A program made the translations under genes and the position numbers. This document shows, in pieces, positions 1-34,739 of a stretch of DNA of 34,739 bases; position 1 is the first letter of the stretch, and every line of letters begins with the position of its first letter. Below the pieces are notes generated by a model. It did not search any database. It was not told the DNA's origin and saw only the letters and a list, made by a program, of their open reading frames with translations. Source of the stretch: Nitratireductor indicus C115. Its GTDB lineage: Bacteria > Pseudomonadota > Alphaproteobacteria > Rhizobiales > Rhizobiaceae. The stretch spans positions 1-34,739 of the forward strand of contig NZ_AMSI01000022.1 of NCBI RefSeq assembly GCF_000300515.1. The letters are read 5' to 3'.

Positions 1-402
1 CCAGAAATGAGCTCTCCGAAGACCAATCCTCTGCCTCTTTGGACGGCAAACTTGGTATCCGTCTCGGCGAACTGATCGAAAAGCAGGTTCACGGGCTTCC
101 GGGCCATTTCCGGCAGCCGATCCAGGTGCTCCTCCAATCGATCGACGTTCTGTACGCCCTTCGTCGCTATGATACCGAACTCCGTCATGTGGGCTCGGAT
201 GGTGTTGCCGATCTGCGCGCGTTGGCGAACCAGAAAGTTTCACGTGCGGTGAAGAACCAGAACCGATGAGAAGGCTTCGCTCTTGATGGCGACAAACCGC
301 ATCGAGGGACGCGTTACGGCTATCACAGATGGCGGCCGCATCCGCGGCGTTTGTCTTCCGGCGCTTCATGTAAGGCTTCACATAGGACGGTGGCATCAGC
401 CG
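1..402 (-). pseudogene. IS110-family transposase remnant (broken)
   Basis: Reading the minus strand from 402 towards 1 gives IS110-type transposase sequence: RLMPPSYVKPYMKRRKTNAA, then ADAAAIC, RPSMRFVAIKSEAF, SSVLVLHRT and AQIGNTIRAHMTEFGI, continuing to the window edge. Two lesions are visible. One extra base near 321-323 shifts the frame between AAIC and RPSMRF (removing it restores ICEAVTRPSMRF). A TGA at 240-242 stands where an Arg codon fits the family. The N-terminal DEDD part is absent; the gene continues to the left of the window. The next few codons upstream lie beyond the inserted IS3-like element, at 1914-1938. The gene cannot be functional. Confidence 0.8.
393..402. repeat. 10-bp direct repeat (target duplication), left copy
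   Basis: GCATCAGCCG sits directly before the left end of the IS3-like element and is repeated at 1914-1923 directly after its right end. Removing the element plus one copy restores a continuous IS110 reading (GHDVRLMPPSYV), so this is a genuine target-site duplication. Confidence 0.85.
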
Positions 403-487
403 TGTCCGCCGTCAGCCCCTATGTCCCAGAATTGGGTTTGAGATTTAAGGAGAGTTCTGGTCTCGTCTGAAGGACGAAAGACCCAGA

Positions 488-862
488 ATGACGACGAAAA
501 CCACGAAGACGAAGAAGCCCACCGCGCAGGTGGTCAAGGATATCCGCCGAGCGACCCGGCGGCATTTTTCTGCCGAGGACAAGATCCGGATTGTGCTCGA
601 TGGACTGCGCGGGGAGGACAGCATTGCCGAGCTGTGCCGCCGCGAGGGCATTGCCCAGAGCCTTTATTACACCTGGTCCAAGGAGTTCATGGAGGCCGGC
701 AAGCGTCGCCTGGCCGGTGATACAGCGCGTGCGGCGACCAGTGACGAGGTCAAAGACCTGCGTCGAGAGGCGAGCGCTCTGAAAGAATGCGTGGCCGACC
801 TGACCCTGGAAAACCGCCTGCTCAAAAAAAGCATGCTGGGGGATGGGGAAGACCAGGAATGA
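488..862 (+). CDS. IS3-like transposase OrfA (HTH)
   Basis: A 124-residue protein. A basic N-terminus is followed by a transposase_8-type helix-turn-helix (about residues 25-65: HFSAEDKIRIVLDGL, then SIAELCRREGIAQSLYYTW). A C-terminal leucine-rich helix (about 85-115, ALKECVADLTLENRLLKKS) is typical of the OrfA multimerisation zipper. Its stop overlaps the start of OrfB as ATGA (859-862). A run of seven A residues followed by G (824-831) lies just before the end and would allow -1 slippage to make the OrfAB fusion. OrfA of this family binds the terminal repeats and helps the fusion protein. Confidence 0.85.
   Translation: MTTKTTKTKKPTAQVVKDIRRATRRHFSAEDKIRIVLDGLRGEDSIAELCRREGIAQSLYYTWSKEFMEAGKRRLAGDTARAATSDEVKDLRREASALKECVADLTLENRLLKKSMLGDGEDQE
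824..831 (+). promoter_or_regulatory. Candidate -1 ribosomal frameshift site (A7G)
   Basis: A7G lies in the last codons of OrfA. The zero-frame reading is CTC AAA AAA AGC. A -1 slip gives AAA AAG and enters the OrfB frame, which is open at this point and runs on through the OrfB ATG at 859. The preceding C makes it a weaker match than the classic A-AAA-AAG heptamer. Confidence 0.55.
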
Positions 863-1839
863 GATATCCCGCTTCCGAAAAGCTCGAGATCATCCGGTTG
901 GTCGAACAATCGCACCTGCCCACCAGGCAGACGCTGGACCGGCTGGGCATTCCTCGCCGGACCTTCTATCGCTGGTATGATCGCTTTTCCAATGGCGGCC
1001 CCGAGGCACTGGAAGATCGATCCTCTGCGCCCAGCCGGGTGTGGAACCGTATCCCATCCGATATCCATGACCAGATTATCGAGATGGCGCTGGAACACTC
1101 CGAGCTGAGCCCGCGCGAACTGGCGGTGCGCTTCACCGATGAAAAGAGCTACTTCATCTCGGAAGCCAGCGTTTACCGGCTTCTCAAGGCCCATGATCTG
1201 ATCACCAGCCCCGCCCATGTGGTGATCAAGGCGGCCAATGAGTTCCACACCAGGACCAGTCGTCCCAACCAGATGTGGCAGACCGATTTTACTTACTTCA
1301 AGATCATCGGCTGGGGCTGGATGTACCTGTCCACGGTTCTGGACGATTACTCCCGCTACATCATCGCCTGGAAACTGTGCTCGACCATGCGGGCCCAGGA
1401 CGTCACCGACACGCTGGACATGGCATTGGCCGCTTCAGGCTGCGATCAGGCCCATGTGCTGCATCGTCCGCGCCTGCTGAGCGACAATGGGCCCAGTTAC
1501 ATCGCTCAGGATCTGGCGGATTACATCCATGCCAATGGCATGGACCATGTTCGCGGCGCCCCCATGCATCCCCAGACACAGGGCAAGATCGAGCGATGGC
1601 ATCAGACGCTCAAGAACCGCATCCTGCTCGAAAATTACTTCCTGCCCGGTGATCTCGAAAGCCAGATCGAGGCCTTCGTCGAGCACTACAACCATCGGCG
1701 CTATCACGAAAGCCTCAACAATGTGACACCAGCCGACGCCTACTTCGGAAGGGCCGCGGCCATCATCAAACACCGAGAAAGGATCAAACGCAAAACCATC
1801 CAACATCGGCGCTTGCTGCACCGCAGCATCGCCGCTTAA
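859..1839 (+). CDS. IS3-like transposase OrfB (DDE integrase core)
   Basis: 326 residues from the ATG overlapping the OrfA stop; made alone by reinitiation or as an OrfAB fusion by -1 frameshifting. An N-terminal second HTH (EKLEIIRLVEQSHLPTRQTL, then IPRRTFYRWYDRF) precedes an rve-type DDE core. First Asp is in QMWQTDFTYF; second Asp in LLSDNGPSY; the Glu in QGKIERWHQTLK. The end carries the family pattern YNHRRYHESLNNVTPADAYFG. It catalyses strand transfer of the element. Nothing looks truncated: the three acidic residues and the C-terminal YHE segment are all present. Confidence 0.9.
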   Translation: MRYPASEKLEIIRLVEQSHLPTRQTLDRLGIPRRTFYRWYDRFSNGGPEALEDRSSAPSRVWNRIPSDIHDQIIEMALEHSELSPRELAVRFTDEKSYFISEASVYRLLKAHDLITSPAHVVIKAANEFHTRTSRPNQMWQTDFTYFKIIGWGWMYLSTVLDDYSRYIIAWKLCSTMRAQDVTDTLDMALAASGCDQAHVLHRPRLLSDNGPSYIAQDLADYIHANGMDHVRGAPMHPQTQGKIERWHQTLKNRILLENYFLPGDLESQIEAFVEHYNHRRYHESLNNVTPADAYFGRAAAIIKHRERIKRKTIQHRRLLHRSIAA

Positions 1840-1913
1840 CATCAATGCAACGACGAGCCAAACTCTCCGCTAATCCCGACACCAATCTGGGCCAAAGCAT
1901 CTGACGACGGACA

Positions 1914-1923
1914 GCATCAGCCG
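1914..1923. repeat. 10-bp direct repeat (target duplication), right copy
   Basis: Second copy of GCATCAGCCG, directly after the right inverted repeat of the IS3-like element. On the minus strand it resumes the IS110 reading frame (DVRLM). Confidence 0.85.
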
Positions 1924-1938
1924 GACATCATGCCCTAT
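1914..1938 (-). pseudogene. Short continuation of the IS110 transposase remnant
   Basis: Minus strand reads AIGHDVRLM, the codons directly upstream of LMPPSYVKPY at 402 once the IS3-like element is removed. The IS110 similarity fades into the 3' end of lspA, so the original IS110 5' end is lost and the last residues of lspA may have been replaced at this junction. Confidence 0.6.
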
Positions 1939-2401
1939 CGCCTGAAGCTTGCGCCTTTCCGAAAATGACGCTCTCGGCGAGAAGGAGCCCTGCGCCGCAC
2001 ACGATGCCGACATCTGCCATGTTAAAAGCTGGCCAGTGCCATTCACCAAGGTAGAGGTCCAGAAAGTCCGTTACTCCGCCAAGGCGCAGTCGGTCGACTA
2101 TGTTTCCAATCGCTCCGCCCGCGATTAAACCCAAGGCAAGCACGACTATGCGCGACGTCGCTTGCGACATCCAGATCAGGAGCATAACGAGCACAGCCGA
2201 AGCGAGGGCGACCAACAACCATTGCGACATGCCGCCAAGAAGCCCAAAGCTCACACCCGTATTTCGTCCCAGGATGATGTTGAAAAAGTCGGTGACCGGA
2301 ATGACGCGCGGCGGGACCATAACATGGTTCACGATCCACCATTTCGTAGCTTGGTCGACGACAAACCACGAAATCGCTGCAAGAAGGCCAAGACGGATCA
2401 T
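1928..2401 (-). CDS. lspA: Signal peptidase II (prolipoprotein signal peptidase)
   Basis: 157 residues, normal length for LspA, the inner-membrane aspartyl protease that removes lipoprotein signal peptides after diacylglyceryl transfer. Four hydrophobic segments are visible (about 3-25, 58-78, 84-102, 128-148). The two family boxes with the catalytic Asp pair are present: GGVTDFLDLYLG (Asp112) and FNMADVGI (Asp130), together with GNIVDRL. An accessory lspA beside metal genes is common on metal-resistance islands; it lies 100 bp downstream of an HMA protein on the same strand and is probably co-transcribed from the MerR-type promoter at 2756-2786. AAGGAG is 13 bases before the ATG, rather far. 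The last codons run into IS110 remnant sequence. Confidence 0.9.
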   Translation of the reverse strand: MIRLGLLAAISWFVVDQATKWWIVNHVMVPPRVIPVTDFFNIILGRNTGVSFGLLGGMSQWLLVALASAVLVMLLIWMSQATSRIVVLALGLIAGGAIGNIVDRLRLGGVTDFLDLYLGEWHWPAFNMADVGIVCGAGLLLAESVIFGKAQASGDRA

Positions 2402-2500
2402 ACCTAAATCGTTTCTCCTTCGGCTGAGTTCGCGAATGATGCGTGGCCTCCTTGATATTGGGGGCGCTTTCCATGCGGCTGCTCACAAGTTCAAGCGTGC

Positions 2501-2707
2501 TCATCGCGATACGTTGTAGCCCAAGCTCTCCACCGCCTTGAAGACAGCGTCCTGCGATGTCTTCGAGGGATTGAGCTTGACAAGCGCACTATTGTCGATG
2601 AGCGAAACCTTGGCAGCCTCAACGCTAGGCAGTGCGCGCACTGCTGACTCGATCTTGTCGACACAGCGTGCGCAATCCATGCCCTCAATCTTGAATTCAA
2701 TGATCAT
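2501..2707 (-). CDS. Heavy-metal-associated (HMA) domain protein, CopZ/MerP-like
   Basis: 68 residues making up a single ferredoxin-like HMA domain. The metal-binding motif GMDCARC supplies Cys12 and Cys15 near the N-terminus, and SLGYNVSR at the end fits the family. No signal peptide, so a cytoplasmic soft-metal (Cu, Zn, Cd, Pb or Hg) chaperone or sensor is likely. The ATG at 2707 is chosen because GGGAG stands 5 bases before it; a GTG at 2725 would add six residues. There is no P-type ATPase next door to receive the metal; the nearest exporter is the CDF gene at 20134. It is the first gene behind a MerR-type promoter and probably forms an operon with lspA. Confidence 0.88.
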   Translation of the reverse strand: MIIEFKIEGMDCARCVDKIESAVRALPSVEAAKVSLIDNSALVKLNPSKTSQDAVFKAVESLGYNVSR

Positions 2708-2755
2708 TGATACTCCCGCTGTCACTGATATTTCCTCTGTATGAGGATGGTGACC

Positions 2756-2786
2756 AAGCTGGCATCTCTGGTAGCTAGAGGGTCAA
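2756..2786 (-). promoter_or_regulatory. MerR-type promoter of HMA-lspA
   Basis: On the minus strand: -35 TTGACC (2786-2781), a 19-bp spacer (2780-2762) and a weak -10 CAGCTT (2761-2756). The spacer holds the dyad CTCT-N7-AGAG (CTCTAGCTACCAGAG), placed as in ZntR/CadR/PbrR promoters. It shares TTGACCCTCTAGC with the promoters at 19279-19309 and 19330-19360 and nearly so with 8081-8111. Confidence 0.7.
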
Positions 2787-2910
2787 TAGCCATACCTCAG
2801 ATTTTCTGCCTGACTTGACGCCTCTGGAGAATTGGCGTTTTCAAGCTTGCTCGTCTTTCCGTGCCTTCGGGCGATATGCGGGTGTAATCTAGACGGTCAG
2901 GAACGTCCTC

Positions 2911-3408
2911 ATGCTCTCTCTGCGGCTTCGATCTCAGTTGGCCGGTATTGCTATCGTCCTTGTGGCGGAAGGCGCGGCGATAGCCATGCCCACCGGCGTC
3001 TTCTTGCTCCATCCCGGCAACACGGCCCCCAGCGGAGCCGATTGTCGCAGTCTATCGGCCCGCGTGCGACCCTCCGTCGAAAAGGCAGAAGCATGGTACT
3101 GGGGACGCGCGCCTTTCGGCTCGGAGATGGAGTTCTACCTGTTCCTTAGTAAAACCAGGATGGAAACGACATTTTCGGCCGAAGGCGACTACGACACCGG
3201 AGAGCTTCGCAATCTGCAAACGAGAGGCGACAAGACGACGTTTGAGCTGGTGCCCGACGATCATCCGGCCCAAGTCGTAAGCGGATGGATCGAGCAGAGC
3301 CGCGACGGCTCAGTGCTTTCCGTTACGCTACATGACGTTCCCACGATCGCCGCCGAAATGGACCGCACTACCTATTACTGCAGCTTCGATGCGGGCACGC
3401 AAATCTGA
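2911..3408 (+). CDS. Unknown exported protein
   Basis: 165 residues, not recognised. The N-terminus (RLRSQLAGIAIVLVAEGAAI) has a basic start and hydrophobic core like a signal peptide or N-terminal anchor, so a periplasmic location is likely. Two cysteines (in SGADCRSLS and in TYYCSFDA near the C-terminus) could form a disulfide. The middle part is rich in beta-prone, acidic sequence without a motif I can name. AGGA lies 8 bases before the ATG. It converges on the MerR gene (stop codons 3 bases apart), so the two are not co-transcribed. Its position among metal and envelope genes suggests but does not show a related role. Confidence 0.6.
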   Translation: MLSLRLRSQLAGIAIVLVAEGAAIAMPTGVFLLHPGNTAPSGADCRSLSARVRPSVEKAEAWYWGRAPFGSEMEFYLFLSKTRMETTFSAEGDYDTGELRNLQTRGDKTTFELVPDDHPAQVVSGWIEQSRDGSVLSVTLHDVPTIAAEMDRTTYYCSFDAGTQI

Positions 3409-3411
3409 CCG

Positions 3412-3825
3412 TCAGTGTTCGGTCATGCAGAGATCGTGATTGGCGAGCGATCTGATGACGTAGCAATCCTTCATATGGCCGTCGTGACAGGTGCCGACCA
3501 TCCGGGTGAGTTCGCGCTCGAGCTGCTGAAGTCGGCCGATCTTGTCACGAACCATCTTCAGCTGGCGTGCGGCAATCTGGTCGGCATCCTTGCACGGGCG
3601 TTCCGGATGAGCGCTAAGATCGAGGAGTTCGCGGATAGCCTCAATAGTAAAGCCGAGGTCGCGCGCATGCTTGATGAACGCCAGGCGCTCCCGGTCCGAC
3701 GTTTCGAACCGGCGCTGGTTGCCCTCCGTCCGGTCTGCGGGTTTCATCAAGCCCATTTCCTCGTAGTACCGTATAGTCGGCACCTTTACCCCGGTCTGCT
3801 TCGACAGCTCTCCGATCGTCAGCAA
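3412..3825 (-). CDS. MerR-family regulator, ZntR/CadR-like
   Basis: 137 residues from a TTG start that has AAGGAG 8 bases upstream and gives the normal family N-terminus MLTIGELSKQTGVK; upstream ATG codons (3870, 3894) would add an atypical leader. The winged HTH is clear (TIGELSKQTGVKVPTIRYYEEMGL and NQRRFETSDRERLAFIKHARDLGF), followed by a long dimerisation helix and a metal loop. Cys78 (ERPCKD), Cys113 (GTCHDGH), Cys121 (KDCYVI) and Cys133 (HDLC) match the spacing of ZntR-like Zn/Cd/Pb sensors; Cys113-x7-Cys121 plus several His would suit a borderline metal. Such proteins twist promoters with 19-20 bp spacers, of which this window has four. It is divergent from the PCuAC-like gene. Confidence 0.88.
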   Translation of the reverse strand: MLTIGELSKQTGVKVPTIRYYEEMGLMKPADRTEGNQRRFETSDRERLAFIKHARDLGFTIEAIRELLDLSAHPERPCKDADQIAARQLKMVRDKIGRLQQLERELTRMVGTCHDGHMKDCYVIRSLANHDLCMTEH

Positions 3826-3980
3826 AGCTAACACTCCTTGCTCCAAGTTTCTCTCTCCCTCCAGAGACATGCTATCCCTATCTTCCTGCAACACGACAAA
3901 TGGTCCTCCCAGTTGAACAATTTGTGATCACTTTCACTCAACCCGCACCTGTATCGTGAACGTCATTCGGACAGAGACTC

Positions 3981-4490
3981 ATGAAGCCAAAATTACATCT
4001 TCTCCTCTTGGCCGTGGTCGCGGTGCCCAGCATCACCGTTGAAGGCAGCGCACGGGAAATCCTGGTCTCGCACGAGAATTCGGTGAAAATGCTCCAGATC
4101 GAGCATGCCGAGGTGCTCATCTCTTCTTCAAATACGTCGTTGCGGACGATGTATCTGACAATATGGAACGGGACGACCTCCTCAGAAAACCTGATCGGTG
4201 TTGAAAGCGACAGCTTTACCGGCGTCACGGTCTTCAGAAATACCTTCGGCCGTCGTGAGCGAATGAATAACGTCCTGACGATTCCTGCCCATGCCGAGCT
4301 CAAGATGGTGGAACCGGGAGTTCATCTGGCGCTTGACGGATTTGTCGCCAATCCGCTTCAGCCGAACACCATGCCGCTCACATTACGGTTCGAACGCAGC
4401 GGCTCCATCACGGTAAACGCAAAAATTGTGCAGGACAGGAGCGAGCTGACCCACCACCGTCATGGCGAACAAGATACTCCATCCGAGTGA
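3981..4490 (+). CDS. Degenerate PCuAC-like copper chaperone
   Basis: 169 residues with a signal peptide (KPKLHLLLLAVVAVPSITVEG) and one PCu(A)C (DUF461) domain: TMYLTIWNGTTSSENLIGVE, then FTGVTVFRNTF, then IPAHAELKMVEPGVHLAL and ANPLQPNTMPLTLRFERSG. PCuAC proteins carry Cu(I) in the periplasm to cytochrome oxidases using a His/Met set. Here the first histidine (normally in a VELHET-like strand) is replaced (VTVFRNT), while the Met-rich turn and the VEPGVHL histidine are kept; a His-containing tail (LTHHRHGEQD) might compensate. Copper binding is therefore uncertain. It is divergent from the MerR gene with 155 bp between them; no CTCTAG box was found there. Confidence 0.75.
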   Translation: MKPKLHLLLLAVVAVPSITVEGSAREILVSHENSVKMLQIEHAEVLISSSNTSLRTMYLTIWNGTTSSENLIGVESDSFTGVTVFRNTFGRRERMNNVLTIPAHAELKMVEPGVHLALDGFVANPLQPNTMPLTLRFERSGSITVNAKIVQDRSELTHHRHGEQDTPSE

Positions 4491-4641
4491 CACTCGATGA
4501 CCGAAGCCGGTCGGTAAACACAAGACTAAATAACACAGGCAGATTTTCGAGGTATTTGAATTTAATTTATCATATTGATTTTATTTGATTTTTCCCAGTG
4601 CTGCGTAGATTCTCTCCATCAACAGTCGGGGAGACAGGACA

Positions 4642-5292
4642 ATGAGGACTATCTGGGGCACGGCAATTGCCTTTCTCATGCTTTGCTCGGCAGCGGTGGC
4701 AAGTGCGGCGCATTACAACCCAACACAAGCCGATCGTCCCAACATGCGGACGTTCGGGACGACCTCAATGCCGTATGGCTATTATGATTATTGTCAGCGT
4801 TACAAGGATCGATGCGCGCGCCGGGCGGGAGGGACGATGGTCGAACTCACACGCTCCGCATGGAGCAACATCGTCCGCATCAATGCTGAAGTGAATAGCA
4901 TTCCAGCCTTGACAGATATGGAAATCTACGGCGTTGAGGAGTTCTGGGAATACCCGACGAGCGCAGCAGATTGCGAAGATTACGCACTTCTCAAACGCCA
5001 GCGTCTAAACGAAATCGGCTATCCGCTGGGCGCACTGCTGCTCACCACCGCACGAGATGCCAAAGGCGGCGGCCATGCGGTACTCACGGTCGTGACATCT
5101 CTGGGTGACTTCATCCTCGACAATCTCGAACAGAAAGTACTGCTTTGGAGCGATGCGAAGATTTACTTCCTGAAGCGTCAGTCCCAGCGGAACCTCAACC
5201 AGTGGGTAAGCCTACGCACCGACGAAGAATTTCTTATATCTTCCGGTAACAACCATGCGCCTTCAACCGCTGCCACGAGCGTGAACAGGTAA
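4642..5292 (+). CDS. BTLCP transglutaminase-like cysteine peptidase (LapG-like)
   Basis: 216 residues with a cleavable signal peptide (IAFLMLCSAAVASAA). The catalytic triad of peptidase family C93 is readable: Cys111 in SAADCEDYALLKRQRL, His145 in GGGHAVLTVV and Asp160 in DFILDNLEQKVLLW. This family includes LapG, the periplasmic protease that releases surface adhesins under c-di-GMP control; a diguanylate cyclase lies at 27612, but no LapD-like receptor is in the window. Length is typical. GGGGAGACAGGACA precedes the ATG. The upstream 150 bases are AT-rich and probably hold the promoter. Substrate here is unknown; it could instead act on a cell-wall or lipoprotein target. Confidence 0.88.
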   Translation: MRTIWGTAIAFLMLCSAAVASAAHYNPTQADRPNMRTFGTTSMPYGYYDYCQRYKDRCARRAGGTMVELTRSAWSNIVRINAEVNSIPALTDMEIYGVEEFWEYPTSAADCEDYALLKRQRLNEIGYPLGALLLTTARDAKGGGHAVLTVVTSLGDFILDNLEQKVLLWSDAKIYFLKRQSQRNLNQWVSLRTDEEFLISSGNNHAPSTAATSVNR

Positions 5293-5423
5293 ACCGCGAA
5301 GCCTCCGTAGATCATCTCCATGGTGTTATGGCCGAGGCCCACACATACCAGCGCGAAAACCAGCGTCAGAACGGAGTAGGCGGCGGCACCCGCGGCGAAG
5401 AAGGAAAATATGAAAAGCGACAT
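5178..5423 (-). CDS. Small two-helix membrane protein (hypothetical)
   Basis: 81 residues, not recognised. Two hydrophobic stretches (FIFSFFAAGAAAYSVLTLVF and MIYGGFAVYLFTLVAAVEGAW) flank a short loop with GLGHN, and a basic tail (VRRLTHWLRFRW) would sit in the cytoplasm. The composition is convincingly that of a membrane protein rather than random antisense sequence. Its 3' end overlaps the 3' end of the BTLCP peptidase gene by 115 bases, head to head on opposite strands. No strong ribosome site is seen. It follows another small membrane ORF (5509-5688) on the same strand. Confidence 0.45.
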   Translation of the reverse strand: MSLFIFSFFAAGAAAYSVLTLVFALVCVGLGHNTMEMIYGGFAVYLFTLVAAVEGAWLLPEDIRNSSSVRRLTHWLRFRWD

Positions 5424-5508
5424 GAACTGGACCGCTGTCTCCCGAGACTGCGGTCCATTGTTTCACAGCAGAATGGAGCCGGCCATTCAAGGCCGTGTGA
5501 TACAGATG

Positions 5509-5688
5509 TTATTCTGGCGTCGATACCGCTGCGGGAAGGCGCGTCTCGGCCTGAATATGATACAGGCTGAAGCTGAACACCGCGGCAATGAAAAGGACGA
5601 GCCCCAGAAGCACGACCATGTTCATTTTTGATCGGCGGCGTGTGATTCGCAGCGTTTCTGCACTAGTCAGATGGTCCAATCTCTTCAC
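5509..5688 (-). CDS. Small single-helix membrane protein (hypothetical)
   Basis: 59 residues from a GTG start: MKRLDHLTSAETLRITRRR, then the hydrophobic helix MNMVVLLGLVLFIAAVFSF, then a short outer tail ending AVSTPE. A basic cytoplasmic N-terminus followed by one transmembrane segment is a typical small inner-membrane protein. An internal ATG at 5625 would give a 38-residue form. It lies 85 bases upstream of the two-helix ORF on the same strand, so the pair may be an operon filling the 5293-5880 gap. No clear Shine-Dalgarno site. Confidence 0.45.
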   Translation of the reverse strand: MKRLDHLTSAETLRITRRRSKMNMVVLLGLVLFIAAVFSFSLYHIQAETRLPAAVSTPE

Positions 5689-5880
5689 CGTTCTAAATTA
5701 TCTTCAGGCCCGCAAGCAGGGTTGCTCCCTTTAAACCCCAACTGACGCGAGCAACAGGAGGGTCGATGCGGTGATGTGTCGCTCGCGAATTCGTCAGACG
5801 CAACCGGCCGTTAACTATGCTAGCAACAGAATAAGGATGGTGTTCTCTGCCGCTCCGAGGCTCGGATCTGGTTCTGTTTC

Positions 5881-6888
5881 ATGTTCTACGCGTTAAAAGC
5901 AATGTCCGTCGGCCTTCTTGCCATTTCACTCAGCGGTTGCGTCTCGAGTGTGCTGGATGTCGACAACAAGGCTTCCCAGCCTATTCCGGCCTTGCTGGTC
6001 GCCGAGATGTCGAGAAAGTCGATGTCTCCCTCTTCGCCGATCCTTGTTCGCATTTTCAAACAGGAGAGCGAGCTGGAAATATGGAAGCAGGATCGCACCG
6101 GCAAATATGCTCTCCTGAAAACATACCCGATGTGCCGATGGTCCGGGAAACTCGGCCCGAAGACCCGTGAAGGCGACCGTCAGGCGCCGGAAGGCTTTTA
6201 CCACGTCAATGCGGGAATGCTGAACCCCACCTCCCAATATTACCTGTCTTTCAATCTCGGCTATCCGAACCGGCTTGAAGCGGCACTGGGGTATTCGGGC
6301 GACGCCCTGATGGTGCACGGCGCCTGCACCTCCTCGGGATGCTATGCGCTAACCGATGATGGGGTCGCCGAGATCTACGCCGTCGCGCGCGAGGCTTTGA
6401 AGGGCAGCCAACAGTCCTTTCAGGTTCAGGCTTTTCCCTTCCGCATGACGCCGCAAAATATGGCGAAGCATCGTGATGACCCCAACTTTGCGTTCTGGAC
6501 CGACCTGAAGCGCGGCTACGACAGCTTCGAGGTAACGCGTCGCCAGCCCAGGATTTCGCATTGCGGCGGTCGATATGTCGTGGACACAGAGTTTGAGGCC
6601 GGCGAGCCGCGCAATCCACTTGCTGCCTGTCCACCGGCCGTCAACCAGTCTCATCCGGCGATAGCCGATCGTACGCAAACCGATTTACGACAGGCAGACA
6701 TGCTGGTTTCGAGCGGGAGTGCGCTGTCAGCTCATTCTTACGTAGACGGTGGGATGCATCCGAGCTTTCGCAGGCTACTGAAACGGAATGGTCAGGATGC
6801 GCTTGCGAAGCGAACATCGCCGCGGTCTTCTGTGCCCGTCAGTCGGCCCGACGCAGCGCTCGCGGACCCGCATTCTCCGGACGAGTAA
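5881..6888 (+). CDS. YafK/DpaA-like L,D-transpeptidase-fold lipoprotein
   Basis: 335 residues. A lipobox (LLAISLSGC, Cys at about 20) marks a lipoprotein. The YkuD-fold domain covers about residues 50-215: ILVRIFKQESELEIWK, KTYPMCRWSGKLGPKTREGD and APEGFY, then the catalytic motif with His146 and Cys154 (MVHGACTSSGCYALTD). This motif is that of the YafK branch, whose characterised member DpaA cuts murein-lipoprotein links; classical L,D-transpeptidases have a longer His-Cys spacing. A 100-residue low-complexity C-terminal tail follows, without a recognised domain. It would anchor peptidoglycan editing at a membrane; LspA in this window is a plausible processing enzyme. The next ORF starts 5 bases after the stop. 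Confidence 0.85.
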   Translation: MFYALKAMSVGLLAISLSGCVSSVLDVDNKASQPIPALLVAEMSRKSMSPSSPILVRIFKQESELEIWKQDRTGKYALLKTYPMCRWSGKLGPKTREGDRQAPEGFYHVNAGMLNPTSQYYLSFNLGYPNRLEAALGYSGDALMVHGACTSSGCYALTDDGVAEIYAVAREALKGSQQSFQVQAFPFRMTPQNMAKHRDDPNFAFWTDLKRGYDSFEVTRRQPRISHCGGRYVVDTEFEAGEPRNPLAACPPAVNQSHPAIADRTQTDLRQADMLVSSGSALSAHSYVDGGMHPSFRRLLKRNGQDALAKRTSPRSSVPVSRPDAALADPHSPDE

Positions 6889-6893
6889 CGGAC

Positions 6894-7226
6894 ATGTTGC
6901 GTGGTTTTCTGTCACTGCTGGTCGCCCTGTTGTTGACCCTGCATTTGAGCGCTGCAGCGTCCATCGCGGCACCGGCAACAGACGGTCGCAGCCTGGTTTC
7001 ATCAGATCTCTTCATAAATACTGGAGAAAGCTCCGAAATCTCTGCGGTCGACGACAACAATCCCGCACCGGAACCCCTCCCTTCATCCTGTCACGATCAT
7101 TGCGCCAAACTGATGGCCTACACCGCATATCCCTCGGTGCCAACAACTGTCGAACCATGCAGGGATTTTGGCGAGTTCCGCTTGGAGTCAGCCGGCGTTT
7201 CCGGCTTACTCCGACCTCCCCGATAG
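6894..7226 (+). CDS. Small exported Cys/His protein (hypothetical)
   Basis: 110 residues, not recognised. A clear signal peptide (FLSLLVALLLTLHLSAAASIAA) is followed by a short mature part with a CHDHC cluster (PSSCHDHCAKLM) and one more Cys (VEPCRDFG). CHDHC could bind a soft metal or form a disulfide; it resembles short periplasmic proteins found in copper clusters, but I cannot assign a family. It starts 5 bases after the YafK-like gene, so it is likely in the same transcript. No good ribosome site is visible, which fits translational coupling. Confidence 0.55.
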   Translation: MLRGFLSLLVALLLTLHLSAAASIAAPATDGRSLVSSDLFINTGESSEISAVDDNNPAPEPLPSSCHDHCAKLMAYTAYPSVPTTVEPCRDFGEFRLESAGVSGLLRPPR

Positions 7227-7349
7227 CAAGACGCAAGGGGTGTGAATACGACGGCGGGCAAGCCTTTGACCGTCGAGCAATGTATCGCACTTCGCCCTTC
7301 AGTACGACCGCTAATCGCGGCGATATTGTCAGCTATAAGGAGCGAAGCT

Positions 7350-8060
7350 TTGAGCTCGAATTATCAAGACGTGATGCTATCACGTCGCAAACTTCTCACT
7401 GTGGCTGCGGCTGCGACAGCAACTGTGGCTCTACCAGGCTGTGCGACAATCCAGGTTGCGCCAGCCACTCCCGAACCCGAAAAACCCGCTGTAGATGTCG
7501 GATATGCCCGGATGTATGGGGCGATGCCGGAGGAAGATTACCCAATCCCTGCTGTCGATTTAAGCAAGGTGAAGCGTCGCTACTATCGTCAACTCGTCAA
7601 CGATCCGACCGGCGAACGGCCTGGGACGATTGTCGTCGACACCTCCGCATTCCATCTCTATCTCGTGCTGCCCGATGGGAAGGCGATGCGCTACGGCGTA
7701 GGGTTGGGACGTCAGGGTTTTACATGGTCAGGGTCTGGCGTCATTCAGTACAAGCGGCGCTGGCCGCGGTGGACTCCTCCTGAGGAAATGATTGCGCGAC
7801 AACCAGAACTTGAGAAATACAGCGCAGCCAATGGCGGCATGGATCCAGGGCTTAACAACCCGCTCGGTGCACGCGCTCTCTATATTTTCCAGGATGGTGT
7901 GGACACACTTTACCGAATTCACGGCTCGCCAGAATACTGGACCATCGGCAAAGCCGTATCCAGCGGATGCGTCCGACTGATCAACCAGGACATCATCGAC
8001 CTCTACAATCGTGTTTCGACGCCGGCACCCGTGATCGTTCGGGGCGGTTCGACAGCTTAG
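7350..8060 (+). CDS. Tat-exported YkuD L,D-transpeptidase (lipoprotein)
   Basis: 236 residues from a TTG start with AAGGAG 7 bases upstream; the frame is open further up but lacks a comparable start. The N-terminus has twin arginines (LSRRKLLTVAAAATATVA) and a lipobox (LPGC), suggesting a Tat-dependent lipoprotein. The YkuD domain (about 90-232) contains GTIVVDTSAFHLYLVLP, NNPLGARALYIF, YRIHGS (His191), and IGKAVSSGCVRL (Cys207), the complete catalytic set. It makes 3-3 peptidoglycan cross-links or attaches proteins to peptidoglycan in the periplasm. A close relative lies at 9636. The MerR-type promoter for dsbA begins 21 bases after its stop, so the next operon is separate. Confidence 0.9.
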   Translation: MSSNYQDVMLSRRKLLTVAAAATATVALPGCATIQVAPATPEPEKPAVDVGYARMYGAMPEEDYPIPAVDLSKVKRRYYRQLVNDPTGERPGTIVVDTSAFHLYLVLPDGKAMRYGVGLGRQGFTWSGSGVIQYKRRWPRWTPPEEMIARQPELEKYSAANGGMDPGLNNPLGARALYIFQDGVDTLYRIHGSPEYWTIGKAVSSGCVRLINQDIIDLYNRVSTPAPVIVRGGSTA

Positions 8061-8080
8061 ATGTCAGCACGAAAAATCAC

Positions 8081-8111
8081 TTGAACCTCTAGCGGGCAGA
8101 GCTTGTAGCCT
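8081..8111 (+). promoter_or_regulatory. MerR-type promoter of the dsbA-ppiC-ldt-czcO operon
   Basis: -35 TTGAAC (8081-8086), 19-bp spacer (8087-8105) and -10 TAGCCT (8106-8111). The spacer begins CTCTAGCGGGCAGAG, a CTCT-N7-AGAG dyad, and goes on with CTTG before the -10, as in the ccdA promoter. The A in place of C within the -35 is the main difference from the other copies. A start near 8118 would give a 17-base leader with AAAAGGA before the ATG. Confidence 0.75.
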
Positions 8112-8134
8112 CCGGCTTTCAAAAGGATTCACCC

Positions 8135-8767
8135 ATGAAACGTCGCAATTTTCTCATCTGCACTTCAGCCATGGCGCTGGCTTGCGCTGCATCGCCACTG
8201 GCATTTGCACAGCCAACCGAGCAGGAGCTTCTCGTGCCAGGAGCCCTGCCGGACAAGACATTCGGCACCGACGATGCACCTGTAACTATCATCGAATACG
8301 CGTCTCTGACTTGTCCGCATTGCAGAACATTCCATATCGACGTCTGGCCCGGCCTGAAGGAGAAATATGTCGATACCGGAAAGGTGCGCTTCATCATGCG
8401 CGAATTCCCGTTCGACCCGCGCTCCACCGCCGGCTTCATGCTGGCGCGGTGCGCGGGCGACGAAAAGTGGTATCCGACCCTCGACCTTCTTTATCGAACC
8501 CAGGAGACATGGGCCCGCGCCTCAGACGGAACAGGCGCCATGAAATCTGTCATGGGCATGACCGGCATGGACGAAGCCGCGTTCGAAGCATGCCTTCAGA
8601 ATGAGGAACTGATGCAGCAGGTGCAAGCGGTTGCAGAAGTTGGGCGCGGCTTTGGCGTCGATTCCACCCCTACTTTCTTCATCAATGGCAAAATGTACAA
8701 GGGTGCTCTGAGCGTCGCGCAGTTCAGCGACACCATCGATCCGCTGCTTGCAGCGTCGGGCCAGTAG
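8135..8767 (+). CDS. DsbA-family thiol:disulfide oxidoreductase
   Basis: 210 residues with a signal peptide (twin Arg at KRRNFL, cleavage near AFAQP). Thioredoxin fold with an inserted helical domain; the redox pair is Cys60-Pro-His-Cys63 (SLTCPHCRTFH) and the cis-proline loop is DSTPTFFING (Pro179). CPHC is the classic oxidising DsbA sequence. A second Cys pair (MLARCAGDE, EACLQNEE) lies in the helical domain. It would oxidise or rearrange cysteines of exported proteins. First gene of a four-gene operon behind a MerR-type promoter; the parvulin gene starts 12 bases downstream. CcdA at 19366, which can supply electrons to the periplasm, has the same promoter type. Confidence 0.92.
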   Translation: MKRRNFLICTSAMALACAASPLAFAQPTEQELLVPGALPDKTFGTDDAPVTIIEYASLTCPHCRTFHIDVWPGLKEKYVDTGKVRFIMREFPFDPRSTAGFMLARCAGDEKWYPTLDLLYRTQETWARASDGTGAMKSVMGMTGMDEAAFEACLQNEELMQQVQAVAEVGRGFGVDSTPTFFINGKMYKGALSVAQFSDTIDPLLAASGQ

Positions 8768-8779
8768 GGACGCCATCAG

Positions 8780-9646
8780 ATGACAATCTTATTTTCCAAT
8801 TCTTCAAGAAGCCTGCGTCGGATCGCCCTGGCTCTTCTGATGACCACAGCATGTAGTTCGGCATTCGCACAGCCGGAAGACGTTGTCGCCCGCGTGAACG
8901 GTAGCGACATAACACGTGCAGACGTCGCGGTGGCTCAGGAGATGTATGATTCCCAACTCGGGACCATGCCAGACGATGCCAAACTCTCTGTTATCGTCGA
9001 TACGCTGATCGAAATGCGGATCATCTCCGACGCAGCGAAGAAAGCAGGTATCGCAGATCAGGACGAATACAAGCGCCAGATGCAGTTCTTTGAACAGCAG
9101 ACACTGCGGGCCAATTTCATGGAGCAGAAGGCCGCTGAAGCCGTTACCGAAGACGCTATCCGCCAAATCTACGATCAGCAGGTCGCTTCGATACCGGTGG
9201 TTACCGAGCGACGGCTGCGCCATATCCTGGTGGCATCTGAAGACGAGGCGAAGCAGATCATCACTGCTCTCGGAGAAGGTACCTCCTTCGCCGATCTTGC
9301 CGCCAAGAGTTCCCTCGATGCCGTGTCGAAAGTAAACGGCGGAGATTTGGGCTTCGTCCCCGAGGGGCAGACAGTACCGGAAGTCGATGAGGCGGCCAAA
9401 AGGCTGAAGACAGGCGACTACACCAACGAGCCGGTGCGGTCTCCATTCGGGTTTCACGTCATCAAGCTCGAGGAGAGCCGCGATAGGCCGCCACCCGCCT
9501 TCGAGTTGGTCGAACCGCAAATCCGTCAATCTCTGAAGGCTGCCGAAGAACGTCGGATTTCAGCTGAGTTGCGGGCCATAGCAAAGGTCGAGAAGCTCGT
9601 GCCGGATGTTAGGGCTCCGCAGGAGGATGATGGCCATGACCATTGA
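8780..9646 (+). CDS. Periplasmic parvulin peptidyl-prolyl isomerase (PpiC/SurA type)
   Basis: 288 residues with a signal peptide (IALALLMTTACSSAFAQP). A SurA_N-like helical chaperone part (about 28-130, VVARVNGSDITRADVAVAQE onwards) precedes one PPIC rotamase domain (about 140-232): ERRLRHILVASEDEAK, GTSFADLAAKSSLD, NGGDLGFVPEG, SPFGFHVIKLEE. A charged C-terminus ends in HDH. It helps fold exported proteins, including disulfide-bonded ones made by the DsbA homologue just upstream. The last 11 bases overlap the start of the next transpeptidase gene. Confidence 0.92.
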   Translation: MTILFSNSSRSLRRIALALLMTTACSSAFAQPEDVVARVNGSDITRADVAVAQEMYDSQLGTMPDDAKLSVIVDTLIEMRIISDAAKKAGIADQDEYKRQMQFFEQQTLRANFMEQKAAEAVTEDAIRQIYDQQVASIPVVTERRLRHILVASEDEAKQIITALGEGTSFADLAAKSSLDAVSKVNGGDLGFVPEGQTVPEVDEAAKRLKTGDYTNEPVRSPFGFHVIKLEESRDRPPPAFELVEPQIRQSLKAAEERRISAELRAIAKVEKLVPDVRAPQEDDGHDH

Positions 9647-10205
9647 CCGTCGGGCGTTCGGCTTTGGCCTTCTGGCTGCCGCTGCGGGTTCTCTCACGCC
9701 GGTCAGCGCTTTCGCAAATGCTCGACCTGTCAAAATCGAGCAGCGATTTCTGCCCCAACGGGTCAGACACAATTTCACGGAGCCTGTCGGTACCATCATC
9801 GTCGCGCCGCGTGAGCGGTTTCTGTACCTCCTGGAAAGCCCTACGCTGGCACGCCGCTACGGGATAGGGGTGGGTAAAGCCGGGCTGGCGTTCAAGGGCA
9901 GCGCAATTATCGAGCGCAAGGCCAAGTGGCCTTCATGGCGCCCCACACCGAACATGATCAAGCGAGACCCGCAACGTTATGCAAGACACGCAGGCGGCGT
10001 TCCGGGTGGCCCGAATAACCCCCTCGGTGCGCGAGCGCTCTACCTCTATCGAAACGGACGCGACACATATTACCGCATTCATGGAACCAACGAGCCGTGG
10101 ACGATCGGCAAGGCGGTTTCCAACGGATGCATCCGCATGCTCAATGATCACGTCCGGGAACTCTATGAGTTAACGCCCATAGGTACGCGCGTCGTGGTGG
10201 TGTGA
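9636..10205 (+). CDS. Tat-exported YkuD L,D-transpeptidase
   Basis: 189 residues. AGGAGG (9621-9626) precedes three ATG codons (9627, 9630, 9636); 9636 has the best spacing (9 bases) and gives MTIDRRAFGFGLLAAAAGS, a twin-arginine signal. The YkuD domain follows: GTIIVAPRERFLYLLE, NNPLGARALYLYR, YRIHGT (His149) and IGKAVSNGCIRML (Cys165). It is a paralogue of the gene at 7350 but lacks the lipobox, so it should be soluble in the periplasm. It overlaps the parvulin gene and touches the flavoprotein gene (TGATG), so all four are one transcript. Confidence 0.92.
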   Translation: MTIDRRAFGFGLLAAAAGSLTPVSAFANARPVKIEQRFLPQRVRHNFTEPVGTIIVAPRERFLYLLESPTLARRYGIGVGKAGLAFKGSAIIERKAKWPSWRPTPNMIKRDPQRYARHAGGVPGGPNNPLGARALYLYRNGRDTYYRIHGTNEPWTIGKAVSNGCIRMLNDHVRELYELTPIGTRVVVV

Positions 10206-11260
10206 TGAACCGGCACATCCTCGTCATCGGGGCTGGCCAGGCCGGTCTTGCCGCAGGCTACCACCTGCGCAGGGCCGGCCTATCTTACATCATCGTTGAC
10301 GGGAGCAACCGCGTTGGCGATGTCTGGCGTAACCGATATGACAGCCTGACTTTGTTCACCACCCGTCAGTTCAGTGTGTTGCCGGGAATGCAGATTCCGG
10401 GCAACCGGGACGGCTACGCCGATCGCGACGAGTTCGCCGAGTATCTGGAATCTTATGTCCGGCACTTTGAGCTTCCGGTCAAACTCGGGGCACACGTGTC
10501 GCGTCTGGCCAAGTCTGCCGACGGTTTCGAAGCGATGCTCTCAAATGGCGATATCATCTCTGCAACCGAAGTAATAATCGCCACCGGAGCATTTCAGGTT
10601 CCGATCGTTCCCCCCATCTCAGCGGAGTTGGGTTACGAGGTCCTGCAGTTGACGGCGGCAACATTCCGCAACTGCAACCAGTTGCCCGATGGGCCCGTTC
10701 TGGTAGTCGGAGATGGAGCAAGCGGACGCGACATAGCGATTGAATCCAGGAAGCGCCAACCCGTCCTGCTCTCCGCCGGCAAACCGCGAAAGCTTCTACC
10801 GGAACACATTCTGGGAAAGTCGATTTGGTGGTGGCTCAACCTTATTGGCGCATTGGAAGCACCGGCAACATCTTTCCGGGGCCGCATAGTCAGAAAAACC
10901 GACGCTTTCCCGGACAGGGGTTTGCGAGACGAGGCATTGCAGAAGCTCGGTATCCGGCTCATGAGCCGGCTTGTGGGGGCGGAAGCAGATGTCGTGAAGT
11001 TTTCAGACGGCAAACTCGCTCAGGTCCGTACGGTGATCTGGGCTGTTGGCTATCGCGACGAAACCGAATGGGTGGACATCGAAGACGCAGTCCATGCCAA
11101 GACCGGCTTCGTCCACTCAGAAGGCGTGTCTCCGGTTAAGGGCCTCTACTTCCTGGGGAGGCCATGGCAGCGCAATCGCTCTTCCGCTCTGATCATGGGT
11201 GCAGGCCCTGATGCCGCGTCAGTGATCAGGAAACTGAGAACTGATCACGTGCAGGCGTAG
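10205..11260 (+). CDS. CzcO-like FAD/NAD(P)-dependent flavoprotein
   Basis: 351 residues from the ATG sharing one base with the upstream stop. Two Rossmann motifs are readable: the FAD site ILVIGAGQAGLAAGYHLRRA at the N-terminus and the NAD(P) site VVGDGASGRDIAIE about residues 162-175; also DVWRNRYDSLTLFT and IWAVGYRDETEW. This pattern belongs to the CzcO/flavin monooxygenase-like group, often annotated near metal genes as a K+ transport flavoprotein, whose true reaction is unsettled. Its stable linkage to DsbA, parvulin and L,D-transpeptidase suggests a redox role, but it has no export signal and is cytoplasmic. Confidence 0.85.
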   Translation: MNRHILVIGAGQAGLAAGYHLRRAGLSYIIVDGSNRVGDVWRNRYDSLTLFTTRQFSVLPGMQIPGNRDGYADRDEFAEYLESYVRHFELPVKLGAHVSRLAKSADGFEAMLSNGDIISATEVIIATGAFQVPIVPPISAELGYEVLQLTAATFRNCNQLPDGPVLVVGDGASGRDIAIESRKRQPVLLSAGKPRKLLPEHILGKSIWWWLNLIGALEAPATSFRGRIVRKTDAFPDRGLRDEALQKLGIRLMSRLVGAEADVVKFSDGKLAQVRTVIWAVGYRDETEWVDIEDAVHAKTGFVHSEGVSPVKGLYFLGRPWQRNRSSALIMGAGPDAASVIRKLRTDHVQA

Positions 11261-11329
11261 CGACACCTCGTCGATTCACGATGTAGTCATCGTCCAATAT
11301 ACGACAAGAATGGTTTGGTGACAGCGTAG

Positions 11330-11346
11330 GTGCCGCACGACGGCAC
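11330..11346 (+). terminator. Possible hairpin after the dsbA operon
   Basis: GTGCCG-N5-CGGCAC forms a perfect 6-bp stem 69 bases after the flavoprotein stop. No run of T follows, so it is a weak terminator candidate. The rest of 11261-11454 shows no gene. Confidence 0.35.
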
Positions 11347-11454
11347 GGTTTCGAGGCCGAAGCTTTCCAAACATCAGTATAGCGTCGCACCCGTGACAAA
11401 CCGCCTCGCGCATCCGCTTGGCGGTTGATCCGCTTCGCATGTTAACTTACATTC

Positions 11455-11474
11455 ATTTCAGAAATTTCTGAAAT
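11455..11474. promoter_or_regulatory. Perfect 20-bp palindrome, probable GbsR/MarR operator
   Basis: ATTTCAGAAATTTCTGAAAT is identical to its reverse complement. It lies 2 bases before the first possible ATG of the regulator gene, where binding would block the promoter or the start of transcription of the whole gbsR-cyd operon. Confidence 0.7.
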
Positions 11475-11476
11475 TC

Positions 11477-12064
11477 ATGAAGTTGCATACTATGAACCTC
11501 TCCCCAACTATTCAGGCCTTCGTCTTGCATTTCGGCGAAATGGGCAACCGCTGGGGCATCAACCGTACTGTCGGGCAGATTTATGCACTGCTCTACGTCT
11601 CGCCGAAACCACTCTGCGCCGACGCCATCGTCGAGGCGCTCGGCATTTCGCGGTCCAACGTCTCGATGAGCCTTCGCGAGCTTCAGGCGTGGAATCTCGT
11701 CATCCTGAAGCATGTTCCCGGCGACCGGCGTGATTTCTTCACCGCCCCCGACGATGTCTGGCAGATTTTCCGCACGCTCGCAGAGGAGCGCAAGAAGCGA
11801 GAGGTCGATCCAACCCTGTCGGTGTTGCGCGACCTTCTCATGCTAGAACCCGCCAATGACGACGAGCGCTATGCCCGCGCGCGCCTTTCGGAGATGCACG
11901 GTCTGATCGAACAGGTGACCAACTGGTACGACGACGTCAAGAAACTCGATGCCGGACGGCTCGCATCGCTGCTGTCGCTCGGCTCGAAGGTCACGCGGTT
12001 TCTGGGTAAACGCGACAGGATCATCTCGATAGGGCGCGGGCGCAGAAAAGCGGACCGCCCATGA
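11477..12064 (+). CDS. GbsR/MarR-family regulator of the cyd operon
   Basis: 195 residues (190 if the ATG at 11492 is used; MNLSPTIQAFVLHFGEMG looks like the family N-terminus, and neither start has a clear ribosome site). A winged HTH spans about 25-90: WGINRTVGQIYALLYVS, then ADAIVEALGISRSNVSMSLRELQAW and HVPGDRRDFFTAPDD. A helical C-terminal part ends in a basic tail. This subfamily is often found directly before cydDC in alphaproteobacteria. Its stop overlaps the cydD start (ATGA). A perfect palindrome at its 5' end suggests autoregulation. The effector (redox, oxygen or other) cannot be read from sequence. Confidence 0.85.
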   Translation: MKLHTMNLSPTIQAFVLHFGEMGNRWGINRTVGQIYALLYVSPKPLCADAIVEALGISRSNVSMSLRELQAWNLVILKHVPGDRRDFFTAPDDVWQIFRTLAEERKKREVDPTLSVLRDLLMLEPANDDERYARARLSEMHGLIEQVTNWYDDVKKLDAGRLASLLSLGSKVTRFLGKRDRIISIGRGRRKADRP

Positions 12065-13815
12065 GCGTTTCGGGGAACACTAGCGCGCAGGCCACAATCA
12101 CGGCGTGCGCCGCCAGCGATGCCGGTGATGATCCGTCCGTCCGCGCCGCCTCTCCACCTGCGTCGACGACGCGGCCTGACCTGCCCCGTTTCGCCGCAGC
12201 CCTTCAGATATCCGCCTCGCTTCTGTGGATACCGCAGGCGGCAGCTATCGCCTTCGCCATTGGAAACATCGCCGATGGCGCACCTGCGCAGGCGGCGATA
12301 CTGCCGGCTCTCTGCGTCTTCGTCATCGGTATTCTGCGCGCAGCGCTCGAGCGTGCCGGCGCCACCCGCGCCTATGATGCCGCCCGCGCCCACCTCTCTA
12401 CCATGCGCGCGCGCGCCGCCGCCGCCGTTGCGACACGTTCTCCCCTCGATGCCTTACGGCCTTCCTCCGGCCTCGTCGCCAGCACGCTCACCGAGCAGGC
12501 CGACGCCATCGTTCCCTATCTGGCAAGGTTTCAGCCGCTGCGCATCAGCGCCGCTGTTGTACCACCGATCATTCTAGGCTTCGTATTCGTCTTTTCGTGG
12601 GTCGCCGCCCTCGCCTTGCTGATGGCAGCGCCCGTCATACCCATCTTTATGGCGCTGATCGGCTGGCAGGCGAAAGCGGCCAGCGAAAGGCAGCTTACCC
12701 GTATGGGTAACATGAACGCCTTCCTTCTCGATCGGCTGCGCGGACTCGCCACCATCCGCGCCTTCGATGCGGTGGATAGTACCGCCCTCCGGCTGCGCGC
12801 AAACGCAGAAGAACTGCGAACCTCCACCATGGCGGTGCTACGCGTCGCGTTCCTGTCGTCGGCGGTTCTGGAACTGTTCGCTGCGCTCGGCGTGGCGCTG
12901 GTGGCGGTCTATGTCGGGTTTCATTTTCTGGGAGAACTGAACTTCGGTGCTTGGGGCGGAAAGCTGACGCTGGCGCAGGGTCTCTTCGTCCTGCTGCTCG
13001 CGCCCGCCTTCTTCGAGCCGCTACGTGATCTCTCGTCCGTCTGGCACGACCGCGCCGCCGGGCAAGCAGGACTGGAGGCGCTCGACCGCATTACGCGGGG
13101 CGGAACGAAAATCGTTGGCGGCCCGGAAAGTACAGCCGTCGAAGTCTCCGGTGCACTTTCGGTGTGGATCGACGGCCTCACCTTCCGCCATGCCGAATCG
13201 GCGAACGCGACCTTAAGCGATTTCGCCCTATCCATCGACCCCGGCGAACATGTCGCGGTGATGGCCCCTAGCGGTGGCGGAAAATCCACCTTGCTGGCGC
13301 TTGTCGCGGGCCTTTCGTCGCCCGATAACGGCATCGTCCGGCTTGGCGGCGAACCGATGAACCATGCCAGTGCCGCTCACCTGCGTGCTCGCATCGCATG
13401 GCTCGGCCAGCCCCCGCATATCTTTTCCGGCACGCTCCGCAGCAACATCACACTCGGGCGACCAGGCATCGGCAGGAGGGACGTCGCCCACGCCACGGAA
13501 GCCGCCCATATCGCACACCTTGCCGCGCAACGTGGCCATGCGATGATCGGCGAGAACGGAGCCGGCCTGTCGGGCGGCGAGACTTTGCGGCTGGCGCTAG
13601 CGCGTGCGGCTGTGGGCATCCGGCCCGGCCTGATCCTTGTGGACGAGCCGACCGCTCATCTCGATTCTGTCACAGCCACTGAAATTACCGACCGCCTGCT
13701 GGCCATCGCGGAAGGGACAACACTGGTCGTCGCCACCCACGATCCCGCGCTTGCGGCCCGCATGGACCGCGTGGTCATGCTGCCCGCTCCTGCGCAGCTT
13801 GAGGTTCTGGCATGA
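12061..13815 (+). CDS. cydD: Heterodimeric thiol-exporting ABC transporter subunit CydD
   Basis: 584 residues: six-helix ABC type-1 membrane domain (about 45-330) followed by an ATPase domain (about 360-575). Walker A is MAPSGGGKSTLLAL (near 402-409), the signature LSGGETLRLALARA (near 502) and Walker B LILVDEPTAHLD (near 523), with the H-loop in VVATHDPALA. CydDC exports glutathione and cysteine to the periplasm and is needed for cytochrome bd assembly. The first 40 residues are Ala/Ser/Thr-rich and probably a cytoplasmic extension. It overlaps the regulator and cydC genes by ATGA at both ends, so translation is coupled. Confidence 0.95.
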   Translation: MSVSGNTSAQATITACAASDAGDDPSVRAASPPASTTRPDLPRFAAALQISASLLWIPQAAAIAFAIGNIADGAPAQAAILPALCVFVIGILRAALERAGATRAYDAARAHLSTMRARAAAAVATRSPLDALRPSSGLVASTLTEQADAIVPYLARFQPLRISAAVVPPIILGFVFVFSWVAALALLMAAPVIPIFMALIGWQAKAASERQLTRMGNMNAFLLDRLRGLATIRAFDAVDSTALRLRANAEELRTSTMAVLRVAFLSSAVLELFAALGVALVAVYVGFHFLGELNFGAWGGKLTLAQGLFVLLLAPAFFEPLRDLSSVWHDRAAGQAGLEALDRITRGGTKIVGGPESTAVEVSGALSVWIDGLTFRHAESANATLSDFALSIDPGEHVAVMAPSGGGKSTLLALVAGLSSPDNGIVRLGGEPMNHASAAHLRARIAWLGQPPHIFSGTLRSNITLGRPGIGRRDVAHATEAAHIAHLAAQRGHAMIGENGAGLSGGETLRLALARAAVGIRPGLILVDEPTAHLDSVTATEITDRLLAIAEGTTLVVATHDPALAARMDRVVMLPAPAQLEVLA

Positions 13816-15503
13816 GCCGTCTCTCCGCCCTACGCCCCGTGCTCGCCCTGTTCTGGGCCGGTGACCGCCGCATGCTCGTCTATGGCACCCTGCTGTCTTT
13901 CACCACAGCACTTGCCGGCATTGCTTTGCTCGGGCTGTCCGGCTGGTTCATCGCCGCAACGTCGATCGCAGGCCTCACTCTCATCACGGCGCTCACTTTC
14001 GACGTGTTCATGCCGTCCGCCGGCATCCGCCTTCTTGCCATAGGCCGCACCGCCTCGCGCTACGGCGAAAGGCTTGTCACCCACGACGCCACGCTAGGCG
14101 TGCTGGCTCACCTGCGCGAGCACGTGTTTCGCGGGTTCGCCCGTGCCGACGCAGCACGTGGTCTGGCCGCCAACCCGTCACGGCTCCTGTTTCGGCTCAC
14201 CATCGATATCGACGCCCTCGATTCGCTTTACCTGCGGGTGCTGGCGCCCGTGCTCGTCGCAGCCGGCGCAGCCCTGGCCATCGCAGCCGCGCTCGTTTTC
14301 GTCCACCCCTTGCTCGGCCTTTCCTCCGCCATCGTCCTGCTGGCCGCGGGCCTTGGTATTCCGTTTCTCGCCTCTCGCCGCGCTGCAGCATTCGCCCGCC
14401 TCCGCGCCCACGCGTTAGAGGCCCTGCGGTCGCGCTCCATCGACCTCGTGCGGGGACAGGCCGACCTTGCCATGACGAATCGTCTTGGCGCGCAGGTTCG
14501 TGCCATCGAAGCCGCAGACATTCGTCTGGCCCAAGCCGACCGCGCGCTTAATCGTGCCGAGGCCGGTGCGGGCTTCGGTCTCGGCATTCTATCCGCAGCC
14601 CTGCTCGCCGGCGTCTTGCTTGCAGCCGCCTTCCTTGCCGAAGCCGGCACCATCGGCGTACCAATCGCCACTTTTGCCGTGCTGCTGGCGCTTGCCAGCC
14701 TGGAACCCTTCGCGCTCCTGCGCCGCGGCGCGGTCGAGTTCGGCCGCACACTTCAGGCGGCAACGCGCCTCGGCCCGCGCCTGACGAACCGCTCAGACCC
14801 ACCTAAGCTCGGCCGTTCCGCAGCACATGGCATGGCGATCAGGCTGGAGTCTGTAAGCGTCGGCCATCCCGGCGCGGCGCGTTCGGTCCTGTCCGACATT
14901 TCCGTCGCCATCCGCCCCGGCGAACGCATCGCACTGGTGGGTGCGAGCGGAGTTGGCAAATCCACGCTTCTATCGCTGTTAGCCGGAGAACTGAACGCTT
15001 CAAGCGGCAATCTCACTGTCCATCCCTGTGGCCTGCTCACCCAGCGCACTGAGCTTTTCCGCGACACGCTGCGTGGCAATCTCGCGCTCGCCCGCCCCGG
15101 CGCATCCGATACCGAAATGATAGCGGCGCTCGAAGCTGCGGGTCTGGCAAGCTATGTCGCATCTCTGCCCGGCGGTCTCGACACGATACTCGGCGAGGGC
15201 GGTGCCGGGCTTTCCGCTGGTCAGGCGCGCCGTCTGGCGCTTGCTCGCCTGCTGTTGCGCGATGCGGCCCTCTGGCTGCTCGACGAGCCGACAGAAGGCC
15301 TCGACGGTAACACTGCACGTGACGTGGTCGCGCGCCTCGATGAACGCGCCACCGGCCGCATCCTGGTCGTCGCCACCCACACACGCCGCGAGGCGTCGCT
15401 TGCCGACCGTATCCTCGTGCTGCGTGACGGCCGCATCGCCGCCGACGTTGCCCGCGGCACACCCGCCTTTGACATGGAACTCAGCCAGCTGAGGCCCGAT
15501 TGA
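13812..15503 (+). CDS. cydC: Heterodimeric thiol-exporting ABC transporter subunit CydC
   Basis: 563 residues: membrane domain (about 10-310) with LLGLSGWFIAATSIAGL near its start, a frequent CydC feature, then the ATPase domain. Walker A is VGASGVGKSTLLSLLAG (near 376), signature LSAGQARRLALARLL (near 466) and Walker B ALWLLDEPTEGLDGN (near 487). It pairs with CydD to move reduced thiols outward, keeping heme and cysteines of the periplasm reduced for cytochrome bd assembly. The stop is 21 bases before cydA. Confidence 0.95.
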   Translation: MSRLSALRPVLALFWAGDRRMLVYGTLLSFTTALAGIALLGLSGWFIAATSIAGLTLITALTFDVFMPSAGIRLLAIGRTASRYGERLVTHDATLGVLAHLREHVFRGFARADAARGLAANPSRLLFRLTIDIDALDSLYLRVLAPVLVAAGAALAIAAALVFVHPLLGLSSAIVLLAAGLGIPFLASRRAAAFARLRAHALEALRSRSIDLVRGQADLAMTNRLGAQVRAIEAADIRLAQADRALNRAEAGAGFGLGILSAALLAGVLLAAAFLAEAGTIGVPIATFAVLLALASLEPFALLRRGAVEFGRTLQAATRLGPRLTNRSDPPKLGRSAAHGMAIRLESVSVGHPGAARSVLSDISVAIRPGERIALVGASGVGKSTLLSLLAGELNASSGNLTVHPCGLLTQRTELFRDTLRGNLALARPGASDTEMIAALEAAGLASYVASLPGGLDTILGEGGAGLSAGQARRLALARLLLRDAALWLLDEPTEGLDGNTARDVVARLDERATGRILVVATHTRREASLADRILVLRDGRIAADVARGTPAFDMELSQLRPD

Positions 15504-15524
15504 CATGACCCACCGGAGCCAGAA

Positions 15525-17102
15525 ATGGAACTGAACATCGTCGACCTGTCGCGACTGCAATTCGCCATCACCGCGCTGTACCACTTCCTTTTCGTGCCGC
15601 TCACCATCGGCCTGTCGATCCTGATGGCGATAATGGAGACGGTCTACGTCATGACCGGCCGTGACATATGGCGCCAGATGACCAAGTTCTGGGGCACCCT
15701 GTTCGGTATCAACTTCGTGCTCGGTGTCGCCACCGGCATCGTGATGGAGTTCCAGTTCGGCATGAACTGGAGCTACTACAGCCACTATGTCGGCGATATA
15801 TTCGGCGCGCCGCTGGCCATCGAAGGCCTGATGGCCTTCTTCCTTGAAGCCACCTTCGTCGGCCTGTTCTTCTTCGGATGGGACAAGCTGTCGAAGCTCG
15901 GACACCTCGCCGCGACATGGGCCGTGGCGCTCGGCTCCAACTTTTCCGCCCTGTGGATCCTCATTGCTAACGGATGGATGCAGAACCCGGTCGGATCCGT
16001 CTTCAACCCGCAGACCATGCGCATGGAGGTGGAGGACTTCTACGCCGTACTTTTCAACCCCGTTGCGCAGGCCAAGTTCGTTCACACCGTGTCGGCGGGC
16101 TATGTCGTTGCATCCATTTTCGTTCTGGGCGTCTCGGCGTGGTATCTGCTGAAGGGCCGACACATCGCGCTCGCCAAGCGCTCGATGACCGTCGCGGCTT
16201 CGTTCGGACTGGCCTCGTCGCTATCGGTCGTGGTGCTGGGCGACGAAAGCGGGTATCTCTCCACCGAACACCAGAAGATGAAGCTCGCGGCCATCGAGGC
16301 GATGTGGCACACTGAGCCGGCCCCGGCCGCCTTCACAATCGTCGGCCTGCCCGATCAGGCCGAGCGTAAGACTTATTACTCCGTCCAGGTTCCATGGGTC
16401 ATGGGCCTGATTGGCACCCGCTCGCTGACAACGGAAATTCCCGGTATCCACGAACTAGTCGAACTGGCCGAGATGCGGATCCGGCAGGGCATCATGGCTT
16501 TTGATGCACTCCAGTCGATCCGAGAGGCCGGCAGCAGCGCGGCCATACCCGCCGACGTCGCTGACCGTTTTGAGGATACCGGCCACTATCTCGGCTACGC
16601 GCTGCTGTTGCGGCCCTACCTCGATGACCCGCGCGAGGCGACGGATGAACAGATCACCCAGGCTGCGTGGGATACGGTTCCCAATGTTCCGACGTTGTTC
16701 TGGTCCTTCCGGATCATGGTCGGGCTCGGGATGTTCTTCATCGTCCTCACGGCCACCTTCTTCTACCTGTCGGCGCGCCACCAGCTCGATCGCTATCCGT
16801 GGCTGTTGAAAGTCGCCGTCTTCTCGATCCCGCTGCCGTGGATTGCAGCCGAGGCGGGGTGGATCGTCGCCGAGGTCGGGCGCCAGCCATGGGTGATCGA
16901 GGGCGTTCTGCCAACGGCCGCCGCCGTCTCCGATCTGGGCGCGACGACAGTGCTGTTCACCATCGCCGGCTTCGCGGCCATCTACACCGTGCTGTTCATC
17001 ATCGAGATGACGCTGATGCTCGCCGCGATCCGCAAAGGCCCCGAAGAAGACCACGAGCCGGAGCAGAAACTCCTGGCCGAAGCGCTCAAACCCGCGGAGT
17101 GA
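15525..17102 (+). CDS. cydA: Cytochrome bd ubiquinol oxidase subunit I
   Basis: 525 residues, full length. Heme ligands can be placed by homology: His20 (TALYHFLF, b595), His187 ([12 protein letters not shown]) and Met398 ([10 protein letters not shown]), the b558 pair. The quinol (Q) loop is long, including the segment around [18 protein letters not shown] and [12 protein letters not shown], as in the E. coli L-type enzyme rather than the short-loop CIO type. [18 protein letters not shown] is the conserved GRQPW signature. The enzyme oxidises quinol and reduces oxygen at high affinity without pumping protons, and resists sulfide, NO and some metal stress. GGAG lies 8 bases before the ATG. 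Confidence 0.96.
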
Positions 17103-17107
17103 CCATC

Positions 17108-18265
17108 ATGATCCTGCACGAACTCATCGACTACGAGACCCTGCGCCTGATCTGGTGGATGCTGCTGGGCATCCTCATCATCGGCTTCGCTGTGATGGAC
17201 GGCTTCGACCTCGGCACCCAGACGTTGCTGCCCTTCGTGGCACGCACCGATATGGAGCGCCGCGTCGTCATCAACGCCGTCGGCCCGGTCTGGGAAGGCA
17301 ATCAGGTCTGGCTCATCCTCGGCGGCGGCGCGATCTTCGCCGCATGGCCGCCGCTCTATGCGGTGTCTTTCTCCGGCTTCTATCTCGCGATGTTCGCCAT
17401 CCTCGCCGCTCTCATCCTGCGCCCGGTCGGCTTCAAGTACCGGTCGAAGCGCGACAGCCAGCGCTGGCGTGACGGCTGGGACTGGGCGCTCTTCGTGGGC
17501 GGGATCGTGCCGGCGCTTATCTTCGGCATCGCCGTCGGCAACGTGCTTCAGGGCGTGCCTTTCCGGCTCGGTCCCGATCTGCGCATCTTCTATGACGGCA
17601 CCACCCTGTTCGAACTGCTCAACCCGTTCGCGCTGCTCTGCGGCCTGCTCTCCGTCGTCATGCTGACGATGCACGGCGCGTCGTGGCTGGTGCTCAAGAC
17701 CAGCGGCGCAGTCGCCGACCGCGCCCGTCGCTTCGGCACATTCGCCGCGACGGGCACGATCATTTTGTTCGCGCTCGGTGGCCTTTGGGTCGCAACCGGC
17801 ATCGATGGTTTCCGTTTCGTCTCGGAGGTCGTCACCGACGGCCCATCCAACCCGCTCACCAAGACGGTCGAGCAGGGTGCCGGTTTCTGGTTCACCAACT
17901 ACACCGCCCATCCATGGATGATTGCCGCACCCGCCCTCGGCTTTGCCGGCGCGCTGCTGGCGCTGGGGTTCCTGGCTCTGCGCCGCGAATTGCTGACGCT
18001 GCTGTCGAGCGGCCTGTCGGTGCTCGGAATCATCGCCACTGTCGGTCTGGCGATGTTTCCTTTCATCCTACCCTCCTCGATAGACCCGCGCTCCAGCCTC
18101 ACTGTCTGGGACGCCTCGTCCAGCCACCTGACGCTGTTCATCATGCTGCTCTCGACAGGAATCTTTCTGCCGATCATCGCGCTCTACACCACGTGGGTCT
18201 ACCGCGTGCTGTGGGGGAAGGTGGACGAAAAGCAGATCATCGACGGCTCCGGCCACGCCTATTGA
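17108..18265 (+). CDS. cydB: Cytochrome bd ubiquinol oxidase subunit II
   Basis: 385 residues from the ATG 5 bases after the cydA stop; a much longer open frame upstream is only an overlap with cydA. Starts [20 protein letters not shown], the normal CydB opening, with [19 protein letters not shown], then [25 protein letters not shown], and a C-terminal [17 protein letters not shown]. Eight to nine membrane segments. It partners CydA and supports heme binding. An imperfect palindrome follows the stop, then cydX. Confidence 0.96.
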
Positions 18266-18270
18266 GGCGC

Positions 18271-18313
18271 ATCGGGCCGAAAAGCGGGAAACCGATTTTC
18301 GGTTGAACCCGAT
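18271..18313. repeat. Rhizobial-type intergenic palindrome between cydB and cydX
   Basis: Nested inverted repeats: ATCGGG at 18271-18276 pairs with CCCGAT at 18308-18313, and CCGAAAA at 18277-18283 pairs with TTTTCGG at 18296-18302. The core (CCGAAAAGCGGGAAACCGAT) resembles a palindromic unit scattered between genes in Rhizobiales. It could attenuate transcription or protect the cydAB mRNA and lower cydX output. Confidence 0.6.
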
Positions 18314-18340
18314 ACGCAAGCAAAAGAAAGGAGAACCATC

Positions 18341-18439
18341 ATGTGGTATTTCGCCTGGCTGCTCGGCCTGCCGCTCGCCGCTGCCTTCGCCGTCCTTAAC
18401 GCCATGTGGTACGAATTGATGGAAGACAATGAGAAATAG
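18341..18439 (+). CDS. cydX: Cytochrome bd small subunit CydX
   Basis: 32-residue protein with the family signature MWYFAWLLGLPLAAAFAVLN, one transmembrane helix and the ending WYELMEDNEK. CydX/YbgT binds the CydAB complex and stabilises its heme d/b595 site. AAAGGAG stands 7 bases before the ATG, a better site than most in the operon. It ends the cyd operon. Confidence 0.93.
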   Translation: MWYFAWLLGLPLAAAFAVLNAMWYELMEDNEK

Positions 18440-18529
18440 GATGCATCGTCTTGAACGACTTTACCAGTCAGCGCCGATTAAGTCCCGGCGGAATTATGAG
18501 GAAATATGCGCAGTGCGAAAGCGCACAAC

Positions 18530-19228
18530 CTAGAGATATCTAGCAAGCGGTATAATGATGCCCAACATGATCGGCTGGTGCAGCAGGTAAATTGTCAAAC
18601 TGTGCCGGCCCATACAGGCCAGCGCGTTGCCGGGCCGACCGACCGGCACGAGGCGGTCGAGCGCGTATTCTTTCCCTTTGTCGACCAGAACTTTTGCGCC
18701 GGACATACCGATGAAAGTAATGCCAACCCACGGGAAGATCGGCACGAAATCGTTGCTCGGCGGAACGCTTTGCGCAAATCCGATCCAGGCAAGCCATCGT
18801 GTGTCAAAGAGTTCCGACTGCCATAAGGAAGGAGCCGCCAGCATGGCAAGGCCAAAAGCAAGACTTAGCCACCAAGGCGTGCGCTGGAATAATGTACCAA
18901 CTAAGGTCGCAACGGCAATCGCATGCAAGATGCCAAAGTAAATGAACGTTGCTGGAAAGGCATACCATGTAACCAGTGTAATGGCCGCGGCCGCGACGCC
19001 AATTTTCGCAAGGCGACGCAGATAGGCACTCGGCCGGAACGGAGAGCGAGAGGATAAGGCAAGGCTGATCCCGACCAGCATCATGAAGCTTCCGGCTAGA
19101 ACACGCCCAAAGCCGAGCCAGAGTGGATGGTATGCGACACCTGAAATGAAACCAGTAAATTCGAGGTCCCACACAAAGTGGAACAGCACTACGCCGGCAA
19201 TTGCCAGACCGCGCCACGCATCGACCAT
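18530..19228 (-). CDS. DUF1624 (heparan-alpha-glucosaminide N-acetyltransferase-like) membrane protein
   Basis: 232 residues from the ATG at 19228. DUF1624 pattern: VDAWRGLAIAGVVLFHFVWD at the start with the conserved Asp, Arg and His, then HPLWLGFGRVLAGSFMMLVG, LHAIAVATLVGTLF and the C-terminal GRHSLTIYLLHQPIM. About seven to eight hydrophobic segments. The family resembles acyltransferases that move an acyl group across the membrane; the substrate here is unknown, possibly an envelope glycan. In-frame codons continue upstream (RRSDIETIARVY) and the only strong ribosome site (GAGGAG) stands 7 bases before an in-frame ATC, so a longer product from a rare start is possible. Driven by the MerR-type promoter at 19279-19309. 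Confidence 0.82.
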   Translation of the reverse strand: MVDAWRGLAIAGVVLFHFVWDLEFTGFISGVAYHPLWLGFGRVLAGSFMMLVGISLALSSRSPFRPSAYLRRLAKIGVAAAAITLVTWYAFPATFIYFGILHAIAVATLVGTLFQRTPWWLSLAFGLAMLAAPSLWQSELFDTRWLAWIGFAQSVPPSNDFVPIFPWVGITFIGMSGAKVLVDKGKEYALDRLVPVGRPGNALACMGRHSLTIYLLHQPIMLGIIIPLARYL

Positions 19229-19278
19229 ATAAACACGGGCTATTGTCTCGATATCGCTTCTCCTCTCCGCAAAAACAT

Positions 19279-19309
19279 TTTGTAAGAGCTCATCCCGCTA
19301 GAGGGTCAA
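19279..19309 (-). promoter_or_regulatory. MerR-type promoter of the DUF1624 gene
   Basis: Minus strand: -35 TTGACC (19309-19304), 19-bp spacer (19303-19285) starting CTCTAGCGGGATGAG, and -10 TACAAA (19284-19279). It mirrors the ccdA promoter. Confidence 0.78.
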
Positions 19310-19352
19310 GATGTCGCTGCTTCAGCGCATTGACCCTCTAGCGGGATGAGCT
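19287..19352. repeat. Perfect 23-bp inverted repeat carrying two divergent promoters
   Basis: 19287-19309 is the exact reverse complement of 19330-19352, with a 20-base spacer. Each arm covers one complete -35 box plus operator, so two regulator dimers could bind face to face. The exact identity implies strong selection or recent duplication. Confidence 0.85.
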
Positions 19353-19360
19353 TGTATACG
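19330..19360 (+). promoter_or_regulatory. MerR-type promoter of ccdA (leaderless)
   Basis: -35 TTGACC (19330-19335), 19-bp spacer (19336-19354) and -10 TATACG (19355-19360). The ATG of ccdA is at 19366, 5 bases after the -10, where transcription should begin; the message would be leaderless. Confidence 0.8.
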
Positions 19361-19365
19361 CGGGC

Positions 19366-20103
19366 ATGGAATTCGAGATCTCAAATATCGGCGTGGTGGC
19401 GGCGATCGCTGCCGGTGCCATTTCCTTCCTGTCGCCCTGCGTGCTTCCGCTGGTGCCGGGCTATGTGTCGTTTATAGCCGGCAACTCCACCCGGGCTGAA
19501 CGCAGCGATCCGGACAACAAAATGTCCGTCGCCTGGCTGAGTATATGTTTCATCCTTGGTTTCTCGACGGTGTTCGTCGTACTGGGAGCTGGAGCCACCG
19601 CCCTTGGCCAGTCGCTTCGCGCCTACAGTTACGAAGCCGGCATCATCGGCGGTGTCATTGTCACAATCTTCGGCCTTTTCACCACCGGGCTTCTGCGGCT
19701 GCCCATGCTGCAAAGGGACGTCCGCTACCACGGCAGCCTGTTAACGGGCGGGCCGACAGGCGCATATCTGCTTGGTCTGGCATTTGCGTTCGGCTGGACG
19801 CCTTGCATCGGCCCTATTCTCGGAGCGATACTGACAGTCAGCGCTGTGTCGGCAACGGCACTGGATGGTGTCGCGCTCCTGGCTCTCTACTCTCTCGGGC
19901 TGGGAATACCTTTCTTTCTGGCCGCGCTTTTCACAGATCGACTGATTGCATTCCTTCCCAGCCTACGTAAGACCGGGCGAGCGCTGCAGGTGACCGCTGG
20001 CGTCATCATGATCATCATGGGCCTTGCCATGGTGAGCGGCTACATGACCTGGTTCGCATTCTGGCTGCTGGAGAAGTTTCCGGTTTTCGGGTCAATAGGC
20101 TGA
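19366..20103 (+). CDS. ccdA: Cytochrome c biogenesis / thiol electron carrier CcdA
   Basis: 245 residues, six membrane segments, typical CcdA length. The two redox cysteines are Cys25 (ISFLSPCVLPLVPGY) and Cys147 (FGWTPCIGPILGA), each in its proline-rich family motif. CcdA takes electrons from cytoplasmic thioredoxin and hands them to periplasmic thioredoxin-like partners, for cytochrome c maturation or disulfide reduction. No Shine-Dalgarno site exists and the promoter -10 ends 5 bases before the ATG, so the transcript is likely leaderless. A DsbA-family protein with the same promoter type (8135) is a candidate partner, although CPHC is more often oxidising. Converges on the CDF gene. Confidence 0.92.
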   Translation: MEFEISNIGVVAAIAAGAISFLSPCVLPLVPGYVSFIAGNSTRAERSDPDNKMSVAWLSICFILGFSTVFVVLGAGATALGQSLRAYSYEAGIIGGVIVTIFGLFTTGLLRLPMLQRDVRYHGSLLTGGPTGAYLLGLAFAFGWTPCIGPILGAILTVSAVSATALDGVALLALYSLGLGIPFFLAALFTDRLIAFLPSLRKTGRALQVTAGVIMIIMGLAMVSGYMTWFAFWLLEKFPVFGSIG

Positions 20104-20133
20104 AAATCTGTCAATCGCGCGAACCTCGAAAGT

Positions 20134-21051
20134 TTAGACCGGCCCGGATCGACGAAGGGCTCCGCGGGGATCGACCTGAACGGTCACATGATCGATCGCG
20201 TAGCGCTCCTTCAGCCAGGCCGTTATTACAGACGGCAACTGAAGCGGATCGCCATCCATTGCCGGCGTGACATGGACCGTCGCGACTACAGTGTCGTCCG
20301 TCAGCGTCCACGCGTGAAAGTGCCCTGCCTCCTCGACGAGCGGCAACTTGCTGAGTTCCAGTTCAACGTTGCGGGCATCCAGCCCGCGAGGCACCGCCTG
20401 CAGAAGCACCCGGATCGACTCGCTCACCAGAGTCCAGGCTGAACGAACGACAAGCAGCGCCACCAGAACCGAAAGGATCGGATCGAGCACCGTCCAACCC
20501 GTCAGCATAATGCCGATGGCGGCAGCGATGGCTCCCACAGATCCCAGTAGATCGCCGACGACATGGAGGAAGGCTCCGCGAAGGTTACTATCACCTTGGG
20601 AGCCGCGCACGAGAATCCAGGCTCCCCCCAGATTGACCAGTAACCCTATAGTTGCGACAATGAGCATGGGACCCGCGAGAATTTCGATAGGCTGGTTGAT
20701 CCGGCCAACAGCTTCCCACGCGATCCAGGCAACCAGAAGAAGCAGACTCGCCCCGTTTGCGAGCGCGGCAAGGACGCGCACGCGGTGGAATCCGTAGGTC
20801 CGGCTATTGTCCGGAGGCCGCCTCGCTACCCGATAGGCAATGAGCGCAAGAAGTAGTGCTGCCGCGTCCGACACCATGTGACCGGAGTCCGCGATCAGTG
20901 CGAGCGAACCGGAGAGCCAACCGCCGATTGCCTGCACAGCGGCGTAACCGGCAGTGAAGATGAAGACGAGCCGAATACGCCGCTCATTGCCGGCTGCCAC
21001 TGCCGTTCCGTGATCATGCCCGTCATTCGCCCCGTGGATTTGCGAATTCAT
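20134..21051 (-). CDS. Cation diffusion facilitator (CDF) metal exporter, CzcD/ZitB-like
   Basis: 305 residues. His-rich N-terminus (HGANDGHDHG), six membrane segments and both CDF metal-site pairs: HxxxD-type in LIADSGHMVSDAAALLL and in GAFLHVVGDLLGSVG. The cytoplasmic C-terminal domain starts near DARNVELELSKLPLVEEAGH and contains HFHAWTLTDDTVVATVHV. Proton-driven export of Zn, Cd or Co from the cytoplasm; the His/Asp pairs favour Zn/Cd. CTGGAGA lies directly before the ATG. A perfect dyad lies 25-40 bases upstream. It converges with ccdA (30 bases between stops). Confidence 0.92.
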   Translation of the reverse strand: MNSQIHGANDGHDHGTAVAAGNERRIRLVFIFTAGYAAVQAIGGWLSGSLALIADSGHMVSDAAALLLALIAYRVARRPPDNSRTYGFHRVRVLAALANGASLLLLVAWIAWEAVGRINQPIEILAGPMLIVATIGLLVNLGGAWILVRGSQGDSNLRGAFLHVVGDLLGSVGAIAAAIGIMLTGWTVLDPILSVLVALLVVRSAWTLVSESIRVLLQAVPRGLDARNVELELSKLPLVEEAGHFHAWTLTDDTVVATVHVTPAMDGDPLQLPSVITAWLKERYAIDHVTVQVDPRGALRRSGPV

Positions 21052-21075
21052 TCTCCAGGTCCCCTCCAGGGTCTC

Positions 21076-21091
21076 ACTTCCGGTTGGAAGT
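21076..21091. promoter_or_regulatory. Perfect dyad upstream of the CDF gene
   Basis: ACTTCCGGTTGGAAGT: 6-bp arms (ACTTCC and GGAAGT) around GGTT, 25 bases before the CDF start. It resembles a metalloregulator operator (MerR or ArsR type), but differs from the CTCTAG boxes elsewhere and no convincing 19-bp-spaced -35/-10 pair was found around it. Confidence 0.5.
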
Positions 21092-21180
21092 TAAATTCGG
21101 CTTCAACCGGGGATGATACTCATCTGAACTGTATATAACGCGAACGTTCCGCGCGCAGACTCGTCCTACTGAATTCTATG

Positions 21181-21195
21181 CGGTCTCTTAGACCG
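21181..21195 (-). terminator. Hairpin overlapping the mntH stop codon
   Basis: CGGTCT-CTT-AGACCG, a perfect 6-bp stem with a 3-base loop that includes the mntH TAA. It lacks a T-run afterwards, so it is a candidate terminator or mRNA 3' stabiliser. Confidence 0.4.
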
Positions 21196-22474
21196 TCAGA
21201 AACGGAACGCGGATGCCAAAAACACTCGCAAGCAATGTAAAATTAAGTGCGAGAACGATCGTGGCGCCGACGAACGCAAGCCATTTCGTGGCCGGCCGCA
21301 TGGCGTAACTACCCATCAGATCCCGTCGCGAGGTGAAAATGATCAAAGCGATCATCGGCACGGGTAGGGCAATCGACAAAACGACCTGGCTCATCACCAA
21401 TGCCTGGGTCGGATTGACTCCCATGGCAACGACCACAAAGGCGGGCAGCATTGTCACGAGGCGTCGGAGCCATATCGGGACATGGAAATGCAGAAAGCCC
21501 TGCATGATTGTTTGGCCCGCCATGGTGCCGACCACGGAACTCGAAACGCCCGAGGTAATCAGGGAAACGAGAAACACGGAAGCGGCTGCAGTACCGAGCA
21601 GGGGTGTCAGCATATGGTAGGCGGTCTCGATCTCGGCGACGTCGCTGTTGCCTTGATGAAAGGCGCTTGCGGCCATGATAACCATCGCCATATTCACCAT
21701 GCCTGCGATGGCGAGGGCAACCACAACCTCAATGTTGGAGTAACGCAGTACCTTGCGGCGATCATTCTCGTCCCGGATCCGGACGCGGGACTGAGTGAGG
21801 CTCGAATGCAGGTAGATGGCGTGCGGCATCACCGTAGCGCCGATGATTCCCACTGCGATGGTCAATGCAGCTGCGTCCGGAAGCTGTGGCGTGATCAGAC
21901 CTGTGGCGGCCTCTGTCCAGTCGACAGGGGCTATCACCAGTTCGATAAGGTAACAAAGGCCGATGATCGCGACCATCGAGCCGATGATAAGTTCCATCGG
22001 CCTGAAACCATGCTTCTCGAAGATCAGGATGCCATACGTCACTATGGCCGTGACCCACATGCCCCAGAATATGGGAAGGTCGAAGAGCAGCGCCAGACCG
22101 ATGGCGCCACCGAGAAACTCCGCCAGATCCGTCGCCATGGCCGCCACTTCGCTGATCGCCCACATCACCCACACCACTGGCGCCGGGAACCTGTCACGCG
22201 ACATTTCGGCAAGGTTCTTGCCTGTCACGATGCCGAGGCGGGCGGACAATGCCTGGAAAAGCATGGCGATAAGGTTTGCCAGAAGCACGACCCAGAGCAA
22301 CTGGTACCCATAGCCGGCGCCGGCCTGGATGTTGGTTGCGAAATTGCCCGGATCGACATAGGCGATTGAGGCGATCACTGCCGGTCCGACAAAAAGGAGG
22401 CGGCTGGTAAAGCCGCGCCGCTCACCGGATAGTACCGCAGCCATCCCGTGGCGCGTGCGCTCTGTATCGTACAT
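21188..22474 (-). CDS. mntH: Nramp divalent metal (Mn2+) importer
   Basis: 428 residues, 11-12 membrane segments. Both metal-site motifs are present: YVDPGNFATNI (Asp41 to Asn44) in the first helix and VMPHAIYLHS (Met216-Pro-His218) in the sixth; these bind Mn2+ with proton co-import. KNLAEMSRDRFP and MSQVVLSIALPVPM also fit the family. The promoter (TTGCAC, 16 bases, TATAAA) overlaps a MntR-type box, and mntR is divergent next door, so it should be repressed by manganese. Mn import helps against oxidative and metal stress. Confidence 0.95.
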   Translation of the reverse strand: MYDTERTRHGMAAVLSGERRGFTSRLLFVGPAVIASIAYVDPGNFATNIQAGAGYGYQLLWVVLLANLIAMLFQALSARLGIVTGKNLAEMSRDRFPAPVVWVMWAISEVAAMATDLAEFLGGAIGLALLFDLPIFWGMWVTAIVTYGILIFEKHGFRPMELIIGSMVAIIGLCYLIELVIAPVDWTEAATGLITPQLPDAAALTIAVGIIGATVMPHAIYLHSSLTQSRVRIRDENDRRKVLRYSNIEVVVALAIAGMVNMAMVIMAASAFHQGNSDVAEIETAYHMLTPLLGTAAASVFLVSLITSGVSSSVVGTMAGQTIMQGFLHFHVPIWLRRLVTMLPAFVVVAMGVNPTQALVMSQVVLSIALPVPMIALIIFTSRRDLMGSYAMRPATKWLAFVGATIVLALNFTLLASVFGIRVPFLTV

Positions 22475-22505
22475 GAGGGTATATCCTGATGCGGTTGCAA
22501 CTGGA

Positions 22506-22533
22506 TTTATAGCCTATGCTATATTATGTGCAA
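22506..22533 (-). promoter_or_regulatory. mntH promoter with MntR box
   Basis: Minus strand: -35 TTGCAC (22533-22528), 16-bp spacer, -10 TATAAA (22511-22506). Between and over them lies TATAGC-N4-GCTATA (22508-22523), a perfect dyad placed to block RNA polymerase, typical of MntR control. Confidence 0.78.
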
Positions 22534-22658
22534 TAGGGTAATGATAAGTGCGATGCATGGTCCGGGCGGTCCGTTTGCTAATTCGCGGAAACAATTATAC
22601 CCTTGGCTAACTTTGAGCCTTGCGCCCATCTCTCCGAGCACGCGAATAACTGGTACAG

Positions 22659-23099
22659 ATGACTAAGCCCAACAACTCACCGCCCCGTCCGGCCCAGCAC
22701 GCACGCCGCTTCGCACATGTCCGGGAATGTCAGGCAAGCGCGCTTATCGAAGACTACGTCGAGATGATCGGCGACCTGATTGAAATCAATGGAGAGGCGA
22801 GAATTGCTGACATCGCCGCGCGAATGGGCGTGGCGCAACCTACCGCAACCAAGGCCGTCGCGAGACTGAAACGGCAAGGTTTGGCGACGTCGCGTCCCTA
22901 TCGCGGAATCTTCCTGACCGAGGAAGGCAAGCAGCTTGCCGACCGGGTGCGGTCACGCCACCTCATCGTCGTTCAGTTCCTGGTTGCCCTCGGAGTGCCG
23001 GAGGAAACAGCGGAGATTGACGGCGAAGGCATCGAGCATCACGTGTCGGAACACACTCTGGCAGCGTTCGAGAAGTTCCTGGGAGTGGCCGAACTTTAG
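22659..23099 (+). CDS. mntR: Manganese-responsive regulator MntR (DtxR family)
   Basis: 146 residues. A winged HTH (about 40-100): EDYVEMIGDLIEINGEARIA, then DIAARMGVAQPTATKAVARL and FLTEEGKQLADRVRSRH. The dimerisation and metal part has the DtxR-type GEGIEHHVSEHTLAAFEKFL with Glu and His ligands. No SH3-like third domain, which fits MntR. Under Mn it represses mntH, which is divergent 184 bases away, via the TATAGC dyad. Ribosome site is weak. Confidence 0.92.
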   Translation: MTKPNNSPPRPAQHARRFAHVRECQASALIEDYVEMIGDLIEINGEARIADIAARMGVAQPTATKAVARLKRQGLATSRPYRGIFLTEEGKQLADRVRSRHLIVVQFLVALGVPEETAEIDGEGIEHHVSEHTLAAFEKFLGVAEL

Positions 23100-23148
23100 C
23101 TTTGCGTCACACCCTCCAGCCAACCGCAAGCCTCCGGGACAGCCTGCC

Positions 23149-23634
23149 TCAACCTCGCGGGCGAAGGATGCGGATTAAGACGCTGTCACGCATCACGGCA
23201 TGAATGATTGCCGCGCCGATATGAAGGACGAGCATCGCAAGAATCAGATTCGCACCGAAGACGTGAAGCGGCGCGATGGAGAAAGTGACGTAGCTCGCGA
23301 TGAAGCCGATGGCTGCCTGTCCCAGGAGCACGGCGTAGAAGCCCAGGTGAAGGAGCCGGGCCGCCGCCGCCGTGGGGCTTTCCCGCTTCAGATCCGGCAC
23401 GATCCCATGAGAGCGCCACCGCAGGAACAGCCGCAGCACCATGAGCCCCCCGATCGCCATTCCGGACCAGTTGTGCACCGAGTGAAGCAGCAGGTCGGTC
23501 GGGTCCGGCTGAAGTCCGGCATGCACGGCGTCGTGCGTCCGCCCGATGCTTCCGCCCGTCTGGTACTGGACGAGCACGAGGGCCGCGACGAGCCAGTGCA
23601 GGACAATCTGAATGAGCGAGTAGCCGGGTTTCAT
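23149..23634 (-). CDS. Cytochrome b561-type membrane protein
   Basis: 161 residues, four membrane helices with the heme-ligand histidines of the prokaryotic b561 family: LIQIVLHWLVAALVLVQY (helix 1), LLLHSVHNWSGMAIGGLMVLR (helix 2), LLHLGFYAVLLGQAAIGFI (helix 3) and LILAMLVLHIGAAIIHAVMRD (helix 4). Two b hemes could move electrons between the quinone pool and a periplasmic partner. It lies on the same strand as, and 141 bases after, the multicopper oxidase gene, with a strong terminator between them, so it probably has its own promoter or depends on readthrough. Converges with mntR. Confidence 0.85.
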   Translation of the reverse strand: MKPGYSLIQIVLHWLVAALVLVQYQTGGSIGRTHDAVHAGLQPDPTDLLLHSVHNWSGMAIGGLMVLRLFLRWRSHGIVPDLKRESPTAAAARLLHLGFYAVLLGQAAIGFIASYVTFSIAPLHVFGANLILAMLVLHIGAAIIHAVMRDSVLIRILRPRG

Positions 23635-23742
23635 AGTCGGGTTCTAGCGAAAACGCGTTGAAATCGAATGAACGGAAAGCGCGATCGCATATTCGGCGCC
23701 GGGTTCCGGCCGAGACGCGATCAATCGTGCGATTGCAAGTCT

Positions 23743-23770
23743 CGGGCGGGGCACGAAAGCGCCCCGCCCG
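23743..23770 (-). terminator. Strong GC hairpin terminator after the multicopper oxidase
   Basis: A perfect 10-bp stem (CGGGCGGGGC and GCCCCGCCCG) with an 8-base loop, 5 bases beyond the multicopper oxidase stop. No long T-run follows on the minus strand. A second weaker inverted repeat (CCGAGAC and GTCTCGG) lies next to it at about 23709-23745. Confidence 0.7.
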
Positions 23771-23775
23771 GTGTT

Positions 23776-25233
23776 TCAGGCCGAGACCGCGAACTCGGTC
23801 ATCATGCCGGTTTCCAGATGCGGCATATGATGGCAGTGCAGCATCCAGCGCGCCGCCTCGCCGGCGTCGAACGCAATCGTGATCATCGCCATCGGCGGCA
23901 CATAGACCGTGTCGCGCCGCGCGCCCGAGATGCGCTGGCCGTTCACGCCGACGACCTGGAATGTGTGGCCGTGCAGGTGCATCGGATGGCCCATCATCGA
24001 CATGTTGTGGAACATGATCTCGACCCGCTCGCCCGAGCGCGCGGTGACGGGATTGTGCTCGCCCCAGACCCTGCCGTCGATGGTCCAGCGATAGGGCTGC
24101 ATCGTGCCGCCCAGCATGACCATGGGGCTGCGCTGCGTCTCGCGTTCCGGCAGCGGCACCAGCGCGACGAGACGCGTTTCCTGCGACAGGTCGGTGTCGA
24201 AGGCGGGGGCCTCTTCATCGGCCAGCGCGGACAGCCGGGGAACTGCCGCCCCCGGGGCGGCAAGGACGAGGCCTGTTCTCTCCCGCGCGCCTTCGCGCAG
24301 CGCGAGGATTGGCCAGGTGCCCGTACTGTCGAGATCGAGCTCGAGATCGAGCCTCTGCCCCATCGCGATGCCGAACCGCGAGCCGGTCAGGGGCTGGACG
24401 CCTTGGCCGTCGACCGCGACCAGCCGCGCCTCGACCTGCCCGGTGTCGATCCAGAACACCGTGGCCGCGGCCGCGTTCACGATGCGCAGCCGCACGTGGC
24501 CATTGCGCTCGACGCGGATGACGTCGGGATCGGAAAGCGTCCGGTCATTTGTCAGATAGGCGTCCCAGTCATAATCGTTCAGGTCCATCTCCATGCCGGC
24601 CATTCCGTTCACGGCCATGCCGCTATCGCCCTGCATCCCTTGCATCATCTCATGGTTCATGCCGCCGTCATCCATGTCGCTCTGGCCGGAAGGCGGATGA
24701 CCTTGGGTGATTTCCTCCATGACTTCGGCCGGCGACTTGAAGGCGAAATCGTGCAGGAACATCACCACCTCCTGCCGGTCGGCGCTGGCGTCCGCCTCGC
24801 TGCGGACGATGAGCGGGGCGGCCAGAAGGCGCATTTCGTGCAAGGGGATGTGGGCGTGCATCCAGTAGGTGCCGGGAATGGTGGCAAAATCGTAACCGCG
24901 GGTCTCGCCGGGCGCCAGCTTGGGCATGGGCATATCCGGAACGCCGTCCTGTTCGTTGGGCGGGATCTGTCCGTGCCAGTGGATCAGCGTGGCCTCCGGC
25001 AGATCGTTGGTAAGGTCGACGCGGAAGCGCTGGCCGGGGTCGAGCACGAGACCCTGTCCCGATGGCCCCTCAAGGCCCCATACGGTCGCGGCGCGTCCGT
25101 CGATATCGAGAACGCGGGACGCGGCCCGTAGGCGGGTGGCCGGCGCTTGCGCGAAGCCCGGCCGGGTGAAGGAAGTTGCCGCAAGTGCAGCGGCGCTCGC
25201 GGCGAGAAAGCCGCGTCTGGACATCATGGTCAT
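23776..25233 (-). CDS. Met-rich multicopper oxidase (CueO/CopA-like), Tat-exported
   Basis: 485 residues from the ATG with GGAGA 5 bases upstream. Twin-arginine signal (SRRGFLAASAAALAATSF), then three cupredoxin domains. Copper sites: HWHG (85-88), WMHAH (124-128), HPMHLHGH (about 420) and HCHHMPHLETGM (466-477), where Cys467 and the axial Met477 make the type 1 site. A Met-rich insert at about 187-216 (MNHEMMQGMQGDSG and nearby) resembles the CueO/CopA Cu(I)-binding segment. It oxidises toxic Cu(I) in the periplasm, with O2 as acceptor. Lies in a minus-strand copper-type cluster with the Met/Cys-rich protein, DUF305 protein and glutaredoxin-MauE fusion. Confidence 0.94.
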   Translation of the reverse strand: MTMMSRRGFLAASAAALAATSFTRPGFAQAPATRLRAASRVLDIDGRAATVWGLEGPSGQGLVLDPGQRFRVDLTNDLPEATLIHWHGQIPPNEQDGVPDMPMPKLAPGETRGYDFATIPGTYWMHAHIPLHEMRLLAAPLIVRSEADASADRQEVVMFLHDFAFKSPAEVMEEITQGHPPSGQSDMDDGGMNHEMMQGMQGDSGMAVNGMAGMEMDLNDYDWDAYLTNDRTLSDPDVIRVERNGHVRLRIVNAAAATVFWIDTGQVEARLVAVDGQGVQPLTGSRFGIAMGQRLDLELDLDSTGTWPILALREGARERTGLVLAAPGAAVPRLSALADEEAPAFDTDLSQETRLVALVPLPERETQRSPMVMLGGTMQPYRWTIDGRVWGEHNPVTARSGERVEIMFHNMSMMGHPMHLHGHTFQVVGVNGQRISGARRDTVYVPPMAMITIAFDAGEAARWMLHCHHMPHLETGMMTEFAVSA

Positions 25234-25323
25234 GATAGTCTCCAAGGGGAAGCCGTCCGGCTCCCCGTCTCTGAATTGAAAATTGGTCCGTTCGGGGTGT
25301 CGCCACTCCGGTCGGTGAAAGAT

Positions 25324-25683
25324 TCAGAGGAGACGCGGCTTGGGAGGTCGTTCCGTCAGCATCGGCTCGATGCCTTGCAACAAGCGCAGGGCTCGCGGCG
25401 CCGGAACCGATCGGGTCACGCGATGTGTATCGCCCTCGCCGGTGATGCCATGGAAGACCTGCAAGCCGGCGCAGATCCACGCACAGGAGGCTGCATCACG
25501 GGAGCAATCCGTTTGATCGGCGCAACCATGGCCATCCGCCATTCCGTCGGGTTCACTCGTCATGCCTGTCATGTGGGCCGCCGGCATGTTGGCCATCGGC
25601 GCCTGATAGGCGCGCGCCAGCGTCGGGGCGATCCCGATCGTCAGGACGGTAATGAGTACGAGTATCAGGCGCATGATCGGCAA
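25324..25683 (-). CDS. Met/His/Cys-rich exported protein (hypothetical)
   Basis: 119 residues, family not recognised. A signal peptide (LILVLITVLTIGIAPTLARA) precedes a short metal-ligand-rich segment (APMANMPAAHMTGMTSEPDG and GHGCADQTDCSRDAASCAWI) with many Met, His and Cys, followed by a Pro/Arg-rich tail. The composition suggests soft-metal binding in the periplasm, as in small proteins accompanying copper oxidases. It sits 90 bases upstream of the multicopper oxidase on the same strand. An additional Met (MRLILVL) is a second possible start. Confidence 0.7.
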   Translation of the reverse strand: MPIMRLILVLITVLTIGIAPTLARAYQAPMANMPAAHMTGMTSEPDGMADGHGCADQTDCSRDAASCAWICAGLQVFHGITGEGDTHRVTRSVPAPRALRLLQGIEPMLTERPPKPRLL

Positions 25684-25769
25684 AAGATTACGCTATTGGA
25701 CCAGGATGTCCATGCGACATGATCTGCCGGTTCCAGATGATCGGTGCCCTGAGCCGGAAATGACTGCCC

Positions 25770-26261
25770 TCACTGATCGAGGCGCTCATTGATCCGCTCC
25801 ATGATCTGGATTTCGGAACGCTGAGCCTCGACGATCTCATCACAGAGCGCGACAAGTTCAGCATCGCGCAGATCAGCTTCACGGCACATCAGGATAGCGC
25901 CGGAATGATGCGGGATCATCGACGCGATGAACTGGCGGTCGTCGATCAGCGCCTGGGCGCGGGTCGCGCCGAAGGATACGACAGTGAGCGCCAGGAACGC
26001 TACATGAAGGGCGATGTTGAGCCGCTTGCGGGGGAACATGCCCGGCATGGTCGCCAGCATGAAGATGCCCATCGGTGCCCACATGGTGATGGCCATGTAG
26101 AGCATGTTGAGATTGTTGCGGAAATCCCGCAACCCGTCGATCATCGTGAACATGACGACGTACATGACGATCAGGCCGAGCGCCATGTTGGTCCAGAACA
26201 TCAGATAGGGATGGTCGCCGGAGCCGTGGTTCTGGTGACCGGAATGCGAGGACTGCGCCAT
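25770..26261 (-). CDS. DUF305-family membrane protein
   Basis: 163 residues. A His-rich N-terminus (SSHSGHQNHGSGDHP), three hydrophobic helices (YLMFWTNMALGLIVMYVVMF and two following) and a C-terminal DUF305 segment: DDRQFIASMIPHHSGAILMC, READLRDAELVALCDEIVEA and QRSEIQIMERINERL. DUF305 proteins carry the MIPHH motif and are frequent in copper clusters; a ferritin-like metal-binding role is proposed for the family but not established. It is one of a run of minus-strand genes, 16 bases downstream of the glutaredoxin-MauE gene. Confidence 0.88.
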   Translation of the reverse strand: MAQSSHSGHQNHGSGDHPYLMFWTNMALGLIVMYVVMFTMIDGLRDFRNNLNMLYMAITMWAPMGIFMLATMPGMFPRKRLNIALHVAFLALTVVSFGATRAQALIDDRQFIASMIPHHSGAILMCREADLRDAELVALCDEIVEAQRSEIQIMERINERLDQ

Positions 26262-26277
26262 ATCGGTATTCCTTTCC

Positions 26278-27039
26278 TCAGTGGCCGAGGCCGACGCCGA
26301 CCGGCTTGAACAGCATCCAGACGGCCATGCCGACCATCATCAGGTTTTCCGTCAGCGACACGAAGCCCAGCGGCACGTTGCTGTCGCCGCCGACGCAGGC
26401 GCATTTGAGTTCGCGCTTATCGATGTAAACCGCCTTGAAGACCGAGCCCGCGCCGATCACGCCGATGAAGAGCGCGACGGGAATGGACAACCACACCAAC
26501 GCCCCGGCGATCATGAGAATGCCGGCGAGCGCCTCGGCGAACGGATAGATATATGAATATCGCACCCAGCGCTGCGCCAGGAGGTCGCAGTTGAGGAACA
26601 TAGTGGCGAAGCCTTCCACGTCCTTGAGCTTTTGCAGAGCGAGGAGACACATGGAGATGGCGATGAACCACTCAGCCGCCTCGACGGTAATCAGGCTGCC
26701 GAGCGCCGCCCAACTCGCGGCGAGCGCCATGAGCGCCGCCATCGAGAACAACGCGGCCACGCGCGTATAGGTCTTTGCGTCCTTGTCCCTCACCTCCTTG
26801 CCGAAGAAGGCGAGAAGATCGTCATAGCCGCCGATCCGCTTCCCATCGATGAAGGTCTGCGGCGTCGTCTCTACGCCGTGCTCTGCCTTGAAGGCGTCGA
26901 TCTCGGCGCGCGAGGTCAGTTCGTGATCCTCGACCTCGTAGCCTTCGCGCCTGAGCAGATCGAGCGATTTCAGACCCCATGGACAGGTGTGCTCCGCCGT
27001 CACCATCCGGTGGAGTTCGGCGTGTTTTCCAGATGCCAT
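26278..27039 (-). CDS. Glutaredoxin-MauE/DoxX fusion membrane protein
   Basis: 253 residues. A glutaredoxin-like domain (about 8-85) reads VTAEHTCPWGLKSLDLLRRE, EIDAFKAEHGVETTPQTFID and GKRIGGYDDLLAFFGKE; the TTPQTF cis-proline and GGYDD are typical. The active site is Cys19-Pro-Trp-Gly, so the second Cys of CPYC is lost and only monothiol chemistry is possible. Four membrane helices of the MauE/DoxX group follow, with two further Cys in KCACVGGDSNVPLG near the end that could relay electrons. MauE-like proteins support disulfide formation in exported enzymes. First gene of the copper-type cluster; AAGGAA precedes the start. Confidence 0.85.
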   Translation of the reverse strand: MASGKHAELHRMVTAEHTCPWGLKSLDLLRREGYEVEDHELTSRAEIDAFKAEHGVETTPQTFIDGKRIGGYDDLLAFFGKEVRDKDAKTYTRVAALFSMAALMALAASWAALGSLITVEAAEWFIAISMCLLALQKLKDVEGFATMFLNCDLLAQRWVRYSYIYPFAEALAGILMIAGALVWLSIPVALFIGVIGAGSVFKAVYIDKRELKCACVGGDSNVPLGFVSLTENLMMVGMAVWMLFKPVGVGLGH

Positions 27040-27217
27040 TCACCGTTCCTTCGATATTCGGCACCTTTTGCCCTGACGCGCTCTTGCGTAGATGCAATCC
27101 TGCCGCCATGGATAAACCGCAAAGCCGGCCTGGGAGTTCCATGTGCGATCGGTCCCGGCGGGCTGATGGCAGCCTCCCCGCCATACAAGGCGCAGAGTGC
27201 GGGGCGAGGGAGCAGCC

Positions 27218-27231
27218 CCTTGGTGCTAAGG
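27218..27231 (-). promoter_or_regulatory. Possible CueR-like operator before the copper cluster
   Basis: On the minus strand, TTCACC is followed by CCTTAGCACCAAGG overlapping it, with CCTT and AAGG arms resembling CueR operators (ACCTT...AAGG). The matching -10 is unclear and the distance to the first gene is about 180 bases. The rest of 27040-27289 shows no gene. Confidence 0.3.
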
Positions 27232-27289
27232 TGAACCGGGTTGGGCGCGTGCGGAGCGCGTTCTTTACCGTAGCAGATCGTCTGACCGA

Positions 27290-27550
27290 AGATCTGGCAC
27301 TCTCAAGACGATCCGGGCATCTTGGTCGGTCTGCAGTCCTGCCACACTGGCATCATCGCAGGCTATGCGGTCGAGGGGCACGTTCCGGCCGGTGAGTGCT
27401 GCGCTTGATCGTCGAACGCCCCTCGGTGGCGGGGATCGCCGTGCCGGGCATCCACTCGGTTCGCCCGGCATGGAGATGGGCCAGCGGCGCGATCCCTACG
27501 ACGTGATCCTGTTCGGCCCGGCTGGTCGCTCGGTCATCGCCCACTACTAG
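27290..27550 (+). pseudogene. Broken DUF411 metal-binding protein gene
   Basis: Three plus-strand frames each read part of a DUF411 protein: LQSCHTGIIAGYAVEGHVPA, then LRLIVERPSVAGIAVPG, then LGSPGMEMGQRRDPYDVILF and GPAGRSVIAHY before a stop at 27548-27550. One base appears to be missing near 27395 and another near 27450; putting a G back at each restores one continuous frame. The N-terminal half with the first CGC-type motif is also missing. Intact members are periplasmic metal-binding proteins of copper islands. The gene is on the opposite strand to the copper cluster and is non-functional. Confidence 0.82.
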
Positions 27551-27611
27551 ATCAGGATGAAGGCGATGGGAGGGGTCCCGAACGGTCCATCTCACGATGG
27601 CCAGCCACAGT

Positions 27612-28397
27612 TCATGCGGCCGGATCCAGTGCGGGCGCGTGGACAGGACGGTTGCGCTTGAAACGGTACAGATCCTTGTCGGTGCTCACGAGCATATCCT
27701 TGAACGACATTCCCGACCGACAGCGCTGCTGGCTGATGGTCATCGATAACGCATAGTCGCCAAGTCCGCTCCGTTTCCGGAATTCCTGCATCGTCTCTTC
27801 GTTGACACGCCGGCGCAGCGTGTCGAAATTCTTGCCGTCGATACGTGCGACGAACGCGCAGAACTCGTCACCGCCAATGCGGGCGATCAGTGCGTCATCC
27901 CCGAGAACGCGCATCAAGGCAATGGATGCCGTAAGCACGGCCTCGTCTCCCACGCTGTGGCCGTATCGATCATTGATCTGCTTCAGGTAGTCGATATCGG
28001 CGAGTATGAAGGTGCCTCCCACACCGATAGACTGCGCAAGCTCGAACTGTTCGATAAAGCTGCGCCGGTTGAGCAAGCCCGTCAGCGGATCCGTCATGGC
28101 GCGCCGGCTCAGTTCCGCGTTCTTCTGAAGCATTTCCCGATAGGAGCGATTCAGCTGCTCGAATCGAGTGAAAATCAGGAGGCTGATCGGAATCCCGACT
28201 GCAAACGGCAGAATCAGCCTCACCGCGATGGTGATCGCGTCAGCTTCAGCACCAACGAGCCAACGGGCCCCCGTCGAGATCGATATCGTCAGGCAGGCCG
28301 CAGCCAGTGTCGTAATCGCTGTTCTTCGAACCACATAGCCCGAGGGATACCTCAACGTGCGTCTCTCACCTCTCGATTGATCGTGTTTCGTAACCAA
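27612..28397 (-). CDS. Membrane-bound diguanylate cyclase (GGDEF)
   Basis: 261 residues. Two membrane helices (about 27-47 and 56-76) and a short linker helix precede a GGDEF domain (about 97-255): DPLTGLLNRRSFIEQFE, ADIDYLKQINDRYGHSVGDE, and the active site RIGGDEFCAF (175-179). The motif is intact, so it should make c-di-GMP from GTP. The RxxD inhibitory site expected 5 residues before GGDEF is not present, so product feedback is unlikely. No sensor domain is visible outside the membrane part. Neighbours give no clear link; the LapG-like protease at 4642 is a possible downstream process. Confidence 0.9.
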   Translation of the reverse strand: MVTKHDQSRGERRTLRYPSGYVVRRTAITTLAAACLTISISTGARWLVGAEADAITIAVRLILPFAVGIPISLLIFTRFEQLNRSYREMLQKNAELSRRAMTDPLTGLLNRRSFIEQFELAQSIGVGGTFILADIDYLKQINDRYGHSVGDEAVLTASIALMRVLGDDALIARIGGDEFCAFVARIDGKNFDTLRRRVNEETMQEFRKRSGLGDYALSMTISQQRCRSGMSFKDMLVSTDKDLYRFKRNRPVHAPALDPAA

Positions 28398-28546
28398 GTA
28401 TCAAATAGATGGTGCCAATCCAGTTAAGGCCATCGGTAAAATGTCCGCCAAGCCGTACTGAAGAAGTGACGGTCGGGGCGGCGCCACCCCGCAGAACACA
28501 GTGCCAGGCCCGCTTCCGCTTCATTTTCCTGCTGTGAACGGAAGCA

Positions 28547-29274
28547 TCAACGATGAGCCTTTGATGTAGGAGAAAGCCCGGCGCCCCGTTCGTACCAGCC
28601 CTTCGAGCGGTTCACGATCCAGACGACGGACAGCATGACCGGAACCTCGATCAGCACGCCGACGACCGTGGCGAGCGACGCGCCGGTCTGGAAGCCGAAC
28701 AGGCTGATCGCGGCGGCGACAGCGAGTTCGAAGAAGTTCGACGCGCCAATCAGTGCCGAGGACCGGCGACGCAATTCGTCCGCCAGCCGGTTGAGCAGAT
28801 AGGCCAGGCCGGAATTGAAATAGACCTGTATCAGGATCGACACGGCCAGCAGGCCGATGATCGAGGGCTGGGTGATGATCTGTTCGCCCTGGAAGCCGAA
28901 CAGCAGAACCAGCGTCGCTAGCAGTGCAACAAGCGAAGCCGGACCGAGCTTTGCCAGAAGCGCGTCGAGCGCGGCCTGCCCGCCGCTCGCCAGCAGGCGG
29001 CGGCGCATGATCTGCGCGATGATGACCGGGATGACGATATAGAGCACGACGGACAGCACAAGCGTGCCCCACGGCACGGTGATCGCCGACGGGCCCAGCA
29101 GCAACCCGACGATCGGCGCGAAGGCGACGACCATGATCGCGTCGTTGAGCGCGATCTGGGAAAGCGTGAAATGCGGCTCTCCCCTGGTGAGATTGGACCA
29201 GACGAACACCATGGCTGTGCAGGGTGCGGCCGCGAGGATGATGAGACCGGCAATGTAGCTGTCGATCTGGTCAG
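28547..29274 (-). pseudogene. ACR3-type arsenite exporter, N-terminus lost to IS insertion
   Basis: 242 residues remain of a protein that is normally about 350. From the IS junction the frame reads DQIDSYIAGLIILAAAPCTA, MVFVWSNLTRGEPHFTLSQI, ALNDAIMVVAFAPIVGLLLG and onwards to the C-terminus. The conserved Cys in APCTAMVFVW and the Asn-Asp pair of the ACR3 core are kept, but the first membrane helices and the start are missing. The IS right flank at 30544 shows no ACR3 sequence, so the 5' part was deleted rather than just separated. An internal ATG (MVFVWSN, 29212) gives an ORF, yet one lacking needed helices. Confidence 0.85.
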
Positions 29275-29308
29275 TGGTCTGACCCCATGGGGTGGTCCGG
29301 TTTCAGTC

Positions 29309-30163
29309 TTAATGCATGATGGGCTTTTGGGCCATCGCCTGGGCAGGTGATGGCGCTGACCCGCATGCTGTCGCAGGCCAGATGATGGCCTCCGGCGCCG
29401 GCGGCTTGTAGCCGAGCGATGAGTGCGGCCGCTCGGTATTGTAGTAGCGTCGCCATGCCTCGATGATGACCTTGGCCTCGGCGAGGCTGTAGAAGATCTC
29501 ACCGTTGAGCAGTTCGTCGCGCAGCTTGGAGTTGAAGCTCTCGCAATAGCCGTTCTCCCATGGGCTGCCCGGTTCGATGAACGCGGTCTTTGCCCCTACC
29601 GCGGCGATCCACTCCCGCACCGCCTTAGCGATGAACTCCGGACCGTTATCGGAACGAACATGGCCGGGCACACCGCGTAGGATGAACAGGTCGGACAGGA
29701 GGTCGATGACGTCGGTCGAGTTGAGCTTGCGATCGATGCGGATCGCCAGGCACTCCCGGGTGAACTCGTCGATGATGTTGAGCATGCGGAACTTCCTGCC
29801 ATCGTGGGTCCGGCCCTCGACGAAGTCATAGGACCAGACATGGTTGGGGCGTTCGGGCCGGAGCCGGATGCACGATCCGTCATTCAGCCAGAGACGCCCT
29901 TTCTTCGGTTGCTTCTGGGGAACCTTCAGCCCCTCCCGCCGCCAGATGCGCTCGACGCGTTTGGCGTTGACCGTCCATCCCTCCGACCGCAGCATCGCCG
30001 TGATCCTGCGATAGCCATAGCGGCCATACCGGGAAGCGAGCCGGACGATGTCAGCGGTCAACGCCTCTTCACCTGCTCTGCCTCTGGGCTTCTTGCGCTG
30101 GGTCGAGCGGTGCTGACCGAGAACCTTGCAGGCAAAGCGCTCCGAGACGGACAACTTCGCCAC
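29309..30163 (-). CDS. IS3-family transposase OrfB (DDE)
   Basis: 284 residues as an isolated ORF from a GTG; the frame is open further up (LSPARRRRCVDHVVAKLSVS) to the frameshift site, so the real product is the OrfAB fusion. HTH_21-like region (YGRYGYRRITAMLRSEGWTV) and rve core: Asp in NHVWSYDFVEGRTHDGRKF, Asp in HVRSDNGPEFIAKAV, Glu in GSPWENGYCESFNSKLRDEL. Ends with RRYYNTERPHSSLGYKPPAP. All catalytic residues are present. Confidence 0.92.
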   Translation of the reverse strand: MAKLSVSERFACKVLGQHRSTQRKKPRGRAGEEALTADIVRLASRYGRYGYRRITAMLRSEGWTVNAKRVERIWRREGLKVPQKQPKKGRLWLNDGSCIRLRPERPNHVWSYDFVEGRTHDGRKFRMLNIIDEFTRECLAIRIDRKLNSTDVIDLLSDLFILRGVPGHVRSDNGPEFIAKAVREWIAAVGAKTAFIEPGSPWENGYCESFNSKLRDELLNGEIFYSLAEAKVIIEAWRRYYNTERPHSSLGYKPPAPEAIIWPATACGSAPSPAQAMAQKPIMH

Positions 30164-30198
30164 GACATGATCGACACAGCGTCGACGACGGGCGGGGC

Positions 30199-30477
30199 TC
30201 AGAAGTTTCCCGAGGCAGCCTCTTTCAGGATCAGCTTCTCGAGCGTCAGGTCCGACACAGCCTTGCGCAGCCGGTTGTTCTCTTTCTCGAGCTCCTTCAA
30301 CCGCTTCACCTGATCACCCTTCAGGCCGCCGAACTCCTTGCGCCACCGATAATACGTGAACTGCGTCACGCCGATCGTGCGAACCGCCTCGCCAACAGAT
30401 TTTCCTTGCGACAGCAGAACATCGACCTGGCGAAGCTTCGCGACGATCTCTTCGGGTTTATGCTTCTTCTGGGGCAT
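30199..30477 (-). CDS. IS3-family transposase OrfA
   Basis: 92 residues. Transposase_8 HTH (KPEEIVAKLRQVDVLLSQGK, then SVGEAVRTIGVTQFTYYRWR) and a leucine-zipper helix (VKRLKELEKENNRLRKAVSD, then LTLEKLILKEAA). Binds the element ends and is the front half of the OrfAB transposase, made by -1 frameshifting at GGGAAAC just before its stop. Confidence 0.92.
   Translation of the reverse strand: MPQKKHKPEEIVAKLRQVDVLLSQGKSVGEAVRTIGVTQFTYYRWRKEFGGLKGDQVKRLKELEKENNRLRKAVSDLTLEKLILKEAASGNF
30205..30211 (-). promoter_or_regulatory. -1 frameshift heptamer GGGAAAC
   Basis: In the OrfA frame: TCG GGA AAC TTC TGA. The heptamer G GGA AAC fits X XXY YYZ exactly. A -1 slip gives GGG AAA CTT CTG AGC and enters the OrfB frame, bypassing the TGA. 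Confidence 0.8.
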
Positions 30478-30713
30478 TCAAACGTCCTCTCAAACGGCTC
30501 AATAGCCTACTTCAGGGAGGACCACTTTTCAGGGGGCAGGCCACCGCGTCGAAGCAAAATGTCATTCGGATAGCCTTGTTGGGTTCTGTCATCGACCGTA
30601 ACGGTGCGACGCCTTATTTAAGTTAAGATGCCAAACGTGGCGTTCTGCACTGAGGCAAAAAGCACCCAGGCGGCGTATGGCACGAACAGCCAAACTACTT
30701 AGCCAGAGAGCTG

Positions 30714-32099
30714 TTACGCCACCTTCCCACGCCTGCTCGCAGTATTCTTCGACACGCGTTTCTGAGCTTCCTCCTCCGCGCGAATAATATGACGACGGGC
30801 GGCACCGTGTCCGAGCCAGTCTCGAACTTCTGATTGATTGGTCAACGCATCCCCAATTGCTGAGAAGACGATGTTGCTAATCGCCTGCTGCTGCGTGCGG
30901 AGATGATCCTCCAACAGCTTGTGCCGGGTGATATAGCCGGAGTTCACTCCCGGGACCGAGTGATTCATCAGCATACGTGCGTCGAGCTCCGAGACACCCG
31001 CAGGGGTTGCTACAGTGCGATATGTCTGGCGCAATTCGTTACCCCACTTCGACAGCACCTCCCGGTCTTCCTTCTGTTCAACGAGATGGCCATCGGCACT
31101 ATCGGCGGGAAACAGCCAATCCCTAGCTTCGAGCGGGTGGATGTACCGCCCAAAACGAATCACCCGCATGAGGCAGGAAATCATCTGGCGAGACAGAGGG
31201 ATATCAAAGGCACGGTCTGCGCCGCCTTTCGGTCGAGGAATGTGAAGCACCCGACGTTTGAGATCCAGATGGACCAGTCGTGCCTCTTTAAGGGCTGCGG
31301 GCCGAGATGCAGAGAGCAGCGTGAACAGATGGAATTCGCGGCGGATCGGATTATCAAGCTTGGCAGCTTCGACAAACCATGCCTTGAGGTCGGCCAGGCC
31401 CATGCCGCTGTTCCGGCGCTTCTCATGATTCCAATCCACGCTGTCCACCGGATTGTCAGCGGGGAGATCGCGATTGGTCTTGCGAGCGTGATTGTAGATT
31501 GCACGAAATGTTCGCATACTCCCATTCGCGATATAAGGGCCGTTCTTTTCGGAGATGGCGTCGTGCTTGGTCGCAACCTGAGCGGGGTCTTCACCGAGTT
31601 GGATTAACGGCGTGTCCAGCCAATCTTCAAATACCCTCTCTACGTGGTCGCGATAGCTTTCGATTGTACGTTCGCTTCGGTTCTTTCGCTCCATGGCAAG
31701 TCGATAGCGCTTCCATGCCTCTCGCAGAGTGATTCCAGCCGACTTTAGATCTTCACCCGTAGCCTCGTCTGCTTTCAGGTCAGCGATCGTCGATGCCTTG
31801 GCCACGCGCTCATTGGACTTAGGATGCAGTCCACGGCTGATCTGGACGAGATACTCCTTTGCAATTGCACGCGCGGCGCGCGTGGAGAGTTCAGTCGTAT
31901 CTCCAATCGCCAGTCGGAGAGTAGAAGCGCGCTTGCCCTGCTCACGAAGATCTCCCTGAATCATGAAGGTCTTTTTCTTGATACCCACCAAGAGAAAGAA
32001 GCCCTTGAGATCAGTGTCACGGACAATGTAGCGCCCCTTATCGGGTGCCGGGAGCCGGACGATTGCTTTGTCATTGAGTTGGATACGGAGGGTCGCCAT
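30714..32099 (-). CDS. Tyrosine recombinase / integrase
   Basis: 461 residues from the ATG (MATLRIQLNDKAIVRLPAPD) with GAGG 8 bases upstream; the frame is open to 32177 without a better start. An N-terminal Arm-binding part, a core-binding SAM-like domain (about 150-245, TLREAWKRYRLAMERKNRSE), then the catalytic domain: Arg in LLSASRPAALKEARLVHLDL, ELRQTYRTVA in place of the usual HxxR box, MNHS near the end and the likely nucleophile Tyr in NSGYITRHKL. Such phage- or island-type integrases use tRNA genes as targets; a tRNA-Arg 3' fragment lies about 180 bases beyond its start. It probably served a genomic island to its left. Confidence 0.85.
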   Translation of the reverse strand: MATLRIQLNDKAIVRLPAPDKGRYIVRDTDLKGFFLLVGIKKKTFMIQGDLREQGKRASTLRLAIGDTTELSTRAARAIAKEYLVQISRGLHPKSNERVAKASTIADLKADEATGEDLKSAGITLREAWKRYRLAMERKNRSERTIESYRDHVERVFEDWLDTPLIQLGEDPAQVATKHDAISEKNGPYIANGSMRTFRAIYNHARKTNRDLPADNPVDSVDWNHEKRRNSGMGLADLKAWFVEAAKLDNPIRREFHLFTLLSASRPAALKEARLVHLDLKRRVLHIPRPKGGADRAFDIPLSRQMISCLMRVIRFGRYIHPLEARDWLFPADSADGHLVEQKEDREVLSKWGNELRQTYRTVATPAGVSELDARMLMNHSVPGVNSGYITRHKLLEDHLRTQQQAISNIVFSAIGDALTNQSEVRDWLGHGAARRHIIRAEEEAQKRVSKNTASRRGKVA

Positions 32100-32208
32100 A
32101 GCTACAGCCTCGCAATTTGAAACGGTTTTTGAAACGGTTTTCGCAAATCGGGTGATCTGAAGGGATATCTTCGACACGGTGCGTGATTATACGATAATTA
32201 TCTGATTT

Positions 32209-33843
32209 TCAATATATTATCTTATCCCATGCAAAGTTAGGAGGGCAGGCGGATACTATGGCGAACGGATAGATTTGAACTACGAATCTGGGGGTCAGAG
32301 GTTCGAATCCTTTCGGGCGCGCCATCTCGTTTTCACCACATCGAAAAGCACCTAAGACCTTGAAAGGTAAGGTAAGATTTGCCGTTCTAAACCCGTCTTT
32401 TCGCGTGTAGCGAAGACGGTCGGCAAAGGCGAGTTTCAGTACTGCATGGCGGTCCTCTAACCGACCTGAACGCCATAGATTACAAGGGTTTGCGAGGAAT
32501 CCGAGCGCCGTTCTAAGTGCGTCGTCATAATTGCTTCGCGGACGTCCGGAATTCTGTATCCGCTCCTCGACAATTACCTTCTCTTGTTCGAGCGCTCCGA
32601 TGCTCTTTTCATAGGTCGCGACCACGCTGGGGACGGTCGCTTCGATGATACGCTCTAGCAGCCGCGAAATTTTTCTCTCTATATCGGCGAGTTCAGCCTT
32701 GAGAGCTTTCTTCTGCATGTCTGCCTGACCACGCTGCGCGTTCCAGGCATCCTCGAACATCATCGTCGCGACACGGAATAGCGTTTCGCTCGGCTGCATG
32801 CTGGTGAGCATGCGCTCGAATTCGCCTTCAATCTTGTCGCGGCGGATGGACTTGCCATAGCTCTCGCATCCGCGCTTTGGACAGAGGTAATAGGGATACC
32901 TCCCGTGCGAACCCTTCGACCAGCAGGCCGTGAGCGGGTTTCCGCAATCATCGCAGATGACATAGCCGCGCAGCGGGAAGTCGCCGCTCAGTTCCTTGCG
33001 ATAGGGCGCACGGTTGATACCGTTCAGCTTGTCCTCAATTCGCTGCATGGTTTCCGTCGAGACAATGGCCTCGTGATTTCCCTTACGCCGCGCGATGCCC
33101 CAGCCGGGAGCCTCGACATAGCCCGCATAGATCCAGTTGCGCAGCATGTCGGAGATGCGCTGGTTGCGAACTTTGCCTGTCCGGTCTTTGGGGTACAGAG
33201 GCTCATCCTGCAAGAACCGCATCACATCGGCTTGCGAGGCAAATTCATCAGAGGCGTAACCTTCCAGGGCACACTGGACGATGGAGGCCGTTGGCTCATC
33301 GCGCACGATGACTTTGCCGCTGCCTTGCTGCCGGACATATTTATAGCCGGTCGGAGCCCGAAACACCCAATAACCGTTCTGCACCCGCGCCCGCATGCGG
33401 TGCGTCGTTTGCTCGGCATTTTTCTGCCGTTGGTGCTGGGCGACGAGCGCCCGGATCATTTCCTGAAATTCGCTGTCTGCATCATCGCCGAACTGCATGT
33501 TCGGCGATTCCAGAATGCCGCCTTCCATGGCTATGGAGATGCGCAGTTGCTTGTGCGCAATCACATCACGCGCGAGGCGCGACACGTCATCGATGATGAC
33601 GGGAATGGGGTCCCCATCATTGGCGCTCAGCGCCGCCAGAAAAGCGGTCATGCCGTCGCGCTTGGAGCTGCTGCCCGATACGTCATCGGTGAAGACGCGA
33701 ACGACCTCGTAACCCTTGCTTCGTGCATAGTCGCGGCACCGCGTCTCTTGCGAGCGCAGTCCGTCTCCGGACTTGGCCTGCTTGATGCTTGAAACGCGGC
33801 AATAGATGAAACAGATTTGGGGAGTTGAATTGTACGGGGTCAT
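32209..33843 (-). CDS. Large serine recombinase, C-terminus read through a tRNA fragment
   Basis: 544 residues. Resolvase catalytic domain (about 10-150) with YCRVSS (Ser18 nucleophile), DDVSGSSSKRDGM and IDDVSRLARD; recombinase domain (about 170-285, GYKYVRQQGSGKV onwards); zinc ribbon (RGYVICDDCGNPLTACWS, then YYLCPKRGCESYG); and a long coiled coil (about 380-440). The last 40 residues (MARPKGFEPLTPRFV and after) are the antisense reading of the tRNA-Arg fragment at 32278-32324, so the native C-terminus differed before integration and this end is made from the attachment site and neighbouring DNA. Starts on an ATGA overlap with the upstream small gene, with AAGGAGG before it. Confidence 0.9.
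   Translation of the reverse strand: MTPYNSTPQICFIYCRVSSIKQAKSGDGLRSQETRCRDYARSKGYEVVRVFTDDVSGSSSKRDGMTAFLAALSANDGDPIPVIIDDVSRLARDVIAHKQLRISIAMEGGILESPNMQFGDDADSEFQEMIRALVAQHQRQKNAEQTTHRMRARVQNGYWVFRAPTGYKYVRQQGSGKVIVRDEPTASIVQCALEGYASDEFASQADVMRFLQDEPLYPKDRTGKVRNQRISDMLRNWIYAGYVEAPGWGIARRKGNHEAIVSTETMQRIEDKLNGINRAPYRKELSGDFPLRGYVICDDCGNPLTACWSKGSHGRYPYYLCPKRGCESYGKSIRRDKIEGEFERMLTSMQPSETLFRVATMMFEDAWNAQRGQADMQKKALKAELADIERKISRLLERIIEATVPSVVATYEKSIGALEQEKVIVEERIQNSGRPRSNYDDALRTALGFLANPCNLWRSGRLEDRHAVLKLAFADRLRYTRKDGFRTANLTLPFKVLGAFRCGENEMARPKGFEPLTPRFVVQIYPFAIVSACPPNFAWDKIIY
32278..32324 (+). other. tRNA-Arg(ACG) 3' fragment, attachment site of an integrated element
   Basis: From the anticodon loop on, the sequence matches a tRNA-Arg 3' half: ACTACGAATCT (anticodon ACG), a variable loop, the T-arm AGAGG-TTCGAAT-CCTTT and acceptor CGGGCGC followed by G and CCA (ending 32324). 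The 5' half (expected start GCGCCCG and D-arm) is absent, so it is not a working tRNA but the copy left by integration at the 3' end of a tRNA gene. Confidence 0.8.
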
Positions 33844-34169
33844 TTGGCCTCCTTGCCATGGCGCGATGGCGTCTCCTTGTCGGTTGAAAGCCCGATTCTA
33901 CCCTGTTCAGGGACCGCATCCGAGGACGGAGTGCCGTCTTCGAAAAACAGCCCACAGACATCGACCGTCTGCCCAAGGCGGGCAAAATGCGACATGATGG
34001 TCCAGAGGATTTGCAGGATTTCCGTCTCCTGATCCTCGGTCAGCTCCATATCCCGCAGCTCTTTTCGGTATTTTTCCAGACTCTGGGAAGAGTGGGGAGC
34101 CTTCGCAGGCGGCGGATTTGAAGTGTTTCCGGCGAACTCATTGAAGCCGGACAGATTATTACTACTCAT
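33840..34169 (-). CDS. Small protein coupled to the serine recombinase (hypothetical)
   Basis: 109 residues, not recognised. The ATG at 34169 has AAAGGAGG 6 bases upstream; a longer reading to 34238 lacks such a site. A Ser/Asn-rich start (SSNNLSGFNEFAGNTSNPPP) leads to an acidic helical part (LEKYRKELRDMELTEDQETE and ILQILWTIMSHFARLGQTVD) and VCGLFFEDG. No signal peptide or known motif. Its stop overlaps the recombinase start (ATGA), so the two are translationally coupled; it may be a recombination accessory or directionality factor, by position only. Confidence 0.7.
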   Translation of the reverse strand: MSSNNLSGFNEFAGNTSNPPPAKAPHSSQSLEKYRKELRDMELTEDQETEILQILWTIMSHFARLGQTVDVCGLFFEDGTPSSDAVPEQGRIGLSTDKETPSRHGKEAK

Positions 34170-34359
34170 CACTGGCCTCCTTTCTTGTTCGCCGGTCCAG
34201 AACAGAAGATTATAGCGAACAAATAGTGAACATGTCAAGGAATTTAATTCTATTAATGGACCAGCTTAAGCTTTGCCTTGTTATTAGGGAATTTCAATTA
34301 GGGCGGCTGGAAACTAATCAGTTTTTGCAATTGCGGCGCCGTCTACAGCGGCTAACTCT

Positions 34360-34719
34360 ATGGCTAGCAACGTTTTTATCAAGAACGCGAGAATTTCGAA
34401 TGAGCAAGCAGAACGACTCTTGCACTGTTTTTGCTCAGGTGTGCCACTGCGCGATTCTGCTGACTACTGTGACCTCTCCCCTCGACAGGTGAGAAACATT
34501 ACGCTGCGCTTCCGGGACCGCTTGAGGGGGCGAGAATTCAACCTTTGGCATCCTTTTCACGCTGTAGGGGTAGAATTCTTTTCACGAAGTCCGTTGTTTC
34601 AAGAGGTCATGGTTGCCCCGGCAGCGCAATGCTACTTCGCCCGTTACTGCCGCCGTAATTTTGCGCTGGGAAACCGGAAGCGCAAAATCTGTCGCACATG
34701 TTCACTGCGAGCGCATTGA
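34360..34719 (+). CDS. Unknown HTH-like ORF in mobile-element tail
   Basis: 119 residues, not recognised. The first third (ISNEQAERLLHCFCSGVPLR, then DSADYCDLSPRQVRNITLRF) reads like a helix-turn-helix, similar in shape to the N-terminal part of some transposases. The C-terminal third is rich in Cys and Arg (CYFARYCRRNFALGNRKRKI and CRTCSLRAH) and could hold a zinc knuckle. The region is more AT-rich than the rest of the window, as expected for imported DNA. No clear ribosome site; an alternative overlapping ORF starts at 34226. Confidence 0.45.
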   Translation: MASNVFIKNARISNEQAERLLHCFCSGVPLRDSADYCDLSPRQVRNITLRFRDRLRGREFNLWHPFHAVGVEFFSRSPLFQEVMVAPAAQCYFARYCRRNFALGNRKRKICRTCSLRAH

Positions 34720-34739
34720 ACCGCGCCGGGTTTGCCGGA

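Follow-up and report, generated by a model that had tools for sequence, protein, structure and literature searches.

Gene content and operator-promoters of the locus

The stretch of DNA analysed here (the window, 34,739 nucleotides of contig NZ_AMSI01000022.1 of Nitratireductor indicus C115) carries a gene for a MerR-family metal sensor and, dispersed in it, four sites which by their sequence are MerR-type operator-promoters. They precede a gene for a stand-alone heavy-metal-associated (HMA) protein with lspA, a dsbA-ppiC-ldt-FMO gene set, a DUF1624 gene and ccdA (Table 1). All four boxes and their 19-bp spacers are present where a first-pass annotation of the sequence had placed them, and the genes around them are as it had described.

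Table 1. Coordinates of the operator-promoters and genes in the window
Feature	Position	Strand	Remarks
HMA-lspA operator-promoter, MerR-type	2756..2786	-	TTGACC, CTCTAGCTACCAGAG, 19-bp spacer, weak -10 CAGCTT
dsbA-ppiC-ldt-FMO operator-promoter, MerR-type	8081..8111	+	dsbA start 54 bp downstream
DUF1624/HGSNAT operator-promoter, MerR-type	19279..19309	-	
ccdA operator-promoter, MerR-type	19330..19360	+	back to back with the DUF1624 site
lspA, signal peptidase II	1928..2401	-	Pfam Peptidase_A8; TIGR00077 121.6 bits, above cut-off
HMA, 68-aa stand-alone heavy-metal-associated protein	2501..2707	-	Pfam HMA 50 bits
MerR-family metal sensor, CadR/PbrR/ZntR-like	3412..3825	-	putative ligands C78, C113, C121
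dsbA, DsbA-like periplasmic thioredoxin	8135..8767	+	Pfam Thioredoxin_4, DSBA
ppiC, PpiC/SurA-like peptidylprolyl isomerase	8780..9646	+	
ldt, L,D-transpeptidase (YkuD)	9606..10205	+	
FMO, flavin-dependent oxidoreductase (czcO in the first-pass annotation)	10202..11260	+	nearest NCBIfam models below cut-off
DUF1624/HGSNAT_cat membrane acyltransferase-like protein	18530..19228	-	Pfam HGSNAT_cat 228 bits
ccdA, DsbD-type transmembrane thiol carrier	19366..20103	+	Pfam DsbD_TM 59.7 bits

At 4/4 sites the spacer is 19 bp long and encloses the box, which is the arrangement of MerR-family activator promoters (spacer of 19-20 bp with a dyad). The parent form of the box has a perfect dyad; in the boxes of the window, the right half departs from it at 1-3 of 7 positions. 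The -10 hexamers are plausible for dsbA (TAGCCT), ccdA (TATACG) and DUF1624 (TACAAA) and poor for HMA-lspA. The dsbA box lies 54-56 bp 5′ of the start codon in all 8 copies compared, and the HMA-lspA operator-promoter has an identical sequence in two further loci, L097 and L175. As both of these hold HMA-lspA plus an ATPase gene with its own box, the idea that the HMA protein would be the stump of a deleted ATPase was rejected.

The pattern TTGAMCYTCTAGC has 4 exact matches in the window and 10 when as many as 2 mismatches are allowed, compared with a mean of 1.43 in shuffled sequence; 10 matches were reached in 0 of 100 shuffles. This control, together with the results given below for genomes of the order, for fetched loci and for the G250 family, led us to reject a chance motif.

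The DUF1624 and ccdA sites constitute a 23-bp perfect inverted repeat (19287-19309 / 19330-19352) with 20 bp between the arms, so that positions 19287-19352 could also be read as one hairpin, a terminator or a repeat, instead of two promoters. Since DUF1624 and ccdA diverge, no terminator is expected between them. Moreover, the two arms differ from each other in another genome, G146 (see below), each retaining the box elements and their spacing, and DUF1624 is found with a single box in loci L104 and L105. A hairpin is thus barely conceivable, and we treat the two sites as separate promoters.

The MerR regulator and its paralogues

The window MerR is recognized by Pfam MerR_1, MerR and MerR-DNA-bind and displays the helix-turn-helix, domain and cysteines of a MerR-family metal sensor. 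Residues C78, C113 and C121, present in 85, 83 and 85 of 85 aligned rows, respectively (73 rows being distinct), align with cysteines of CadR, which we take to be the metal ligands of that protein. The best NCBIfam match is the CadR-PbrR equivalog TIGR02047 (105 bits for a cut-off of 151.45); the ZntR equivalogs NF007069 and TIGR02043 give 104.9 and 94 bits (cut-offs 143 and 167.95), and the protein stays below the cut-off of every NCBIfam model matched.

This MerR presumably binds the four boxes. The boxes could also be genuine MerR operators on which a paralogue encoded on contig C21 or C3, or several regulators together, would do the work, the window MerR being one input of several. These paralogues are 71% (C21) and 56% (C3) identical to the window MerR, with 28/38 and 24/38 of residues 3-40 in common, and no box adjoins the window merR gene that would serve as its own promoter, all of which would suit such a scheme. 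On the other hand, the C21 paralogue has N at the position of C113, and exact island boxes co-occur with a window-type MerR in G146, in a Stappia MAG and in a Mesorhizobium MAG, where the contig breaks off within the MerR. We regard the shared or substituted regulator as rather unlikely and keep the window MerR as the probable sensor.

A fifth exact box precedes an efflux pump

A genome-wide search with the longer pattern TTGAMCYTCTAGCNNNNNGAG gave 5 exact matches in the 4.99 Mb genome: the four of the window and one at C36:7862-7882. With up to 2 mismatches, 19 matches were obtained in the genome and 19 in the backwards-read control; weak matches are thus indistinguishable from background, and weight is given to exact or near-exact sites alone. 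The C36 box lies directly 5′ of a gene for a P1B efflux ATPase of the ZntA/CadA type, whose score exceeds the cut-offs of TIGR01525 and TIGR01512. This is as expected of a CadR/ZntR-type efflux regulon, whose operator stands before a P1B or CDF exporter. One-mismatch boxes precede two further P1B ATPases in the same genome. A relative with near-identical DNA has the C36-type pump box 6.7 kb from the HMA-lspA box: L175, from a Mesorhizobium MAG, holds window positions 1920-3595 (100%) as well as C36 positions 5187-12169 (99.99%), and the pump box is linked in cis to HMA-lspA in L097 too.

These results bear on the reading first proposed for this DNA, a dedicated envelope-repair regulon without metal efflux, based on the observation that none of the four boxes has a pump gene behind it. 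The observation holds inside the window but fails beyond it, and the absence of a pump is therefore an effect of the window's edge. The fifth exact box, the one-mismatch boxes and the commonest classified targets in relatives (see below) all point to exporters, and the pump lies in cis to HMA-lspA in two loci. Unless the C36 promoter is inactive, a regulon devoid of efflux is contradicted, and we hold it to be highly improbable; an efflux regulon with additional targets is the reading pursued here.

Deviations in the right half of the box number 1 for HMA-lspA, 2 for dsbA and 3 each for DUF1624 and ccdA, as compared with 2 for the C36 pump, 0 for a C6 pump, 1 for a C21 pump and 2 for a C21 response regulator. 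A clean split of pump and envelope operators was rejected because these values overlap, and graded operators are consequently not claimed as established.

Conservation of the box in relatives

Among 249 genomes of the order, 5 have the exact box, and each of these 5 belongs to the 53 genomes with a MerR at E≤1e-40, in keeping with the view that the boxes go with this MerR or its homologues. Its palindromic parent form is found at 111 places in 93 of the 249 genomes (16 places in the control). At 77 of the 111 it is divergent from and within 150 bp of a MerR homologue, adjacency having been scored by script with the best 62 of 128 MerR rows; the remaining 66 rows were compared by eye with the ten leftover boxes, and none was adjacent. 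It had been anticipated that occurrence of the box without this MerR in related genomes would speak against the regulon. Such cases do exist: 49 genomes that lack a MerR at E≤1e-40 carry the parent form. In 44 of the 49, however, the box adjoins a more distant MerR. The box thus belongs to a clade of regulators.

A scan for the box plus TA in 106 fetched loci (1.86 Mb), some of which were fetched for holding a box and several of which are near-identical, gave 18, 19, 35 and 50 matches at 0, 1, 2 and 3 mismatches, versus 0, 0, 0 and 7 for the reversed pattern. In the G250 family, 54 exact places were found in 49 of 297 genomes, with all control columns at zero. Reduced by a 70-base key, they represent 46 distinct boxes, located before a P1B ATPase (26), a CDF exporter (6), a response regulator (4), DsbA (2) or HMA and then an ATPase (1), with 7 unclassified. 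Genomes with several boxes are rare: the G146 family displays a match in 24 of 87 genomes (40 places, control 8), at least 3 matches being found only in G146 (6) and G325 (11), the latter apparently a MAG in which copies are repeated.

A wider survey of targets, allowing 2 mismatches at most, covered 175 distinct boxes from loci L034 onward and the window, duplicates having been removed by a 100-base key. Of these, 57 stayed unclassified, 16 of them being a palindrome read from the opposite strand. Among the classified targets in relatives, P1B ATPases and CDF exporters are the most frequent. Here and in the G250 family, classes are those of the best blastx match to a small reference set (the window, its own genome and a few fetched loci), and identity is low for some of them (26-39% for CDF, 26-33% for PCuAC). 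In the separate assignment of ORFs downstream of boxes, HMA and the ORFs of some sites were read by hand translation or from plasmid annotation.

Envelope genes as targets

Envelope genes recur as box targets in relatives, which supports the envelope targets inferred in the first-pass annotation: in some metal islands and plasmids, boxes also stand before dsbA, ccdA, DUF1624, PCuAC, L,D-transpeptidase or response-regulator genes. G146 represents a second full instance, with a MerR 92% identical to that of the window and 5 exact boxes preceding genes for an ATPase, dsbA, DUF1624 (twice) and ccdA. A first ccdA copy of G146 (L080) is interrupted at an insertion-like sequence, and the second copy alone was counted. 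In three plasmids, a gene for a murein L,D-transpeptidase that diverges from this MerR is preceded by a box with 1-2 mismatches (on two of them a short hypothetical ORF lies in between), and one plasmid has two paired boxes facing genes for SCO and DsbB. Megablast of window positions 1900-20110 against plasmids returned 71 records; the 20 matches listed concern cytochrome bd or CydCD, bar one unannotated record.

Mobility of this DNA raises the question whether the envelope-gene boxes are hitchhiking copies devoid of a regulatory role. Both ends of the window carry transposase genes, the right end also a resolvase-type recombinase plus an integrase-like ORF, and near-identical DNA exists in MAGs named Stappia and Mesorhizobium, as hitchhiking would predict. 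Yet the dsbA and DUF1624 boxes are kept while their flanks diverge: box identity is 0.77 for dsbA, 0.89 for DUF1624 and 0.82 for the ATPase, against 0.29-0.52 in the flanks. The ccdA and response-regulator comparisons do not bear on the question, conservation of the flanks being close to that of the box. The plasmid boxes before the murein L,D-transpeptidase gene and facing SCO/DsbB also argue against simple carriage, which we consider very unlikely, and we take the envelope-gene boxes as candidate operators in their own right.

Relation to known systems and proposed model

Brucella belongs to the same bacterial order as the source of the window. According to a published account, Brucella ZntR binds the intergenic region and, when zinc is in excess, activates zntA (PMC10800456). 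Compared as systems and not as orthologues, both have a MerR-family regulator, with inverted repeats close to a Zn/Cd P1B ATPase, whereas one pump target is described there, as far as the part of the account used here goes, versus several here (PMC10800456). CadR/PbrR and ZntR regulons likewise combine a MerR sensor, a palindrome in a 19-bp spacer and a P1B ATPase or CDF target, and a predicted signal peptidase, PbrC, is part of the pbr locus (PMC1526738). In the sections of that comparative study consulted, they usually form divergons, while neither in the window nor on the G146 island is the regulator divergent from the main target; they also differ from the present system with its several separate promoters and its DsbA, CcdA, DUF1624 and L,D-transpeptidase targets (PMC1526738). 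CueR regulons resemble it in that the targets of a single MerR-family sensor are dispersed or are not pumps but, in the sections consulted, are described with a copper sensor and with other operators and targets (PMC1526738; PMC6907878).

A physiological parallel comes from RNA-seq of Mesorhizobium STM 2683 and STM 4661, in which CadA and the adjacent CcdA are induced by Zn and Cd and LspA by Zn, thiol-disulfide proteins being also induced in STM 4661 (PMC3668242). A P1B ATPase, its neighbour CcdA and LspA, metal-induced there, recall the gene set described here, although no regulator or operator is named for these genes in the sections consulted (PMC3668242). The name DsbA has 0 occurrences in the text consulted, and neither an L,D-transpeptidase nor a DUF1624 protein nor a peptidylprolyl isomerase was seen in the paper's two tables (PMC3668242). 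No paper on this MerR-envelope regulon was found among those listed in searches of an open-licence library.

We consider it probable that these elements form a CadR/ZntR-like efflux regulon extended to envelope functions, one metal-responsive MerR regulon on an apparently mobile metal-resistance island. The poor -10 of HMA-lspA, the right-half deviations of the boxes, the small number of multi-box genomes and the missing DsbA in the Mesorhizobium lists weigh against this reading. The boxes, their spacing, rarity in the genome and conservation, the association with a MerR clade and the pump with the same box are read from sequence; the sensor probably also switches on cell-envelope maintenance genes here. 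We infer the inducing metal and a protective benefit, and propose an ‘envelope repair’ programme as a hypothesis.

In the MerR family, metal binding leads the dimer to distort DNA, upon which transcription starts. Without metal, the CadR/ZntR-like dimer would sit in the over-long 19-bp spacer and keep RNA polymerase inactive; binding of a thiophilic divalent metal, Zn, Cd or Pb being the likeliest, to C78/C113/C121 would then distort the DNA and permit transcription. The P1B-type efflux ATPase encoded behind its box on C36 would be the core output, the same operator serving HMA-lspA, dsbA-ppiC-ldt-FMO, DUF1624 and ccdA at further island promoters. Metal efflux shifts toxic metal from the cytoplasm into the periplasm, where the exported metal could attack thiols and exported proteins, and the extra genes might sustain periplasmic thiol redox, folding, lipoprotein maturation and peptidoglycan cross-linking. 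To our knowledge, little is known about envelope protection during metal efflux.

A bolder proposal, advanced tentatively, is that one cytosolic divalent-metal sensor may couple export to a periplasmic programme (CcdA/DsbA thiol redox, LspA lipoprotein processing and L,D-transpeptidase cross-linking), that operators of differing symmetry may confer different metal thresholds, and that the circuit may be mobile as an island. Should a single sensor govern both, metal export would be tied to the upkeep of envelope thiols and of the cell wall by a link that can be tested. The box offers a motif for finding more members of the regulon and, if the model is true, it would suggest a regulatory reason for the presence of lspA, ccdA and dsbA homologues in metal-resistance islands.

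Results

The dispersed MerR-type regulon is real and conserved. The four promoters claimed by the first-pass annotation were all found again, each with a spacer of exactly 19 bp (Table), and three of the four have a plausible-looking -10 element, that of HMA-lspA (CAGCTT) being poor. TTGAMCYTCTAGC has 4 exact copies in the window. Allowing up to two mismatches raises this to 10, where 1.43 would be expected, and 0 of 100 shuffles came to 10. The genome-wide search, run with a longer pattern, returned 5 exact copies in 4.99 Mb, the four window boxes and one on another contig, C36. With up to two mismatches, the 19 genome matches do not exceed the 19 of the backwards control, so only strong sites count.

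This fifth exact box directly precedes a P1B ATPase gene (749-758 aa, HMA domain at the N-terminus); the earlier description of the regulon as encoding no efflux pump came solely from where the window ends. The ATPase passes TIGR01525 (584 bits, cut-off 346) and TIGR01512 (513 bits, cut-off 313.5) and falls below the ZntA equivalog cut-offs. It also narrowly passes the copper-ATPase subfamily TIGR01511 (412 bits, cut-off 397), so that the models do not single out its metal. One-mismatch boxes stand before ATPases on two further host contigs, C6 and C21. We infer that C36 adjoins the window's contig, C22: locus L175, 10 kb from a Mesorhizobium MAG, contains window 1920-3595 at 100% identity as well as C36 5187-12169 at 99.99%, and a Stappia MAG locus (L097) has the same gene order, with 93% and 98% identity. 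At the window's left end a transposase gene (787-1839, Pfam rve) adjoins lspA, which fits an insertion or an assembly break there.

One Stappia MAG carries near-identical module copies on three contigs (L096, L097, L098), which are either true repeats or mixed strains. In genome G146, one of two ccdA copies is broken off with its box retained, and the sequence at the break point resembles the left-hand transposase region of the window (78%).

Coordinates of boxes, genes and neighbouring features
Feature	Sequence	Position (strand)
Box before HMA-lspA	window	2756-2786 (-)
MerR gene	window	3412-3825 (-)
Box before dsbA-ppiC-ldt-FMO	window	8081-8111 (+)
Boxes before DUF1624 and ccdA	window	19279-19309 (-), 19330-19360 (+)
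Metal and thiol genes adjoining the regulon, none with a box within two mismatches: CDF exporter, Nramp transporter, multicopper oxidase, glutaredoxin-MauE fusion, iron-dependent-repressor-type (MntR-like) regulator	window	20134-27039
Transposase genes at both ends (Pfam rve, HTH_Tnp_1), integrase-type Arm-DNA-binding ORF, resolvase-type recombinase	window	787-1839, 29309-30477, 30714-32177, 32209-33843
Fifth exact box	C36	7862-7882
Boxes before HMA-lspA and pump	L175	810, 7486
Broken-off ccdA copy	L080 (G146)	6169-7784
71% MerR paralogue	L034	10359-10769
Paired boxes between divergent SCO and DsbB genes	L188 (Agrobacterium plasmid)	6799 (-), 6896 (+)
Box before phosphoethanolamine-lipid A transferase gene	L188	19623 (-)
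Box before response regulator gene	L034, L184, L185	13930, 12572, 17572
Box before response regulator gene	L238, L275, L289, L301	
Second 19-bp-spaced site, near TTGAACCTCAACCTGCTCGAGGTCCTAC	L036, L081, L097, L185	12093 (+), 19203 (-), 13498 (-), 2450 (+)

Copies anchored on the box, some of them closely related to one another, were compared by mean pairwise identity between box and flanking blocks. The box stands out before dsbA (8 copies; 0.77 versus 0.41, 0.37, 0.44), DUF1624 (5 copies; 0.89 versus 0.48, 0.52, 0.48), PCuAC (3 copies; 0.90 versus 0.64, 0.59, 0.41) and the ATPase (11 copies; 0.82 versus 0.30, 0.39, 0.29). The ccdA and response-regulator footprints (3 copies each) say little, since their flanks are about as conserved as the box.

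The exact box is rare, with 13 places in 5 of the 249 genomes of the order (reversed control, 5 places). It had been expected to be conserved together with MerR homologues, and all five genomes are indeed among the 53 with a MerR at E ≤ 1e-40; in G116, MerR and box lie on separate contigs. The regulon is found in full a second time in G146, which has a MerR of 92% identity and 5 exact boxes, standing before the ATPase gene, dsbA, both copies of DUF1624, and ccdA.

With up to one mismatch allowed, the parent form TTGNNNCTCTAGYNRCTAGAGNNNNTA has 111 places, spread over 93 of the 249 genomes (control, 16). At 29 of them a MerR with E ≤ 1e-40 is divergent and no more than 150 bp away, and at three others such a MerR adjoins on the same strand. 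A strict tie of the box to this one MerR did not hold, as 58 parent-form places lie in 49 genomes lacking a MerR at that threshold; yet at 48 of the 58 (44 genomes) a more distant MerR is divergent within 150 bp, as computed with the best 62 of 128 MerR rows. Altogether 77 of the 111 places, including those 48 from the best 62 of 128 rows, have the classic divergon arrangement, so that a clade of MerR regulators, and not this single protein, goes with the box. Among the 297 genomes of the family of genome G250, 49 carry an exact form, at 54 places in all, with every control column at zero. Among the 87 genomes of G146's family, 24 carry a looser form, at 40 places (8 in the control); three or more matches occur only in G146 (6) and G325 (11).

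Targets were assigned by the best blastx match downstream of each box in a set of 175 distinct ones, which allowed up to two mismatches and was drawn from the window and the loci numbered L034 upward. P1B ATPases of C36 or C6 type (56) and CDF exporters (21) are commonest, followed by DsbA-like proteins (7), DUF1624 (6), Grx-MauE (5), zf-TFIIB (4), PCuAC, murein L,D-transpeptidase and response regulator (3 each), CcdA (2), HMA and CopA (1 each); MerR itself accounts for 6, and 57 are unclassified. The Grx-MauE, CopA and some zf-TFIIB boxes may be sites of other MerR-type regulators. In the G250 family, the 54 places reduce to 46 distinct boxes: P1B ATPase 26, CDF 6, response regulator 4, DsbA 2, HMA then ATPase 1 and unclassified 7. 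Downstream of the ATPase, up to 4.5 kb away and in the same orientation, lie PCuAC homologues (5 cases), L,D-transpeptidase (3), LspA (1) and DUF1624 (1).

In Pseudorhizobium, Sinorhizobium sp. M14 and Agrobacterium, a window-type MerR gene on a plasmid is divergent from one for a murein L,D-transpeptidase, and the latter gene is preceded by a box with one or two mismatches; in the last two organisms a short hypothetical ORF lies in between. A relaxed scan of five plasmid stretches gave 21 sites versus 0 with reversed patterns.

Boxes also precede response regulator genes (Table). On L184 the gene that comes next bears the annotation ATP-binding protein; the MerR sensor could thereby stand above a two-component system. 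These loci are not all independent, L034 being the same as L185 there and L301 seemingly the same plasmid as L184. The TTGAACCTCAACCTGCTCGAGGTCCTAC-like site may belong to another MerR-type regulator. In L081, L097 and L185 it precedes a zf-TFIIB gene, and on L185 a DsbA-family gene follows.

The window MerR scores best with the CadR-PbrR (105 bits) and ZntR (104.9 bits) models, under both cut-offs (151 and 143). Among 85 aligned rows (73 distinct), C78 is present in 85, C113 in 83 and C121 in 85. These residues align with the cysteines through which CadR binds metal, and the likely metal here is Zn, Cd or Pb. H130, C133 and H137 are found in 81, 79 and 56 rows, the remainder being mostly gaps. 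This H-x2-C-x3-H pattern may form a second metal site; it falls where the alignments with solved structures stop, or past that point. In the 71% paralogue encoded on C21, N replaces C113, and its metal site may differ.

Discussion

According to PMC1526738, MerR-family operators sit in 19-20 bp spacers, CadR/PbrR sites are described, PbrC is a predicted signal peptidase and CueR has several targets. PMC3668242 places ccdA downstream of cadA and reports log2 changes under Zn/Cd, in STM 2683 and STM 4661 respectively, of 3.07/2.2 and 5.32/3.38 for CadA, 3.04/2.17 and 4.07/2.22 for CcdA, and 1.64/0.65 and 1.85/0.69 for LspA (Cd values not significant), CadA alone not conferring maximal resistance. 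In the parts covered here it names no regulator of these genes, neither an L,D-transpeptidase nor DUF1624 nor a peptidylprolyl isomerase was seen in its two tables, and the text does not mention DsbA. Among the matches listed from the open-licence literature, no description of a box-linked envelope regulon was found.

A classic MerR switch is most likely. The metal-bound sensor, probably the window MerR, would untwist the over-long spacers, and pump and envelope genes would be switched on together. The envelope branch with its several promoters is the unusual part, and few genomes have it in the families searched; its products would protect the periplasm from the exported metal.
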